DNA from: Nitrosospira multiformis
GTDB taxonomy: Bacteria; Pseudomonadota; Gammaproteobacteria; Burkholderiales; Nitrosomonadaceae
DNA length: 64,000 nt
Direction of reading: 5' to 3'
Assembly: GCF_900103165.1 (NCBI RefSeq)
Contig: NZ_FNKY01000001.1
Coordinates: forward strand, 2,666,001 to 2,730,000
The notes under the pieces are model-generated. The model had not been told where the DNA came from. It did no database searches and was given only the letters and a program-made list of their open reading frames with translations. A program made the translations under genes and the position numbers. Numbering within the stretch: the first letter of the stretch is position 1; each line of letters begins with the position of its first letter. Shown piece after piece: positions 1 through 64,000 of the stretch.

Positions 1-637
1 TCGTGGTGTAGCCGTCAGGTACGGGAAGACAGATCTGCCGCTCGCTCGCCAGGCGGAGATCCCATACATGGATCGGTGTGAAAGTGCGGGCTGGCCCCTT
101 GATTCCATCGAACTGGCCGGCAATGACGCGCACGCTCCCCTGACCGTGAGGAAGACTCAAAACGGGAATCTGGCTATTCAGGATGCTTTGGTAATGCGGC
201 GGTGACATTTTGTCCTTGGCGGGCAGGTTGACCCACAGCTGTACCATTTCAAACATCCCGCCGCGGCGCGCAAACTCGCGGCCATGAAACTCTTCGTGAA
301 CAAGACCGGATGCGGCAGTCATCCATTGCACATCGCCCGGACCAATGCCGCCGCCGCCACCGGAACTGTCACGATGCTCCACCTCACCGCTATAAACAAT
401 GGTCACCGTCTCAAAACCGCGATGCGGATGTTCGCCGACACCAAGGCGTTTTTCAGTGGGTGGAAATTCCATGGGACCGGCATAGTCGAAGAGCAGGAAA
501 GGGCTGATCGCCGGTCCCAGGTTCGAATAGCCAAGAAGTGTGCGCACGGGAAACCCGTCGCCGACCCAATGGCGTTCTGTACTACGTTGGATCCGATGCA
601 GTTTCTTGATTGATAGTTCAGATTTTATTGCCGACAT
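1..637 (-). CDS. Pirin family protein (3' end outside window)
   Basis: The reverse strand reads an open frame from an ATG at 635-637 (starting MSAIKSELSIKKLHRIQRS) to the window edge. It contains the pirin cupin signatures GEHPHRGFETVT and a later GLVHEEF, with the metal-binding histidines of the N-terminal cupin (HPHRGFET). A GAGGAG ribosome-binding site precedes the start. Pirins are iron-binding bicupin proteins; some have quercetinase activity and others act as redox-sensitive cofactors. It is divergently transcribed from a LysR-type regulator, a common arrangement for pirin genes, so that regulator probably controls it. The C-terminal cupin is not visible here, and the substrate cannot be predicted. 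Confidence 0.9.
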   Translation of the reverse strand, partial: MSAIKSELSIKKLHRIQRSTERHWVGDGFPVRTLLGYSNLGPAISPFLLFDYAGPMEFPPTEKRLGVGEHPHRGFETVTIVYSGEVEHRDSSGGGGGIGPGDVQWMTAASGLVHEEFHGREFARRGGMFEMVQLWVNLPAKDKMSPPHYQSILNSQIPVLSLPHGQGSVRVIAGQFDGIKGPARTFTPIHVWDLRLASERQICLPVPDGYTT

Positions 638-739
638 TAGCTATCTCCTCTCGAATTTTTTAACGCGCCGGCAGCAAGATACCGGATGGTACACTTGCCA
701 AGTCCGGGTAGCGGTTTGGTCCATTAATTTCATCATGTG

Positions 740-760
740 CTTTAATATAGTCTATTAAAG
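740..760. promoter_or_regulatory. Perfect dyad in pirin/LysR divergent promoter
   Basis: CTTTAATA, a 5-base spacer and TATTAAAG form a perfect 8-bp inverted repeat between the divergent pirin and LysR genes. LysR regulators bind AT-rich dyads in exactly such divergent promoters, so this is the likely operator. The assignment rests on position and symmetry only. Confidence 0.5.
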
Positions 761-832
761 GTTAGCGTACTCTTCTCCGGATGGGTGCGGAATCGGTCTT
801 TCTTCGAAATCAGCGTTCGGAAAAACAGAACA

Positions 833-1762
833 ATGCAAATTCGACTTGATGATATTCTGGCCTTTCTGCAAGCGATGGAAACCGGGAGCATCAGTGCCGC
901 GGCCCAGCGCATGGGCTTGTCAAAGTCTGTCATCAGCAAACGCATTACCGATCTGGAGGTTGTGTTGAAGGTCGAACTGCTGCATCGCTCGACGCGCGGA
1001 GTGGTCCCGACGGACAAGGGGGCCGCGTTCTATCAGCGTGCACGCTCAATTATGCAGCAGCTTGACCAGGCGGCGGAAGAACTCATCGAGCAGGATGGCG
1101 AGTTCTGCGGATCGTTGCGGATTGCCGCCCCCATGACCTTTGGAACCACCTACCTTGGGCCGATCCTGTTCGCTTTCATCAGCCGCCACCCGCGCTTGGG
1201 ACTTGCGCTGGATCTTGACGACCGGATTACCGACTTGCCCGGCGAAGGCTACGATCTGGGAGTTCGTATCGGGCGGCTGCATGACTCGTCGCTTGCAGCC
1301 CGCAAGCTGGCGATAAGCCGTCGCGTGGTGTGTTGCAGTCCTGCCTATGCCCAACGTGCCGGTCTGCCGGCAATGATCGAGGAATTGGCGGGCCATGCAT
1401 GCATCGGTTACGCCAATGTGTCAGCCAGTCACATCTGGCAGTTCGAGCCCGCAGAGGCTGGGGGTATGCCCCGCTCACTGGTGGTACGTAGCCGGATCGT
1501 CGCCAATAATGGTGAATCGATACGGGATGCGGCTATCGCGGGGCTTGGTATTTCCATTCTTCCGGTCTTCATCGTCGCCAAAGCGCTGGCAAGCGGTCAA
1601 CTTATCAACGCGCTGCCGGATGCATGCCCGGTTGCAGACACGATCTACGCGGTCTATCCGCAAAACCGCCATCTTCCGGCGAAGGTTCGTGCCGTCATTG
1701 ATCACCTAGTTGCGGTATTCGAGGGAGATCCTCCATGGGAGCGAGAATTGAACTCGACATAA
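833..1762 (+). CDS. LysR family transcriptional regulator
   Basis: A 309-residue LysR-type regulator. The N-terminal winged helix-turn-helix is clear (MQIRLDDILAFLQAME..., SISAAAQRMGLSKSVISKRI, then LEVVLKVELLHRSTRG) and is followed by a periplasmic-binding-protein-like effector domain. I chose the ATG at 833 because the LysR homology starts there; a GTG at 785 would add 16 residues with no family match. It is of the AaeR/DsdC-like group that often sits beside pirin or quinone-reductase genes. It is divergent from the pirin gene and probably regulates it and itself through the dyad at 740-760. The effector is unknown. A decayed copy of its last 225 bp lies at 3176-3401. Confidence 0.9.
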   Translation: MQIRLDDILAFLQAMETGSISAAAQRMGLSKSVISKRITDLEVVLKVELLHRSTRGVVPTDKGAAFYQRARSIMQQLDQAAEELIEQDGEFCGSLRIAAPMTFGTTYLGPILFAFISRHPRLGLALDLDDRITDLPGEGYDLGVRIGRLHDSSLAARKLAISRRVVCCSPAYAQRAGLPAMIEELAGHACIGYANVSASHIWQFEPAEAGGMPRSLVVRSRIVANNGESIRDAAIAGLGISILPVFIVAKALASGQLINALPDACPVADTIYAVYPQNRHLPAKVRAVIDHLVAVFEGDPPWERELNST

Positions 1763-2167
1763 ATTTTTCCATTACTGCTGCGTGAGACGCTCTATAGAGG
1801 TAACCTCAGGTATCTATACCTGTACCAGGCTGCACTCAGTACATTTACGCCATGCGGCATTCGCAAATAGCCTATTTTTCAGATTCTCAACACAATAGAA
1901 AGACGCCATGATAAAAATCATCGGGATTACCCAAAATGCATGGCTACCCGTGCTGCGTACATTAGGCACGCGCCCGTGGTTCGGGGGACGGCTGCTGGTA
2001 TCACGAGCGCAGCACGTCTTCAACGAATCGGCGAAATGGTAGACGAAGCAGCGTGTAAGCAGCTTCGGGATTTTCTTGTCGGGTTTATCGAGTTCGTTCA
2101 AACCAGTAGAAAACTGCAAAGCTAAAATAATGAGTTCTTATCCGAAATCTTTCCACGGCAAATCATT
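1763..2167. other. Intergenic region, no convincing gene
   Basis: About 400 bp between the LysR gene and the carbonic anhydrase. Short open frames exist on both strands (for example 1940-2125 plus and 1814-2119 minus), but none has a ribosome-binding site plus recognisable protein features. It probably holds the carbonic anhydrase promoter. Confidence 0.4.
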
Positions 2168-2884
2168 ATGACAACTCCGAATATGAAGCGAAGGCAATGC
2201 CTGATTGGCGCCTGCGGTTTAGGTCTGGGAATGGCCTTGGGCGCCGCGGCCGAAGTCCCTCCACCAGGATCAATCGACACGGAGCCTTATCCGCGTGACG
2301 CGGGTGAGGCACTGGCACGATTGAAGAAAGGAAACCAGCGTTTCATAGATGATAAGCCGCTTCATGATCGACAGGAGTCTTCCTGGCGCAGCCTCCTCGT
2401 CGAGACCCAGAAACCATTCGCCACCGTTCTGGGTTGTAGCGATTCGCGCGTGCCGCCTGAACTCATCTTCGATGTCGGATTTGGCGAGCTCTTCACGATT
2501 CGGCTAGCCGGCAATATTATCGCGCGAGATGTGATCGGCTCCTTGCAATATGCCGTGCGTCATCTACATACCCCGCTGGTGGTTGTGCTGGGGCATGAAA
2601 GTTGCGGTGCCGTCACTGCCACCGTGGACGAGATGCTCCATAAGCCTACGGAACCGGAATATATCGGGGCGCTAATCCAATTGATCAAGCCCGGGCTAGG
2701 AGAACTCGATCTGAAGCTGGGCCGGGACACACTGCTGCGCGCCGCCGTGGAAGCGAACGTCCGCTGGTCCATGCGGCAACTCGCCACGCTTCCGGAGGGG
2801 GAACGAGCGCTCCGGGAAGGACGCGTGACCATGGTGGGAGGCGTTTATGAGTTGGCGACGGGGCACGTTCGTTTTCTAAACTAG
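2168..2884 (+). CDS. Beta-class carbonic anhydrase, Tat-exported
   Basis: A 238-residue beta-carbonic anhydrase that interconverts CO2 and bicarbonate. The zinc-site motifs are intact: CSDSR at residues 90-94 (Cys90, the Asp92-Arg94 dyad) and HESCG (His143, Cys146). The N terminus carries a twin-arginine signal (KRRQCLIG followed by a glycine/alanine-rich hydrophobic stretch ending AAA-EV), so the enzyme is predicted periplasmic. A second ATG at 2183 could also serve as start and would keep the signal. The stop codon TAG at 2882-2884 is formed by TA of the host plus the first G of a MITE, so the insertion defined the present C terminus. A paralogue with the same design lies at 32865-33644. 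Confidence 0.92.
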   Translation: MTTPNMKRRQCLIGACGLGLGMALGAAAEVPPPGSIDTEPYPRDAGEALARLKKGNQRFIDDKPLHDRQESSWRSLLVETQKPFATVLGCSDSRVPPELIFDVGFGELFTIRLAGNIIARDVIGSLQYAVRHLHTPLVVVLGHESCGAVTATVDEMLHKPTEPEYIGALIQLIKPGLGELDLKLGRDTLLRAAVEANVRWSMRQLATLPEGERALREGRVTMVGGVYELATGHVRFLN

Positions 2885-3148
2885 GGCCTGTTAACACTTA
2901 TTTCGCACCCGCGTTGCTACACAAAAAACGCGGAGGCAAGGCACGAAGCGCAGGCCATAGCGGGCCTATGGCCAAGCTTTGCAACGCGGCATCCGCGTTT
3001 TTTGTGCGCAACCCGAAGGGACGGGAGGGATTTCATCCAGCCCTTCGTTACTCGCCGCTTACGGAGGCCTGCTCCGCCGCGCGGCTCATGTCTCGTGCTG
3101 GATGAAATCCGTCGCCGTCGCGGGTGCAAAATAAGTGTTAACAGGCCC
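2884..3148. mobile_element. 265-bp MITE with terminal inverted repeats
   Basis: The ends are near-perfect inverted repeats beginning GGGCCTGTTAACACTTATTT and continuing to the shared CACCCGCG, about 30 bp each. The element is flanked by TA on both sides (2882-2883 and 3149-3150), consistent with a TA target duplication. Two further internal inverted repeats are present: an arm with ACAAAAAACGCGG at about 2930 pairing with CCGCGTTTTTTGTGC at about 2988, and GGATTTCATCCAGC at about 3029 pairing with GCTGGATGAAATCC at about 3098. There is no transposase, so it would need help from an IS of the TA-targeting kind (IS630, or the IS427 subgroup of IS5). A truncated copy lies at 11668-11746. Confidence 0.8.
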
Positions 3149-3175
3149 TAGATCCATACATTATCTCATCCATTT

Positions 3176-3401
3176 TTGGTATTTCCATTCTTCCGGTCTT
3201 CATCGTCGCCAAAGCGCTGGCGAACGGTCAACTTATCAATACTCTGCCGAATGCATGCCCGGTTGCAGATACGATCTATGCGGTCTATCCGCGAAACCAC
3301 CATCTTCCGGCGAAGGTTCGTGCCGTCATTGAGCACCTGCTTGGGTATTCGAGGGAGATCCTCCACGGAAGCGAGAATTGAACTCGGCATAAATTTTTCT
3401 T
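3176..3401 (+). pseudogene. LysR gene fragment (3' end only)
   Basis: About 225 bp closely matching the 3' end of the LysR gene at 1547-1770, including the stop region (GAATTGAACTCGGCATAAAT). It begins abruptly inside the effector domain and has a one-base deletion relative to the intact gene (CACCTGCTTGGG versus CACCTAGTTGCGG), so it cannot encode the same ending. It is a duplicated, decayed fragment 28 bp from the MITE end. Confidence 0.85.
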
Positions 3402-3765
3402 ATTATCACCGGTAAGAAGCCGCTCATTAAACCAGAATTCGGCGATTGGACAGGGTGAATCCGCTTCAGAGCGAGATATTCCGCGCAAGAAGCGCGAGCC
3501 TGAGATTATCGGTAAACGTGGAAGAAAAAAAAGTTGGCTGGCTTGCCCTGAATGAGGCTGGCTGGCTGAAAGGCCATTGGGTAGGAGAACCCAGTGGCAA
3601 CGGATAAACTTACGTGAGCGTTGGGATCTCAACACCGCCATTCGGATGGGCTTCCGGACGAGCTTCCAATTGGCGATTGTTGATTTTCATGAAATCTGCA
3701 CTATGCTGGCAACAGGCGAACTCCATTTACTTACCATTAATTACAGGGTTTCTCTAATCAATAAT
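3402..3765. other. Intergenic region upstream of pyruvate-kinase-like gene
   Basis: No convincing coding frame is seen between the LysR fragment and the Fur-box-like site. The stretch becomes strongly AT-rich towards 3750, as expected for a promoter. Confidence 0.4.
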
Positions 3766-3784
3766 GATAATGATTCTTATTATA
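3766..3784. promoter_or_regulatory. Fur-box-like operator upstream of pyruvate-kinase-like gene
   Basis: GATAATGATTCTTATTATA matches the 19-bp Fur consensus GATAATGATAATCATTATC at 15 of 19 positions, and lies about 80 bp before the start at 3867. It sits within a 29-bp sequence (3756-3784) that recurs as an exact inverted copy downstream of the gene (5923-5951). Iron-dependent control is inferred from the match. Confidence 0.6.
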
Positions 3785-3866
3785 ATTATTAATCTGGAAA
3801 AAGCAAGGCTTTTCTGCAATTTCTGTCACATGGACGTAACAATATCGTGTCAACGTTCCAATAACT

Positions 3867-5780
3867 ATGACAATGAGCATGAACTCGCCGCGTAAAGACA
3901 ATAAAATCTTGCCATCCGGATATGGCAAAAAGGATCCAAAAGATCCATATGCTGACCTATTGCGAGAACTGGCCGCACTGCATCAGGATTTGACAGTAAT
4001 GGAAAGCGAGTCCGCCGGAATGTTACAGAAGGTGGATGCGCGCCATCGGGCCAGTGCGATCAATCTGATTCATTATTTGGGCTTGCGGCGGCGCGATGTT
4101 CGTCCCTTGCAGGAAAAGCTCGCGGCGGCTGGACTCTCATCCATGGGGCGAGCGGAGTCGCATGTCTTGAGCAACCTGGATGCCATCATTATTCTGTTGC
4201 GGCGCGCGATGGGCGAACAGAGGCTGCAATCCCCTCCTTCTCCCGGCGATCCCGCGGCAGCGGGTCCCTCGCTGCTCGAAACCAACGCCAATAATCTGCT
4301 TGGCAAACCTCCACCGCAGAGGCGCGTACGTATTTTGGTCACGTTGCCGGGCGATGTCGCGGACAACTATGCATTGATCAAAGATATGCTGCTGCAAGGT
4401 ATGGACTGTGCCCGAATCAATTGCGCGCATGATGATGCTGCCGTCTGGGCGCGCATGATCAAACAAATCAAACGCGCTCGACGCGAAACAGGACGCTACT
4501 GCCGCATCCTGATGGATTTGGGCGGCCCGAAAATACGTACCGGAGAAATTTCACCCGGCCCCGCGGTGCTAAGATGGCAGCCGAAACGCGACGCGTACGG
4601 CAAAGTGACAGAACCCGCCCGCATTTGGATACATCCGGAGGAGGGAGCCTCTGCCTGCCCCGTGCATGCCCATGCCTGCTTTTCCGTCAAGGGGGACTGG
4701 CTGGCGCAGGCAACGGCACGCGACAGGATCGAATTCACCGATGCTCGCGGCGCATTGCGCAACCTGCAATTGGTCGGACAGGCCGGAAACGGTTACTGGG
4801 CGGAATCCACACAGACTGCATACATTAAGCCCGGCCTGAAACTTTACTTGTTGCGAGTACCCTCCTCCGGACATCCGCGCGGAACGGGTTATGCCGGTGA
4901 GATAGGCATGCTGCCCCAGGCACCCGCAACAATCCGGCTGTATAGAGGCGACAGCCTGATCATAACGCGCGACCCGGTCCCCGGCCTTTCCGCCCGGTTC
5001 GACGAAAGCAGCCAACTGTTGCGCGCGGCCAGCATTGCCTGTTCATTACCGGAGATCTTTGCGGCCGTTAACCCCGGTGAACGCATCCTGATCGACGATG
5101 GCCGCATCGGCGGCGTAATCCGCAGTGTCACTGCCGGCGAAATCCTGGTTGAAATCACCCAGGCGCGCGACGGTGGAGAAAAACTGCTCGCCGACAAGGG
5201 TATCAACCTGCCGGATAGCCAGCTTGATCTGATTGGTCTGACGGCCCAGGACATCATCGATCTGGAATTCATTGCACATCAGGCAGATATGGTTGGGCTT
5301 TCCTTTGTACGGCGGCCCGCGGATATCACATTGTTGCAGCAGCATCTGAAACGTCTTGATGCCGGCAAGCTGGGAATCGTGATCAAGATCGAAACACGCG
5401 CCGCTTTCGAACAATTGCCGGAACTGATGTTTACCCTGCTAAGCTCCCCGGTGGTGGGAGTCATGATCGCGCGTGGCGATCTGGCAGTGGAATGCGGCTA
5501 TGAGCGACTGGCGGAATTGCAGGAAGAAATTTTATGGTTGGCCGAGGCGGCGCATCTTCCGGTAATCTGGGCCACTCAGGTACTGGAAGGATTGGCCAAA
5601 ACCGGCAAACCCAGCCGTGCCGAAGTCACTGACGCAGCCATGGGGGAGCGTGCCGAGTGCGTGATGCTCAACAAGGGCCCGCACATTATCGAGGCGATCC
5701 AGATGCTGGACAATATTCTGCAACGCATGCAGGCGCACCAGTGGAAAAAGCGGTCGTTGTTGCGGAGACTGCATTGGTAA
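3867..5780 (+). CDS. Pyruvate-kinase-like protein, lacking the C-terminal domain
   Basis: A 637-residue protein whose residues from about 152 onward follow the pyruvate kinase barrel: a start like RVRILVTLPGD, then MDLGGPKIRTG, an enlarged B-domain insertion, FVRRPAD, the catalytic-lysine region VIKIET, the metal-binding MIARGDLAVE, and SRAEVTDAAMGERAECVML. Pyruvate kinase makes ATP and pyruvate from phosphoenolpyruvate and ADP. Two things are odd. There is a non-family N-terminal extension of about 150 residues, and the chain ends soon after the barrel, so the C-terminal allosteric domain is missing. The usual SGETA after the VML segment reads NKGPH. Whether it is catalytically active is uncertain. 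Three in-frame ATGs occur in the first six codons and no strong ribosome-binding site helps decide. Fur-like sites bracket it, suggesting iron-regulated expression. Confidence 0.8.
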   Translation: MTMSMNSPRKDNKILPSGYGKKDPKDPYADLLRELAALHQDLTVMESESAGMLQKVDARHRASAINLIHYLGLRRRDVRPLQEKLAAAGLSSMGRAESHVLSNLDAIIILLRRAMGEQRLQSPPSPGDPAAAGPSLLETNANNLLGKPPPQRRVRILVTLPGDVADNYALIKDMLLQGMDCARINCAHDDAAVWARMIKQIKRARRETGRYCRILMDLGGPKIRTGEISPGPAVLRWQPKRDAYGKVTEPARIWIHPEEGASACPVHAHACFSVKGDWLAQATARDRIEFTDARGALRNLQLVGQAGNGYWAESTQTAYIKPGLKLYLLRVPSSGHPRGTGYAGEIGMLPQAPATIRLYRGDSLIITRDPVPGLSARFDESSQLLRAASIACSLPEIFAAVNPGERILIDDGRIGGVIRSVTAGEILVEITQARDGGEKLLADKGINLPDSQLDLIGLTAQDIIDLEFIAHQADMVGLSFVRRPADITLLQQHLKRLDAGKLGIVIKIETRAAFEQLPELMFTLLSSPVVGVMIARGDLAVECGYERLAELQEEILWLAEAAHLPVIWATQVLEGLAKTGKPSRAEVTDAAMGERAECVMLNKGPHIIEAIQMLDNILQRMQAHQWKKRSLLRRLHW

Positions 5781-6412
5781 CAGAATAGCGGTAAATAGCC
5801 ATGCGAGATTAAAACCGGCTACGGTTATCCAAAATTAACTCTCTGCCATCGGCATCCCCAGAATTTTTCCGTGTGATCACCAGCGTGTTTGCAAAAAAGC
5901 TTGCTTTCCACCCATTATTAAATATAATAAGAATCATTATCATTATTGATTACAGAGATTTATTGATAAGCTATTGAATCAGACCGCCGTATTCCACCAG
6001 GTTGGATCAATGCTATGTATCTATGTATATACGCGAGGCGAATAATTTCGGTTGTTTTCATAGTTCCACATATGAACGCGAGACTTTTCAGACCATCAAA
6101 CCGAATGTCTTGTCACATAACTTTGACTGGAACGTAATCAGATTGTCATTTCTTTTCCCTATGCTTGCCTCTATCAGACATGCACCTTGTGATTCAAGGA
6201 AGGATAAAGGATAGCCCACCACATGGAATCGCCAATGTGAGACCCGCCATATGGTGACGCCCGAAGTTTGCACTGGTTCAGATCAGTTGGTTCGCTAATT
6301 CCAATTTATGATTTGAATATGACTAATAAATCAATACGGGCACGGTGTTGCAATGTAATCTAATCAATAACCTGTTCTCTTGATATAACCAACCAGGAAC
6401 AATTCGCCGGCC
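5781..6412. other. Intergenic region with Fur-like site, no gene
   Basis: About 630 bp between the pyruvate-kinase-like gene and the EpsA-like regulator. Apart from the inverted Fur-like site at 5923-5941 nothing coding is convincing; a 70-codon frame at 6002-6214 lacks a ribosome-binding site and protein-like composition. The AT-rich part from about 6290 probably holds the promoter of the regulator. Confidence 0.4.
5923..5941. promoter_or_regulatory. Second Fur-box-like site, inverted copy
   Basis: TATAATAAGAATCATTATC is the exact reverse complement of the site at 3766-3784; the identity extends over 29 bp (5923-5951). It lies 140 bp downstream of the pyruvate-kinase-like gene and about 470 bp before the next gene. 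It may be a second Fur operator or one arm of a repeat that brackets the gene. Confidence 0.5.
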
Positions 6413-7192
6413 ATGAGTCTTTTCTCTTCACTCTCTCCTGACCATCTTCAGCGTTACGCCCGCATCATCCAGGAAGGGATCGCGGTACGCAGTCATTTCG
6501 ACCTTTTGAAATGGCTGCAAGGCGAGATGCAGCATTACCTGCCTCATGAAATCATGCTTGCCGCCTGGGGTGATTTTGAATCCAATTTAATTCGGCACGA
6601 CATTGTTTCCACACTGCCTGGAGTCAGGACCGATCATTTGAACCCGGCACGTTTTTCTCCACTACTGGGGGATTTCCATAATCGCTGGATTGAACGAGGC
6701 AAGACTCCGTATACGCTGGATATTGGCGCGTCAGGCATTCTGTTTGAAAGCTGGAGACTACGGTGCTCCCTTGGCAGAGCATTGCAAGGCATGCGTTCTT
6801 CCCTGCTGCACGGCATCAGTGACAGGCGCGGGCATCATGATTGCCTTTACATTATTTTCAGTTCGCAAGACAAACTCGATAGCTCCAAGCTCAGCGCAAT
6901 GGAAATCCTGCTGCCTTATCTCGATACCGCATTGCGCAGCGTGGCGCCTCTACCGCACCATCCACCGCTGCTGGCGGATTCTCCGGAAAGCGAAGACCAT
7001 GGATTGAGCGAGCGTGAAAGCGAAATAATGAACTGGGTCAAGATGGGCAAAACCAATGGCGAAATTGGCAGCATCCTCTCCATCAGCGCCTTCACCGTAA
7101 AAAACCACATGCAGCGCATCTTCAAAAAACTTGATGTTTATAACCGGATGCAAGCCGTTTCCAAAATAGAGCGCAGCCTCAGCCATGGCTGA
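6413..7192 (+). CDS. epsA: EpsA-like LuxR-family regulator of exopolysaccharide genes
   Basis: A 259-residue regulator with a C-terminal LuxR-type helix-turn-helix (LSERESEIMNWVKMGKTNGE, then ISAFTVKNHMQRIFKKLDVYNR, about residues 198-255). The N-terminal part has no receiver-type phosphorylation site and resembles the XrtB/PEP-CTERM-associated EpsA family known from Methylobacillus and Nitrosospira. These regulators sit in front of exopolysaccharide operons. The stop overlaps the start of the next gene by 8 bp, so the two are translationally coupled. Only one exopolysaccharide gene follows here. The family assignment is from recognition of the architecture and neighbour, not from a search. 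Confidence 0.75.
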   Translation: MSLFSSLSPDHLQRYARIIQEGIAVRSHFDLLKWLQGEMQHYLPHEIMLAAWGDFESNLIRHDIVSTLPGVRTDHLNPARFSPLLGDFHNRWIERGKTPYTLDIGASGILFESWRLRCSLGRALQGMRSSLLHGISDRRGHHDCLYIIFSSQDKLDSSKLSAMEILLPYLDTALRSVAPLPHHPPLLADSPESEDHGLSERESEIMNWVKMGKTNGEIGSILSISAFTVKNHMQRIFKKLDVYNRMQAVSKIERSLSHG

Positions 7193-8600
7193 AGCCAACC
7201 CGACATTTTCTGCTTCTACGGTTTCCACCCATGCCAAGGGACCGCTTGGCAACAACATGCTGAGCACTGTCGAGGCCATTCTCGACCCCGCGGCATTGAT
7301 ACTTTCACTCTGGCTGGTGAGCACCAGCATTGAAGGAGGGGTGCCGCCTCCCTATATGATTCTCGCATTGATCGTGTTCTCGATCACCTTTCCCGGTACT
7401 TCGCGCCTGCAATCTTCTGTTATGGGGCTGGTCATCGACACTCTCTACAGCTGGTTCTGGGTAGTATTACTGTTGCTTTTCCTGGGCGTTGCCACCGGCT
7501 ATATGGATGAATTCTCCAGCGAGGCGCTGATCACGTGGCTCTGGGTGGCGCCACTGAGCCAGGTCGGCACTCATCTGGCGCTGCGGGCCAGCGCGCCCTT
7601 TCTGCTGATGCTGCAAGGGCCGCCGCAGCGCGCCATCATCGTCGGCATGAACGATCAGGGCGCCGCGCTGGCCAGCCGTATTCACGAGACGCGCTATTCG
7701 AAAATTGAACTGGCCGGGTTTTTCGATGATCGCAGTCTGAACCGGCTCAACCAGGCCGCAAACAGCGAGTTGCTCGGCAGACTGCGCGAGCTTCCCGGTT
7801 TCGTCAAGGAAAACCGCATCCAGTACATCTATCTGTCGCTGCCGATGGCCTCGCAGCCGCGCATTCTCCATGTGCTCGACGAACTGAAAGACACCACCGC
7901 CTCCATCTACTTCGTGCCCGACATGTTCATCACCGACCTTATCCAGGGCCGCAGCGGAGCCGTTTGCGGCACGCCGGTCATCTCCGTGTGCGAATCGCCT
8001 TTCACCGGTTCCAACGGAATCATCAAGCGGGCCAGCGATATCGTCCTCTCTCTGCTCATCCTGATGCTGATCTCGCCGCTTCTGCTGATCATCGCCCTGG
8101 CCATCAAGCTGGATTCCCCCGGTCCCGTCATTTTCAAACAGCGCCGCTACGGCCTCGATGGAGAAGAAATCCTGGTCTACAAATTCCGCTCGATGCGGGT
8201 GTGCGAAGATGGCGAGACCATTCACCAGGCAAAAAAAGGCGATAGCCGCATCACGCGCATCGGTGCTTTTCTGCGCAAGAGCTCACTGGACGAATTGCCG
8301 CAGTTCATCAACGTCCTGCAGGGGCGCATGAGTATCGTCGGGCCCCGGCCGCACGCCGTGGCGCACAACGAAATCTACCGCAATCTGATCAAAGGCTACA
8401 TGATCCGCCACAAGGTCAAGCCCGGCATCACCGGCTGGGCCCAGGTCAACGGCTACCGCGGTGAAACCCGGACGCTCGACAAGATGCAGGCGCGCATCGA
8501 TCACGATCTCGACTATCTGCGCAACTGGTCGCTGCGGCTCGACCTGCACATCATCCTGAAAACCGTCATCGTAGTCTTCAAGGATCGGGCCGCGTACTAG
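7185..8600 (+). CDS. Polyprenyl-phosphate sugar phosphotransferase (EpsB/WcaJ type)
   Basis: A 471-residue membrane protein that starts exopolysaccharide synthesis by moving a sugar phosphate onto undecaprenyl phosphate. It has several N-terminal membrane segments, a central nucleotide-fold-like domain (AIIVGMNDQGAALASRIHET), one further membrane segment near residue 285, and the bacterial sugar transferase domain with KQRRYG, VYKFRSM, SSLDELPQF, GPRPHAV and VKPGITGWAQVNGYRGE. The start codon lies inside the end of the epsA-like gene. No glycosyltransferase, Wzx or Wzy gene follows: the next gene, about 200 bp on, is unrelated. So this is either a detached pair or the rest of the pathway is elsewhere in the genome. 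The sugar (glucose or galactose) cannot be told from sequence alone. Confidence 0.9.
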   Translation: MAEANPTFSASTVSTHAKGPLGNNMLSTVEAILDPAALILSLWLVSTSIEGGVPPPYMILALIVFSITFPGTSRLQSSVMGLVIDTLYSWFWVVLLLLFLGVATGYMDEFSSEALITWLWVAPLSQVGTHLALRASAPFLLMLQGPPQRAIIVGMNDQGAALASRIHETRYSKIELAGFFDDRSLNRLNQAANSELLGRLRELPGFVKENRIQYIYLSLPMASQPRILHVLDELKDTTASIYFVPDMFITDLIQGRSGAVCGTPVISVCESPFTGSNGIIKRASDIVLSLLILMLISPLLLIIALAIKLDSPGPVIFKQRRYGLDGEEILVYKFRSMRVCEDGETIHQAKKGDSRITRIGAFLRKSSLDELPQFINVLQGRMSIVGPRPHAVAHNEIYRNLIKGYMIRHKVKPGITGWAQVNGYRGETRTLDKMQARIDHDLDYLRNWSLRLDLHIILKTVIVVFKDRAAY

Positions 8601-8807
8601 CACCTGTACTCGCAAGCCCTTGCTTTCCCCTATCCCCTACCCCCTATCCCATATCAATGCTTCGCTGCACGGCGGCCCGGGATTTTAGTAATCTCCGGGC
8701 CAACGCCTATTCCTTGCTTTTTCACGATCTTTATCTATAGTAAATAACACGATGCCGGTTCCGATTATCCGAACCATGTTAGTAATGAATAACGAGGAGA
8801 ACTGATT

Positions 8808-9200
8808 ATGGAAGGATTTACACAAGCCAACCTGTTTGAGCTCAGCCGGGGCGCGATTCACGTAACCTACTCAACCACAAGTATTCTGGGAGGTCCGATT
8901 TTCAATTATCGCGATAATCACATGAGCCGCTCTTTCCGGGGTGAAGAAGTTCGCATTCAGGAGACTGAGGTGGGTCAGTTGATCACGGTAACACTGGAAA
9001 CCATTCCAGATCTAAGAACCGTCACTTTTTCCCTGATTCTGCCTATTGTTACGGTCATACCCCAATCCACCGGAACGCGTATCGGGGCGCCGGGGATCAC
9101 TACCACAGCGCCCACGACGATTGCGGGACCGCCACCGGGACCGCAACAACTTTATTCCATCGTCAGGCTAAGAGGCACGGCGCAGTTTATTGTCTCTTAA
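8808..9200 (+). CDS. Hypothetical protein upstream of tyrosinase
   Basis: A 130-residue protein with a good ribosome-binding site (GAGGAG, 10 bases before the ATG). It has no signal peptide, is rich in threonine, isoleucine and valine, and has a Pro/Gly-rich segment near the C terminus (TTIAGPPPGPQQ), giving a beta-rich look. I do not recognise the family. It is the first of three same-strand genes ending in a tyrosinase; a 208-bp gap separates it from the second, so co-transcription is possible but not shown. A role linked to the tyrosinase (carrier, matrix or copper handling) is only suggested by position. Confidence 0.65.
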   Translation: MEGFTQANLFELSRGAIHVTYSTTSILGGPIFNYRDNHMSRSFRGEEVRIQETEVGQLITVTLETIPDLRTVTFSLILPIVTVIPQSTGTRIGAPGITTTAPTTIAGPPPGPQQLYSIVRLRGTAQFIVS

Positions 9201-9408
9201 GGAACCTCTGCATGAATCCTTGGTGGAGCGCGTTGCGGCAAAATCGGGACAATCGCAGGAAGCAACGCAGCTCATAGCTTGGTCCATACCAAGGAGTACA
9301 GCGCGGTGAGCGCTCGATCTTGCCGCTCTATTTTTCCAACTGAGCGAGGGTAAGGGCGTCCGCGCAGGGTTCCATTAAATAATTAGCATTTCATGAGGAG
9401 GTGATCCA

Positions 9409-9849
9409 ATGCCAACCAAAAATCCCGTGACGCGGCCGACTGCAAAGTCGATAGCTTCATATGTGAAGAAGCATGCCGCTAAGGTGGAAGAAACCCAGGG
9501 GCACCACCATGCGGCATCCGAGACCATCCGCGAGGCGGATTACGAAGGCCACCATATCGTCGTTCGCACGACCTATCGAATAGAAGTCGATGGCAGGCCA
9601 GTTACTGGACATATGGGGGTCACCGACGATGGAAACGTGCATTATCACCCGATACCGAATATGAGCTTCGCTTCCGCACTCGATATGGTCAAGCAATTGA
9701 TCGATGTCTTTCCTGACGACTTTACTGCTGCCAAGAACAAGCCTGCCGCACATGGCGGTCATGCGGCCAAAACCAAGCCCGGACACAAATCACCAGCAAC
9801 AGGCCGCGCCGGAAAAACCGGCAAGAAAACCCACGCTGATCACAAGTAG
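9409..9849 (+). CDS. Histidine/lysine-rich small protein preceding tyrosinase
   Basis: A 146-residue protein with one of the strongest ribosome-binding sites in the window (AGGAGGTGATC just before the start). The centre (about residues 45-110) looks like a compact folded domain (EGHHIVVRTTYRIEVDGRPV, then HMGVTDDGNVHYHPIPNMSF); both ends are disordered-looking and rich in His, Lys, Ala and Gly (GHHHAASE near residue 32; AHGGHAAK and THADHK at the end). The stop lies 9 bp before the tyrosinase start, so the two are almost certainly co-transcribed. Streptomyces tyrosinases need a small His-containing caddie protein (MelC1) for copper loading; this protein could do a similar job, but it is not a recognisable MelC1 homologue. 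Confidence 0.7.
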   Translation: MPTKNPVTRPTAKSIASYVKKHAAKVEETQGHHHAASETIREADYEGHHIVVRTTYRIEVDGRPVTGHMGVTDDGNVHYHPIPNMSFASALDMVKQLIDVFPDDFTAAKNKPAAHGGHAAKTKPGHKSPATGRAGKTGKKTHADHK

Positions 9850-9858
9850 GAGAATGTC

Positions 9859-10839
9859 ATGGCCATACGAGAAAATATTCTGACCAGCGCGACCGCGCGC
9901 GACAAGTATATTCAAGGGGTAAAATTATTGAAGAATGAATTCCCCGGACCCACGACTTCAGACCTGGGTATCGGTGGCACCTCCCGGCCAGTCAGTACCT
10001 ATGATCTCTTCGTGATTTGGCATCACGTTGCAATGACAACATTTACTCCACCCACTCAGGGTGACCGGAATGCCGCCCACCGCGGCCCTGTGTTTCTTCC
10101 ATGGCACCGGTTTATGCTGCTGCAACTGGAAATGAATCTCCAGCGCGTGCTGGGAAATGACTTGACCTTTGGATTACCGTACTGGGATTGGGCACAGGAC
10201 GGTCAGTTATCACCCGCTCGTCAGCGGAGGGCGCCGATCTGGGCCAGCAACTGCATGGGGGGTACCGGGACACCGGTGACTACGGGTCCATTCGCATTCG
10301 ATCCCGCCAATCCAGGGTCCTGGCGCGTTCGCATTACCGCAAGCGGGGCGACCGGGCAGCTTGTTCAGGTAAACCGGGGTCTGCGCCGGCAGCTGGGCAT
10401 CCAGACTACCCGTTTGCCGAGAAAATCCCACACGGCCACCGCAGTCAGTCAATCTGTTTATGACGCGGCTTCCTGGAATACCGCTTCCCCCGGCTTCCGC
10501 AACCTCGTCGAAGGCTGGCAAAGCCAGCCGCAGATTCCGCCTCCAAGCCTGCATAATCGTGTCCATGTGTTCGTTGGGGGAGACATGTCACCTTCCACCT
10601 CGCCCAATGATCCCGTGTTTTATCTTAATCATTGCAATGTGGATCGCATTTGGGAGCGCTGGATGCAACCGCCGCCGGGAGGCCATGGCCGCCTTTACGT
10701 GCCGGCGCAATCCGAACCCGCCAGCCTGCGGGGCCACCGGCTCAATGACACCCTGAATTCCCTGCTGTCAGGCACGACGACCCCGGCGGAAATGCTGGAT
10801 ATCAGTGAATCCTATACCTATGACTCATTGAGCGTGTGA
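9859..10839 (+). CDS. Tyrosinase (type 3 copper phenol oxidase)
   Basis: A 326-residue tyrosinase/polyphenol oxidase. The CuA site has His at 55/56 (IWHHVAM), His74 (AAHRGP) and His83 (PWHRFML); the CuB site has His232 and His236 (LHNRVHVFVGGDMS) and His258 (PVFYLNHCNVDRIWERW). Family landmarks PYWDWA and SPNDPVFYLNH are intact. Such enzymes hydroxylate monophenols and oxidise diphenols to quinones, the route to melanin. No signal peptide is seen, so it is predicted cytosolic unless carried out with a partner. It follows the His-rich protein by 9 bp and has its own GGAG ribosome-binding site. Substrate cannot be fixed from sequence; catechol oxidase activity is an alternative. Confidence 0.9.
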   Translation: MAIRENILTSATARDKYIQGVKLLKNEFPGPTTSDLGIGGTSRPVSTYDLFVIWHHVAMTTFTPPTQGDRNAAHRGPVFLPWHRFMLLQLEMNLQRVLGNDLTFGLPYWDWAQDGQLSPARQRRAPIWASNCMGGTGTPVTTGPFAFDPANPGSWRVRITASGATGQLVQVNRGLRRQLGIQTTRLPRKSHTATAVSQSVYDAASWNTASPGFRNLVEGWQSQPQIPPPSLHNRVHVFVGGDMSPSTSPNDPVFYLNHCNVDRIWERWMQPPPGGHGRLYVPAQSEPASLRGHRLNDTLNSLLSGTTTPAEMLDISESYTYDSLSV

Positions 10840-10963
10840 AACTGTCTGTAAAGAGACGGTAAGTATCGGGATTGTTTACATACTCTCATCGCCGAGCTTT
10901 CCGTGGACTGACAAATCGGGTTGTTACAGCGCTTATCAGCACTGGCATAGACACATGCCGAGA

Positions 10964-11647
10964 TTAACCTGCTCCCCCTGTATGGGTATGCGTGACAACT
11001 GGCTTGGGCTTGGGGCGCCAGAAGTAGAGCAGACCGCCGGTGAGTCCCGCAAGGCCTACTACCAGTAGCAGAAAACCCCAGCCCGTGCCTCCATTCCCTG
11101 TATGGACAAAATCCCCCGCTTTTCGGACATCCAGCGGAATGCTAACCAGACTGATGATGTTTCCCGAGGCATCGTTGCCAAGCAGCAGGACGTTATATTT
11201 ACCGAGTGGCTCCAGATTAACTGCGAGGGGAATGTTTCCGGATGTGTATTCTTTTGCGGGTACCGACAATACCTCACGCTCTTCCCCGCCTTCTACTTTC
11301 ATCAGCCTCACCGCGAGCGGCGCTTCACGCACGTCTGGCGCCAATATATCTATAACCAGATTGAGGGGGCCTGCCGGCACCGGAGAGCAAAACGGAGGAA
11401 AGGAAGGATGATCGCCGTCCGGGACCACATAGGCATTGAAGCCTACCGGGAAAGCGCCTGTCTGGACGATACATGCACCACCGGAGATAGCCTCTTTTTG
11501 TTTCGGCTGATTGTCGGGGCGATGAGGTTGCCACGTATCGCCGGGGATGTTGCCGGTTTGCTGGGCATGGATGGCGGGCAAAAATCCCAGGGTCATCAGT
11601 ACCACGCATCCCAGATAGAACACCCTGGGGAAAATTCCTGGAATCAT
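10964..11647 (-). CDS. Exported, C-terminally membrane-anchored hypothetical protein
   Basis: A 227-residue protein with a signal peptide (hydrophobic residues about 9-28 ending IHAQQ), a soluble region likely in the periplasm, and one C-terminal membrane helix (WGFLLLVVGLAGLTGGLLYF) followed by a basic Pro/Lys and His/Thr tail (KPKPVVTHTHTGGAG). A GGAG ribosome-binding site precedes the ATG. The soluble part has beta-sandwich-like strands (NLVIDILAPDV, PLAVRLMKV, YNVLLLGNDASGN), but I do not recognise a family. It converges on the tyrosinase gene and is bordered upstream by a truncated MITE only 20 bp before its start, which may have altered its promoter. Confidence 0.7.
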   Translation of the reverse strand: MIPGIFPRVFYLGCVVLMTLGFLPAIHAQQTGNIPGDTWQPHRPDNQPKQKEAISGGACIVQTGAFPVGFNAYVVPDGDHPSFPPFCSPVPAGPLNLVIDILAPDVREAPLAVRLMKVEGGEEREVLSVPAKEYTSGNIPLAVNLEPLGKYNVLLLGNDASGNIISLVSIPLDVRKAGDFVHTGNGGTGWGFLLLVVGLAGLTGGLLYFWRPKPKPVVTHTHTGGAG

Positions 11648-11667
11648 ATTGATTCTCCTGTCTTCTA

Positions 11668-11746
11668 GGGCCTGTTAACACTTATTTCTCACCCGCGACG
11701 GCGATGGATTTCATCCAGCACGAGGCATGAGCCGCGCGGCGGAGCA
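11668..11746. mobile_element. Truncated MITE copy
   Basis: About 79 bp beginning GGGCCTGTTAACACTTATTT and matching the right end (in reverse) of the 265-bp element at 2884-3148, including ATTTCATCCAGCACGAG and GAGCCGCGCGGCGGAGCA. It stops abruptly after GGAGCA; the other end is missing. TA again precedes the terminal GGG. Confidence 0.8.
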
Positions 11747-11901
11747 TGACTCATAGAGTTTGGTCACTTACGACACCGCGGCGCGGCGGGGAATACGATC
11801 CAAATCGCTGCGCATGTCGCTTCTTGCTTTGAATTCGTACTGTTACGGCCTAAATTCAGGTGTTTTTAAATAAAAACGCGCAAGCGTACCGGCCAGATTA
11901 T

Positions 11902-12561
11902 TCAAGTCGCTTTACGAAAGGTCAGATTGATCCGATAACCGCCCATCAAAGGATGATTCCCTTCCTTGAGCGGCAGAATTCCATGATAACACAGCCTCGA
12001 TGGCCCGCCCCATGCCATGACATCGCCATGCATCAGAGGTATGCGTACAGGCCTGTCCTCCCGCCGCAAACCACCCCACAGAAAAACAGCAGGGAGCCCC
12101 AGTGAAACGGAGACAATGGGCGCACCCAAATCGCGCTCGTTCTTATCCTGATGCAGCGATAGCCGCGCGCCCGGCTCGTAGCGATTGACGAGGCACGCGT
12201 CGGGCTCAAAATCCTCGAAACCCGCACTCGCCGCGGCGTCTCGCGCCAATTTCCGGAATACATCCGGCATGCGCGGCCAGGGCTTACCGCTTTCCGGGTC
12301 TATCGCATCGTAGCGGTAGCCGTTACGATCCGAGACCCATCCATGGGTACCACAGTTGAGCATCGCAACCGACATGCGAAAACCGCCCGGCGTGATCAGG
12401 TGGCGAAATGGCGCCTCGCTGGTGACGCGATGCAGCGCCGCGAAGATAGCTGCTTCATCCGGCACCGCGAAGCCGTGCAGCAGCACCGCACCGGGGCATA
12501 ATTGCTCACGCCATGCTTGCTGTTGCTCCCTTTCTTCGAATTCGAACAGATCCGGCGTCAT
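11902..12561 (-). CDS. alkB: DNA oxidative demethylase AlkB
   Basis: A 219-residue Fe(II)/2-oxoglutarate dioxygenase that repairs 1-methyladenine and 3-methylcytosine by oxidative demethylation, releasing formaldehyde. It aligns along its length with Escherichia coli AlkB: TPGGFRMSVAMLNCG, PWPRMPDVF, FEPDACLVNRYEPGA, the iron ligands in LHQDKNE and CYHGILPLK, and the 2-oxoglutarate-binding arginines in YRINLTFR. I chose the ATG at 12561 because the sequence after it (TPDLFEFEE) matches the E. coli start; an ATG 24 bp upstream is possible. It lies 140 bp downstream of ada on the same strand, so both can be part of one Ada-controlled adaptive-response unit. Confidence 0.93.
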   Translation of the reverse strand: MTPDLFEFEEREQQQAWREQLCPGAVLLHGFAVPDEAAIFAALHRVTSEAPFRHLITPGGFRMSVAMLNCGTHGWVSDRNGYRYDAIDPESGKPWPRMPDVFRKLARDAAASAGFEDFEPDACLVNRYEPGARLSLHQDKNERDLGAPIVSVSLGLPAVFLWGGLRREDRPVRIPLMHGDVMAWGGPSRLCYHGILPLKEGNHPLMGGYRINLTFRKAT

Positions 12562-12700
12562 GCGTTCATCCCTGCCAGGTTGCATCGTAAAAAATGATGC
12601 CTATCGTGTGATGATGGCCCGAGCGCAGACGACTCATACCGCGCCGCAGGTTGACTCGATATACGCCGCGTGAGCCCGCACCAGACGATAGTGAGTGCAT

Positions 12701-13801
12701 TCACGCATGCCCCTCCCCTTCCGCCTCCTTTTCCAACAGCGCACGCTTGCGTTCCACACCCCAACGATAGCCGGACAGCGCGCCATCGTTGCGTACCACG
12801 CGATGACATGGGATGGCAACCGCCAGTGCATTCGCGGCACACGCCTGCGCCACCGCACGCACCGCCTTCGGTGAGCCGATACGTTTGGCAATATCGATGT
12901 AGCTTGCGGTCTCGCCCACCGGAATCTCGCGCAGCGCCTGCCATACGCGCTGCTGAAACGCAGTGCCTCGAATATCCAGCGGCAGGTCCAGACCGATGTC
13001 CGGCGCTTCGATAAAACCCACTACTTTGGCGACCAGCCGTTCGAAATCATTGTCGCCCCCGATCAGGTTGGCGTGCGGAAAGCTATCCTGCAGGTCGCGC
13101 GCCAGCTTGCCGGGATCGTCGCCCAGGAGAATGGCGCAGATGCCCCGGTCACTGTGCGCCACGAGTATCGATCCGAGCGAACATTCGCCAATGGCAAAAC
13201 GGATTTCAGCGTTGACACCGCCAGTACGGTAGCGGGTGGGCGTCATGCCCAGGACCTGATCCGATTTTTCGTAGAAACGGCTGCTCGAATTGTAGCCGGC
13301 GTCGAAAATGGCATCGGTTATGGTACCGTCGGCACCCCCATAGCCAAGTTCATTGCGTACTTTTTTTTCGCGGTGTGCCGCCGCATATTGTCTTGGCGTC
13401 AACCCGGTAATGTGCCTGAACACCCGGTGAAAATGATAGGGGCTCACGCCCACGCGCTTTGCCAGACCTTCCAGGACCGGTGCAGTTTCCGATTCTTCGA
13501 TAATGCGGCAGGCTTGCGTGACTTTAGCTGCATATTGCTCGATCAACGAAGGCTGATCCGGTTTGCAGCGCTTGCAGGGCCTGAAGCCGGCCTTCTCAGC
13601 TTCTTCGCGCGTGGCATGAAATTGGACGTTTTCCGGCCGCGCGAGGCGGGCCGCACATGATGGACGGCAATACACACCCGTGGTTCTGACCGAATAGTAA
13701 AAGGTGCCGTCAGCTTCGGCGTTACGCACAGCCACCGAAGTCCAGCGGGAATCATTGATCGTATTGACCGCCAGTTGTGCCTTTTTCGTTAATGTATTCA
13801 T
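12701..13801 (-). CDS. ada: Bifunctional regulator/O6-alkylguanine-DNA methyltransferase Ada
   Basis: A 366-residue Ada protein with all three parts. The N-terminal zinc/methyl-acceptor domain carries the four-cysteine site (VYCRPSCAAR and FRPCKRCKPD); Cys in VYCRP takes methyl groups from phosphotriesters. An AraC-type helix-turn-helix follows (LAKRVGVSPYHFHRVFRHIT and ITDAIFDAGYNSSSRFYEKS). The C-terminal methyltransferase domain has the active-site PCHRVV and GYRWGVERKRALLE. Methylated Ada activates its own gene and alkB. The ATG at 13801 is preceded by AAGGAG at good distance, so I preferred it to one 24 bp upstream. alkB follows on the same strand, and an AlkA-type glycosylase lies about 2 kb away. 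Confidence 0.95.
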   Translation of the reverse strand: MNTLTKKAQLAVNTINDSRWTSVAVRNAEADGTFYYSVRTTGVYCRPSCAARLARPENVQFHATREEAEKAGFRPCKRCKPDQPSLIEQYAAKVTQACRIIEESETAPVLEGLAKRVGVSPYHFHRVFRHITGLTPRQYAAAHREKKVRNELGYGGADGTITDAIFDAGYNSSSRFYEKSDQVLGMTPTRYRTGGVNAEIRFAIGECSLGSILVAHSDRGICAILLGDDPGKLARDLQDSFPHANLIGGDNDFERLVAKVVGFIEAPDIGLDLPLDIRGTAFQQRVWQALREIPVGETASYIDIAKRIGSPKAVRAVAQACAANALAVAIPCHRVVRNDGALSGYRWGVERKRALLEKEAEGEGHA

Positions 13802-13954
13802 GATGTGCTCCTTCATGGTTTGCATAATGGGGTAACGGTTTCCAATTTACCTCATGCCTGCAAACCACTGCACTCCGGGTCTTGCTTTCAAATTCCATTT
13901 CTCCCGGTCATCTCGCTGCTTTTTCATGAAGCACCCGTGCGCAATCAGCCGCGC

Positions 13955-13987
13955 CTCAGCTTCCTCTCAGTTTCCTCTCAGTTTCCT
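13955..13987. repeat. Three 11-bp tandem repeats
   Basis: CTCAGCTTCCT followed by two copies of CTCAGTTTCCT, abutting the stop codon of the alcohol dehydrogenase gene and lying in the gap in front of ada. Function is unknown; slippage at this array could vary the ada upstream region. Confidence 0.7.
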
Positions 13988-14997
13988 TATGCAACGTCCA
14001 GAACAACGCGATATCGCGCCTTGCCCGCCGCAAGATGCTCAATCGCATCGTTCACCTTGCTCAGCGGAAAATGCTCGACCTGCGGCGCGATGCCATGGCG
14101 CGCGGCAAAATCCAGCATGGCCGAGATTGCCGCCGGTCCCCCTGTTGGCGAGCCTGAAACACTTTTCTGGCTCATGATCAGGTCAAAGGCGGGAATTGGC
14201 ATCGGCTCCAGGACCGCGCCTACGACATGCATGCGGCCGTTCGGTCTCAGCGTCTTGAGCAGCGCTCCCCAGTCCAGCGGTATGTTCACGGTAATAAGCA
14301 GAAAATCGAGCGAGTTGACCGCCGCGAGAATTTCCGCGCTGTTGCGGCTCGATACAACGCGATGCGCCCCCAATCTCTGCAACTCCTCCGTCTTGGATAC
14401 GCTGGACGTGAAGGCCGTTACCTCGCAGCCCCAGGCATTGGCGAATTTAAGGGCAAGGTGGCCCAGACCTCCGATGCCCACGACTCCCACCCGGTCCGTC
14501 GGTTTCACGCCATGCACGAGCAATGGAGCAAACACGGTAATCCCGCCACAAAGCAATGGGCCGGCGGAGGAAATATCCAGCGCGTCAGGCAGAGGGAACG
14601 TCCATGCCCAATGAGCCCTCAGCCTGTCGGCGAAGCCGCCGTGATGTCCGATGATAGTCGCCCCCACTTCCGGACAGAGATTGTGATGACCGGTCATGCA
14701 CTCATGGCAGTGCATGCAGCTATCAACGCTCCACCCCACACCGACACGCTGCCCGATCTGCAATCCCTTGACATGATCGCCCGCCGCGACGATCCGCCCC
14801 ACCGCCTCGTGCCCTGGTATGACGGGATACCGGGATAAACCCCAGTCATTGTTGAGGATCGAAATATCGGAATGACAGAGACCGCAATACTCAACGGCGA
14901 TCTCCACTTCCTCCGGTCCCAGCGGACCGGCATCGTAAGTAAATGGCTCCAGTTTTTGTTTAGCGCCATGCGCGGCCCATCCGTGAATTTCGCTCAT
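13987..14997 (-). CDS. Zinc-dependent alcohol dehydrogenase (YahK/cinnamyl type)
   Basis: A 336-residue medium-chain dehydrogenase/reductase of the NADP-dependent cinnamyl-alcohol/YahK group, which reduces a broad range of aldehydes. Catalytic zinc ligands are seen in CGLCHSDISI and GHEAVGRI, the structural zinc cysteines in CMHCHECMTGHHNLC, and the Rossmann motif in VGVVGIGGLGHLALKFA. The ATG at 14997 has a GGAGGG ribosome-binding site; longer starts do not match the family. It lies between ada and the AlkA-like gene. Because AlkB releases formaldehyde and alkylation stress produces aldehydes, a detoxifying role is attractive, but this is inference from position. The 3' end touches a tandem repeat. 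Confidence 0.9.
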   Translation of the reverse strand: MSEIHGWAAHGAKQKLEPFTYDAGPLGPEEVEIAVEYCGLCHSDISILNNDWGLSRYPVIPGHEAVGRIVAAGDHVKGLQIGQRVGVGWSVDSCMHCHECMTGHHNLCPEVGATIIGHHGGFADRLRAHWAWTFPLPDALDISSAGPLLCGGITVFAPLLVHGVKPTDRVGVVGIGGLGHLALKFANAWGCEVTAFTSSVSKTEELQRLGAHRVVSSRNSAEILAAVNSLDFLLITVNIPLDWGALLKTLRPNGRMHVVGAVLEPMPIPAFDLIMSQKSVSGSPTGGPAAISAMLDFAARHGIAPQVEHFPLSKVNDAIEHLAAGKARYRVVLDVA

Positions 14998-15177
14998 TAT
15001 GACCCTCCATTTAGTAAAGATAATCGCTGTCAGGGTGCACATTCCCGCCATCAGATCGGGCATGCAACATCAATCGTGCTAGAGCTATTGATATTCCGGC
15101 TGTATCATCATATATCCTACTCCCTGCCGATTTGGAGCAAGTTGAAATCATAAATCTGGCAATCGTAGCAAACTCAC

Positions 15178-15438
15178 CTACGAGATGAAAGTCAAGCGAT
15201 GCAAAAAGTCTTTGTGAATCATGTTACTGAAATGAAATATAAGCGTTCGGCTGCCGGATTCGGGATAATCGTCCAGCCTCCCTACCTTGCGGCGCCTGGC
15301 CCCAGAGTGCATCCATATTTCGTTACCAAGCTCTTGCGGGCATTCCTCCGGTAAGAGTCCATGAGCATCTTCAAGTTCATATTGCCGACTGGATATTTGA
15401 TATACAGACTGAAGGGTGGTGGCAAGAATATTGGCCAT
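15178..15438 (-). CDS. Small hypothetical protein, possibly a gene remnant
   Basis: A frame of 86 codons beginning MANILATTLQSVYQISSRQY. GGGAG lies 13 bases upstream, a little far. The N-terminal segment looks like an amphipathic helix, but the rest has no recognisable motif. It could be the C-terminal piece of a larger lost gene, since no domain is complete. I do not assign a function. Confidence 0.25.
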   Translation of the reverse strand: MANILATTLQSVYQISSRQYELEDAHGLLPEECPQELGNEIWMHSGARRRKVGRLDDYPESGSRTLIFHFSNMIHKDFLHRLTFIS

Positions 15439-15698
15439 GCGGAACAAACTTTAACTCCCCGATTCACACCCGGCCTTGTATCTTGTCTCCCTGCCGGAAC
15501 CATGGAAATCAGATTGCTTCCATAGGATTATCGCGCAGGCAAGTGATATCATTCATTCGCTGCTTGCTGCCCGCCAGTCTCGGCCGGTCCCGTGATTTCT
15601 CCCGCGGTACCGCATGCCAATTGGGCCTCGCGCAAGGTACCGGCACGCACGGCAGCATGATTGAAAACAAAAATAAATATGCCTCTATATGGTTTTTA

Positions 15699-15841
15699 GT
15701 ACGATCGGTGGAGCTGAGCGCAACCCATCTCGGGTTATTTCCACACCTCGCAAAACTGCAGGTACACCGGTATCCACTCATGGTTTAATAGGCTATTTGT
15801 GCGGGATTCCGATGGGTTATGCCGCGCACGCCCATCTCGCA
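15699..15841. repeat. Dispersed inverted-repeat element (copy 1)
   Basis: The left arm reads GATCGGTGGAGCTGAGCG and CAACCCATC, the right arm GATGGGTTATGCC and CGCCCATC, so the ends form an imperfect inverted repeat about 34 bp long. The same arrangement, better preserved, occurs at 62973-63162. Elements with GGATGGGTGGAGCGAAGC ends are seen between genes in many Proteobacteria. It ends about 30 bp before the AlkA-like gene. Confidence 0.55.
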
Positions 15842-15870
15842 TGCCTCTCGTATTTAAAGAACATCGTTTT

Positions 15871-16527
15871 ATGACAGATACGAAAGTACCAGCTGATAGA
15901 TATCAGCTTGCCATTGACCATCTCTTGCTGATCGACGAAGATTGGGCGCGGCTGATAAAGCTCACCGGTCCATGCACGCATCAATCGCAATCGGCGCGTG
16001 AGCCCTACGAGGCGTTGATCAGGGCCGTAGCCTACCAGCAACTCCACGCACGTGCCGCCGATGCGATTATTGCAAGATTTCTGGGCATGTATTCCCAGCA
16101 CTCATTTCCAGAACCGGATCAGATATTGGCCACGGCATTCGATGATCTTCGCCGTTGCGGTTTTTCCGCACGCAAGACCGACACCATCCGCGGCATTGCG
16201 AATGGCGCATTGAGCGGCCTGGTGCCGCCGCGAGATATTGCGGACAAAATGCCTGACGATGAGCTGATTGCCCGGCTCATCGAACTGCCGGGCATCGGCC
16301 GGTGGACGGTGGAAATGCTGCTTATCTATACGCTCGAACGGTTGGACGTCATGCCCGCCGACGATTTTGGCGTGCGCGAGGGGTATCGGTTCCTGAAATC
16401 CCTTGATGTCATGCCCAATCGTCGGGAAATGGAAAATGCCGGTTTGCCTTGCCGCCCTTATAGGACGGTGGCAGCCTGGTATCTGTGGCGCGTTCCCTCG
16501 TTGCCCGGCTATAAGAAAAAAAAATAG
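15871..16527 (+). CDS. DNA-3-methyladenine glycosylase, AlkA family
   Basis: A 218-residue helix-hairpin-helix DNA glycosylase that excises alkylated bases. The HhH-GPD motif is clear: LPGIGRWTVEMLLIYTLERL followed by MPADDFGVREG, where the aspartate of the DDFGV segment is the expected catalytic residue. The N-terminal region (EALIRAVAYQQLHARAADAI) matches the shorter AlkA-like glycosylases of about 210 residues, lacking the E. coli AlkA TATA-like N-terminal domain. The ATG at 15871 begins the homology. It completes an alkylation-repair group with alkB and ada to the left. No strong ribosome-binding site is visible. Confidence 0.9.
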   Translation: MTDTKVPADRYQLAIDHLLLIDEDWARLIKLTGPCTHQSQSAREPYEALIRAVAYQQLHARAADAIIARFLGMYSQHSFPEPDQILATAFDDLRRCGFSARKTDTIRGIANGALSGLVPPRDIADKMPDDELIARLIELPGIGRWTVEMLLIYTLERLDVMPADDFGVREGYRFLKSLDVMPNRREMENAGLPCRPYRTVAAWYLWRVPSLPGYKKKK

Positions 16528-16567
16528 CAGACTTTATTGTTACGACTTTTTAGAATGGAAAAGCAGC

Positions 16568-18016
16568 ATGCTGTTTGATCGCATCAAATCCCTGGACCAC
16601 ATACTGGAATCGGCCAAAACGAGAGGACTCAAACGCCAACTGGGCGCGTTTGACCTTACCATGCTGGGTATCGGGGCTATTATCGGCACGGGTATTTTTG
16701 TACTAACCTCGGTTGCCGCCGAGAAGGCGGGTCCTGGCATGATGTATTCATTTATCATTGCCGGATTCATTTGCGCGCTGGCGGCCCTGGTATACTCGGA
16801 AATTGCCGCGATAGTGCCCGTGGCGGGATCGGCCTATACCTATTCTTACGCGGTATTTGGCGAATTGATCGCCTGGATGGTGGGCTGGGCGCTTATTCTG
16901 GAATATGCGGTCGCGGCGGCCGCCGTGGCTGTCGGCTGGTCCGGCTATATTAACGGCTTTCTGCATGAGATCGGCTATGGCCTGCCCCTGGCCTTGACCG
17001 CGGGACCGCGCGACACCATTGTCCTGGCGGATGGCACAACCTCCGCCGGAGGTTTTAATCTGCTGGCATTTCTGGTTTCACTTTTCGTCACCTTTCTCCT
17101 GATCATCGGTACCGCAAAGAGCGCCAGATTCACCACCGTTCTGGTGATTGTCAAGATTATCGCCCTCACGGTATTTATCGTTCTGGCCCTGCCTGCAGTC
17201 AATGCGATCAACTTTGAGCCCATGCTGCCCAACGGCTGGGGCACCCCGGCTTCCGGAGTTGGAGTATTAGGCGCGGCCGCCTCCATCTTTTTTGCCTATA
17301 TCGGCTTCGATGCGGTCTCGACCGCCGCCGAAGAAACCCGGAATCCCAACCGGAATGTGCCGATTGGCTTGATAGGATCATTGGGTATCTGCACGATTTT
17401 TTATCTGATTGTCGCCTATGCGGCAGTCGGCGCCGTCGGCGCCCAGCCTGGCGGTGAACTATCGCAATCCAAAGAGCCTTTGGCGTTTGTATTGCGTGCG
17501 GCAGGTTACCCTGCTGTGGGCAATTGGGTGGCTTCCGCCGCTATTATCGCCCTCCCCTCCGTGGTATTAATGATGATTTATGGGCAAACCCGTGTCTTGT
17601 TCACCATGTCGCGCGACGGTCTCATGCCAAAATCCTTCTCGCATATACACGTACGTTTTCACACGCCGTATGTCGTGACCCTGATCACGGGGATTGCCGT
17701 GGCCTTGTTCGCGGCAATGTTCCCTGTCGCCATGCTTGCCGATGTATCGAACTCAGGCACCTTGTTTGCATTCTTCATGGTAGCGCTGAGCGTGATGGTG
17801 CTGCGCCGCCGCGAACCCGATCGCCATCGCCCTTTCAGGACACCCGCGCTTTGGGCTGTCGGACCATTGGCCATGGCCGGATGCTTTCTGCTGTTTATCA
17901 GCCTGGGCTGGGGGACGATACAATTGTTCCTCTACTGGGCCGCGGCCGGTCTGGTCATCTACTTCAGCTACGCCCGCAAACGTAGCATCATAGGAAAAGA
18001 GCACGCGGATGGCTGA
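16568..18016 (+). CDS. APC-family amino-acid permease
   Basis: A 482-residue inner-membrane transporter of the amino acid-polyamine-organocation family, of the cationic/YfnA-like branch, with about 12 hydrophobic helices. The consensus motif of helix 1 is present (LTMLGIGAIIGTGIFVLTSV), as are FFAYIGFDAVSTAAEETRNP in helix 6 and the substrate-gate style loop RVLFTMSRDGLMP. The ATG at 16568 starts the conserved N-terminal cytosolic segment (MLFDRIKSLDHILESAK). The gene starts 41 bp after the glycosylase on the same strand and may be read through from it. The exact substrate is not predictable; broad amino-acid uptake is likely. Confidence 0.9.
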   Translation: MLFDRIKSLDHILESAKTRGLKRQLGAFDLTMLGIGAIIGTGIFVLTSVAAEKAGPGMMYSFIIAGFICALAALVYSEIAAIVPVAGSAYTYSYAVFGELIAWMVGWALILEYAVAAAAVAVGWSGYINGFLHEIGYGLPLALTAGPRDTIVLADGTTSAGGFNLLAFLVSLFVTFLLIIGTAKSARFTTVLVIVKIIALTVFIVLALPAVNAINFEPMLPNGWGTPASGVGVLGAAASIFFAYIGFDAVSTAAEETRNPNRNVPIGLIGSLGICTIFYLIVAYAAVGAVGAQPGGELSQSKEPLAFVLRAAGYPAVGNWVASAAIIALPSVVLMMIYGQTRVLFTMSRDGLMPKSFSHIHVRFHTPYVVTLITGIAVALFAAMFPVAMLADVSNSGTLFAFFMVALSVMVLRRREPDRHRPFRTPALWAVGPLAMAGCFLLFISLGWGTIQLFLYWAAAGLVIYFSYARKRSIIGKEHADG

Positions 18017-18112
18017 TTCGGCGGTCATTCTTAAGCCGGACAGGCTACCGAAGATGTGGTAATTTTTCCCCGCATCATCACAATAATTACAGGCCGACCC
18101 GATAAAATAAAA

Positions 18113-18823
18113 TCAGCCGTGTAAATTCCGCCGCGTAAAACCATCCCCCGTACGGCCGACGACAAGCACCGCGAGCGTGGCGGCAAGATCGGGATCGGTG
18201 GAAAACGGCGTAAAATTCGTTAAATCATATTGCAGCTTATCCACTCCCTGCTCGGTACTATGCAGCAAGCTTATGCGCACGGACTCAATCCCGCTTGTGC
18301 TGGTGATGCCAAAAAAACGGTCGTCCGCCGTTTGTCCCGCAAACAGTCCATCTCCCAATGCGGATGGACCAATTATCCCAAGCAGGTTATTCGCCGTATC
18401 GAAAGCTTCAAAGAGTATGCTGTCGGAACCTTCCCGAACATTGGCAAGACCTGCGTCGGTCCATATCAGGCCGGCATGATTGGGCAATGCGCCGAGCAAT
18501 GCCGCGCTGAAAGTAAATGTTATGCTCGAAACGCCATTGAAATACCACGTGTAGCCTGAATTTCCAGAACCGCTTGCCGAACTGTCCGCGTCGACCCAAT
18601 CTCTCATACTGGACAGTGGCGCTGTCCCCTGCGATGCGAGACCTTCCGAAGCATGGAACGGGCAGTCCTCCAGATGTTCAAGCTCGGAATAATCGAATAA
18701 TGCGCGCGCGGACGGACTGGCGGCGAATAAGCTGTAAGGAACAGGATCAATCAACGTGGCATTCGCCGCCAACGGCTCCGGCAATAGCGCCACCACTGAC
18801 AATGCCGCACTCAAACTCTTCAT
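18113..18823 (-). CDS. Exported protein with degenerate PEP-CTERM-like tail
   Basis: A 236-residue protein with a signal peptide (MKSLSAALSVVALLPEPLAANA) and a secreted Ser/Gly-rich body with beta-sandwich character (GNSGYTWYFNGVSSITFTFS; DSILFEAFDTANNLLGIIG). The last residues, DPDLAATLAVLVVGRTGDGF then TRR, resemble a PEP-CTERM sorting signal (VPEPATLALL...GLGFTRR), but the PEP is replaced and the hydrophobic stretch holds Arg and Asp. It may therefore be an exosortase substrate that has lost its sorting signal. The body resembles the families found with such tails, but I cannot name a function. The only exopolysaccharide genes in the window, the EpsA pair, lie about 10 kb away. Confidence 0.7.
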   Translation of the reverse strand: MKSLSAALSVVALLPEPLAANATLIDPVPYSLFAASPSARALFDYSELEHLEDCPFHASEGLASQGTAPLSSMRDWVDADSSASGSGNSGYTWYFNGVSSITFTFSAALLGALPNHAGLIWTDAGLANVREGSDSILFEAFDTANNLLGIIGPSALGDGLFAGQTADDRFFGITSTSGIESVRISLLHSTEQGVDKLQYDLTNFTPFSTDPDLAATLAVLVVGRTGDGFTRRNLHG

Positions 18824-19299
18824 ATAGGTTTAATTTCTGTAAGTTTAATGCCAGCGGCAAGAAAGGTAATTGCTCAATGAATCCAATCACGGCGAATGCT
18901 ATGTTACCCGGTAGATTTTTTTTTACTATCGGACTTAAGTACAGCGTTGCAAAGTTAGCGCTCAGTCAGACTCAACCTGAATCCGGCAGTTGGATAAGGT
19001 GGAGGTATGGGTTTTTAGGCTGCGTATGCGAAGACTACCAGGAATACTGGAATCTAACATAACCCTATTAAAAGAAAGGGCTTTCTCCTCAGAAATATCA
19101 CGGCGGCATTGAACTCATACCCATAGCCAGAGGTCGTATAAATCTCGAGGCTGGAAAGCTCGTCTCCTGGCGGGATAGGTTTTGCAAATTCAACCAGGGA
19201 CGATGGCGCATGGTCGCATGATTGGCTATGGCCAGTCAGCAGGCTGGTACAGCCTTAAGAGAGAGTTCTTTCTATTCGACTAATTTTTATGGAGGATTT
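18824..19299. other. Intergenic region, no convincing gene
   Basis: About 475 bp between a gene leaving on the minus strand and the DUF4142 gene. No coding frame with a ribosome-binding site or recognisable motif is seen; it should carry both promoters. Confidence 0.4.
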
Positions 19300-19824
19300 A
19301 TGAAAAATAGCACGCTCATGCTCGCGGTTGCCCTGGTTGCACCCATGTTTGTATCCACAACCCAGGCAGCCGCTCCCAATGATGCGCAAATTGCTGCCAT
19401 TGTCGTGGTCGCCAATCAGGTCGATATCGATGCAGGAAAATTGGCCGAGTCCAAAGCATCCAATGCGGACGTCAAAGCATTCGCTCATCGCATGGCCACA
19501 GACCACGCCGATGTAAACAAACAAGCGGTGGAACTGGTGACCAAGCTAAAAGTCACGCCACAGGATAATCCAACCAGCGAGAGCCTAAAGGCCGGCGGCA
19601 CGAAAAACATTGCCAATCTTAAGAAATTGAGCGGTGCCGAATTCGATAAAGCCTATATCGATCATGAGGTCACCTATCATGAGCAGGTTCTCGACGCCGT
19701 TGACAAGACACTTATCCCCAATGCCAAGAATGAAGAATTGAAAGCGCTGCTGATCAAGGTGCGGCCAGCATTTGTCGCCCATACCGAGCACGCCAAGCAG
19801 GTAAAAGCATCACTTGGCAAGTAA
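19300..19824 (+). CDS. Exported DUF4142 protein
   Basis: A 174-residue periplasmic protein. The ATG at 19300 has GGAGG seven bases upstream and begins a standard signal peptide (MKNSTLMLAVALVAPMFVST, cleavage near TQAAA). The mature part is all-helical with the DUF4142 pattern: ANQVDIDAGKLAESKASNAD, FAHRMATDHADVNKQA, and DKAYIDHEVTYHEQVLDAVD, a four-helix ferritin-like bundle with recurring His, Asp and Glu. Family members are stress-associated exported proteins without a proven activity; metal binding has been proposed from the fold. It appears to be a single-gene unit ending at the hairpin at 19850-19881. Confidence 0.88.
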   Translation: MKNSTLMLAVALVAPMFVSTTQAAAPNDAQIAAIVVVANQVDIDAGKLAESKASNADVKAFAHRMATDHADVNKQAVELVTKLKVTPQDNPTSESLKAGGTKNIANLKKLSGAEFDKAYIDHEVTYHEQVLDAVDKTLIPNAKNEELKALLIKVRPAFVAHTEHAKQVKASLGK

Positions 19825-19849
19825 GAAGTAACCAAAGCTGCGCCGGGTT

Positions 19850-19881
19850 AATTCCCCCGAGCCTGGGTGGCCGGGGGAGTT
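19850..19881. terminator. Stem-loop after DUF4142 gene
   Basis: AATTCCCCCG pairs with CGGGGGAGTT across a 12-base loop (one G-T pair), 25 bp after the DUF4142 stop. No T-run follows, so termination strength is uncertain. Confidence 0.5.
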
Positions 19882-19998
19882 ACACGAACCTTCGCCAACG
19901 TCTTGCTGTCCAAAAAGACTGGAAGAGAATAGCTCCATACAACTCGGAGCGATAGTTACATTTCAACCATCCTTTCACCAAAAACCTATTCCCGGAAT

Positions 19999-21678
19999 AT
20001 GGTTATGTCAGCGGATTCCCCAGAATCCATTTCCTCCAGTAATCCGGCTACGGAATGGTGGAAGAAAACCACGGTTTATCAAATCTACCTGCGCTCGTTC
20101 TTTGACACCAACGGCGACGGCATTGGAGATATTCAAGGTATTATCGAAAAACTCGATTACCTTAAAGACCTCGGTTACGAAACAATCTGGGTTTCCCCTT
20201 TTACGGAAAGCCCGCAAAGGGATTTTGGATACGATATCAGCGACTATCATTCCATCTCTCCTCTGTATGGAGACATGGCGCTTTTTGAAAAACTGGTGCA
20301 AGAGCTGCATCGCAGAAATATGAAACTCATATTCGACCTGGTGTTGAATCATACTTCCAATGAGCATGCCTGGTTCAAGGAATCGGCAAGCTCGCGCGAT
20401 AACCCGAAAGCCGACTGGTATATCTGGAAAGACGGAAAAGGAAGAAAGGGCACGAAACCCCCGAATAACTGGCGTGCCATGGCAGGCAACAAAGCCTGGA
20501 CCTATTACCCCGAACGGAAGCAATTTTATTACACCGCCTTTCTGCCGTTCCAGCCCGACTTGAACTACCATAATCCTGAAGTTAAACGGACCATGTTCGA
20601 TATTGCCAGATTCTGGCTCAACAAAGGAGTGGATGGTTTCCGGCTGGATATCATCAGCGCCATCTATGAAGACCCGGAACTGCGAAGAAACCCTCCCAGT
20701 TTGCGATTAGTGCCATCGGACAAATCGCTGACCATTTTTTTCCAGGGTTTGAAAAACAACTTTCTTCAGGAAAAAAGCTTTGAATTCGCCACTGAGCTGC
20801 GAAACGTAGTGGACGAGTTTGATAATCCCACGAGAATTCTGATCGGCGAATCGCATGGCGAAGAAGAGCTGATCAAACAATTCTGCTATCACAATGGCAA
20901 GAATGGATTGAACGCCATTTTCCTTTTCAAAGCTATTTCAACACCGTTTAAAGCGGAAAGCTACCGTGAGATGCTAATGACGTTCGAGAAACACTTTCCG
21001 GAGCCGCTGATACCTACCCTCGTTTTCGCCAATCATGACCGCACGCGTATCATTACCCGTTTGGGGGGAAGTATTGAAAAAGCAAAACTGCTGGCACTGT
21101 TTCAGTTTACATGCAGAGGTATTCCGTTTACCTATTTCGGGGATGAGATCGGAATCCCCAGAGTAAGGATTCCGCTGAAACAGGGAAAAGACGCAATAGC
21201 TATTCAGCACGGATGGCTCCCACAATTCCTGGTTGACCGAAGTGTCGAGATACTTAATCGCGACGAATGCCGCACACCCATGCTATGGAACGAGAAATCG
21301 AATGCCGGTTTCTGTGCCGATTCGGCGAGCCCCTGGCTGCCGATAGCCGGAAATTTTAAGGAGATAAACGTGGAAAAGCAGTTGGCGGAGCCCCATTCAC
21401 TTCTCAATTTTTACAAAAAAGTGATTCGCCTTCGAAATGAAACGCCTGCATTACATAATGGAAGTCTTGAAATCGCCCACGACTTATGCAATAAAAAAAT
21501 ATTGGCATACTATCGCATAGCCAATGGCGAAAAATATATGATACTTCTTAACATGTCCCGGGCACGAGTAAAGAATCCGGTGAGTAATGCCGAGATATTG
21601 CTATCGACACACCCTCAAAGCGAGGCATATCAATTGCAGCCATTTGAAGGGAGAGTGATGATATCAGGCCGGCAATAG
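19999..21678 (+). CDS. GH13 alpha-glucosidase-like enzyme
   Basis: A 559-residue glycoside hydrolase family 13 protein of the oligo-1,6-glucosidase/alpha-glucosidase type. Conserved regions are in order: TVYQIYLRSFFDTNGDGIGD, FDLVLNHTS, the nucleophile Asp217 in GFRLDIISAI, the acid/base Glu284 in ILIGESHGEEE, and Asp347 in FANHDRTRI. The C-terminal beta-domain is present (ILAYYRIANGEKYMILLNMS). There is no signal peptide, so it is cytosolic, acting on internal alpha-glucosides such as sucrose, trehalose or maltodextrin fragments. A second ATG six bases downstream is an alternative start. It stands alone, with no transporter or regulator nearby, in keeping with use on stored sugars rather than imported ones (inference). 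Confidence 0.9.
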   Translation: MVMSADSPESISSSNPATEWWKKTTVYQIYLRSFFDTNGDGIGDIQGIIEKLDYLKDLGYETIWVSPFTESPQRDFGYDISDYHSISPLYGDMALFEKLVQELHRRNMKLIFDLVLNHTSNEHAWFKESASSRDNPKADWYIWKDGKGRKGTKPPNNWRAMAGNKAWTYYPERKQFYYTAFLPFQPDLNYHNPEVKRTMFDIARFWLNKGVDGFRLDIISAIYEDPELRRNPPSLRLVPSDKSLTIFFQGLKNNFLQEKSFEFATELRNVVDEFDNPTRILIGESHGEEELIKQFCYHNGKNGLNAIFLFKAISTPFKAESYREMLMTFEKHFPEPLIPTLVFANHDRTRIITRLGGSIEKAKLLALFQFTCRGIPFTYFGDEIGIPRVRIPLKQGKDAIAIQHGWLPQFLVDRSVEILNRDECRTPMLWNEKSNAGFCADSASPWLPIAGNFKEINVEKQLAEPHSLLNFYKKVIRLRNETPALHNGSLEIAHDLCNKKILAYYRIANGEKYMILLNMSRARVKNPVSNAEILLSTHPQSEAYQLQPFEGRVMISGRQ

Positions 21679-22099
21679 CTTCCAGAGCAATTCATCCAGC
21701 AAAAGTACTCCGCCATTCCAGGCTTGATCCGGAATCACGTTTCATCATGAACTCGCTATGGCGGCAGTCCACCACCCGGCAAACTTGAAATATTCTTCCT
21801 GCCGGATGGGTTGATTATCCATAGTCTCCAGTACAACTCAGTACAATTCAGTACAATTCAGTACAATTCAGTACAATTATCCTGTTTATGACGGAAACCG
21901 TTTGACAGCAACAAGCATTTGATCATCAGCGCAAAGTCACCGGCAAGTTCTATTTGCTCACGGTGCTCCGGAATCAGCGCATCCATGAACTAACCGCCCG
22001 GGTTATGAAACGAAATTAGTTGCCGTTATTGATAGCAAGAAGCCGTCGTCCGTAACGGGCACTCAGAGGTCTTCGTTTCACGAATCATGAAAGGACCCC
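21679..22099. other. Intergenic region with tandem repeat
   Basis: About 420 bp between the glucosidase and the GGDEF/EAL gene. It holds the 10-bp tandem array at 21831-21880 and no convincing coding frame. Confidence 0.4.
21831..21880. repeat. Five 10-bp tandem repeats
   Basis: One GTACAACTCA, three GTACAATTCA and a final GTACAATTAT lie head to tail, about one helical turn each, about 220 bp upstream of the GGDEF/EAL gene. The phase would put every unit on the same DNA face; no known operator is recognised. Confidence 0.8.
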
Positions 22100-24682
22100 A
22101 TGAAAATAAGTTTCTTTATAAAATTTTTCACCACTATTCTGATGCTGCTTCTCCTTGCGATCGGAACAATGGTTTATCAGGCATTCGGCATCCAGAATGA
22201 TATCGCCATCAGCGAACACCATCGCTACCGCTCTCTACTGCTTGCCAGTGAGTTATTCCAAAGTTCGGAAGATCTTACCCGCATGGCACGCACCTATGTG
22301 ACCACCGGCAATCCGGTTTATAAGCATCATTTTTTCGAGATACTTGATATCCGCGAAGGCATCAAGCCACGTCCCCAAAACTACTCAGCGACTTATTGGC
22401 ATCTTATGGATGCGGAAAAAGATTCCGTTACCGGGCAGGGTAAAGCCGTTTCTTTGCTGGAAATGATGGATAACGAAGGCTTTAGCGAGCAAGAGATTGC
22501 CCTGATGCGGGAAGCCAAAGTGAATTCCGATAAATTGGCCAGACTGGAAAAACAGGCAATTGCAGCTTTAAGCGGGCTATACGACGACGGCCATGGCAAC
22601 TTTACCATTCACCACGCCCCGGATCGGAAATTCGCCATCGATCTGCTGTTCGGAGAGCAGTATATCGCCGGGAAAGCCGCCATCATGGCGCCAATCCAGC
22701 AATTTACTGAGTTGCTTGATATACGAACGCGGGCGCGAGTCAATGACGAGCTCGCCCGTCTGCATCGTCAGATTCTGCTGGTGATGGTGTTTATCGTTAT
22801 CGCACTGTCTGCTCTTGCAGTGACCATTTTCTATATGCGCCGCACCATGTTGCGGCCACTTGTTCAACTTCGTGGCCAGGCAATCCAGCTCACACAGGGC
22901 AACTATGCCGCGCGCTGCGATATCAATACAAAAAATGAATTAGCTGAGCTCAGTAACACACTCAACTCCATGGCTTCGGCAATTGAGCGGGATGTCACCG
23001 CGCGGAAATTGACCGAAGAGTCCATGCGCCAGGCCTCGATGGTGTTCGAGAACAGTAGTGAGGCGATGATGGTGACCAACGCGGACAATATCATTATCAG
23101 CGTTAACCCGGCTTTTACCAGTGTGACCGGCTACACCCCCGATGAAGTGCTGGGAAAGAATCCCGGTATTCTCGATAGCGGCCTTCACGATCAATTCTTT
23201 TTCCAGGCGATACGAACTTCGCTTGAGGCCACCGGCCATTGGGAAGGAGAAATAACGGGCCGTCGGAAAAACACGGAAATCTATTCCGAGTGGCGCAAGG
23301 TGAACGCTATCTACGATGAAGAGGGTTCGGTACATAGATGGATCACCCTGTTCTCGGACATCACCCTGAAGAAAAAATCTGATGAACTGATCTGGGAACA
23401 GGCCAATTTCGATTCTCTGACCAGTCTGCCCAACCGTTATATGTTCCACAACCGTCTGGAGCAGGAAATCAAGAAAGCCAGTCGCGCCGGATCATCGATC
23501 GCACTGATTCTTCTTGACCTGGACCATTTCAAGGAAGTCAACGATACGTATGGACATAATATCGGCGATCTCCTGCTCAAGGAAGCAGCCTGGCGCCTGA
23601 GCAGTTGCGTACGCGGGATCGACATCGTGGCACGCCTGGGTGGCGACGAATTCACCGTGATTCTTGGCGGCCTGAATAATACCATCAGCATCAACCGTGT
23701 TGTCCGGGACATCCTGCATACGATGGCCGAGCCGTTCCGGCTGGGAAATGAAGTGGCCTATGTATCAGCCAGTATAGGCGTCACGTTTTACCCACAGGAT
23801 GCCGGCGATATAGAAGCGCTGGTGAGAAACGGCGATCAGGCGATGTACGCCGCCAAGAACCAGGGCCGGAACTGTGCCAGCTATTTCACCCGCACCCTGC
23901 ATGAGGCTGCCCAGACCCGCATGCGGCTGGCCAGCGATTTACGTGGCGCCCTTGCCGGCGGTCAGTTTCAGCTGCATTACCAGCCCATCCTGGAACTTGC
24001 GACTGGCAGTGTGCACAAGGCGGAAGCGTTGCTGCGCTGGCACCATCCGAAGCTTGGTCTGGTAAATCCCGCAGATTTCATTTCCATCGCCGAGGAAACC
24101 AGAATGATCGTCGATATCGGTGATTGGGTTTTCCGGACGGCGGTACAGCAGGCAAAGGATTGGCGCATGTCGCACTGCGCTGAATTTCAGATCAGCATCA
24201 ACACTTCTCCCGTGCAGTATCGTAAGGATGTTGATCTCCATGAAACATGGCTTGAATATTTACAGGAATTGGAATTACCGGGGCAAAGTGTCGTCATCGA
24301 GATCACCGAAGGCTTATTGATGGACGCCAGTCCCGCCGTGACATCCAAACTTCTTGCCTTCAGAAATGCGGGCCTTCAGATTTCCATGGACGATTTCGGT
24401 ACCGGTTATTCTTCCCTGGGCTATCTCAAGAGATTTGATATTGACTACCTCAAGATAGATCAATCCTTCGTGCAGAGTCTGGCTCCTGAATCCAACGATT
24501 TGGCGTTATGCGAGGCCATCATCGTGATGGCGCACAAACTCGGTATAAAGGTGATCGCCGAAGGAATTGAGACGGAAGCACAGCGTGACCTGCTTGCCCT
24601 TTCCGGATGTGATTACGGACAAGGCAACCTGTTCTCCAAACCGGTACCAGCGGATGAATTCGAGAACCTGATAAAAAGATGA
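22100..24682 (+). CDS. Membrane sensor with HAMP, PAS, GGDEF and EAL domains
   Basis: An 860-residue cyclic-di-GMP protein. Order: membrane helix (about 5-28), a periplasmic input domain (about 30-220), second helix (about 222-245), HAMP (about 250-300), PAS (about 305-420), diguanylate cyclase GGDEF (about 435-590) and phosphodiesterase EAL (about 605-858). Both catalytic signatures look intact: RLGGDEFTVIL in the first, EALLRW and DDFGTGYSSLGYLKRF in the second, so it could make or degrade the messenger. The input domain (SSEDLTRMARTYVTTGNPVY; GLYDDGHGNFTIHHAPDRKF; IDLLFGEQYIAGKAAIMAPI) is clearly homologous to that of the two histidine kinases at 39255 and 50830, although the output halves are unrelated. 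Cue unknown. It appears to be transcribed alone. Confidence 0.93.
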   Translation: MKISFFIKFFTTILMLLLLAIGTMVYQAFGIQNDIAISEHHRYRSLLLASELFQSSEDLTRMARTYVTTGNPVYKHHFFEILDIREGIKPRPQNYSATYWHLMDAEKDSVTGQGKAVSLLEMMDNEGFSEQEIALMREAKVNSDKLARLEKQAIAALSGLYDDGHGNFTIHHAPDRKFAIDLLFGEQYIAGKAAIMAPIQQFTELLDIRTRARVNDELARLHRQILLVMVFIVIALSALAVTIFYMRRTMLRPLVQLRGQAIQLTQGNYAARCDINTKNELAELSNTLNSMASAIERDVTARKLTEESMRQASMVFENSSEAMMVTNADNIIISVNPAFTSVTGYTPDEVLGKNPGILDSGLHDQFFFQAIRTSLEATGHWEGEITGRRKNTEIYSEWRKVNAIYDEEGSVHRWITLFSDITLKKKSDELIWEQANFDSLTSLPNRYMFHNRLEQEIKKASRAGSSIALILLDLDHFKEVNDTYGHNIGDLLLKEAAWRLSSCVRGIDIVARLGGDEFTVILGGLNNTISINRVVRDILHTMAEPFRLGNEVAYVSASIGVTFYPQDAGDIEALVRNGDQAMYAAKNQGRNCASYFTRTLHEAAQTRMRLASDLRGALAGGQFQLHYQPILELATGSVHKAEALLRWHHPKLGLVNPADFISIAEETRMIVDIGDWVFRTAVQQAKDWRMSHCAEFQISINTSPVQYRKDVDLHETWLEYLQELELPGQSVVIEITEGLLMDASPAVTSKLLAFRNAGLQISMDDFGTGYSSLGYLKRFDIDYLKIDQSFVQSLAPESNDLALCEAIIVMAHKLGIKVIAEGIETEAQRDLLALSGCDYGQGNLFSKPVPADEFENLIKR

Positions 24683-25217
24683 TCCGAAAGCTATATGCAA
24701 CGACTATTACTTATATTCCCGAACTACTGTAGCGCGGCTGGAAAGTAATCCTCATGCATTATTCAGGTCTCTTTTCGAGTACCCGGTCATTGCCTTGTCC
24801 GGTTTTGCATAATAGGCTTCACTCCACTTGCGCTTGTCGTAGGTCGAGCCTAACCCTTCAGCCTCGCTCGCAACGTGACGTTGGCGAATCCCATTGCGCC
24901 ATTCCCGCAACCCTTGAGCAATGAGAGATAACTTGCGACACCATGAACGGAACCAGGTCCGCCCAATCAGGCTGATAATCTCGTGGAAAAACTTATCCAG
25001 CGATACCTTTCCGATGATTCTGTGCATGATTTTCCTGTGATCGGAGCTACAACCGGTAGCCCAGCGGTAATCACATCTTACGCATTTTGATAATTGTGGG
25101 TATTGGACTCAGGTACAACCCAGACACCCGGCGAAAGATGGCAAACTTCGAAGGATGCGATGAAATCACGCGGAAAAATACGGATTAATACCACCCGGCC
25201 AGGGTCGCCCCGGTTTT
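24683..25217. other. Intergenic region with one possible small gene
   Basis: About 535 bp between the GGDEF/EAL gene and the ABC permease; apart from the small minus-strand frame at 24752-25027 nothing is supported. Confidence 0.4.
24752..25027 (-). CDS. Small basic hypothetical protein
   Basis: A 91-residue frame with AGGAAA at a plausible distance before its ATG. The sequence is rich in Arg, Lys and Trp (LIGRTWFRSWCRKLS; LREWRNGIRQRHVASEAEG) and has no signal peptide or recognised domain. It lies in the gap before the metal ABC transporter but too far to be clearly part of that operon. It may be real or a remnant. Confidence 0.35.
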   Translation of the reverse strand: MHRIIGKVSLDKFFHEIISLIGRTWFRSWCRKLSLIAQGLREWRNGIRQRHVASEAEGLGSTYDKRKWSEAYYAKPDKAMTGYSKRDLNNA

Positions 25218-26156
25218 TTACGCCGGTTCACTTTTATCCGTTTTTTCGCTTGCGCGCTCAGGATCCGGCACGCCATGCCCTTGGCCATGCGGATGGGCAT
25301 GCATCAGATCACCATGGCGGTGAAGATTGGCACGCAGTATGAATTTTTCCCGAACATACTTGATCAGCACCGACAAGCAGAACAGCAACGCGCCAAACAA
25401 CACGATAGTGGCTCCTGAGGCCGCATTAAAGACGTAGCTCAGGTACATGCCCGCCACGCCGGTTACCGCACCTATGATGAGAGAATAAATCAGCATGCGG
25501 CTGAAACTATCCGTCATCATGCGTGCCGTCACCGCGGGTGCGATAAGCGTGGCGGCGATCATAGTGACGCCGACGACATTCATGGAAGCAATGATGGACA
25601 ATGTGAGGAGAAGCGAAAATACCAGCTGTACGATCCCCGTTCTGATGCCGAACACCCGTGCCGCTTCATTATCGAAAGTGGAAAAGAGCAGGGGTCTATA
25701 CATGAAAAACATCGCGATCATGGTGGAAGCGGTGACCAGTCCGATAACCAGGAGATCGTCGCTGGTAATACCCAGAATATTGCCGAATAGAGCCGCTTCG
25801 AAGCTTTGAGTAAAGGTGCGTGCCCGGCTGATAATGACTACACCCAGGGCGAACATGGCGGTCGTTACGATGCCGATGGCGGCATCTGATTTGATTCTGC
25901 CGTTTTTGGTAATCCGGTTAATCAGTAATGCGGCAAGCAGGCCCATCGCGCCCGCACCAGCATAGAAATTGAAATTGAGTGTAAAGCCTACGACCGCGCC
26001 GCCAAACGCGGCATGCGACAATCCATGACCCACATAACTCATACCACGCAGTATTACATACACACCAATCATACCGCATAATGAACCCACCATTAGCGCG
26101 GCCAGCAGGCCGTGCCGGAAAAACTCGTACTCTAGCGGCTCGAGCAGGAATTCCAT
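25218..26156 (-). CDS. Metal ABC transporter permease (ZnuB/TroC family)
   Basis: A 312-residue membrane subunit of the ABC-3 family, which moves Zn, Mn or Fe (and conceivably Ni) into the cell. About eight or nine hydrophobic helices are seen, with the family motif GMSYVGHGLSHAAFGGAVVG near residue 33. The C-terminal tail is unusual: after the last helix comes a cytosolic histidine-rich stretch (LHRHGDLMHAHPHGQGHG) that could hold metal at the exit. The start codon directly follows the ATPase stop, so the genes are translationally coupled. It is the last gene of a three-gene operon: binding protein, ATPase, permease. Confidence 0.9.
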   Translation of the reverse strand: MEFLLEPLEYEFFRHGLLAALMVGSLCGMIGVYVILRGMSYVGHGLSHAAFGGAVVGFTLNFNFYAGAGAMGLLAALLINRITKNGRIKSDAAIGIVTTAMFALGVVIISRARTFTQSFEAALFGNILGITSDDLLVIGLVTASTMIAMFFMYRPLLFSTFDNEAARVFGIRTGIVQLVFSLLLTLSIIASMNVVGVTMIAATLIAPAVTARMMTDSFSRMLIYSLIIGAVTGVAGMYLSYVFNAASGATIVLFGALLFCLSVLIKYVREKFILRANLHRHGDLMHAHPHGQGHGVPDPERASEKTDKSEPA

Positions 26157-26945
26157 TCAAGAAGGGCCGTTCGTAAGGTGCAAAGGCGTGTTGTTGGCAA
26201 TCAGATAGTGACCCTCATGCCGCACTATGACAAGGTCGCCGCCGTAGGTCTTGGTCAGTATTTCGTTGGTAAAAATGTCACGCGGCTGCCCCTGCGCCAC
26301 GATGCCGTTATTAAAACAAATCACCCAAGGAAGGTGTGAAGCCACAGCATTAAGATCATGCGTGGTGAGCAAAATGGTCATGCCCTCGTTGTTGATATCG
26401 CCCAGCAAATGCAGCACCTCATGCTGGGTTTTGATATCGACGCCGGAGGTTGGCTCATCCAGCACCAGCAGTTTTGGATTATTTATCAATGCGCGTGCAA
26501 GGAACGCACGCTGGCGCTGACCGCCGGAGGTATGCACGATATGATGATGCAGGCAATCATAAATACCCAACCGGTGAGCGAGATCATGAATACGCTCGCG
26601 TTCCTCCTTGCCGGCCCAGGGCCAGATTCGCCGATTGGTGTAGAGACCCATCGTGATCACTTCTTCCACTGTAACCGGGAAACTCCAATCCACGCTCCCC
26701 AACTGCGGGACATAGCCGATAGTACCCGGCGGTACGCTGTCTACAGGTGACCCATTCAAAAGTACGCTGCCCGAAAAGACTGGATGCGTGCCTAAAATGG
26801 TTTTAAGCAGGGTGGTCTTGCCGCACCCCGTAGGACCGACAATACCCAAGAACCGCCCAGCGGCAATTTCCAGTGACAGGCGTGCAAATACCACATTATG
26901 CGCATAACCAGCAGTGACATTGCTTAAGCAAACGGCGGAATTCAT
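26157..26945 (-). CDS. Metal ABC transporter ATP-binding protein
   Basis: A 262-residue ABC ATPase. Walker A is GPTGCGKTT, the signature is TSGGQRQRAFLARALI, Walker B is LLVLDEPTSGVD and the switch histidine is in LLTTHDLNAV. The Q-loop segment GYVPQLGSVDWSFPVTV is typical of the Zn/Mn (ZnuC/TroB) group. The ATG at 26945 starts the homology, 7 bp after the binding-protein stop, and its own stop abuts the permease start. It energises import of the metal handed over by the periplasmic binding protein. Confidence 0.93.
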   Translation of the reverse strand: MNSAVCLSNVTAGYAHNVVFARLSLEIAAGRFLGIVGPTGCGKTTLLKTILGTHPVFSGSVLLNGSPVDSVPPGTIGYVPQLGSVDWSFPVTVEEVITMGLYTNRRIWPWAGKEERERIHDLAHRLGIYDCLHHHIVHTSGGQRQRAFLARALINNPKLLVLDEPTSGVDIKTQHEVLHLLGDINNEGMTILLTTHDLNAVASHLPWVICFNNGIVAQGQPRDIFTNEILTKTYGGDLVIVRHEGHYLIANNTPLHLTNGPS

Positions 26946-26952
26946 GGGTGGC

Positions 26953-27918
26953 TCAGGGTGTGATATTACGGGTGTCGACATTCGCCACACAATCAGGGTT
27001 GCCGCCCAGCGCTTCGGTCATGATCGACATGTTACTGACCATCATGCCGATAAAGGAGTCATGGGGCGGTGCGGGCAGCTCGTCATCGGAGAGCTGATCG
27101 ATAAACCTCGCCCCGGTTTCCCGGGCAATCTGTTCCGCTGCCTTACTCGGAAAAACCTCGGAACCAAAAATAGCCGGCACCTTTTCCTTATTTATCTGCT
27201 TGATGATGCGAATCATCTCCTGCGGACGAGGCTCGGAAAAGCTCGATGGTTGAATAGCCGCGACGACCTTCATGCCATAACGCGGAGCAAAATAAGCAAA
27301 GGAGTCGTGATAGGTAACCAGCTTACGATTCTTTTCAGGGATGCTTTTTACGCACTCGAAGATGGCGTCGTCCAGCTTCTGGAGCCGGGCCAGATAAGCC
27401 GCCGTATTGGCAATATAGCCCTCCTTGTTCCGCGGATCGAGTGCGATCAGGCTATCCCGTGTAATCTCCGCATAGCGCATCGCCAGCGCGATGTTGGGCC
27501 ACAGGTGTGGATTGGGATGGCCATGCTCACGAGGAAAACTGAAGTCATATCGCCAATCCTCCTTCCGCAATGTGCGATTACCCAGCCGCACAACAGGGGT
27601 TTTTGCCCTTTTGACCTTTTCAGCCAGTTTCACCGTGGGCAGTTCAAGGTCGAGCCCATTTACGATAATGATATCTGCCGCCGCCAGGATTTTCGCGTCC
27701 GACGGCACCGGTTCGAAGGTATGGGAGTCGGTTCCATCAGGAACAATCCCCGTCACATCGATATATCCCATGCCGATATTCCGCACAATATTAGTGATGG
27801 GAGCGACCGTGGTAACGACATTGATTCTTTTATCCATATCCGCGGAATACGTCACCTGGGAAAAGAAAAGGATGATCGAGAACCATAAGAACTTGATGGC
27901 AAAGCGGATTGATTTCAT
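26953..27918 (-). CDS. Metal ABC transporter substrate-binding protein (ZnuA/TroA family)
   Basis: A 321-residue periplasmic binding protein of cluster A-I. The signal peptide is MKSIRFAIKFLWFSIILFFS ending near TYSAD; the ATG at 27918 has GGGGATAGGA just upstream. Metal ligands are expected in DSHTFEP, NPHLWP, TYHDSFAYFAP and, as an acidic fourth ligand, IFGSEVFPSK. The His-rich loop of classical ZnuA is short here (REHGHPNPH). An acidic fourth ligand is commoner in Mn/Fe-type or mixed binders, so the metal is open; nickel is considered because of the operators upstream and NikR nearby. First gene of the operon, divergent from a TonB-dependent receptor. Confidence 0.9.
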   Translation of the reverse strand: MKSIRFAIKFLWFSIILFFSQVTYSADMDKRINVVTTVAPITNIVRNIGMGYIDVTGIVPDGTDSHTFEPVPSDAKILAAADIIIVNGLDLELPTVKLAEKVKRAKTPVVRLGNRTLRKEDWRYDFSFPREHGHPNPHLWPNIALAMRYAEITRDSLIALDPRNKEGYIANTAAYLARLQKLDDAIFECVKSIPEKNRKLVTYHDSFAYFAPRYGMKVVAAIQPSSFSEPRPQEMIRIIKQINKEKVPAIFGSEVFPSKAAEQIARETGARFIDQLSDDELPAPPHDSFIGMMVSNMSIMTEALGGNPDCVANVDTRNITP

Positions 27919-28034
27919 TCCTATCCCCTGATAACTCGTTTGCGGTGCAAGCAAGCCTGCTTACGCTCTGAGCAAATAAACAAAGAAAGTATTAATAAGT
28001 GGTTTGACAAGACGGCTGTCACCATGCATATAAT

Positions 28035-28061
28035 GTATGAAGTTTTTTATTTTCGTCTTAC
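28035..28061. promoter_or_regulatory. NikR-like operator candidate 1 (ABC side)
   Basis: GTATGA, 15 bases, TCTTAC: eleven of twelve half-site bases agree with the NikR palindrome of E. coli (GTATGA-N16-TCATAC), with a spacer one base shorter. It lies 117 bp upstream of the binding-protein start. A second site with the same spacing is at 28114-28140. Confidence 0.45.
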
Positions 28062-28113
28062 AATCTTATGAAGAATTTCCTTTTGCATCATACCGGGATC
28101 TCTTTCTTTATCG

Positions 28114-28140
28114 GTATGACGAATTTTAAATATCTCATAC
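28114..28140. promoter_or_regulatory. NikR-like operator candidate 2 (receptor side)
   Basis: GTATGA, 15 bases, TCATAC: both half-sites of the E. coli NikR palindrome are exact, spacing one base shorter. It lies about 75 bp before the receptor start. An overlapping everted pair (TCATACCG at 28088-28095 and CGGTATGA at 28112-28119) shares one half-site. Zur or another metal regulator is an alternative. Confidence 0.5.
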
Positions 28141-28215
28141 TATACACAAATAGAGGAGTACTTCGATCTCTTTTGAATAGATTTTCGATAATTCTTTATA
28201 AAAGCGTTGAAACCA

Positions 28216-30453
28216 ATGCCCCCTTCCACTCCCATACATAGCGCGATCCCTCACATGGGCTCCCGCTGGATGCAACCTCCTTGGCCTGTACGTTTGGGAC
28301 TCAGGCACTTTTCTCTCGCCGTATTCTGTTGCATGGATGAGTTGGCTCGGAATCCTCGACTCCTCGAATCAGCAACAACCGCAAACCACGGCGCCTGCCG
28401 AAACCGGGGACATCTCACTCAAACAATATTGATACTGGCTGGAATGCTATCAGCGTCCGCAACCGAGGCTGCCGGAGTACCGACGCTCAATGAAGTCGTG
28501 GTAAAAGGCAAAAGCAACAATCTGATCGGATCGGCAAATTCAGCCAATGAAGGCACAGTTCTCAAGCAACAGCTCGATCAACGCGTAGTTTATCGTCCGG
28601 GAGAACTACTTGAGACCGTTCCGGGGTTGATTGTCTCGCAACACAGTGGCGAGGGAAAAGCAAACCAGTATTTTGCACGAGGCTTCAATCTCGACCATGG
28701 CACCGACCTCCGGATATCGGTCGACGGCATGCTGGTTAACCAGCGCACCCACGGGCATGGCCAGGGATATGCCGATCTCAATTTCCTGATACCCGAACTT
28801 GCATCCGGACTTCAATATCAGAAAGGCCCGTACTACGCCGATCAAGGCGATTTCTCATCAGCCGGTGCCGTCAGCATTGGATATGTGGACAAATTGCCGG
28901 CAGGCATTGCCAATTACACCGTGGGTAACCAGGGCTACATGCGGGGGCTGGTGGCTAAATCCAAAGATTTTGGGCCCGGTACCCTTCTTTTTGCCGGTGA
29001 ACTCCTCACCAAGGATGGGCCATGGGTCACGGCAGAAAATTATAAAAAATTCAATACGGTGCTGCGCTATAGCCAAAATACGGGTAATACCCGCTTCAAT
29101 ATCACTGCCATGGGGTACGGGGCCAACTGGAACTCCACCGATCAAATCCCCGAACGCGGCGTAGCCAGTGGATTCGTTCCACGTCTCGGTGCCATTGATC
29201 CCAGCGACGGCGGTGAATCACACCGTTTCAGCCTGTCCAGTGCGCTGCAGCACGCCAGTGATTACGGAATTACCAAGGCAAACCTTTATATGGTTCACAG
29301 TAATCTCGCTCTTTTTTCGAATTTTACCTACTTCCTGGACGACCCCGTAAACGGCGATCAGTTTTCACAGTTGGATAAGCGGTTTCAGTCGGCATTCAAC
29401 GTGAGCCACGCGTGGGTAAATGATATTGCTGGCTTTGCAGTGGAGAATACGGTGGGTGTCCAGTTTCAGAACGATGTTATCGATAATGGCCTCTTGAGCA
29501 CGAAGCAACGGCAAACGCTATCGACAACACGCAGGGATCATATTGTTGAAAATAGCGTGGGGCTGTATTATCAGAATAGCGTGCAATGGCTGGAGAAGTT
29601 TCGCAGCGTAACCGGCGTGCGGAGTGATTACTACTGGTTTGACGTCAAGAGCAACAACAGCGTCAACTCTGGCCAGCAATACGACAGCATGACTAATCCC
29701 AAACTCAGTTTTATTTTCGGCCCATGGGCCAAAACCGAGTTTTACATTAACTATGGAAGCAGCTTTCATAGTAACGATGCCCGCGGCACCACCACTACCA
29801 TAGATCCCAGGTCTGGCGATCCGTTGAAACCGGTCACCCCTCTTGTACGCTCCACCGGGTATGAGACTGGGTTTCGCACTGCGATTCTTCCCGGACTCCA
29901 GGGCTCGGTGGCATTTTTCCGGCTGGATATGGATTCTGAATTGTTGTTCGTCGGTGACGCCGGCACCACTGAGCCAAGTCGTCCAAGCAAACGCGAGGGG
30001 GTGGAAATCTCCGCTTTTTATATGCCAAATAACTGGTTGACGGTTGATGTGGACTATGCCTTGGCTAAAGCCCGCTTTACTGGTTCGGACCCTGCCGGAA
30101 ATTATATTCCGGGCGCGATTCAGGGGGTAGGCAAGGCGGCGATCGCGATAGACAATATCGGCCCTCTTTTCGGCAGCATGCAGTTCCGCTATTTCGGCAA
30201 GCGTCCCTTGACCGAGGATAACAGCGTTCATTCTGACAATACCATGACGCTTAATGGCCAGATCGGTTTCAAGATCGACAAAAAGGTGCGGGTAATATTG
30301 CAAGGTTTCAATCTGTTGAACACCCACGGACACGCGATCGACTACTTCTACACGTCCAGACTGCCGGGCGAACCGGCCGCCGGTGTGGATGACAAACACT
30401 TTCATCCTATGGAAACCCGTTCGTTCCGCGTCAGTCTTATCGCCAACTTCTGA
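28216..30453 (+). CDS. TonB-dependent outer-membrane receptor
   Basis: A receptor of about 745 residues for TonB-driven uptake across the outer membrane. After a signal-like stretch (TILILAGMLSASATEAAG) come a TonB-box-like LNEVVVKG, the plug (ELLETVPGLIVSQHSGEGKA, YFARGFNLDHGTDL, VDGMLVNQRTHGHGQGYADL) and a 22-strand barrel ending SFRVSLIANF with the terminal Phe. The start is uncertain: about 65 residues precede the hydrophobic signal, so the true start may be further downstream; an upstream TTG at 28207 is less likely. The divergent metal ABC operon and shared operator candidates suggest metal as cargo; the plug loop THGHGQG is His-containing as in ZnuD-type receptors. Zn versus Ni is undecided. 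Confidence 0.85.
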   Translation: MPPSTPIHSAIPHMGSRWMQPPWPVRLGLRHFSLAVFCCMDELARNPRLLESATTANHGACRNRGHLTQTILILAGMLSASATEAAGVPTLNEVVVKGKSNNLIGSANSANEGTVLKQQLDQRVVYRPGELLETVPGLIVSQHSGEGKANQYFARGFNLDHGTDLRISVDGMLVNQRTHGHGQGYADLNFLIPELASGLQYQKGPYYADQGDFSSAGAVSIGYVDKLPAGIANYTVGNQGYMRGLVAKSKDFGPGTLLFAGELLTKDGPWVTAENYKKFNTVLRYSQNTGNTRFNITAMGYGANWNSTDQIPERGVASGFVPRLGAIDPSDGGESHRFSLSSALQHASDYGITKANLYMVHSNLALFSNFTYFLDDPVNGDQFSQLDKRFQSAFNVSHAWVNDIAGFAVENTVGVQFQNDVIDNGLLSTKQRQTLSTTRRDHIVENSVGLYYQNSVQWLEKFRSVTGVRSDYYWFDVKSNNSVNSGQQYDSMTNPKLSFIFGPWAKTEFYINYGSSFHSNDARGTTTTIDPRSGDPLKPVTPLVRSTGYETGFRTAILPGLQGSVAFFRLDMDSELLFVGDAGTTEPSRPSKREGVEISAFYMPNNWLTVDVDYALAKARFTGSDPAGNYIPGAIQGVGKAAIAIDNIGPLFGSMQFRYFGKRPLTEDNSVHSDNTMTLNGQIGFKIDKKVRVILQGFNLLNTHGHAIDYFYTSRLPGEPAAGVDDKHFHPMETRSFRVSLIANF

Positions 30454-30746
30454 ATCTTCCACAGCAGAGCTATTTAGTGAAGTAAAATCCCAACATGCCG
30501 CAAAATACGACATCCTTTGATGTCGGATCCCTATGCAAGTGGGGGCCAGTACCATCAGCGGCTCACTCGCGCTTGTCCCTATCAATTGAGTGGAGGGGAA
30601 AGGCTGGGAGTATGCATCCCACGCACCCGACATCTAGACACAGGGTTGCCATGATGTGCTCCCAATAAAACGTGCCGGGGGAATTTAGTAGGGTTCGTTT
30701 TTCCTATACACTATTTAAATTATAATTAAACAAGAGGAATACTGTC

Positions 30747-32018
30747 ATGAGTGGCTATAACGCTGTATTAGCAAGAAATACGGATAGGGCTCCAAAAGGG
30801 TTAGGTCCATGTTCACAAACTGTCGCTTTCTCTCATTACAATAATCTTTCAGCTCAATTACCTATCGATCCAGAATCTGGTGAAATAGTAGCGGGTGGTG
30901 TAAAAGAGCAGGCTGGACGGTGCTTCAAAAATATCAAGGCAATCGTAGAAAGCATCGACCATGCCATGAGCGATGTTATCAGGATCACTGTATTCGTTAA
31001 GAATATCTCCGATGTTGACGCTGTAGACGAAGTTTATAAAACATTCTTCCCAACCTACGTTCCTACACGGACGACAGTCGCAGTTGCAGCTTTACCTATG
31101 GATGCCTTGGTACAAGTTGAAGCACTTGTTTCAAACGGTGTAGGTTCAATTCCAAACGCACCACAGGCAGGCGACCTCATAAAACTTACCAATAACACGG
31201 AGAATGCACCAAGAAGTTCTCTATCTACACAAACCGTCGCTTTTTCTCATTACAATAATATTTCAGCTCAATTACCTATCGATCCAAAATCGGGAATCAT
31301 TGTAGCGGGTGATGTGAAAGAGCAGGCTAGACAGTGCTTAAAGAATATCAAGGCAATTTTAGAAAGTATCGACGTTCCTTTTGACGATATTGTTAAAACC
31401 ACTATATTCCTTAAAAACCTCTCGGATGTTGAAGCCGTAGACGAAGTTTATACAACATTTTTCCCAGACTCAGGTATGGCCAGGGCCGTAGGCTATTTTC
31501 CTGCACGGACAACAGTTGAAGTTGCGGCTTTACCCATGCGTGCTTTGGTACAAATTGAAGCAGTTGTGTCACATGGAGACGGCACACCCCCGCAAGCTGT
31601 TGAAGACAGGCATGGAATCATCATAGAAGCGAACAATACGGAAAATGCACCAAAAAATTCCCTATCTACCCAAACTGTAGCTTTTTCTCATTACAATCAT
31701 ATTTCCGCTCAATTGGGTATCGATCCAAAATCTGGAAGAATGGTAGCGGGTGGTGTAAAGGAGCAGGCTAGACAGTGCTTGAAAAATATCAAGGCGATTT
31801 TAGAGAGTATCGGCCACGATATGGCCGATGTAGTTAAAATAAATATCGCCCTTAAAAATATCGCAGATATTGATGCTATAGACGAAGCTTACGCAACATT
31901 CTTCCCAGGCGGTATTCCTGCACGAAGAATAATTGGCGTATCAGCTTTACTTAATGATGCTTTAATCCAAATCGATGCAGTTGTAGGAAACGAAGAAGGA
32001 ACACCTCCAAAAGCATAA
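30747..32018 (+). CDS. Protein of three fused RidA (YjgF/UK114) domains
   Basis: A 423-residue chain made of three similar RidA domains (about residues 12-130, 153-277 and 300-414), each with the core VKEQA-x-x-C-x-KNIKAI-x-ESI and a C-terminal PxR...(Q)x(E/D) segment. RidA proteins are normally homotrimers of about 130-residue subunits that hydrolyse reactive enamines/imines made by PLP enzymes, with the active site at subunit interfaces. The arginine that binds the substrate carboxylate (R105 in E. coli) is kept in all three: R108, R254, R393. The Glu equivalent to E120 is E125 and E271, but D410 in the third. Domain 2 has an insertion (DSGMARAVGY). The gene is visibly AT-richer than its neighbours, hinting at transfer. 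Good GAGGA ribosome-binding site; terminator at 32107. Confidence 0.9.
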   Translation: MSGYNAVLARNTDRAPKGLGPCSQTVAFSHYNNLSAQLPIDPESGEIVAGGVKEQAGRCFKNIKAIVESIDHAMSDVIRITVFVKNISDVDAVDEVYKTFFPTYVPTRTTVAVAALPMDALVQVEALVSNGVGSIPNAPQAGDLIKLTNNTENAPRSSLSTQTVAFSHYNNISAQLPIDPKSGIIVAGDVKEQARQCLKNIKAILESIDVPFDDIVKTTIFLKNLSDVEAVDEVYTTFFPDSGMARAVGYFPARTTVEVAALPMRALVQIEAVVSHGDGTPPQAVEDRHGIIIEANNTENAPKNSLSTQTVAFSHYNHISAQLGIDPKSGRMVAGGVKEQARQCLKNIKAILESIGHDMADVVKINIALKNIADIDAIDEAYATFFPGGIPARRIIGVSALLNDALIQIDAVVGNEEGTPPKA

Positions 32019-32106
32019 TAGACATTTGTTTGTAAATACAGGAACTATCAAAGTTACTTGTTAATGCCGACGATGAATGCGAAATCGCACATCCCGATCA
32101 TAGAAA

Positions 32107-32141
32107 GGGAGCTGAGAATGTTTTTTCAGATCCCTCTTTTT
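32107..32141 (+). terminator. Rho-independent terminator after the RidA gene
   Basis: GGGAGCTGA pairs with TCAGATCCC (eight of nine pairs) around a loop containing GAATG and Ts, followed by TCTTTTT. It lies 90 bp after the RidA stop. Confidence 0.65.
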
Positions 32142-32373
32142 ATCTCTCAGAACATTGAGTACTCCTGACCTGCTCCCTGAAATTAGCGACATGGTGCAGT
32201 AGAATCCTGGGCTGTAAATGGGTGTTGCGCCGCAAATTCGGCCGGTGTGTTATTGCCAAGCTAACTATTCTATCCGGATTATTTCTTTCCATGGCCATGA
32301 TCACTTATAATAAAATACTCATATCCCCGCGATTGCGGTTCTGGTTGGTTATCTTCTATTTTCACTGGATAGC

Positions 32374-32835
32374 ATGGAACGCCTCACTATCTCGCTGGAT
32401 ACCCAGCTCTCTAAACAGTTCGACGATTTGATGGACGCACGCGGCTATACCAACCGCTCGGAGGCGATGCGCGACCTTATACGTGAGAAACTGGAAACCG
32501 AGCGATTGAAAGATTGGAATGAAGGTCACTGTGTCGCCACGCTCAGCTACATCTACAATCATCACGAGAACGATCTGGCCAATCGTATCGCTGCGGTACA
32601 ACATGATAACCACGATCTCATTCTCTCCAGCATGCATGTGCATATGGACCATAGTGATTGTCTCGAAGTCGCCATTCTCCGCGGGCCGGTTGGGCAGGTA
32701 AAAAGCTTTGCTAACCTTGTCATGTCCGCACGCGGGGTGCGGCATGGCAAATTGCACATGGTTCCAGTAGAGATCAAGCAAGTGCGGCACTCACCAACGA
32801 CGGCGGAGCATATCCACAGCAACCCTCTTACCTGA
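32374..32835 (+). CDS. nikR: Nickel-responsive regulator NikR (copy 1)
   Basis: A 153-residue ribbon-helix-helix repressor. The N-terminal beta-strand and helix (MERLTISLDTQLSKQFDDLM; GYTNRSEAMRDLIRE) contact DNA; the ACT-like C-terminal domain carries the square-planar nickel ligands His77, His88, His90 and Cys96 (in QHDNHDLILSSMHVHMDHSD and the following Cys). NikR represses nickel uptake or controls urease when nickel is bound. It is followed 29 bp later by a carbonic anhydrase on the same strand and stands at the left edge of the urea island. A second intact NikR is at 58726-59187 and a third, only a fragment, at 42108-42188. No strong ribosome-binding site. Confidence 0.95.
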   Translation: MERLTISLDTQLSKQFDDLMDARGYTNRSEAMRDLIREKLETERLKDWNEGHCVATLSYIYNHHENDLANRIAAVQHDNHDLILSSMHVHMDHSDCLEVAILRGPVGQVKSFANLVMSARGVRHGKLHMVPVEIKQVRHSPTTAEHIHSNPLT

Positions 32836-32864
32836 TTACCAGGTCCACCCAATACAATTTTTGT

Positions 32865-33644
32865 ATGTGCAAACTATCTGATAAAAGAAATGAGAAGCCT
32901 GAACAGGATCCGGACAAACGCCGCTTTTTGAAGCTGGCTGCGGCCTCTGCTTTCGCTTGGGGTGTTGCCGGAACAACCGGGAGGACGGCTTTCGCCGCAG
33001 ACACCAAAGCGCCACCCATTCCGGAAAACATAATGACGCCTGATGAGGCGTTGGACAGGTTGATGGAAGGAAACGAGCGCTATGCCACGGGACGATCCAC
33101 GCCTTTGGATTTCAGCGAAGAGCGAGCGGCGCTAGTTTCGGGGCAGAACCCCTATGCCTGTATTTTAAGTTGCTCCGATTCAAGAGTCAGCCCTGAATTT
33201 TGTTTTGATGAACAGCGCGGCGATCTTTTTGTGGCCCGTGTCGCCGGCAATTATCTAACTACCGATTTTGTGGCCACGCTCGAATATGCGGCTGCCGTAT
33301 TGCATACACCACTGATCATGGTGCTCGGTCATGAGAGCTGCGGTGCCGTCAAGGCCGCCATCGATGCCCTCGATAAAAATGAACAATTTCCCGGGCACAT
33401 TCAAACCTTGGCGAGCGCATTGTTGCCCGCGGTCAGGGCAGCAAAAGATATGCCAGGTGACCGTTATAACAATGCGATCAAAATGAATGTCATTCGCAAC
33501 GTGGATAAACTGAAGAAACAACCGCCGATTTTGAGTAAATTAGTGGCGGCTAAGAAACTTCTCGTAGTAGGCGGCGTGTATAGCCTTAAAACCGGAAGAG
33601 TTGATCTGAAGTTTCCCCAGGAATTCACCCTCAAGCAGCGCTGA
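32865..33644 (+). CDS. Beta-class carbonic anhydrase, Tat-exported (copy 2)
   Basis: A 259-residue beta-carbonic anhydrase with Cys103, Asp105 (CSDSR), His156 and Cys159 (HESCG) as zinc site and dyad. The N terminus has a twin-arginine signal (DKRRFLKLAAASAFAWGVAG, cleavage near AFAAD), so the enzyme is periplasmic. It shares architecture and the ending VGGVYSLKTG with the enzyme at 2168, but the sequences are clearly divergent. Lying 29 bp after nikR and upstream of the urea transporter block, it may equilibrate CO2 and bicarbonate around urea hydrolysis or supply carbon for autotrophy (inference). Confidence 0.92.
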   Translation: MCKLSDKRNEKPEQDPDKRRFLKLAAASAFAWGVAGTTGRTAFAADTKAPPIPENIMTPDEALDRLMEGNERYATGRSTPLDFSEERAALVSGQNPYACILSCSDSRVSPEFCFDEQRGDLFVARVAGNYLTTDFVATLEYAAAVLHTPLIMVLGHESCGAVKAAIDALDKNEQFPGHIQTLASALLPAVRAAKDMPGDRYNNAIKMNVIRNVDKLKKQPPILSKLVAAKKLLVVGGVYSLKTGRVDLKFPQEFTLKQR

Positions 33645-33704
33645 CATGAGACAGCATTTGGCGAACTATTGGCTTATTGCGGCTGCCAGATCATCCATGC
33701 ACGG

Positions 33705-34016
33705 CTAAGGTCCGTCAAGAAGACTCCTCCCCTTTATCTCTGACATGACGTCGGAGCCATTGCCATTGTTACTTTCGGCACCAGTAAGCAGCCACGCAAG
33801 GGAGAAATCGAGTTTTGAACGCAGCGCTATAAGCTTGCTGAGTTCCGGCTTGGAAACGCCGCTTTCCCATTGTGAAATAATGGTTCGGGGAACGCCGCAA
33901 AGCTCACCCAGCTGACTTTGGGTAAGCGCGCATCTGCATCTTAATTCTGCAAGCCTTGTTCCCCTGGCAAAATGAAACATTTGAGGTTTGGTAAACATGA
34001 GATTTTTATGTTGCAT
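33705..34016 (-). CDS. XRE-type helix-turn-helix regulator
   Basis: A 103-residue protein that is little more than a Cro/C1-type DNA-binding domain: LAELRCRCALTQSQLGELCG then VPRTIISQWESGVSKPEL (about residues 21-62), with a short C-terminal tail. A second ATG at 33998 is equally plausible; neither start has a strong ribosome-binding site. It lies between the carbonic anhydrase and the urea transporter and points away from the former, towards it. No toxin or partner gene is adjacent. Target unknown. Confidence 0.75.
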   Translation of the reverse strand: MQHKNLMFTKPQMFHFARGTRLAELRCRCALTQSQLGELCGVPRTIISQWESGVSKPELSKLIALRSKLDFSLAWLLTGAESNNGNGSDVMSEIKGRSLLDGP

Positions 34017-34160
34017 AAAAATTGATCATGAATAATGACTGAGGATATTGAAACTGCCCCAGCATTCCCGATTTAAAGCACCTAAACGTCTTGATAGCGT
34101 AAAATTTTCCGTTTCCTTTAAGACCGTATATCCCCCCAAAACCTGGAGGATATAACGGGT

Positions 34161-34217
34161 GGCTAATCGACCCCTGATGAGTGAAACTTGACATGAGGGG
34201 GAAAGGGCCGATTAGCC
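34161..34217 (-). terminator. Stem-loop after urea transporter A
   Basis: GGCTAATCG-ACCCC pairs with the distal GGCCGATTAGCC arm, 16 bp beyond the transporter stop on its strand, with a loop of about 30 bases. The copy after transporter B (42380-42436) is a perfect 14-bp stem. No clear T-run follows. The duplicated DNA begins exactly at this arm. Confidence 0.5.
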
Positions 34218-34232
34218 ATTAAGCGTTTATCT

Positions 34233-35189
34233 CTATGCGTCGGCCTCCGCCCAGTATTTTGATTTTCCTGCGGCAAACAGGAACATCCACATCACCAGCA
34301 CAAATGGGAAGGTAAGCGTAGGCAGGCCTATGGGCGCAAGGAAGTTCGCAAGCCCCGCCTGGCAAATCACGGTAAGAAACCCCGCCAGAACTGCCAGCGC
34401 TGCGCTTTTTCCATCCGGTTTCAGAAAAACCCACCCCACCGCCATCATGGTCAGGACCGGGTTGAATGAATACAGCCCCATCTCGATCATGCCCTGGTTC
34501 GCACCCAGCAGAATCGGAAATGCCACGCCGATAATCGTTCCCCCCACTGCCATCAATGCGCCCCGCAGGGAGACAATGGCGATGCCGGTTAAGAACAGAA
34601 TGCCGACTATGACGCTGTCTGCAAACATCACTTCGGCAACCCCTTTGGTGAGGGCGGTAAACCACATCTCAGCCGGAATCGCCACCGCATCGGCTACCGC
34701 GGCAGGCGTGCCGGGCGGCGGCAAAACGGGGCCACGCGAAAAACTGTCGAACGCATACACGGCAACCAGGAACATCCAGGAGGTCAGCACAAAGGGGGAC
34801 GTCGAGGCCGGAATCTTGTAGGGCCCGAGTATCCTCATCAGGGCCGCCAGCACGATACTTGACAGGGCCGAGGCAAGGACCACATACAGCCACAGCTGCG
34901 GAGAATTCTCCAGGAACAGAAAAAGACAAGGACCGACCAAGGTGCCATTGAACCCGTACAGCCCCGCATCGATATCGTCTTCGGAAAAACCGAGGAGATA
35001 AGCGGTAACGGTGCTGCTTATCACCCCAACCGTGGCCGCGGCGCCTGCGGTTACCCCGCCGATGAAAAGTGCCACCAGGAAAATGAGTCCTGTCACTGCA
35101 TTGCAGCAGAAGAATACCTGGCCCACGCCTCTCAGAATCACGCGCAGCGGTCGGGGCATTGCCTTATCTATCGTTAATGACCATTCCAT
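34233..35189 (-). CDS. Urea transporter (UT family), copy A
   Basis: A 318-residue integral membrane protein of the UT/Yut family, a channel-like facilitator of urea. Two homologous halves are visible with the family signature LYGFNGTLVGPCLFLFLENS in the first and LYSFNPVLTMMAVGWVFLKP in the second; each half has about five helices. A GGAGGGAATTAAA ribosome-binding site precedes the start. The protein is identical to that encoded at 42452-43408. Here it follows a porin but with the urease genes removed in between, so it can still supply urea to the urease made from block B. Confidence 0.93.
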   Translation of the reverse strand: MEWSLTIDKAMPRPLRVILRGVGQVFFCCNAVTGLIFLVALFIGGVTAGAAATVGVISSTVTAYLLGFSEDDIDAGLYGFNGTLVGPCLFLFLENSPQLWLYVVLASALSSIVLAALMRILGPYKIPASTSPFVLTSWMFLVAVYAFDSFSRGPVLPPPGTPAAVADAVAIPAEMWFTALTKGVAEVMFADSVIVGILFLTGIAIVSLRGALMAVGGTIIGVAFPILLGANQGMIEMGLYSFNPVLTMMAVGWVFLKPDGKSAALAVLAGFLTVICQAGLANFLAPIGLPTLTFPFVLVMWMFLFAAGKSKYWAEADA

Positions 35190-35317
35190 TTTAATTCCCT
35201 CCTGTGTTTCTTTATGATAACGAGCTATTTTTAGTAATGTGGCTACCCAGAAAGTACGGTCATCCCGGTAATTCGACTGAAAACCCGATCTTCTCGAGAC
35301 TCTTCGTCAGGAAACAC

Positions 35318-35371
35318 CTAAATGCTTGCATGGCTGGGAATACGCTGTGACTTGATTTCGTCCAGCAATCC
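35318..35371 (-). pseudogene. ureG: ureG 3' remnant
   Basis: The last 18 codons of ureG, including its TAG, are kept exactly (matching 43537-43590) and then the sequence breaks off. Everything coding the GTPase domain is missing. Confidence 0.85.
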
Positions 35372-35413
35372 TCTTTATATTTCCTCTTAAATAACTAGAT
35401 TTCACAATGCCAT

Positions 35414-35478
35414 TTAAGATCAGTAGATACGACTGTATTGCACTTCATGCTGCATGGATAACAGTGACAGCCCCGGCG
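35414..35478 (-). pseudogene. ureF: ureF 3' remnant
   Basis: The segment with AGTAGATACGACTGTATTGC, followed by ACTTCATGCTGCATGGATAA and CAGCCCCGGCG, parallels the 3' end of the intact ureF at 44228-44292 with scattered substitutions, keeping an in-phase stop. It then changes into an unrelated hairpin (CCCGGCGCTC / GAGCGCCGGG, 35472-35500). The rest of ureF is absent. Confidence 0.8.
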
Positions 35479-35857
35479 CTCATCTTCTTCGAGCGCCGGG
35501 AAATGCAGCCGGCCTAATAGGGAAGCTGGCTGCATCATGGTCACTCAACTCTGTTGTCGAGGACGCATATGCTCATTTCAGGCTGCATTGCAGGTTTATG
35601 AATTCCATTTACATATCCAGTATGTTGATATGACTCGCAACATCTGCCATATTTGCCCCCTTTTCTGCAATATTTCATTTGTTCCCAAACAAGGGAATTT
35701 TCCGCGAGATAAAATATCCCTTCATGCCGGCAGTTGTGACATGACTGTATGCGCCCGCACGTGGCAACCTTTTTGGGGCTGCCACGTTTCTCGTGCTCAG
35801 GATATGCTGAGCTCTGGCTGGCGCCGGGTCCTGCAACAGGGGTCTTACCCATTGCTT
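35479..35857. other. Unrelated filler between ureF and ureA remnants
   Basis: About 380 bp with no counterpart in the intact urease operon. A 112-codon minus-strand frame crosses it (35541-35879), Cys-rich and without a recognised motif; I do not consider it a secure gene. Confidence 0.4.
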
Positions 35858-36004
35858 TCACCATTCCGATAGTTCCCACGCAGTGGTCATCAGCGCCACC
35901 GCTTCCGGGTAGTTGAGCTTCAAGCCCCGTGCCTTGCGCCGTTCCGCCACTAATCCGGCAGTAAATATCTGCAGCTTGTCTTTCTCTCTTGGTGTAAGGT
36001 CCAT
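35858..36004 (-). pseudogene. ureA: ureA 5' remnant
   Basis: The first 38 codons match the intact urease gamma subunit ([20 protein letters not shown] ... LNYPEAVAL), then the frame runs into unrelated sequence and stops at 48 codons (ending TTAWELSEW). The GAGG-type ribosome-binding site is kept, so a short peptide may still be made. Confidence 0.88.
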
Positions 36005-36140
36005 TGCTTCCTCCCCTTAAATTAACAATTGTTTTACTTCTTCTATGTTCTGGTTACAGCCAACCTGACACCATCCGTTTCAAAGAACCCAGGGACTTCC
36101 CCTATACGCGGCTGATGGGAGCCTCATCTATTCCCAGGCA

Positions 36141-37484
36141 TTACATCTGCAACTGGAAAGATAGTTTGAAGACATCCACCTTGTCGCCTATCACCCCGGG
36201 TGCATAATTCAAGCCTTTGGTAAAAAGGTCACCATGCTGGTAATACGCCGAGATACGCGCATTGAAGCCATCAATGATGTAATTCACGCCCCCCTCGATC
36301 TCTTCACGGTTACTGCTATGATTCGGTTGGATACTGGTGAATCTGCCATACGGCTGGAATTTGCCGATACCCACCTTGACCGGTATCAGATAAAGCCCGG
36401 TAACCGTCCAGGATTTTCCATCGAATACGCAAAAACAACCCGGATCGGCAAAAGCCTGAGAATTATAATTAGCGTAGAACTGCTTGTATTCCGCGTTTAA
36501 CGTGGTTACCCCCAGGTTCCTCGGCAAGACTTTCTCGAACAGAAGATCGCCAACCAAACCAAGGAAGTCACTGCGATTGGCAAATGATCCCGCGCCATTC
36601 TTCTGGTAATTTGCCCCGAACGCCAGCGCCAGGATGTCGCCCGCCTTGCCAAAATAGGTACTGCTGGTGTAGTAACCCGGATTCTTTTCAGGGTTCAGGA
36701 AATTGTAGGTGAACCGACCGGCCCACGACACATCGTTTCCCTGGTTGGGTCCAATTGTGTTGGATGACTGCAACCCCCGGTATACGCCCACCGCATAGCC
36801 CAGCGTACCCTTGATGAAGCCCGGTTCGACGCTGCCCCAGAAGGTGCCGCCGTCGTCACGGCCGTAACGCCCTGCGCCGTTGCTGCCGAATTTAACGCTG
36901 AAGTCCTGAGGAAAGAATGGTGTCTTGAAGGCGTCATGCGTCGCCTGGAAAAAAGGACCGCTCAATTCGCCCCGTTCCGTGGGCACCAGCATGCGTCCGC
37001 CCCAGATGTTCACATACCGGTTGATCTCGACTTTCCCGATAGCGTCCAGAATGTTATAGGACATCTTGGGGTTATCCGCCGAACTGGTGTTGTTACAGAA
37101 AAAACATTCCGTGTTGACTTCGAATTTGAGATATTTATGAACCTGCCCGTTTAAATACACCCGAGCATTGTCAATGCTGAAAGAATCATTGTAACTGTCG
37201 GTCGCCTTGTTTTGGGCCCATATGCCCGAACCGCGGAAACCAATGCCTGCAGTAAACCATCGGGTCTCGTCAAGCGCCCATTTCGGCCCGCTCGGAAGCT
37301 TGAAATCAGATGCTCCCACCGCAGAAGATAAGGACAGAAAACCGATCACCAAGAGCCCCACCAACACCATCTGGATACAGAAGTTATTCGTCTTCTTCCA
37401 GAGGTCATTTTTTCGCAAGGAACTTTCAGCTGAAATAAATTCGTAATCAGCCATTTTGTGTTCCCTTTTCGCAAAATATTTCAT
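36141..37484 (-). CDS. Outer-membrane porin, copy A
   Basis: A 447-residue beta-barrel porin resembling the OprO/OprP type. A long N-terminal leader with a hydrophobic signal (QMVLVGLLVIGFLSLSSAVG, cleavage near ASDF) precedes strands such as DETRWFTAGIGFRGSGIWAQ, YLKFEVNTECFFCNN and the C-terminal KVDVFKLSFQLQM. The mature part is nearly identical to that of the porin at 48957-50354, while the signal region is quite different. Two cysteine pairs (ECFFC and GCFCVF) are unusual for a porin. By context it should admit urea or small solutes. It follows a lipoprotein gene by 20 bp and precedes the urease stubs and urea transporter on the same strand. Confidence 0.87.
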   Translation of the reverse strand: MKYFAKREHKMADYEFISAESSLRKNDLWKKTNNFCIQMVLVGLLVIGFLSLSSAVGASDFKLPSGPKWALDETRWFTAGIGFRGSGIWAQNKATDSYNDSFSIDNARVYLNGQVHKYLKFEVNTECFFCNNTSSADNPKMSYNILDAIGKVEINRYVNIWGGRMLVPTERGELSGPFFQATHDAFKTPFFPQDFSVKFGSNGAGRYGRDDGGTFWGSVEPGFIKGTLGYAVGVYRGLQSSNTIGPNQGNDVSWAGRFTYNFLNPEKNPGYYTSSTYFGKAGDILALAFGANYQKNGAGSFANRSDFLGLVGDLLFEKVLPRNLGVTTLNAEYKQFYANYNSQAFADPGCFCVFDGKSWTVTGLYLIPVKVGIGKFQPYGRFTSIQPNHSSNREEIEGGVNYIIDGFNARISAYYQHGDLFTKGLNYAPGVIGDKVDVFKLSFQLQM

Positions 37485-37504
37485 CTCTGAAAATTCCTTC
37501 TGTC

Positions 37505-37900
37505 TTAATTAACTCGCTTGGCATGATCGTTTCTTGCAAGTTCCGATGAGATTTTCTGATGAAGAGCAGCCCGCTTTACCGTTTCCTCCGCAGCCATCTC
37601 ATATCTGCGCAATAAAGCCCAGGTATGGGCTCGCATATCCTGGGCCCGCTTACCATAGAGATAACTTTTATCCTCGTAGTGCTCCAGCAGTTTCTTTTGC
37701 CTCTCTACCTCTGCCAGTAACTCCCTAGCTGTAATTTCATACTGCCTGGCCACGGTATCGTGATCGAAGTAGGTTCTGGCATTCTCCGCAACTCTTCGCG
37801 TATCAGCATTCTGTGCTTCAAAAGGCGCCATCTGTGCGCAGGATGCCAGCAGGCCGAGCATGGACACCACCACTATGAATTTACCAGTTTGTTTTTTCAT
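37505..37900 (-). CDS. Small lipoprotein of the porin operon
   Basis: A 131-residue protein with a lipoprotein signal peptide (KFIVVVSMLGLLASC; lipobox LLASC, Cys21) and an otherwise helical, charged mature part (REL LAEVERQKKLLEHYED and QDMRAHTWALLRRYEMAAEE) likely to form coiled coil. The ATG has GGAG upstream. It ends 20 bp before the porin start and so is probably the first gene of the block A operon. Block B has no equivalent in front of its porin. I do not recognise the family; lipid anchoring in the inner leaflet of the outer membrane next to the porin is plausible. Confidence 0.8.
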   Translation of the reverse strand: MKKQTGKFIVVVSMLGLLASCAQMAPFEAQNADTRRVAENARTYFDHDTVARQYEITARELLAEVERQKKLLEHYEDKSYLYGKRAQDMRAHTWALLRRYEMAAEETVKRAALHQKISSELARNDHAKRVN

Positions 37901-37913
37901 GACAATGAACTCC

Positions 37914-37979
37914 TATATATCATTAAGTACATCAATTCCTTCTACCGATATATCATTAAGTACATCAGTTCCTTCTACC
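37914..37979. repeat. 33-bp tandem duplication
   Basis: Two head-to-tail copies containing ATATCATTAAGTACATCA followed by TTCCTTCTACCG, differing at one or two bases. It lies just upstream of the lipoprotein start. Confidence 0.8.
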
Positions 37980-38033
37980 GCTTCGCCAACTGGTGCTCGA
38001 TTCCTCAGTCAACCTAATCTTCGATGACTTGGA

Positions 38034-38453
38034 AAAAGAGTATCATCGATTAATTGAAAAAGATGCAGGAAATTCCTTACAGGCCGTTCATTTCATTCCT
38101 ACATCATGTCTCGATATTCCCTACAGATATTTTCCGCTTTTCCCACATGAATAACGTTTAATCATAATACGTAAAAATGACGATAACTTAGTTATGCGAG
38201 AAATTTGAGGAATTTCCTTACAAATTATTCAGCTCATTCCTACGCCATGTTTCGTTATTCCCTACAGATCATTTCCTTTTTCCTCACATAAACATGAAAT
38301 AATCATAATGCTTAAAGAATCCTATCATTGATATAATAAAAAAAATGCAGGAGATTCCTTACTGGCTGTTCGTTTTACTCCTACGCCATGTCTCAATATT
38401 TCCTACAGATATCTTCTGCTTTCCCTACAGAAACCCCGTTTAGTCATAGATCT
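38034..38453. repeat. Three 140-bp imperfect repeats with phased TTCCTAC motifs
   Basis: Units start near 38034, 38173 and 38314. Each carries TTCCTTAC, then TTCCTAC (or CTCCTAC) 23 bp on, then TTCCCTAC or TTTCCTAC 21 bp further, and a tail like AATCATAAT. For example: 38073, 38096, 38117 in unit 1; 38214, 38237, 38258 in unit 2; 38355, 38378, 38399 in unit 3. The spacing is kept although the rest has drifted, which suggests selected protein-binding sites. It is direct, not CRISPR-like. Confidence 0.75.
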
Positions 38454-39254
38454 TGCGATGCCGTTACGCGTGGATGTTATCCAATGTCCAATGATCTTTA
38501 TTTTTGTTAGGCATACATGATAATGTTATGTCATATATGATTCCCCATCTACCCCGGTTGCATGTGCTCCCAGAACATCCAAGTTCCAGCCAGATAACAT
38601 AGCGTCGTTGATAAATACGCCTCGGGTCTGCGCAAAGGAGAGCGCTTACCTATCTGTAAATGGTTAAGAATATTTTCCGCGATGTTGGAACGCCGTTCTG
38701 AGTTTTCCTAACTAACCGGACGATTTCTGCCCGATCCCATTGGATAGCCTGGCCACACATACGCTATCTCATCGACATATATCTCACAGGTTTTGGATGC
38801 ATGACATTGATTATCGAATCCGGCAGAAAAGAAGTAAGGTTTTCCTGACATGATGTTCATGTGTTCCTTACATCATGTTTCGGCATTCGTTGACAGACAT
38901 GTCAGCTGCGTATGCTAAAGTTTCCATGCATCTGGTCGAAAATGGAGGACGAACATATGTGCATGCTAACGTCTGTTCATTTTTTCTTCTTGCTCAGGCA
39001 CGATTTCTCTAAACTGGAATTACAGGACGAGGAGATAAGGGAAAACGCGAGCGCCCGATCTTCTGAAAGCCGTCACTGCTGCTCCAGCTATAAGGCTTGA
39101 TTTCCCTGTCATAAAGAACGCTTCCCATTATCCTGCACATGCCCTACGGGAATTATTTGATTGCTGAACACAGGGATGCTTGGACCCGCTGATTGGGAAT
39201 CACGGGTACTAGCAATGTAGGTAGCAGTAATTTAACCAGACATAAAGGAAATAC

Positions 39255-41222
39255 ATGCGAATTGGCGTTTTCACCAATTTTTGCCTTATCGTCACCGTAC
39301 TGGGACTCAGCCTGCTGATCTTTCTTTCCTCCCAGGTGCTGGACACGCTGGATGAGATCACCGCCGCCGAGCGCCAGCAATACAGATCCCTGCAGCTCGC
39401 AAATGAGTTATTCCAGAGTTCCGAGGATCTCACCAAGATGGCTCGCAGCTACGTCACCACCGGCGACCCAATCTATGAACGATTCTTTTTCGAAATTCTC
39501 GACATCCGGAACGGCAAACTGCCCCGCCCTCGGGATTATCCGATCACCTACTGGGATGTAAACAATATGCCCTCGCCCACGCGAGATAGTGCCGTCTCCT
39601 TAATGGAGCTGATGCAGCGTGAAGGATTCAGCGAACACGAACTCGACCTGCTGCGGCAATCGCAAAGGAATTCCGACAATCTGGTCAATCTGGAAAAACA
39701 GGCCTTCGCTGCCATCAAAGGCTTGTACGACGATGGGCACGGAAATTTCACCCGGTCGCACACGCCTGACCGCGATTTTGCCATCGACCTGCTGTTTGGC
39801 GAACGCTATACCGCCGAGAAAGCCAGGATCATGGCGCCCATCAGTCAGTTCATGCGGGAACTGGATCATCGCACCCAAACCACGATGAAGAATCTGCAGT
39901 CAAAGTTCCAGCAGCAGATCTTGCTGATACCGGGAGTGCTTTGCAGTGCGCTGCTCGTCGTGGCAGTGGCCGCCGCCTATATGCGCCGCAATATCCTGCA
40001 CCCGCTCGATTATCTCAGCCGGCAGGCGAGCAGCATCGCACAGGGCAGCTACTCCACCCGCTGCGACATCTCCACGCACAACGAAATCGCCGAGCTCGGT
40101 TCCGATTTCAATACCATGGCGGAAGCCATTGAACATGAAATCATCAAACTCAAGCAGGTAGAAGGATCATTACGCGAGCGGCTGAAGGAGCTCAACTGTT
40201 TCTATTCAATCCGGCGCGGCATGGAGGCCGGGTCGCTGGAGGAAGTTTGCGGCACCATTTTTGTGCACCTGATCGCGGCGATGCAGTTTCCGCATATCTC
40301 CAGCATCAGAATCGAGCTCGACGGCAAGCAGTTTGTCTCCAACCAGTATGACCAGGATCATGCGCGCCGGTTACAAAAACAGATCATGGTATACGGCAAG
40401 GCATACGGCTGGATAATCGTATTCTACCGCGAGGACCGGCCTTTCCTGCTGCCCGATGAGCAGAATCTGATCGACGTCATCGGGGACGATCTGGGGAAAT
40501 GGCTGGAACGCAAGCAGGCGGAGGCACGCATCCTGGTGGAACGGGAGCTGCGGGTGCGCGATGCCGCGATACGGGAATTTGCGGCGCACGTGGAGCGGAT
40601 GCGGGAAGAAGACCGTAAATACATTGCCCGCGAGATTCACGATGAGCTGGGCCAGCTCCTGGCGGCATTGCACCTGGAAATCTCGCTGCTAAAGGGTGTG
40701 GAAGACAATAGAAAAAGGGTGGAAATCGTCAGGCGCAACATGTCGGAGCTGGTGGACAAAGCGGATCAGAGCGTGCGCAACGTGGCCGAGCATCTGCGCC
40801 CGGCTTCACTGGAGTTGGGCATCATCTCGGCTCTCAAAAAATTGACCGATGAGTACAGGAAACATAGCGGCGTAAGCTGCGTACTGCGACTGATGAAGGA
40901 ACCCGTTGAGCTGGATGAAGATCAGACCGTGGCGATATTCAGGATTGTGCAGGAATCCCTGACCAATGTGACCCGGCATGCCGCGGCAAGCCATGTCGAG
41001 ATCATCCTGTCGCAGGAGGCGGGTGATCTCTTGATAGAGGTGCGCGACAACGGCAAAGGATTTAATGCAACAGCTGCCGCAAGGAAAAAGTCATTTGGCC
41101 TGGTTGGGATGCGCGAGCGGGCGGCGGTGCTGGGGGGAAGTATCGATATCGCCAGCCTGCCGCGGCAAGGAACCGTGGTCAAGCTTCGCCTGCCGGTGAA
41201 GGTATGCGAAGAGGTTTCGTGA
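39255..41222 (+). CDS. Membrane sensor histidine kinase, copy A
   Basis: A 655-residue NarX/LiaS-type kinase. Order: membrane helix (about 6-28), periplasmic input domain (about 30-215), second helix (about 218-240), HAMP (about 243-295), a GAF-like linker (about 305-430), HisKA_3 with the phospho-accepting histidine in IAREIHDELGQLLAALHLEI, and HATPase (NVTRHAAASH, EVRDNGKGF, GLVGMRERA). The input domain is shared with the kinase at 50830 and the GGDEF/EAL protein at 22100. It differs from the block B kinase only in patches: second membrane helix, a short HAMP segment and the last 50 codons. Its presumed partner regulator at 41342 lies downstream on the opposite strand. Ribosome-binding site AAAGGAAA. 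Confidence 0.93.
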   Translation: MRIGVFTNFCLIVTVLGLSLLIFLSSQVLDTLDEITAAERQQYRSLQLANELFQSSEDLTKMARSYVTTGDPIYERFFFEILDIRNGKLPRPRDYPITYWDVNNMPSPTRDSAVSLMELMQREGFSEHELDLLRQSQRNSDNLVNLEKQAFAAIKGLYDDGHGNFTRSHTPDRDFAIDLLFGERYTAEKARIMAPISQFMRELDHRTQTTMKNLQSKFQQQILLIPGVLCSALLVVAVAAAYMRRNILHPLDYLSRQASSIAQGSYSTRCDISTHNEIAELGSDFNTMAEAIEHEIIKLKQVEGSLRERLKELNCFYSIRRGMEAGSLEEVCGTIFVHLIAAMQFPHISSIRIELDGKQFVSNQYDQDHARRLQKQIMVYGKAYGWIIVFYREDRPFLLPDEQNLIDVIGDDLGKWLERKQAEARILVERELRVRDAAIREFAAHVERMREEDRKYIAREIHDELGQLLAALHLEISLLKGVEDNRKRVEIVRRNMSELVDKADQSVRNVAEHLRPASLELGIISALKKLTDEYRKHSGVSCVLRLMKEPVELDEDQTVAIFRIVQESLTNVTRHAAASHVEIILSQEAGDLLIEVRDNGKGFNATAAARKKSFGLVGMRERAAVLGGSIDIASLPRQGTVVKLRLPVKVCEEVS

Positions 41223-41341
41223 CCATTCCTGGCTTGCCGATGCACTCGTTTATTCCGGAATCATCGGTAGCCTCTCCAATGCAATGCTGGCCCTGATATC
41301 AGATAAATGAGCCTGCCAGAAATTGGATGACATAGCCCGTC

Positions 41342-41977
41342 TTATTCCAGCAAGTCGTGCTCGGTTACATAGCGGACCAGTTGAGCATTGTTCTGCATAT
41401 TCATTTTTTCCAGAACACGGGCGCGGTAAGTGCTCACGGTTTTCGAGCTTAATCCCAGTTTCTGCGAAATTTCTGTTAAAGATACCCCGGCAGCGATAAG
41501 CTTGAGGACGTTGAACTCCCGATCGGAAAGTGTGGAATGCGGGAGAATTGCCGAGGTTGGGCCGAGATCGAACAGTAGTTTTTCCGCCAGTTCCGGGTCT
41601 ATGTATCGTCCCCCTTTGGAGAGGCGCCGGATTACGGATATCAGCAGATCGGTGGGGCTGTTCTTGGTAAGATAGGCGGATGCACCTGCACGTATTGTCC
41701 TGATGGCATATTCATCCTCATGATACGTGCTTAACATCAATATTTGATGCTTCGCGTCATCGTTCATTATTCGTTTCAGTACTTCCAGACCATTCATGCC
41801 CGGCATGTTGACATCCAGCAATGCCACGTCCCATCCGCCAAGCTGCATTTTTTCCAGGGCATCAATTCCATCGCTTGCTTCACCAACGACAACAATATCA
41901 GCCGTTTCGGCGAGAATCCTTTTCAGCCCATCCCTGAAAAGCCTATGGTCATCAGCTAAAAAGACCTTTATGATCAT
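41342..41977 (-). CDS. NarL-type response regulator, copy A
   Basis: A 211-residue regulator with receiver domain (DDHRLFRDGLKRIL; phospho-Asp in VALLDVNMPGMNGLEVLK; Lys in YLTKNS) and LuxR-type helix-turn-helix (LSDREFNVLKLIAAGVSLTE; LGLSSKTVSTYRARVLEKMN). It closely resembles the block B regulator at 52957-53592, which starts at the equivalent MII(K/R)VFLADD; I therefore chose the ATG at 41977. Unlike block B, here the gene faces its kinase tail to tail, so it must have its own promoter. The DNA targets may be the repeated TTCCTAC sites, but that is only a suggestion. Confidence 0.92.
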   Translation of the reverse strand: MIIKVFLADDHRLFRDGLKRILAETADIVVVGEASDGIDALEKMQLGGWDVALLDVNMPGMNGLEVLKRIMNDDAKHQILMLSTYHEDEYAIRTIRAGASAYLTKNSPTDLLISVIRRLSKGGRYIDPELAEKLLFDLGPTSAILPHSTLSDREFNVLKLIAAGVSLTEISQKLGLSSKTVSTYRARVLEKMNMQNNAQLVRYVTEHDLLE

Positions 41978-42107
41978 GCTCAATACCCTATTGAGATCGG
42001 TTGACATCGGAGAGTCAGGTCGACTTACCGGTATTCGAGTGAAGAGTTACCGATTGGCAGCCAAATGACTTTTCTTTGTCGCCATCCTCCGCAAGTTTAA
42101 TTAGAGC

Positions 42108-42188
42108 GTAAAAAACGTTGCCACTCTCGTCATCGCACATGGCATGCGGCATGGTAAATTACCCGCATTTCCGTTGAAAATAATGCGT
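42108..42188 (+). pseudogene. nikR: nikR 3' remnant (third nikR copy)
   Basis: Read in one frame the segment encodes VKNVATLVIAHGMRHGKLPA followed by FPLKIMR, matching the end of NikR (VKSFANLVMSARGVRHGKLH / VKKFANHIIATRGVRHGKLH). The upstream four-fifths, including the nickel site, is missing. It sits just ahead of the block B urea transporter segment, as the intact nikR does ahead of block A. Confidence 0.75.
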
Positions 42189-42379
42189 ACATAATGTTGC
42201 CGCATCCACATGATCCGTTGTGCGGATAGTCATGAATATCCGGAACCAGCGTTTTAATAATGTCACCTGGATGAAAAGTCATCCGCAATGTGAACACGCT
42301 GAGAAAATAACCCCCATCCTGAGAAAATTCGACTCGAAAAGAAAGATCTTTGTCCTGAGGATGTATCGCCTCAAAACCT

Positions 42380-42436
42380 GGCTAATCGGCCCCTGATGAG
42401 TGAAACTTGACATGAGGGGGAAGGGGCCGATTAGCC
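42380..42436 (-). terminator. Perfect 14-bp stem-loop after urea transporter B
   Basis: GGCTAATCGGCCCC and GGGGCCGATTAGCC enclose a 29-base loop, 15 bp beyond the transporter stop on the minus strand. It probably ends or stabilises the operon transcript; only a short TTTT occurs after it. The left edge of the duplicated block coincides with the stem. Confidence 0.55.
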
Positions 42437-42451
42437 ATTAAGCGTTTATCT

Positions 42452-43408
42452 CTATGCGTCGGCCTCCGCCCAGTATTTTGATTTTCCTGCGGCAAACAGG
42501 AACATCCACATCACCAGCACAAATGGGAAGGTAAGCGTAGGCAAGCCTATGGGCGCAAGGAAGTTCGCAAGCCCCGCCTGACAAATCACGGTAAGAAACC
42601 CCGCCAGAACCGCCAGCGCTGCGCTTTTTCCATCCGGTTTCAGAAAAACCCACCCCACCGCCATCATGGTCAGGACCGGGTTGAATGAATACAGCCCCAT
42701 CTCGATCATGCCCTGGTTCGCACCCAGCAGAATCGGAAATGCCACGCCGATAATCGTTCCCCCCACTGCCATCAATGCGCCCCGCAGGGAGACAATGGCG
42801 ATGCCGGTTAAGAACAGAATGCCGACTATGACGCTGTCTGCAAACATCACTTCGGCAACCCCTTTGGTGAGAGCGGTAAACCACATCTCAGCCGGAATCG
42901 CCACCGCATCGGCTACCGCGGCAGGCGTGCCGGGCGGCGGCAAAACGGGGCCACGCGAAAAACTGTCGAACGCATACACGGCAACCAGGAACATCCAGGA
43001 GGTCAGCACAAAGGGGGACGTCGAGGCCGGAATCTTGTAGGGCCCGAGTATCCTCATCAGGGCCGCCAGCACGATACTTGACAGGGCCGAGGCAAGGACC
43101 ACATACAGCCACAGCTGCGGAGAATTCTCCAGGAACAGAAAAAGACAAGGACCGACCAAGGTGCCATTGAACCCGTACAGCCCCGCATCGATATCGTCTT
43201 CGGAAAAACCGAGGAGATAAGCGGTAACGGTGCTGCTTATCACCCCAACCGTGGCCGCGGCGCCTGCGGTTACCCCGCCGATGAAAAGTGCCACCAGGAA
43301 AATGAGTCCTGTCACTGCATTGCAGCAGAAGAATACCTGGCCCACGCCTCTCAGAATCACGCGCAGCGGTCGGGGCATTGCCTTATCTATCGTTAATGAC
43401 CATTCCAT
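42452..43408 (-). CDS. Urea transporter (UT family), copy B
   Basis: Encodes the same 318-residue protein as 34233-35189, with only silent changes. It follows ureG by 128 bp on the same strand and is the last gene of the porin-ureDABCEFG-transporter series, so urea entry and hydrolysis are probably co-expressed. The GGAGGGAATTAAA leader is identical to copy A. Two identical transporters raise gene dosage; alternatively one is a recent recombination product. Confidence 0.93.
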   Translation of the reverse strand: MEWSLTIDKAMPRPLRVILRGVGQVFFCCNAVTGLIFLVALFIGGVTAGAAATVGVISSTVTAYLLGFSEDDIDAGLYGFNGTLVGPCLFLFLENSPQLWLYVVLASALSSIVLAALMRILGPYKIPASTSPFVLTSWMFLVAVYAFDSFSRGPVLPPPGTPAAVADAVAIPAEMWFTALTKGVAEVMFADSVIVGILFLTGIAIVSLRGALMAVGGTIIGVAFPILLGANQGMIEMGLYSFNPVLTMMAVGWVFLKPDGKSAALAVLAGFLTVICQAGLANFLAPIGLPTLTFPFVLVMWMFLFAAGKSKYWAEADA

Positions 43409-43536
43409 TTTAATTCCCTCCTGTGTTTCTTTATGATAACGAGCTATTTTTAGTAATGTGGCTACCCAGAAAGTACGGTCATCCCGGTAATTCGACTGAA
43501 AACCCGATCTTCTCGAGACTCTTCGTCAGGAAACAC

Positions 43537-44190
43537 CTAAATGCTTGCATGGCTGGGAATACGCTGTGACTTGATTTCGTCCAGCAATCCCTGCCTTACG
43601 ATGAATTCGACAATCTGATCGACACCTTCGCCGGTATGCATATTAGTGAATACGAATGGCCGCTCGCCGCGCATCCGCTTCGCATCCCGGGCCATGACCT
43701 CGAGGCTGGCTCCCACATGGGGTGCGAGATCGATCTTGTTGATGACCAGCAGCGCGGAACGCGTGATGCCGGGTCCTCCCTTGCGCGGGATCTTTTCGCC
43801 GGCGGCAACGTCAATGACATAGATAGTAAGATCGGAAAGCTCGGGGCTGAAGGTCGAGGCAAGGTTGTCCCCGCCTGATTCGACCAGGATCAGATCAAGA
43901 TCGGGAAAATCTGCGGACATGCGCGCGATCGCTTCCAGATTGATCGACGCATCCTCCCTGATCGCGGTATGTGGACAACCACCCGTTTCCACACCCATCA
44001 GGCGTTCTGCCGGCAGTGCATCGGCACGCAGCAGAATCTCCATATCTTCCTTGGTATATATATCATTGGTGATAACGGCCATGTCGTAGCGATCGCGCAT
44101 TTTTTTACTCAGCACTTCACACAAGGCCGTCTTGCCTGAGCCCACCGGCCCGCCTATTCCGACACGCAGGGGATTGGATGCATTTTTCAT
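43537..44190 (-). CDS. ureG: Urease accessory GTPase UreG
   Basis: A 217-residue SIMIBI-class GTPase that powers nickel insertion into urease. Motifs: P-loop [28 protein letters not shown], the metal-binding [13 protein letters not shown] (Cys-Pro-His), [17 protein letters not shown] and the guanine-specificity [12 protein letters not shown]. Length is usual for the family. It follows ureF by 37 bp. Its final 18 codons also occur at 35318-35371 as a remnant. Confidence 0.96.
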
Positions 44191-44227
44191 TTTATTTCCC
44201 GTAAATAATTGGATTTAACAATGCCGT

Positions 44228-44908
44228 TCAAGATCGATAGATACGGCTATATTGCACTTCATGCTGCATGGACAACAGCGACAGCCCCGGCGCCCAGTTG
44301 GACAACTCGTCGTCTTCGAGCACCTGGGCGTGGCGGGCTGCCGCTTCGATTGCAGGATGCAGGGAAAGCAGTAATCTCTGACCGGAAACCTGCCCAAGCG
44401 GAATGGATTTCACGCATACCAGCATCTGGTTCTCGACCATTGAAAATAACAGGCCAAGCAATGCAGCTTCATGCGACACGTCCAGCGCTTCTGCTGCAAA
44501 CGCAAACGCCGTCGGCAACGGAATCTCTGGCTGACTGGCCATTATCTTCAGAAGAGCATCGTCAGCCACTTTCAACTCCCCCATCAGTTTACTCAGCGAA
44601 TATCCCATTTGGATGGTTTCCGCACGGAACTCGGCAGTATCGCGGGCAGCGACGAAACACTCTGTCCAATAGGTAACCGCCGCCCGGTCCCGCGCCGCAA
44701 ACCCTTTCAACAGCCGCCACAACACAGGTGCTTCGAAATCTGCTACCACGCCAAGCGCCTCGGTGATCCAGGCGCGGGCCGAACTTTCGTCGTGGACCGC
44801 GCCTGCCTCGATGGCTGCTTCCAGACCCTGCGAATAGGTATACGCACCAACCGGGAGTGAGGGGCTTGCCAGCTGCAGTAAACGTAACAGGAGTGTTGCT
44901 TGCATCAT
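44228..44908 (-). CDS. ureF: Urease accessory protein UreF
   Basis: A 226-residue helical protein that works with UreD and UreG in the activation complex. Recognisable segments are LQLASPSLPVGAYTYSQGLE at the N terminus, then SARAWITEALGVVADFEAPV and a typical C-terminal SLLSMQHEVQYSRIYRS. Two adjacent ATGs occur at the start; the second (44905) has the better distance to GGAG. It follows ureE by 19 bp. Confidence 0.95.
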   Translation of the reverse strand: MMQATLLLRLLQLASPSLPVGAYTYSQGLEAAIEAGAVHDESSARAWITEALGVVADFEAPVLWRLLKGFAARDRAAVTYWTECFVAARDTAEFRAETIQMGYSLSKLMGELKVADDALLKIMASQPEIPLPTAFAFAAEALDVSHEAALLGLLFSMVENQMLVCVKSIPLGQVSGQRLLLSLHPAIEAAARHAQVLEDDELSNWAPGLSLLSMQHEVQYSRIYRS

Positions 44909-44927
44909 GATCTCCGATCCTCTATTT

Positions 44928-45461
44928 CTACTGTTTGTCCGACGGACGGTGAATCTTCTGGCGCACCGGAATCGGGGCCAGCGGGCCATGCCCGTGGGAA
45001 TGGCCGTGACCATCGCCATCACCATGATGATGATGGCCCCCGCCGCTGTATGCCCCCGCTTCCGGTTCGAATTGCGCACTTTCTTCCCCTACCGTCGCAC
45101 CCAATCCCTCCAGCATTCCCTTTAGCACGCTATCCTGGCAGATACGCAGAAAACCGTCTCCCACTTGGGTCTGCGTGTGACGGTTGCCTAGGTGAAACGC
45201 ACAGCGCATCAAATCGTGCGGGGTTTGGCACGTAATCCGGTAAGTGGGCTCTTGTGCCGCGACAATTTGCACTACCCTGCCGTCATCGCCCCTGAGCAGA
45301 TCATTGTTGCGCAACACGGTCCCGCGCGCGGTGAGGATGGCGACCTCCTCACCGGACGTAAGCGCGGTACGCAGACGGCTGTTCTCGCGCAACTCGTAAG
45401 GAAGCACGAGTTGCGCGAAGATCGAATCCGCTTGCGCTATCTTGGTATTTAGCGTAAGCAT
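44928..45461 (-). CDS. ureE: Urease nickel metallochaperone UreE
   Basis: A 177-residue nickel chaperone. The peptide-binding N-terminal domain is followed by the metal-binding domain with HLGNRHTQTQVGDGFLRI, whose CAFHLGNRH segment holds the conserved interface histidine. The C terminus has a histidine-rich tail (GGGHHHHGDGDGHGHSHGHG) able to store several nickel ions, like Klebsiella UreE. It starts 5 bp after ureC. Confidence 0.95.
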   Translation of the reverse strand: MLTLNTKIAQADSIFAQLVLPYELRENSRLRTALTSGEEVAILTARGTVLRNNDLLRGDDGRVVQIVAAQEPTYRITCQTPHDLMRCAFHLGNRHTQTQVGDGFLRICQDSVLKGMLEGLGATVGEESAQFEPEAGAYSGGGHHHHGDGDGHGHSHGHGPLAPIPVRQKIHRPSDKQ

Positions 45462-45466
45462 ATCTG

Positions 45467-47173
45467 TTAAAACAGAAAGTAGCGTTGCGCCATCGGCAGA
45501 ACATCTTCCGGCCCGCAGGTCAGAAGTTGACCATCCGCCCTTACTTCGTAGGTCTCCGGATCAACTTCCATCTTGGGGGTCGCGCCATTGTGAATCATGT
45601 CCTTCTTGCGCAGATTCCGCGTGTTCTTGACGGCAATCAGGTTCTTGTCCAGTTTCAGGGTGTCGACAAGACCTTTATCAAGGGCCGCTTGCGATGTGAA
45701 GGTGAAGCACGATGTCTTGATGCCCCCGCCGTATCCGCCAAACATGTAGCGGTAGTGCACGGGCTGGGGAGTGGGAATCGAAGCATTCGGATCGCCCATC
45801 AGCGACGCCGCAATCATGCCGCCTTTCAGGATCATGGAAGGCTTGACGCCAAAGAACGCGGGCCGCCATAGAACCAGATCCGCGTACTTGCCCACTTCAA
45901 CCGAACCAATCGCGTGCGCAACGCCGTGCGTGATGGCCGGGTTGATGGTGTATTTCGCAATGTAGCGCTTGACCCGGAAGTTGTCGTTCTTCGAGTTGTC
46001 TTCCTGCAACGAGCCGCGCTGCGTCTTCATCTTATGCGCGGTCTGCCAGGTGCGCGTTACCACTTCGCCAATGCGCCCCATTGCCTGGGAATCCGACGAC
46101 ATCATCGAAATCGCGCCCATGTCATGCAGGATATCCTCGGCCGCAATCGTTTCCTTGCGAATGCGCGATTCGGCGAAGGCAAGATCCTCGGCGATATTCG
46201 CATGCAGGTGATGGCATACCATCAGCATGTCAAGGTGCTCATCCAGCGTATTGACGGTATAGGGCCGGGTCGGGTTGGTGGATGACGGCAAAACGTTGTC
46301 CAGGCCTACGACCGCGATGATGTCCGGTGCGTGACCGCCGCCGGCGCCTTCGGTATGGAACGTGTGTATGGTCCGGTCCTTGAATGCAGCAACCGTGTTC
46401 TCCAGGTAACCGCCTTCGTTGATGGTGTCCGTATGGATAGCGACCTGAATGTCGTATTTATCCGCAACGTTCAGGCAGTTGTCGATCGCCGCATAGGTCG
46501 TGCCCCAGTCCTCGTGCAGCTTGAGCCCGCATGCACCGGCCAGAATCTGTTCTTCATTCGGCGTGGGCAGGCTGACGTTGCCCTTGCCGAAAAAGCCGGT
46601 GTTCATGACTAGGCCGTCGGATGCCTGCAGCATGGAGTGAATGTGCCACGGACCCGGCGTACAGGTAGTGGCCGCCGTGCCCACTGCCGGACCAGTACCG
46701 CCGCCCAGCATGGTGGTGATGCCGTTCATCATCGCGTCTTCGGCCTGCTGCGGACAGATGAAGTGAATGTGGCTGTCGATGCCGCCGGCTGTGACAATCA
46801 AACCCTCGCCGGCAATGATTTCCGTGGCAGCACCGATCGCCATGGTGACGTCGGGCTGAATGTCCGGATTGCCCGCCTTGCCGATTGCTCCAATCTTGCC
46901 GCCTTTCAGGCCTATGTCAGCCTTGACGATGCCCCAATGGTCAATAATGACTGCATTGGTAATCACCGTATCCATTACGTCGGCGTGGTTGCGCTGCGAT
47001 TGGCCCATGCCGTCGCGTATCACCTTGCCGCCGCCGAATTTCACCTCTTCGCCATAGGTGGTGAAGTCCTTCTCGATTTCAATGAAAAGTTCCGTGTCGG
47101 CCAGGCGAACGCGATCCCCTGTCGTGGGGCCCATCATCTCGACATAGGCGTGGCGGGATATTTTAAAAGTCAT
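45467..47173 (-). CDS. ureC: Urease alpha subunit UreC
   Basis: The 568-residue catalytic subunit, full length. It hydrolyses urea to ammonia and carbamate at a di-nickel centre. Visible active-site elements: HIHFICPQQ (nickel-binding histidines), [11 protein letters not shown] with the carbamylated lysine, [17 protein letters not shown], and [16 protein letters not shown]; the flap region [19 protein letters not shown] carries the catalytic histidine. The end matches family ending ([12 protein letters not shown]). The ribosome-binding site and 36-bp gap after ureB indicate an operon. Confidence 0.97.
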
Positions 47174-47209
47174 TTTTTACTCCTCTGTAGGTTATTGGCG
47201 GGCGTGGCG

Positions 47210-47536
47210 CTATTTCAGCTTGCCCATCACTTTCTGGTTAAATCCGTATACCGCCCGGTCCCCGCCCAGCTCGACCAGCTCGATGGTGCGCTCCTGGCCT
47301 GGCTCAAAACGCACAGCCGTACCCGCCATGATATTCAGGCGCATGCCGTAGGCCTCCTCCCGCTCAAAGTTCATCGCGGAATTGACCTCGTAAAAATGAA
47401 AGTGTGAACCGATTTGTATGGGCCGGTCGCCGCCATTGGAAACCTTCAACGATTTGGTCTTTCTGCCAACATTCAGTTGGATGTCACCGGGCTGGGTAAA
47501 TATTTCTCCCGGAATTAGGGGTAATCTTGCCATCAT
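47210..47536 (-). CDS. ureB: Urease beta subunit UreB
   Basis: A 108-residue structural subunit. Typical segments are [40 protein letters not shown] and GYGMRL-type [20 protein letters not shown]. Two adjacent ATGs occur; the one at 47533 is better spaced from AGGAG. It is a separate gene, 15 bp after ureA, as in Klebsiella-type operons. Confidence 0.96.
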
Positions 47537-47550
47537 GATCTCCTGATTTT

Positions 47551-47853
47551 TTAGGGAATGGGGTTGTGAACCGTCACCAGCTTGGTGCCGTCCGGAAAGG
47601 TCGCCTCAACCTGGATATCCGGGATCATTTCGGGAACCCCTTCCATCACCTCGCCTCGCTTCAGCACGCGCGTGCCTTCCGCCATCAGCGCCGCCACGGA
47701 ATGCCCGTCTCGCGCCCCCTCCATCACCGCACAGGTGATCAGCGCAACCGCCTCCGGATAATTGAGCTTCAGGCCCCGTGCCTTGCGCCGTTCCGCAACT
47801 AATCCGGCAGTAAATATCTGCAGCTTGTCTTTCTCTCTTGGTGTAAGGTCCAT
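47551..47853 (-). CDS. ureA: Urease gamma subunit UreA
   Basis: The 100-residue gamma subunit ([20 protein letters not shown] ... [20 protein letters not shown]), normal length, with GGAGGAAGC before the start. A 117-bp gap separates it from ureD and contains AT-rich DNA (TTAAATTAACAATTGTTTTA), which also survives ahead of the ureA stub at 36004; a second promoter could lie here. Confidence 0.96.
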
Positions 47854-47969
47854 TGCTTCCTCCTCGTTAAATTAACAATTGTTTTACTTCTTCTACTTCT
47901 TTTAACACCGCTACCACCTGATGCTTCTCTTATCGGATACCAAAAACATGCCGTTTCACTGAAAAGACA

Positions 47970-48911
47970 TCACGTTTTCCACATACGCGGAACCATTGCC
48001 TCACGGCCAAGCATAGCCGGGCGGAGCAGACCCCAGATATGCAGCATTACCTGTCGTGCCGTCTCGCTCGAGTTTCCTAGATAACGCGCCGTTATCACTG
48101 GTTTCAGCTGCGAGATACCGAGATGGCCGGCCCCTTTTGCGATTTCTCCCGCCTCTTCGCGCGCAGCCGCCAGCACGGTGGGGGACACGGCCTTTCCCAC
48201 CGCGATCAGGGTGGCACAGATAGTGTTTCCTCCGAGTAGCAAAGGACTCTTCATGCCTGCACTGCCGCCTGCCAACCGGAGTTGCTCGAACCAGATCAAT
48301 TTGCCTTCGTATTGAATGCGGGTGCGCTGCCTGATCCGGCCGCTGGTGAATGATTCTCCTGAGGCCGTACGGCCAAAACAAAGAATTTCGCAACCGATAT
48401 AGCTTGCCTCTTTTTCCATCACGACGCGATGCTCAAGCTTCACATCCACATTATCGAAAAAAATGGTTTCCTGCGGCACCCATTCGAGCACGCCTTTTAC
48501 ACCGACATCGAGTCTTATAGCCTGGTGCGAGACATGACCATTAGCCTTGTACCATTTGGCCGCACCCGGGGTGGTGACCTGGGTGCTGGCTGTTGCGCCG
48601 ACGCGAGCGGAAATCTCCAACTGATCGCCGCCCACGACACCGCCCGGCGGATGTACGATGACAACCTGGCAAACCTCCCGCCCTTCGGGATAGAGTGGTT
48701 TTTGCACCAGCAGCGGACCGAAATGTTCCCGTTCCACTAAACGGGTGGCGCCTTCTTCCTTGCGGAAACCCAGCGACAACCGTGCCTGCAGAGGCGTATA
48801 GCCTGAATCCAGCTTCACGTCCGGCGAATCTTGCGTGGGATACAGGTGATGAACTGAAGCGGCAGGGTCCCGTCTGATGATGGATTCTTCCGCGTTAGGT
48901 ATTAAATGCAT
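47970..48911 (-). CDS. ureD: Urease accessory protein UreD
   Basis: A 313-residue scaffold that binds apo-urease and recruits UreF and UreG for nickel loading. Family segments include VVIVHPPGGVVGGDQLEISA, TPGAAKWYKANG, WVPQETIFFDNVDV and RWYLG-like VITARYLGNSSETARQVMLH. The start has only a weak ribosome-binding site. It lies 45 bp after the porin and leads the ure genes. In block A it has been lost entirely. Confidence 0.95.
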   Translation of the reverse strand: MHLIPNAEESIIRRDPAASVHHLYPTQDSPDVKLDSGYTPLQARLSLGFRKEEGATRLVEREHFGPLLVQKPLYPEGREVCQVVIVHPPGGVVGGDQLEISARVGATASTQVTTPGAAKWYKANGHVSHQAIRLDVGVKGVLEWVPQETIFFDNVDVKLEHRVVMEKEASYIGCEILCFGRTASGESFTSGRIRQRTRIQYEGKLIWFEQLRLAGGSAGMKSPLLLGGNTICATLIAVGKAVSPTVLAAAREEAGEIAKGAGHLGISQLKPVITARYLGNSSETARQVMLHIWGLLRPAMLGREAMVPRMWKT

Positions 48912-48956
48912 GTCTTGTTATCGATCATTTTATGGTTTTGATGAAGTATTAGGCGT

Positions 48957-50354
48957 TTACATCTGCAACTGGAAAGATAGTTTGAAGACATCCACCTTGT
49001 CGCCTATCACCCCGGGTGCATAATTCAAGCCTTTGGTGAAGAGGTCGCCATGCTGGTAATACGCCGAGATACGCGCATTGAAGCCATCAATGATGTAATT
49101 CACGCCCCCCTCGATCTCTTCACGGTTACTGCTATGATTCGGTTGGATACTGGTGAATCTGCCATACGGCTGGAATTTGCCGATACCCACCTTGACCGGT
49201 ATCAGATAAAGCCCGGTAACCGTCCAGGATTTTCCATCGAATACGCAAAAACAACCCGGATCGGCAAAAGCCTGAGAATTATAATTAGCGTAGAACTGCT
49301 TGTATTCCGCGTTTAACGTGGTTACCCCCAGGTTCCTCGGCAAGACTTTCTCGAACAGAAGATCGCCAACCAAACCAAGGAAGTCACTGCGATTGGCAAA
49401 TGATCCCGCGCCATTCTTCTGGTAATTTGCCCCGAACGCCAGCGCCAGGATGTCGCCCGCCTTGCCAAAATAGGTACTGCTGGTGTAATAACCCGGATTC
49501 TTTTCAGGATTCAGAAAATTGTAGGTGAAACGTCCCGCCCACGACACGTCATTTCCCTGGTTGGGTCCAATTGTGTTGGATGACTGCAACCCCCGGTATA
49601 CGCCCACCGCATAGCCCAGCGTACCCTTGATGAAGCCCGGTTCGACGCTGCCCCAGAAGGTGCCGCCGTCGTCACGGCCGTAACGCCCTGCGCCGTTGCT
49701 GCCGAATTTAACGCTGAAGTCTTGAGGAAAAAACGGTGTCTTGAAGGCGTCATGCGTCGCCTGGAAAAAAGGACCGCTCAATTCGCCCCGCTCCGTCGGC
49801 ACCAGCATGCGTCCGCCCCAGATGTTCACATACCGGTTGATCTCGACTTTCCCGATAGCGTCCAGAATGTTATAGGACATCTTGGGGTTATCCGCCGAAC
49901 TGGTGTTGTTACAGAAAAAACATTCCGTGTTGACTTCGAATTTGAGATATTTATGAACCTGCCCGTTTAAATACACCCGAGCATTGTCAATGCTGAAAGA
50001 ATCATTGTAACTGTCGGTCGCCTTGTTTTGGGCCCATATGCCCGAACCGCGGAAACCAATGCCTGCAGTAAACCATCGGGTCTCGTCAAGCGCCCATTTC
50101 GGCCCGCTCGGAAGCTTGAAATCCGTTGGACCCGCTGCAGGCTTCACCTCCGTTGCGCTTGTCATGGGCTGAATCTCTGTTGCACTCGCTGAAGGCGACA
50201 AAAACAAATAACCGACTATCAATACCGCCAGCAACATTGCCTGGACAAAGAAATTCTCTCTTTGTTTCCCAAGATCATTTCTTTGTGAAGCATTTTCGAC
50301 CAATGCTGTTTCATGGCCTATCATTTTATGTATTATTTTTTCAAAATATTTCAT
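48957..50354 (-). CDS. Outer-membrane porin, copy B
   Basis: A 465-residue barrel porin, mature region nearly identical to copy A from FKLPSGPKWALDETRWFTAG to the last residue. The first 75 or so residues differ: it has its own signal (QAMLLAVLIVGYLFLSPSAS) and an extra Thr/Pro-rich repeat (TEIQPMTSATEVKPAAGPT) before the mature barrel. It reads directly into ureD on the same strand with a 45-bp gap, so it is the first gene of the urease operon and probably the urea entry pore. A small patch near 49490-49560 differs from copy A by silent changes only. Confidence 0.88.
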   Translation of the reverse strand: MKYFEKIIHKMIGHETALVENASQRNDLGKQRENFFVQAMLLAVLIVGYLFLSPSASATEIQPMTSATEVKPAAGPTDFKLPSGPKWALDETRWFTAGIGFRGSGIWAQNKATDSYNDSFSIDNARVYLNGQVHKYLKFEVNTECFFCNNTSSADNPKMSYNILDAIGKVEINRYVNIWGGRMLVPTERGELSGPFFQATHDAFKTPFFPQDFSVKFGSNGAGRYGRDDGGTFWGSVEPGFIKGTLGYAVGVYRGLQSSNTIGPNQGNDVSWAGRFTYNFLNPEKNPGYYTSSTYFGKAGDILALAFGANYQKNGAGSFANRSDFLGLVGDLLFEKVLPRNLGVTTLNAEYKQFYANYNSQAFADPGCFCVFDGKSWTVTGLYLIPVKVGIGKFQPYGRFTSIQPNHSSNREEIEGGVNYIIDGFNARISAYYQHGDLFTKGLNYAPGVIGDKVDVFKLSFQLQM

Positions 50355-50829
50355 CTCTGAAAATTTCCTTTATATTTATTAACCTGACGTTTTGGATCAT
50401 GCATTGTTTATTTCCATAAGTCATTACTAAATACCCACAAATTATAAATTTTGTGTAGGAGAACTGTTCTTAAATGTATTACAGATAGGATGCGGATGAA
50501 ACTTGACAGTCGCGCTGGTTCTGAAAAGTCAAACGAAAAATATCTCCTAACAGACCCGGTTAAGGAGATTAATTTTTTAACCCTATGATTAAAAACATAT
50601 CTATTAATCTCCCATGGAACCGTACTTCTGTCCAATAGGAAACTCTCGTAGAATCCGTAAGATTCCGCCGTGGGCTGGAGTTTGTCAATAGGATGTGACG
50701 TGGTTTGCCTTTGGCGGCATATATACGGAATGAATTCGCACTCCATCATGAGTGACGCGATCAGAGTGCGATTAGAAAATAGCCTTACGGGCCCGAGTGG
50801 CCTGCACCAACCAGATTCAAAGGAAATAC
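50355..50829. promoter_or_regulatory. Divergent control region of porin B/urease and kinase B
   Basis: About 475 bp of mostly AT-rich DNA. It contains CGCACTC (50738) and GAGTGCG (50764), a 7-bp inverted repeat about 60 bp ahead of the kinase, and TGTAGGAGAA (50455), one reversed copy of the TTCTCCTACA-type motif of the 38-kb array. It is otherwise unrelated to the block A control region. Confidence 0.45.
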
Positions 50830-52800
50830 ATGCGAATTGGTGTTTTTATCAATTTTTGCCTTATCGTCACCGTACTGGGACTCAGCCTGCTGATCTTTCT
50901 TTCCTCCCAGGTGCTGGGCACGTTGGATGAGATCACCGCCGCCGAGCGCCAGCAATACAAATCCCTGCAGCTCGCAAATGAGTTATTCCGGAGTTCCGAG
51001 GATCTCACCAAGATGGCTCGCAGCTACGTCACCACCGGCGACCCAATCTATGAACGATTCTTTTTCGAAATTCTCGACATCCGGAACGGCAAACTGCCCC
51101 GCCCTCGGGATTATCCGATCACCTACTGGGATGTAAACAATATGCCCTCGCCCACGCGAGATAGTGCCGTCTCCTTAATGGAGCTGATGCAGCGTGAAGG
51201 ATTCAGCGAACACGAACTCGACCTGCTGCGGCAATCGCAAAGGAATTCCGACAATCTGGTCAATCTGGAAAAACAGGCCTTCGCTGCCATCAAAGGCTTG
51301 TACGACGATGGGCACGGAAATTTCACCCGGTCGCACACGCCTGACCGCGATTTTGCCATCGACCTGCTGTTTGGCGAACGCTATACCGCCGAGAAAGCCA
51401 GGATCATGGCGCCCATCAGTCAGTTCATGCGGGAACTGGATCATCGCACCCAAACCACGATGAAGAATCTGCAGTCAAAGTTCCAGCAGCAGATCTTGCT
51501 GATACTAGGAATGCTTTGCAGCGGATTGCTCGTCGTGGCTGTGGCTACTGCCTACATGCGCCGCAATATCCTGCACCCGCTCAATTATCTCAGCCGGCAG
51601 GCGAGCAGCATCGCACAGGGCAGCTACTCTACCCGCTGCGACATCTCCACGCACAACGAAATCGCCGAGCTCGGTTCCGATTTCAATACCATGGCGGAAG
51701 CTATTGAGCATGAAATCATCAAACTCAAGCAGGTCAAAGAGTCATTACACGAGCGGCTGAAGGAGCTCAACTGTTTCTATTCAATCCGGCGCGGCATGGA
51801 GGCCGGGTCGCTGGAGGAAGTTTGCGGCACCATTTTTGTGCACCTGATCGCGGCGATGCGGTTTCCGCATATCTCCAGCATCAGAATCGAGCTCGACGGC
51901 AAGCAGTTTGTCTCCAACCAGTATGACCAGGATCATGCGCGCCGGTTACAAAAACAGATCATGGTATACGGCAAGGCATACGGCTGGATAATCGTATTCT
52001 ACCGCGAGGACCGGCCTTTCCTGCTGCCCGATGAGCAGAATCTGATCGACGTCATCGGGGACGATCTGGGGAAATGGCTGGAACGCAAGCAGGCGGAGGC
52101 ACGCATCCTGGTGGAACGGGAGCTGCGGGTGCGCGATGCCGCGATACGGGAATTTGCGGCGCACGTGGAGCGGATGCGGGAAGAAGACCGTAAATACATT
52201 GCCCGCGAGATTCACGATGAGCTGGGCCAGCTCCTGGCGGCATTGCACCTGGAAATCTCGCTGCTAAAGGGTGTGGAAGACAATAGAAAAAGGGTGGAAA
52301 TCGTCAGGCGCAACATGTCGGAGCTGGTGGACAAAGCGGATCAGAGCGTGCGCAACGTGGCCGAGCATCTGCGCCCGGCTTCACTGGAGTTGGGCATCAT
52401 CTCGGCTCTCAAAAAATTGACCGATGAGTACAGGAAACATAGCGGCGTAAGCTGCGTACTGCGACTGATGAAGGAACCCGTTGAGCTGGATGAAGATCAG
52501 ACCGTGGCGATATTCAGGATTGTGCAGGAATCCCTGACCAATGTGACCCGTCATGCCGCGGCAAGCCATGTCGAGATCATCTTGTCGCAGGAGGCGGGTG
52601 ACCTCCTGATTGAGGTGCGCGACAACGGCAAGGGGTTTGATGCGACAGGCGTTGTAGGGAAAAAATCATTTGGCCTGGTTGGAATGCGCGAGCGGGCAGC
52701 GGTGCTGGGGGGCCGTATCGATATTTCCAGCATGCCGCAGCAAGGAACCGTGGTCAAGGTACGCCTGCCGGTGAAAGATGCAAAGGGGTTTCGTGAATGA
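50830..52800 (+). CDS. Membrane sensor histidine kinase, copy B
   Basis: A 656-residue kinase with the architecture of copy A (39255): helix, periplasmic input domain, helix, HAMP, GAF-like linker, HisKA_3 (AREIHDELGQ) and HATPase (VRDNGKGF, GLVGMRERA). The ATG at 50830 (MRIGVFINFC) with AAAGGAAA upstream matches copy A; a frame-extended start at 50797 is unlikely. It is identical over long stretches and differs in the second membrane helix and last 50 codons. The regulator gene follows on the same strand at 52957, so this pair is in the standard arrangement, divergent from the porin-urease operon it may control. Confidence 0.93.
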   Translation: MRIGVFINFCLIVTVLGLSLLIFLSSQVLGTLDEITAAERQQYKSLQLANELFRSSEDLTKMARSYVTTGDPIYERFFFEILDIRNGKLPRPRDYPITYWDVNNMPSPTRDSAVSLMELMQREGFSEHELDLLRQSQRNSDNLVNLEKQAFAAIKGLYDDGHGNFTRSHTPDRDFAIDLLFGERYTAEKARIMAPISQFMRELDHRTQTTMKNLQSKFQQQILLILGMLCSGLLVVAVATAYMRRNILHPLNYLSRQASSIAQGSYSTRCDISTHNEIAELGSDFNTMAEAIEHEIIKLKQVKESLHERLKELNCFYSIRRGMEAGSLEEVCGTIFVHLIAAMRFPHISSIRIELDGKQFVSNQYDQDHARRLQKQIMVYGKAYGWIIVFYREDRPFLLPDEQNLIDVIGDDLGKWLERKQAEARILVERELRVRDAAIREFAAHVERMREEDRKYIAREIHDELGQLLAALHLEISLLKGVEDNRKRVEIVRRNMSELVDKADQSVRNVAEHLRPASLELGIISALKKLTDEYRKHSGVSCVLRLMKEPVELDEDQTVAIFRIVQESLTNVTRHAAASHVEIILSQEAGDLLIEVRDNGKGFDATGVVGKKSFGLVGMRERAAVLGGRIDISSMPQQGTVVKVRLPVKDAKGFRE

Positions 52801-52956
52801 TCTCATGCTGGCCGCCCGGCCTGACGAATCAAGCCGAACAAGCAACCTTCTAATCTGACGGCACATTCTTGACATTCTATTGGATATATTTTACCCGGCA
52901 TTGGCAAATCGACCAGAGTCCCCTCGCGTCAACTTGTCCCCGATGGAGTAACAGGC

Positions 52957-53592
52957 ATGATAATTAGAGTCTTTCTGGCTGATGACCATAGGCTTTTCCG
53001 GGACGGATTGAAACGGATTCTTGCTGAAACATCGGATATCGTCGTCGTCGGCGAGGCAACCGACGGACTCGAAGCCTTAAAGAAAATGCGCCATGGCGGA
53101 TGGGACGTGGCATTACTGGATGTCAGCATGCCGGGCATGAATGGGCTGGAAGTACTAAAACGGATAATGACCGATGATGCAAAACATCAGGTGCTGATGC
53201 TAAGTACGTATCATGAGGATGAATATGCTATCAGGACAATACGCGCAGGCGCATCCGCTTATCTCACCAAGAACAGTCCAATCGATCTGCTGATTTCTGT
53301 TATCCGGCGCTTGGCAAACGGAGGAAAATATATAGATCCGGAATTGGCGGAGAAATTACTGTTCGACCTCGGTCCAGCAGCTTCAATACCGCCACATTCC
53401 ATACTTTCCGATCGGGAACTCGATGTCCTCAAGCTTATCGCCGTTGGAATACCCTTAACGGAAATCTCGCAAAAGTTGGCATTAAGTGCCAAAACCGTGA
53501 GTACTTATCGTACCCGTATTCTGGAAAAAATGAATATGCAGAACAATGCTCAATTAGTCCGCTACGTAACCGAACACAAATTAATGGAGTAG
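52957..53592 (+). CDS. NarL-type response regulator, copy B
   Basis: A 211-residue two-component regulator: receiver with DDHRLF, phospho-Asp in VALLDVSMPGMNGLEVLKRI and Lys in YLTKNS; LuxR helix-turn-helix LALSAKTVSTYRTRILEKMN. GGAG lies 8 bases before the ATG. About 90 percent similar to copy A at 41342, and the parent or sister of the pseudogene at 58328. It is expected to take phosphate from kinase B. Confidence 0.93.
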   Translation: MIIRVFLADDHRLFRDGLKRILAETSDIVVVGEATDGLEALKKMRHGGWDVALLDVSMPGMNGLEVLKRIMTDDAKHQVLMLSTYHEDEYAIRTIRAGASAYLTKNSPIDLLISVIRRLANGGKYIDPELAEKLLFDLGPAASIPPHSILSDRELDVLKLIAVGIPLTEISQKLALSAKTVSTYRTRILEKMNMQNNAQLVRYVTEHKLME

Positions 53593-53658
53593 CCGGTTTA
53601 TGCCAACCCATGTTGATCTTTCCTGACCACTATACCACTATATATGAGTTCCTAAATC

Positions 53659-54864
53659 TCAGTAGAGGCCTTTGCTACTGCCGGATGCACCCTCCTCGCT
53701 ACCCTCCTTTTTAACGATGTCGGCGATGCGCACGAGATCACCCTCAGCAATACCATCGGGCGGATTTTCAATGATGCGATCATCGGCGGCAAGACCCGAG
53801 CTTAATTCGATGACCTTGCCCAGATCGCGCATGATCGTGACCGTCTTCAGTATAACCTTGCTGCCAGGCCCAACCGTGGCAATGCGGAGACCTGCTTTGT
53901 CGAACATCAGTGCACTCGCCGGCACGCTCAGCACGACAATATTGCGAGGCAGATCGAAACTTACGTTGGCGAATGCACCGGGCATCAGCTCTCCGTCCGC
54001 GTTATCGACCAGAATCTGCATCAATGTTGTGCCTGACGCGATATTGACCGCCTGCGCCGACGAGGCAACAGCTGCAGCATAAATCTTGCCCGGGCGCTCC
54101 GGCACCGTGATTCTCACCTTGGTCCCCGGCGGGATGCTGGGTACGTAGGTCTGCGGCACGTTGACGTAGGCGCGCAACGTGCTCGTCTTGGATACTTCGA
54201 AGAGTTCCTGCCCCACGCCGTCGCCGGCATTGATCAACGCGCCGATGTCAGTTCCCCGCGCGGTGACGAGGCCATCGAACGGTGCAACGATGCGGGTAAA
54301 ATTTTTCTGCGCTTGCAAACGATCGAGATTCGCCTGTGCAGAGTCTGCCAATGCTTTCTTCGCCATGAAGTCGCCAATCTTCTCATCGGCTGCCTGTTTC
54401 GACACATAATTCGAATCCACCAGCAGCTGCCAGCGTTTGGCGGTGACTTCAGCAAGCGAAGCGTTCGCCCGTGTGCTGGCAAGATCGGCCTTCCCCTGCA
54501 ACAGTTGCTGGTCAAGGTCCGGAGTCTCGATTTCGGCGAGTAATTGACCCGCTTTGACTGGAGCACCAATATCGACTTTCCAGCTTTTCAGATAACCGCT
54601 GACACGAGCATATAGCAATGCACGCGAATAGGCTTCCAGTCGGCCGGGTAGCTCAAGAGTTGGGGTATCGCCCTGCTTGCCGGGTTTGAGAATAGTTACG
54701 GACGGGATAGCCTGCTCATTGGTCCACTCGCGCATTCGCTCGTGATCAAAGGCTCGCAAAGTAAGACCGGTGATGACGATGATTAAAACGATGACCGCGG
54801 CAACAATACCTACGAGGCGCAGTTTGCGCAGCGCCACATCAGGAGCTGAAGTGTCAGGCGGCAT
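53659..54864 (-). CDS. RND efflux periplasmic adaptor (membrane fusion protein)
   Basis: A 401-residue adaptor linking an RND pump to an outer-membrane channel. It has an N-terminal membrane anchor (LVGIVAAVIVLIIVITGLTL), a lipoyl-like half (GRLEAYSRALLYARVSGYLK and later TRIVAPFDGLVTARGTDIGA), a helical hairpin between them, and the beta-barrel part (TSTLRAYVNVPQTYVPSIPP). The ATG at 54864 overlaps the pump gene stop by 11 bp and has GGAG upstream. The order pump then adaptor is the reverse of the usual one; no outer-membrane channel gene is adjacent. Confidence 0.92.
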   Translation of the reverse strand: MPPDTSAPDVALRKLRLVGIVAAVIVLIIVITGLTLRAFDHERMREWTNEQAIPSVTILKPGKQGDTPTLELPGRLEAYSRALLYARVSGYLKSWKVDIGAPVKAGQLLAEIETPDLDQQLLQGKADLASTRANASLAEVTAKRWQLLVDSNYVSKQAADEKIGDFMAKKALADSAQANLDRLQAQKNFTRIVAPFDGLVTARGTDIGALINAGDGVGQELFEVSKTSTLRAYVNVPQTYVPSIPPGTKVRITVPERPGKIYAAAVASSAQAVNIASGTTLMQILVDNADGELMPGAFANVSFDLPRNIVVLSVPASALMFDKAGLRIATVGPGSKVILKTVTIMRDLGKVIELSSGLAADDRIIENPPDGIAEGDLVRIADIVKKEGSEEGASGSSKGLY

Positions 54865-57800
54865 GGATTTCTCCGGCAACGGAATCCGGGGCTGGCTTTT
54901 TGCCGGGCCTGCCGTGCACGATACTGAAAACAATCGGGACAAATATCAGTGTTGTGACTGTTGCGAAGACCAGGCCGCCGATGACCGCGCGGCCGAGCGG
55001 TGCGTTCTGCTCGCCGCCTTCACCGAGGCCCAGCGCCATCGGCACCATGCCGATGATCATCGCCAGAGCTGTCATCAAAACCGGCCGCGAACGCACGAAT
55101 CCGGCATCGAGTGCGGCGGCGGTCGCGTCGCCGATCGCATCAAGACGTTCGCGCGCAAAGCTGATCATAAGTACGCTATTCGCGGTTGCGACCCCCATGC
55201 ACATGATAGCGCCGGTTAGTGCCGGCACCGAGATTGGTGTGTGTGTCACGAACAACATCCAGACGATGCCGGCAAGCGCCGCCGGTAATGCGGTAATGAT
55301 GACGAACGGGTCGGTCCAGGATTGAAAGTTTACGACAATCAATAGGTAGATAAGCACAATTGCGCCAAGTAGTCCGAACAACAAGCCCGAAAATGCGCTC
55401 TCCATCGTGCGTACCTGGCCGAGCAATGAGACAGTCGATCCTTTTGGCACTTTACTCGCGGTATCGGTGAGAATGCGGCGCAGGTCGACGGCTACTGCTC
55501 CGAGATCACGCTCTTGCGTGGTTGCATGGATTTGCACCATTGGCAGGAGGTCGTACTGGCTGACCAACGCATTGCTGCTGGTACGCGTGAAGTCGGCGAG
55601 AGCGCCGAGCACCTGAGAGTTGCCATCGCTGCCGCCGACCGGCAAATTGGCAAGCGCGGCAAGTGTATCCAGGCGGTATTGCGGTGTCTGTATTACGATT
55701 GGATATTGCACGCCATTCCGCGGATTCAACCAGAAGGTTGGAGCTACCTGGCTGCTGCCAGCAAGGTTGGCAACCAGGCTGGTGGTAATGTCGCGCATGG
55801 TAATACCGACCTGTTGCGCGCGCGTACGGTCGACGTCAATATCAAAGACCGGTCTCCTTCGCGACTGCTGGATACGCACGTCGGCGATGCCGGTGATCGC
55901 GCGTATTTGCGGCAGCAGCGAGTTGGCATAATCAAAGCTCGCATCCAGATCGTTGCCGCGGATCTGCAGCTCGATTGGCGCTGGCGAACCGAAATTCAGG
56001 ATTTGGCTGACGATATCGGCTGGCGGGAACGAAAATGTGACCCCGGGAAACTGGCGCGGGAGCTCTTCACGCAACCTGCGCACATAGCCGCCAGTGGGCT
56101 GGTGGCCTTGCTTCAGCGCGACCTGAATGTCGCCATCCTGCGTACCCATAACTCCCGTGTTGTTGTAGCTCAGGTTGATGCTGCTGGGCGGTAGACCTAT
56201 ATTGTCGACTATTACTTCAATTTCATGCGGTGGAATGATTTTGCGAATTGCTTTCTGGATTTCGGCGAACTGATTCGCTGTTTCTTCCACCCGTGTACCG
56301 ACCTGAGTACGTGCGTGCATCAGGATCTGGCCGCTATCGACCGCTGGGAAGAAATTACGGCCGAGAAATGGTAACAATAAAAATGAGGCGAGCACGAATG
56401 CGAGAAAGCAAATGACGAATATGCGGCGGTGCGCCATTGCGAGGGTCAGGTATTCACGGTAGCGAGTACGGCCGTGCTCGAAACTTGCTTCGAAGCGACG
56501 TTGAAAAAGCACCAGCGAATTGCGCGGCGACTGTTCCTGCTCGTCGTGATGCGCGTGCGGATGGAGCAGATATTTCGCCATGGTCGGCACCAGAGTACGC
56601 GAAAGGAGGAAAGACCATGCTATCGATAACATCACTGCCACTGCCATGGGTACAAAAAGGAAGCGCGCAACACCTTCCAGAAAGAACATGGGTATGAAAA
56701 CGACGCAAATGCATAGCAACGAGACGAACGCCGGAGTTGCGATCTGCGTGGCGCCGTCCATGATGGCGGTCTCAACATCCTTCCCCTCTTCTAAATGCAG
56801 GTTGATGCTCTCTATGGTCACCGTAGCGTCATCGACAAGGATGCCAACGGCTAGCGCAAGCCCCCCAAGAGTCATGATATTGAGGGTTTCGCCAAGTGCC
56901 GCCAGGCAGATGATCGCACCGAGGATAGACAGCGGGATCGACACCGCGACAATTACGGTAGAGCGCCAGCTGCCAAGAAATAACAATATCATGATACTTG
57001 TCAGCACCGCGGCAATAGCGCCTTCCAATGCGACACCCTTGATTGCTGCACGCACGAACAAGGCCTGGTCGTTGATGGGTACAACCTGGAGATTGTCCGG
57101 TAACGCTGGTTTGATCTGGGCCAGTTTCGACCGGATACCAGCGACGATGGCGAGCGTTGAAGTCACGCCATTCTTCAGTACCGTCATCACCACGGAGCGT
57201 GTACCGTCAACATGTACAATGTTGGTCTGCGGCGCATTACCATCGCGTATCTGTGCTACATCCCGGATATATATCGTTGAGCCACTAACCACCTTGATCG
57301 GCAGGTCACCGAGGTCTTGGATTACGGACGCGGCACTGTTCAACTGCAGCGTGTATTCAAATGCGTCTATCTTCTGCGTGCCAATCGGCGTGATCAGGTT
57401 CTGTGCGGCAAGTGCATTGCCGACATCCTGCGCAGTTAATCCGCGCGCCCGCAGTGCTGCCGGATCGAGGTCGATCTGTATCTGGCGCGTCTTGCCGCCA
57501 TACGGAAAAGGAATCGCTGCACCCGCCACGGTAATCAACTGCGTACGGACCGAGTTGAGCGCGAGATCAGCCAGGGTTTGCTCGGACATGCCCTTGCCGG
57601 AAAGTGCGAGCTGAAGAATCGGCACCGTCGACGCGTTGTAGTTGAGAATCAGCGGAGGCGTCGTACCCAGCGGCATTTGCCTTACAACGGTCTGCGAAAT
57701 TGCCGTGACTTGCGCGTTTGCAACCGCTATGTCAACGCCCGGCTGAAAAAAAACCTTGATGATTCCGGAGCCCGCGTACGAATTCGCTTCGATGTGCTCG

Positions 57801-58036
57801 ATGTCGTTGACGGTCGTTGTCAACGAGCGCTGGAACAGGGTTGTAATTCGTCCCGCCATTTCATCCGGCGGCAGCCCGGTATATTGCCAGACAACCGCAA
57901 TCACCGGAATGCGAATATCCGGGAAGATATCGGTGGGCGTGCGAAGCGCTGCAAGCGGACCGATGATGAGGAGCAGAAGTGCTAATACAACAAATGTATA
58001 CGGTCGCCGCAGGGCAACGCGAACGATCTCAATCAT
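54854..58036 (-). CDS. RND efflux transporter permease
   Basis: A 1060-residue inner-membrane pump of the RND superfamily, HAE-1-like. It has the duplicated 6+6 helix layout and large periplasmic loops, with LALAVGILVDDATVTIESIN in helix 4 (the paired Asp of the proton relay) and GMVPMALGLGEGGEQNAPLG near the end. N terminus MIEIVRVALRRPYTFVVLAL is typical. A His-rich cytosolic segment (LLHPHAHHDEQEQ) between the halves may be noted, but heavy-metal (CzcA) motifs are not evident, so substrate is open: drugs, solvents or metals. It sits between response regulator B and the third block remnant, as if inserted there. Confidence 0.94.
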   Translation of the reverse strand: MIEIVRVALRRPYTFVVLALLLLIIGPLAALRTPTDIFPDIRIPVIAVVWQYTGLPPDEMAGRITTLFQRSLTTTVNDIEHIEANSYAGSGIIKVFFQPGVDIAVANAQVTAISQTVVRQMPLGTTPPLILNYNASTVPILQLALSGKGMSEQTLADLALNSVRTQLITVAGAAIPFPYGGKTRQIQIDLDPAALRARGLTAQDVGNALAAQNLITPIGTQKIDAFEYTLQLNSAASVIQDLGDLPIKVVSGSTIYIRDVAQIRDGNAPQTNIVHVDGTRSVVMTVLKNGVTSTLAIVAGIRSKLAQIKPALPDNLQVVPINDQALFVRAAIKGVALEGAIAAVLTSIMILLFLGSWRSTVIVAVSIPLSILGAIICLAALGETLNIMTLGGLALAVGILVDDATVTIESINLHLEEGKDVETAIMDGATQIATPAFVSLLCICVVFIPMFFLEGVARFLFVPMAVAVMLSIAWSFLLSRTLVPTMAKYLLHPHAHHDEQEQSPRNSLVLFQRRFEASFEHGRTRYREYLTLAMAHRRIFVICFLAFVLASFLLLPFLGRNFFPAVDSGQILMHARTQVGTRVEETANQFAEIQKAIRKIIPPHEIEVIVDNIGLPPSSINLSYNNTGVMGTQDGDIQVALKQGHQPTGGYVRRLREELPRQFPGVTFSFPPADIVSQILNFGSPAPIELQIRGNDLDASFDYANSLLPQIRAITGIADVRIQQSRRRPVFDIDVDRTRAQQVGITMRDITTSLVANLAGSSQVAPTFWLNPRNGVQYPIVIQTPQYRLDTLAALANLPVGGSDGNSQVLGALADFTRTSSNALVSQYDLLPMVQIHATTQERDLGAVAVDLRRILTDTASKVPKGSTVSLLGQVRTMESAFSGLLFGLLGAIVLIYLLIVVNFQSWTDPFVIITALPAALAGIVWMLFVTHTPISVPALTGAIMCMGVATANSVLMISFARERLDAIGDATAAALDAGFVRSRPVLMTALAMIIGMVPMALGLGEGGEQNAPLGRAVIGGLVFATVTTLIFVPIVFSIVHGRPGKKPAPDSVAGEIHAA

Positions 58037-58327
58037 AAGAAATAGTGAGAAAATTAGTGCGTTGCGTTAAAAATGTGTCATCAGGCCTCCCAGAGTAATG
58101 GATGTCATCGCCTGAATCCATACCTTGTCGAGATCCAGGTTTCCAAGAACTGTAACTAGTGGAATATTCAGACGTCTGACAAGACCTGACTCGATTTGTC
58201 GAGATTGGGATATCCACCGGGCAGTGGCTGCCAATCGGTATAGTCCGGGGTTGCCTGCCACACGGCGCCCCAGAGGAGCCATTTTCCTCCTGCGAGAAGA
58301 AAAGGCGTCCTCAGTGGAGTACTGGGC

Positions 58328-58681
58328 GTGATAATAATAGTCTTTCTACCTAATGAACATAGGCTTTTTCGGGATGGGCTGAAACGGATTCTTGGCGAAA
58401 CAACCGGTATCGTCGTCGTTGGCGGAGGCGACAGACGGGCTTGATGCCTTAAAAAAAATGCGCCATGGCGGATGGGACGGGGCATTACTGGATATCAGCA
58501 TGCCGGCATGAATGGTCTGGAAGTACTAAAAACAAATAATGAACGATGATGCGAAGCATCAAATACTGATGTTAAGCACGTATCATGAGGATGAATACGC
58601 CATCAGGACAATACGTGCAGGTGCATCCGCCTACCTCACCAAGAACAGTCCCATCGATCTGCTGTTATCCGCAATCCGGCC
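58328..58681 (+). pseudogene. Response-regulator pseudogene (third copy)
   Basis: The sequence follows the block B regulator gene from its start (GTG ATA ATA ATA GTC TTT) through the receiver domain to about codon 118 (LTKNSPIDLLLSAIRP), then breaks off. It carries several frameshifts (GTTGGCGGAGGCGACAG against GTCGGCGAGGCAACCG; ATGCCGGCATGAATGG with one G lost) and a changed acidic pair (DDH to NEH). The helix-turn-helix part is absent. It points at the second nikR. Confidence 0.9.
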
Positions 58682-58725
58682 AATATTAGGTGCTTGTGGG
58701 CGCGCCCATATGGCCGGCTTCATAA

Positions 58726-59187
58726 TCATGCAAGCGCGACACTATGAGCATGCGGTAAGGATTCAGGAATACATTGTTTTTGCATGATATCGACTGGCAG
58801 GAGATGCAGTTTGCCATGCCGGACCCCGCGTGTAGCGATAATATGATTGGCAAATTTTTTCACATTCTTGATAGTCCCGCTCAGGACGGCCACTTCCAGG
58901 CAGTTATCATGATCCATATGTACATGCATAGTAGATAGTGTTAAATCATGATGGTCGTGTTGCACCGCGGTAAGCGAGCTGGCCAGCTCACTTTCGTGAT
59001 GACTGTATATATAACTGAGTGTGGCAATACAGTGACCTTCCACATGTTCCTCCGAGTGGACGGTGTCGAGCAAATCTCGTATCAGGTCACGGACGGCTTC
59101 CGAGCGATTGAAATAGCCGCGATTATGCATAACAACATCGAACTGCTCGGCAAGCTGATCATTAAGCGATATAGTTAGACGTTCCAT
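58726..59187 (-). CDS. nikR: Nickel-responsive regulator NikR (copy 2)
   Basis: A 153-residue ribbon-helix-helix regulator, about 60 percent like copy 1. The nickel ligands are kept: His in QHDHHDL, the two in MHVHMDH and the Cys in NCLEVAV. The DNA-contact strand is MERLTISLNDQLAEQFDVVM, close to copy 1 (MERLTISLDTQLSKQFDDLM) but not identical; Asn9-Asp10 replace Asp9-Thr10, so operator preference may differ. The ATG at 59187 with GGAG nine bases upstream fits the family start. It converges on the regulator pseudogene. Having two intact NikR proteins in one region is unusual. Confidence 0.95.
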   Translation of the reverse strand: MERLTISLNDQLAEQFDVVMHNRGYFNRSEAVRDLIRDLLDTVHSEEHVEGHCIATLSYIYSHHESELASSLTAVQHDHHDLTLSTMHVHMDHDNCLEVAVLSGTIKNVKKFANHIIATRGVRHGKLHLLPVDIMQKQCIPESLPHAHSVALA

Positions 59188-59696
59188 ATTTACTTTCTCC
59201 CAGATTATTTGTTCCTGCAATAATTTCTTTTATTTATGGGGATTCATTTCGTCATTAATGTGACAACACTGCAGGTAAATAAAAATACCACACACAGCCG
59301 AGATGTCTGTAAGGATGAGCTGGAACATGTTGTAAGATAAATGAGCCCCTTGTCAGGGATTCCCTACACCAGTACCATTGGATTAGCCGGCGATGTCCAC
59401 AGTCTTATTATGGGAATTACCCGTTGACAATCGAAAGCTTGTGCACAGACATGACGATTGACTCTCATGAACGCTACCGGACAGTAGGCCGGCTTATGGG
59501 ATAATCGATCCTGTTAACACCTCAGGGCATGTCAACAGCTGACATCGTCCTCATGAGCTTGTTTCCGTTTATGTGAAGTATCCTTTTACCAGGCATAACA
59601 AAAACTTGTTGAGCCGCGGCACTTGACGCACAAGGCTTGATTGCCTGCTGGTAAGGCGTCGGATAGTCAACCGCCCCATAACAACGTACATTCTAT
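59188..59696. other. Intergenic region between nikR2 and yaeQ
   Basis: About 510 bp with no convincing gene. It should hold promoters for both divergent genes; no exact NikR palindrome was found here. Confidence 0.4.
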
Positions 59697-60248
59697 ATGG
59701 CGCTTGGAGCAACCATTTTTAAAGCCGATCTGCAAATCGCGGATCTGGACCGCAATTATTATCGGGATCATGCGCTCACTCTCGCCCGCCATCCATCGGA
59801 AACCGATGAACGCATGATGGTGCGATTACTGGCCTTCGCGCTCCACGCCCATGAAGCATTATCGTTTGGCAACGGACTGAGTACCCATGATGAACCCGAT
59901 CTCTGGCAAAAAGATTTAACGGGCGCTATCGAGTTCTGGATAGATGTAGGTCTCCCGGATGAAAAACTGATCCGCAAAGCCTGCGGCCGCGCCGGCCGGG
60001 TCTTCGTTTACACTTATGGCGGGCGTGTCGCCGATATGTGGTGGAGTCAATGCCGCGGCAAACTCGAACAGATCAAGAACCTGACGGTGACCAATCTGCC
60101 TTTGGAAGCCAGTCGCGCCATTGCAAAACGGGCACAACGCAGCATGTGCTTGAACTGTACTATTCAGGATGAGCAAATTTGGCTTGCCGATGGGACTGAG
60201 TCAGTACTGATTGAACTGGTAACACTAAAGAGCCCGCTACCGGCCTGA
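59697..60248 (+). CDS. yaeQ: YaeQ family protein
   Basis: A 183-residue protein of the YaeQ family, structurally a PD-(D/E)XK nuclease-like fold of unknown role. Family segments are clear: MALGATIFKADLQIADLDRN, TLARHPSETDERMMVRLLAF, DEPDLWQKDLTGAIEFWIDV and GQPDEK-like VGLPDEKLIRKACGRA. E. coli YaeQ was reported to suppress loss of RfaH, but the mechanism is unclear. Single gene, no strong ribosome-binding site. Confidence 0.93.
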   Translation: MALGATIFKADLQIADLDRNYYRDHALTLARHPSETDERMMVRLLAFALHAHEALSFGNGLSTHDEPDLWQKDLTGAIEFWIDVGLPDEKLIRKACGRAGRVFVYTYGGRVADMWWSQCRGKLEQIKNLTVTNLPLEASRAIAKRAQRSMCLNCTIQDEQIWLADGTESVLIELVTLKSPLPA

Positions 60249-60404
60249 AATGGACTACCCTTAGTCATCCGTGCGTCTTTCCGCCACATCCGGGCAATTT
60301 TGCGCCCTTCACCCTTAGGTCTCGCACCACGCTCACAGCACCGGCCCAAAGCGGCCCACTCTCATGGGAACCGCGGAGCGATTATTCCCATGTAATAAAC
60401 TCAT

Positions 60405-60791
60405 TCATTCTTTAGATTTTCCAGGGCCTTCTATAAACAAAGCCCTTAATCCGGGGAAACGTTGTGGCTCCTCCTGAACCGGTCTTGGCGCCAGTCTCTC
60501 AAGTTCAGCTTCCAGTTCAACAATACGCCGCTCCAGCGCTATTTTGTCTTGTTCCAGGCGCGAAACCTGACTCCGAAGCCGCGAACGCGTCCACCGGCTT
60601 TTTATCATACTCGGCGAGGACAACAACCCGGCAATAAGTACCCCCAGGCCCATTGCAAGCAGCAGCACCAGAGCCAGGGAGCCCTCAAAACTCCACAAGG
60701 CAACGGATACCGTTACCGGCACGTTGTTCTGTAAAGAGAACCCCACAACGCCTATGGCGAGGACGATACCCACTATTAGAAGCAGATGCAT
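60405..60791 (-). CDS. LapA-domain (DUF1049) membrane protein
   Basis: A 128-residue protein with two N-terminal membrane helices (LLLIVGIVLAIGVVGFSLQN and ALVLLLAMGLGVLIAGLLSS) and the LapA-type QNNVPVTVSVALWSFEGSL between them, followed by a cytosolic coiled coil (RLEQDKIALERRIVELEAEL). LapA with LapB controls lipopolysaccharide assembly by acting on LpxC turnover through FtsH; LapB is not adjacent here. Length and layout fit the family. Confidence 0.85.
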   Translation of the reverse strand: MHLLLIVGIVLAIGVVGFSLQNNVPVTVSVALWSFEGSLALVLLLAMGLGVLIAGLLSSPSMIKSRWTRSRLRSQVSRLEQDKIALERRIVELEAELERLAPRPVQEEPQRFPGLRALFIEGPGKSKE

Positions 60792-61162
60792 GGTTTTATT
60801 CCGCTATTTGATTGGCATCACTGGACGGGCTTCAGCTATCCCGGCTTTCCTGGTGAAAAGAATATAGGGCAGATTGTCCATGAAGCAAGAATAGCAAGAA
60901 TACGATGACTCTTCCATGCTGGCAATCAGTCGGCAGGCTTGAAGATCGAAGCCAAAAAACGGCTGGGAGGAGGACAGGACTTGAGGCGGAGGAGAAAATA
61001 CGATGAATTGGGTCGTTCGGATGCAACTGGGAAAATTCGATTTAAACCGGCAATGAAATGCTTTGGAAACCACTGGATACCGGCTTCCGCTGATAGGACA
61101 TCTGTACCGTTGTACCGTTTTTACCCTGTGAAAATCGGTGTATTTTACTTCTTGTTACCGCT
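60792..61162. other. Intergenic region, nothing recognised
   Basis: About 370 bp between ftsB and the LapA-like gene, both on the minus strand. No gene or clear terminator is seen. Confidence 0.4.
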
Positions 61163-61483
61163 TCACGGTTTTCCTTCTTCAACCTGGCTCGCTTGCGAAG
61201 TATTTTTTTTATCTTCCAGCAGGTGGAAAAAGATTTCATCCTTCCTGATCATGCCCAGTTCGCTGCGGGCACGCTCTTCAATGGCATCGGAACCTTGCTT
61301 GAGATCGCGCACTTCCGCGTCCAGGGTGGTATTCCGGATTTGCAGCTTCTGGTTGATTTCATGTTGTGCCAACACTTGCTGATCGAATTCCCATACTTTC
61401 AACCAGCTCCCCTTGCCCAGCCATAGCGGATACTGCAGCAGGGCAATCAGAGCAATGAGTATAAGACTCAGCATTACTTTCAC
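61163..61483 (-). CDS. ftsB: Cell division protein FtsB
   Basis: A 106-residue bitopic divisome protein that acts with FtsL and FtsQ. It has one membrane helix ([20 protein letters not shown]), then a coiled coil ([20 protein letters not shown]) and the FtsB signature [20 protein letters not shown]. The frame opens with GTG at 61483; an ATG at 61474 is an equally reasonable start. It lies 160 bp downstream of eno on the same strand, the usual neighbour in Proteobacteria. Confidence 0.93.
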
Positions 61484-61644
61484 TTGAATATCCCGCAGAT
61501 CACCATTTACGTGGGCAATCCCTGCCTGGCTGCCCCGCTTTCATTGAGGGCTCGCCCTACTTGCTTGCATACACGCCACTTTCAAACGCCCCCCCTTCTT
61601 CTTTAAGGAATTGGCGCAGAGCTTATGAAGTGATGGGAGTACCC

Positions 61645-62952
<1,308 letters not shown>

Positions 62953-62972
62953 CTAAATTTTATTAAGTTTTC

Positions 62973-63162
62973 CGTAGGATGGGTGGAGCGAAGCACAACC
63001 CATCATTCAGCCTGTTTCACCCCTCACCGCCGTCGCTTACCTTACCTCTCCAGCTCAAACCTTGAGGGCAAACTGGTTTCAACGGAATAAAACATACAAG
63101 GTGGCCAATCGGTAGGGGAGCGCGGGGTTTGATGGGTTACGGCCATGTTTACCCATCCTGCG
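62973..63162. repeat. Dispersed inverted-repeat element (copy 2)
   Basis: Left end CGTAGGATGGGTGGAGCG with CACAACCCATC; right end GATGGGTTACGG with ACCCATCCTGCG. The ends are an imperfect inverted repeat of about 34 bp, enclosing about 120 bp without a gene. A 14-bp direct repeat TAAATTTTATTAAG lies on either side (62954-62967 and 63199-63212) and could be a remnant of insertion. A relative lies at 15699-15841. Confidence 0.65.
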
Positions 63163-63221
63163 TGGGCACCAAACCGGGAGTGGCTCATAAACAATATATA
63201 AATTTTATTAAGAAACTATTT

Positions 63222-63238
63222 AGCGCTTAAAAGCGCTT
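63222..63238 (-). terminator. Short stem-loop at the pyrG stop
   Basis: AGCGCTT and AAGCGCT face each other across two bases, right at the pyrG TAA. No long T-run follows, so it may be a weak terminator or only a short palindrome. Confidence 0.35.
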
Positions 63239-64000
63239 AAGCGATGTTCTTCAATTTACCGGAAGCTATCGCCTCGGATGTAACACGCTTCTCAGCAAAA
63301 TCAATGGCTGCTTTGATAAATGCCGTGAACAATGGATGGCCCGATTTGGGCGCGGAGGTAAATTCAGGATGGAACTGACAGGCGACGAACCAGGGATGCT
63401 CGGTTTGCGGCAACTCGACCATCTCGCATAAGGCTTCTCCCGCCGACACACCACTTATGCGCAGCCCCGCCTGCTCCAACCGGGGAATGTATTCATTGTT
63501 GACTTCATAACGATGGCGATGGCGTTCTACGATTTTATCCGCTCCATAAATTTTCCGTACCAGCGACCCGTCTATCAGCAAGCATTCCTGTCCGCCGAGC
63601 CGCATGCTGCCGCCAAGATCCGACTTAGCATCACGAACTTCCAACTGTCCCTCCCGGGTATGCCATTCAGTGGTCAGGGCAATGACCGGATAGCAAGTAT
63701 CCGGATTAAATTCGGTACTGTGCGCGCCTTCCATGCCGGCCTTGTCGCGGGCGTATTCGATCACCGCCAGTTGCATGCCCAGGCAGATGCCGAGATAAGG
63801 GATACGGTTTTCACGCGCGTAACGGATGGCCATGATCTTGCCCTCCACCCCGCGTTTGCCGAATCCACCGGGAACCAGTATCGCATCCATACCGGCGAGG
63901 CAATCAATTCCTCGTTTCTCGATATTCTCGGAATCCGTATAGTGAATATTGATTTTGCTGCGGGTATGAATCCCGGCATGAATCAAAGCTTCCGAGAGGG
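63237..64000 (-). CDS. pyrG: CTP synthase, C-terminal part (5' end outside window)
   Basis: The last 253 codons of CTP synthase, which aminates UTP to CTP using glutamine. The visible frame begins ...[21 protein letters not shown] and continues through the class I glutaminase domain: [12 protein letters not shown], the nucleophile Cys in [33 protein letters not shown] and the catalytic His-Glu in [20 protein letters not shown]. The frame is open to the window edge, so the synthetase domain lies beyond. In many Betaproteobacteria kdsA sits between pyrG and eno; here only a 308-bp gap with a repeat element separates them. Confidence 0.96.

Follow-up and report, generated by a model that had tools for sequence, protein, structure and literature searches.

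The urea locus in the 64,000-nucleotide stretch of the Nitrosospira multiformis genome analysed here (hereafter the window) consists of two direct-repeat blocks, A and B, lying head to tail within 32.4–53.6 kb, with stubs in place of urease genes in block A and relics of nikR and of a carbonic anhydrase gene at the head of block B. Taken as a whole, the locus is probably best explained by a tandem duplication that preceded the split between the window strain and the related strain NpAV, followed by complementary decay of the two blocks and later homogenisation of the retained genes by gene conversion.

Gene content of the two blocks

The original prediction was a tandem duplication of a nickel/urea block from one copy of which urease had been deleted. 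Comparison of the window with itself bore out the tandem arrangement, with direct repeats at three offsets: the urea transporter (UT) region at 8219, which fits the claimed 8.2 kb (34160–35371 versus 42379–43590, 6 mismatches in 1212 positions, 99.5% identity), the porin at 12816 (36141–37324 versus 48957–50140, 22 mismatches in 1184, 98.1%) and the kinase at 11575 (39234–41222 versus 50809–52796, 61 mismatches and 1 gap in 1989, 96.9%). Block A runs nikR1, carbonic anhydrase, HTH gene, UT_A, stubs of ureG, ureF and ureA with an insert, porin A, a lipoprotein-like gene, kinase A and an inverted regulator A; block B runs nikR and carbonic anhydrase relics, UT_B, ureGFECBAD, porin B, kinase B and regulator B. 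The features are as follows.

32374–32835, plus: nikR1, intact, head of block A (NikR_C 1e-30, RHH_1; PRK02967 above cut-off)
32865–33644, plus: carbonic anhydrase, intact ahead of block A only (Pro_CA 1.2e-37)
33705–34016, minus: small HTH regulator between carbonic anhydrase and UT_A (HTH_3 1.1e-11)
34233–35189, minus: urea transporter UT_A (UT 1.7e-93; TIGR03441 above cut-off)
34160–35371, unstranded: near-identical tract of UT_A, the hairpin behind it and the ureG stub (99.5% to 42379–43590)
35318–35371, minus: ureG 3' stub, 17 codons and stop, 54 bp (identical to 43537–43590)
35372–35482, minus: ureF 3' stub and ureF–ureG spacer (85.6% to 44187–44296)
35483–35878, unstranded: 396-bp insert of unrelated DNA, common to NpAV block A
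35879–36045, minus: ureA stub, comprising leader, ribosome-binding site and 5' codons (93.5% to 47728–47895)
36141–37484, minus: porin A (98.1% to porin B over 36141–37324; weak ExtI porin match below cut-off)
37505–37900, minus: lipoprotein-like gene, 131 aa, between porin A and kinase A (from the translation)
39255–41222, plus: sensor histidine kinase A (HAMP, HisKA_3, HATPase_c)
41342–42007, minus: response regulator A, inverted relative to kinase A (Response_reg, GerE; 81% to regulator B)
42078–42182, plus: nikR relic, C-terminal part, head of block B (tblastn)
42187–42378, plus: carbonic anhydrase relic, C-terminal part (blastn, tblastn)
42452–43408, minus: urea transporter UT_B (DNA 99.6% to UT_A; proteins identical)
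43537–44190, minus: ureG (cobW/HypB/UreG 3.9e-39)
44228–45079, minus: ureF (UreF 1.1e-32; start codon uncertain, overlaps ureE as called)
44928–45461, minus: ureE (UreE_C, UreE_N)
45467–47173, minus: ureC, sole genomic copy (Urease_alpha, Amidohydro_1)
47210–47536, minus: ureB (Urease_beta 5.8e-45)
47551–47853, minus: ureA (Urease_gamma 1.6e-46)
47970–48911, minus: ureD (UreD 1e-55)
48957–50354, minus: porin B (98.1% to porin A over 48957–50140)
50797–52800, plus: sensor histidine kinase B, of A-type sequence (clade with window kinase A and NpAV_A, 100/100)
52957–53592, plus: response regulator B, oriented as in single-block genomes (Response_reg, GerE)
58307–58680, plus: third response-regulator fragment, beside nikR2 (84.8% to 52936–53308)
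58726–59220, minus: nikR2, right flank of the locus (NikR_C 1.1e-29)

The gene order claimed for both blocks held overall, except that the regulator is inverted in A and that nikR, said to head each block, is intact only ahead of A and reduced to a relic ahead of UT_B. The prediction made no mention of the carbonic anhydrase or of the HTH gene, the latter of which occupies an equivalent position in NpAV and in MGR_bin150.

The urease stubs were found as predicted: beside the ureG stub, block A retains 69 bp of the 3' end of ureF with the ureF–ureG spacer, and the ureA leader with about 38–42 codons. Unrelated DNA lies between the ureF and ureA stubs; the insert region (35460–35886) is 87.7% identical to NpAV L002:73–502, and a portion of it (35566–35776) is also 73% identical to G000:C1:2955593–2955803. 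The claim of a single urease stands, a search of the window's genome returning one ureC match. As to the two urea-entry systems, UT_A passes the curated cut-offs of PF03253 and TIGR03441 (UT/Yut family) and UT_B is the same protein, but the genome also holds a third, distant UT-family gene (G000:C1:2884839–2885810, L086; 51% identity).

The near-identity of the retained genes was likewise upheld for the transporter, the porin and the kinase, but not for the regulators, which are 81% identical and lie on opposite strands. The UT tract is delimited by the outer arm of the hairpin behind UT (arms at 34160–34173 and 34205–34218 in block A) and by the ureG deletion point, and identity ends past both; the transporter coding sequences themselves differ at 4 positions, all silent. 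Porin bodies are near-identical from about codon 55 and their N-termini differ: that of porin A, compared in windows of 60 columns, is 79–91% identical to the NpAV A fragment, that of porin B 62–67% to the NpAV B fragment, which is not clearly conserved. Porin and kinase have different upstream regions in the two blocks, while the encoded proteins are nearly alike.

Several further features lie in or beside block A. The product of the lipoprotein-like gene carries an LASC motif that we take to be lipobox-like, and the gene has counterparts at the matching position in NpAV (85%) and MGR_bin421 (61%), along with about a dozen partial DNA relatives across the genome at 69–80% identity. The noncoding stretch ahead of kinase A (38041–38448) contains imperfect repeats spaced 141 bp apart. 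Outside the block, 30747–32018 encodes a protein with three Ribonuc_L-PSP stretches, whose internal DNA repeats are about 74–76% identical.

Relics at the head of block B

The 444 bp between inverted regulator A and UT_B contain C-terminal relics of nikR and carbonic anhydrase that follow block A in both order and strand. The nikR relic has a stop and a one-residue gap and was recovered by tblastn with three nikR queries (E 2e-6 to 1e-5); the carbonic anhydrase relic was recovered by blastn (73% over 108 bp to the G003 gene) and by tblastn with the window's carbonic anhydrase as query (E 4.6e-5). None of 500 dinucleotide shuffles reached these scores, for nikR and carbonic anhydrase alike. The relic searches overturned a reading of 42275–42378 as a conserved spacer and of nikR as absent from block B. 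Since urease was lost from A, and nikR and carbonic anhydrase from B, the losses are complementary.

The intact nikR2, beyond block B on the opposite strand, is 69% identical to nikR1. In the single-block genome G003, nikR1 lies at one end of the block and nikR2 at the other; both intact nikR genes in the window are thus old flanks of the locus and not products of the duplication.

One block in relatives, two in NpAV

Of 14 further single-block loci that were mapped, 13 show the order regulator–kinase–porin–ureDABCEFG–UT (G001, G002, G003, G005, G006, G008, G011, G012, G013, G014, G016, G019 and G022; in some, the regulator or kinase is cut or missing at a contig or locus edge). Carbonic anhydrase and nikR were not seen adjoining the block in all 13. 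The exception, Nitrosospira 56-18 (G010), carries its kinase–regulator pair on the UT side of its single urease block (L090, 5464–9286); this is the position of kinase A and regulator A in the window, and the pair is possibly a leftover of the same duplication. In Nitrosospira Nl5, a regulator fragment of 57 bp (57–61 bp; L089, 16202–16258) adjoins UT in the orientation of regulator A and may be a sign of an older duplication.

Among 23 genomes of the genus, UT of the block type is present in two copies in 2, as one full-length copy in 15, as fragments in 2 and not at all in 4, and the kinase (E 1e-100) in two copies in 2, in one copy in 15 and in none of the other 6. The two-copy genomes are for both genes those of the window and of NpAV (G009). 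As for ureC, it is single in 17 and unmatched in 6, including NpAV.

NpAV is a draft genome of about 320 contigs, three of which carry parts of the duplicated locus. Contig L003 reads ureE–ureF–ureG–UT–inverted regulator–kinase–lipoprotein–porin start, which is the A/B junction of the window; L002 carries a ureE piece, the block-A insert (88%), UT, the HTH gene, carbonic anhydrase and nikR1; and L087 carries kinase B, regulator B, HlyD, AcrB, the third regulator fragment and the end of nikR2. The NpAV junction includes part of a carbonic anhydrase gene, 70% identical to that of G003 over 97 bp; a search for a nikR piece there found none. The draft gave no ureC match at E 1e-40 and has one isolated ureA (L095:8848–9147). 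Since NpAV possesses both the duplication and the junction of the window, the duplication predates the split of the two strains or moved between lineages.

The independent NpAV contigs also bear on the reliability of the assembly. Near-identical repeats are prone to misassembly, but the copies differ internally and at their flanks, and the junction recurs on L003; an assembly duplication is therefore highly improbable.

In NpAV, the A and B copies are 91.0% identical for UT, 81.1% for the kinase and 93.0% for the regulator, and both regulators read open. Its UT and kinase copies are not homogenised, although a 65-bp ureE piece at 98.5% identity and contigs that end inside the porin hint at homogenisation there too, as far as draft contigs can tell.

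On the right flank, the third regulator fragment of the window follows an HlyD/AcrB pair, an arrangement matched in NpAV L087. This efflux-type pair lies between regulator B and the fragment (52957–58680) in direct orientation and also occurs in NpAV; it is absent between the regulator and nikR2 in G003, and MGR_bin150 (L092) has an HlyD/AcrB-type pair on the far side of nikR2.

Probable homogenisation of the retained genes

Divergence between the window copies varies widely from gene to gene: dS is 0.016 for UT, 0.073 for the porin body, 0.084 for the kinase and 1.03 for the regulator. The transporters, with nothing but their 4 silent changes, could suggest a recent duplication of the whole block with quick deletion of urease from A. 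Against this, dS is unequal among genes of one block pair, the ureF stub has diverged by about 15% and the regulators by 19%, and NpAV has the same arrangement; we rejected this explanation on the sharing with NpAV and the unequal dS, and consider it very unlikely. The prediction that the duplication predates the sequence identity now seen in the kept genes is supported, NpAV having the duplication with kinases only 81% identical.

Gene trees point to the block of origin of the homogenised sequence. These trees drew on the window, on NpAV for the genes that it offers and on up to 14 further genomes, with G004, G007, G015, G017, G018, G020 and G021 outside the set. G014 is missing from the kinase and regulator trees and NpAV from the porin tree; G002, G022 and G011 enter the regulator tree with partial sequences, and the third regulator fragment of the window is outside it. 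The long-branched Nv17 was kept in the first kinase tree and in the regulator and porin trees, and dropped from the second kinase, UT and urease trees.

In the kinase tree, NpAV_A groups with the two window copies, which are each other's closest relatives, and NpAV_B groups with G003, each group at 100/100. Orthology by locus (window B with NpAV_B and G003) was rejected (p-AU 1.7e-42), whereas a single clade of all A- and B-type kinases was not (p-AU 0.088), so that paralogy and transfer are indistinguishable at that level. For UT, the grouping of window B with NpAV_B was rejected (p-AU 9e-5), and that of both window copies with NpAV_A is supported at 70/95 only. Diagnostic sites gave the same picture: at the 370 kinase sites that differ between NpAV A and B, window A and window B each have the A state at 276 and the B state at 69 and 68, respectively, and at the 86 such UT sites both window transporters have the A state at 56 and the B state at 24. 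The window porins form one clade beside G003 (100/100, in a tree without an NpAV row). In the regulator tree, unlike those of the kinase and UT, the window paralogues are not closer to each other than to their positional orthologues.

The differences between copies are also clustered. The longest mismatch-free run in the kinase is 690 bp, which none of 20000 random placements of the differences reached, and that in the porin 440 bp, reached by 12 of 20000; the same test was weak for UT (649 of 20000), uniform placement being assumed throughout. Identity is thus patchy in the kinase and the porin, and weakly so in UT. At the edge of the UT tract, the last 39 bases of window B ureG match the NpAV A stub at 33 positions, compared with 23 for NpAV_B, 25 for G003 and 25 for MGR_bin150, and window ureGFE overall is not of the NpAV_B type.

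Because dS is so uneven across genes, a single event hardly fits, and repeated gene conversion is the simplest account. Most simply, then, gene conversion homogenised the window copies after the duplication, running from A to B in UT and the kinase. A more specific reading, to which we give appreciably less than even weight, is that concerted evolution reaches the urea channel, the porin and the kinase, with the partly dead block A as donor, overwriting kinase B and the 3' end of ureG; the A-type donor sequence would then extend to the last codons of the ureG pseudogene.

Conflicting phylogenetic signals

The relationships of the flanks and of block B do not all agree. In rpoB trees (22 of the 23 genomes, G015 with its broken gene being excluded), the sister of the window is the single-block G003 (99/99), and grouping the window with NpAV was rejected (p-AU 0.0099). 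Either block A was lost from G003, then, or blocks passed from one lineage to another. The ureGFE sequence of the window is 79–80% identical to both G003 and NpAV_B, which are 91.1% identical to each other; trees uniting the window with NpAV_B and G003 (p-AU 0.0065) or with G003 alone (p-AU 0.0005) were rejected. Window ureCBA with G003 was not rejected (p-AU 0.117), ureD leans to Nl5 (97/97), and regulator B groups toward Nl5 (80/82). The placements of ureGFE, ureD and regulator B indicate that block B is not simply an orthologue with converted patches. The original prediction had named an independently acquired locus as the finding that would speak against it, and such an origin retains some probability: the window groups with G003 by rpoB, and its ureGFE groups with neither G003 nor NpAV_B. 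Since G003 is the rpoB sister, and ureGFE and regulator B group with neither G003 nor NpAV_B, exchange between lineages is likely, and our reading of the whole is that G003 lost its block A and that the lineages also recombined.

A more radical version of such exchange is that a block, or much of one, came from another Nitrosospira lineage by recombination in shared flanks, giving a xenologous tandem with later exchange. It would account for the separate positions of ureGFE, ureD and regulator B, for the proximity of the A-type kinase to MGR_bin150 and G001 (96/99), and for the change in affinity along the window: G003 is closer than NpAV in 11 of 14 one-kb bins over 14–28 kb, and NpAV is closer than G003 in every one-kb bin comparable to both over 28–42 kb. 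However, NpAV has both blocks, with an identical junction arrangement and insert, and the relics heading block B have the order that a tandem copy predicts. Moreover, the identity between the window and NpAV over 28–42 kb (0.76–0.94 per kb) is within or near that of the other flanks (0.74–0.93), so that a recent transfer between these two lineages is unnecessary. We consider a xenologous origin less likely but a serious rival, and retain duplication before the window–NpAV split, with later exchange, as the preferred reading.

Apparent constraint on the retained genes

dN/dS is 0.05–0.12 for UT and the kinase, both between the NpAV copies and between window A and NpAV A, so that both gene sets appear to be under constraint; at 0.25, the ratio for window kinase A versus B is looser than for the other pairs. 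Matches of the kinases to NarQ and NarX fell far below the cut-offs, and a promoter and terminator scan stayed at chance level.

Discussion

We propose the following history. An ancestral Nitrosospira locus with nikR, carbonic anhydrase, urea channel, urease operon, porin, sensor kinase and regulator would have been duplicated in tandem before the window strain and NpAV separated. Block A would then have dropped its urease genes and block B its nikR and carbonic anhydrase, while UT, the porin body and the kinase, retained in both, stayed under purifying selection. In the window lineage, gene conversion between blocks would have homogenised these kept genes, from A to B for UT and the kinase.

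For Nitrosomonadales, PMC6053082 describes how amo, hao and cyc copies evolve in concert, which it attributes to gene conversion. As set out there, those are likewise multi-copy genes, in the same order, with NpAV named and with paralogues that resemble each other more inside one genome than across species; unlike them, the blocks described here are adjacent, one urease cluster has decayed, the genes are those of a channel, a porin and a kinase, and one lineage only is concerned. The words urea, urease, transporter, porin and kinase are absent from the main text of that paper. The window locus thus adds a further, modest case to those known in the order.

A passage of PMC4964001 reports for N. 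briensis C-128 a urease operon with an adjoining utp urea transporter gene at one locus; the window shares the operon and the adjacent utp, but its locus is duplicated and partly decayed. Utp is termed a low-affinity urea transporter in a section of PMC10753782, which also reports utp without ure genes in N. europaea ATCC 19718 and N. mobilis Ms1. Like those genes, UT_A has no adjoining urease, but the window genome keeps urease in the neighbouring block. Among the literature matches listed, no title or abstract opening describes the duplication found here.

As far as gene content can tell, the two blocks would provide a higher gene dosage for urea entry and sensing, controlled from two upstream regions, alongside a single urease, and a benefit of this kind may underlie the retention of both copies. 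The locus offers a bacterial tandem duplication that can still be traced, whose parts met different fates (decay, complementary loss, divergence and homogenisation) inside about 20 kb. It warns against dating duplications from the identity of the surviving genes, and against taking the number of urea transporter copies as proof of a second urea pathway.
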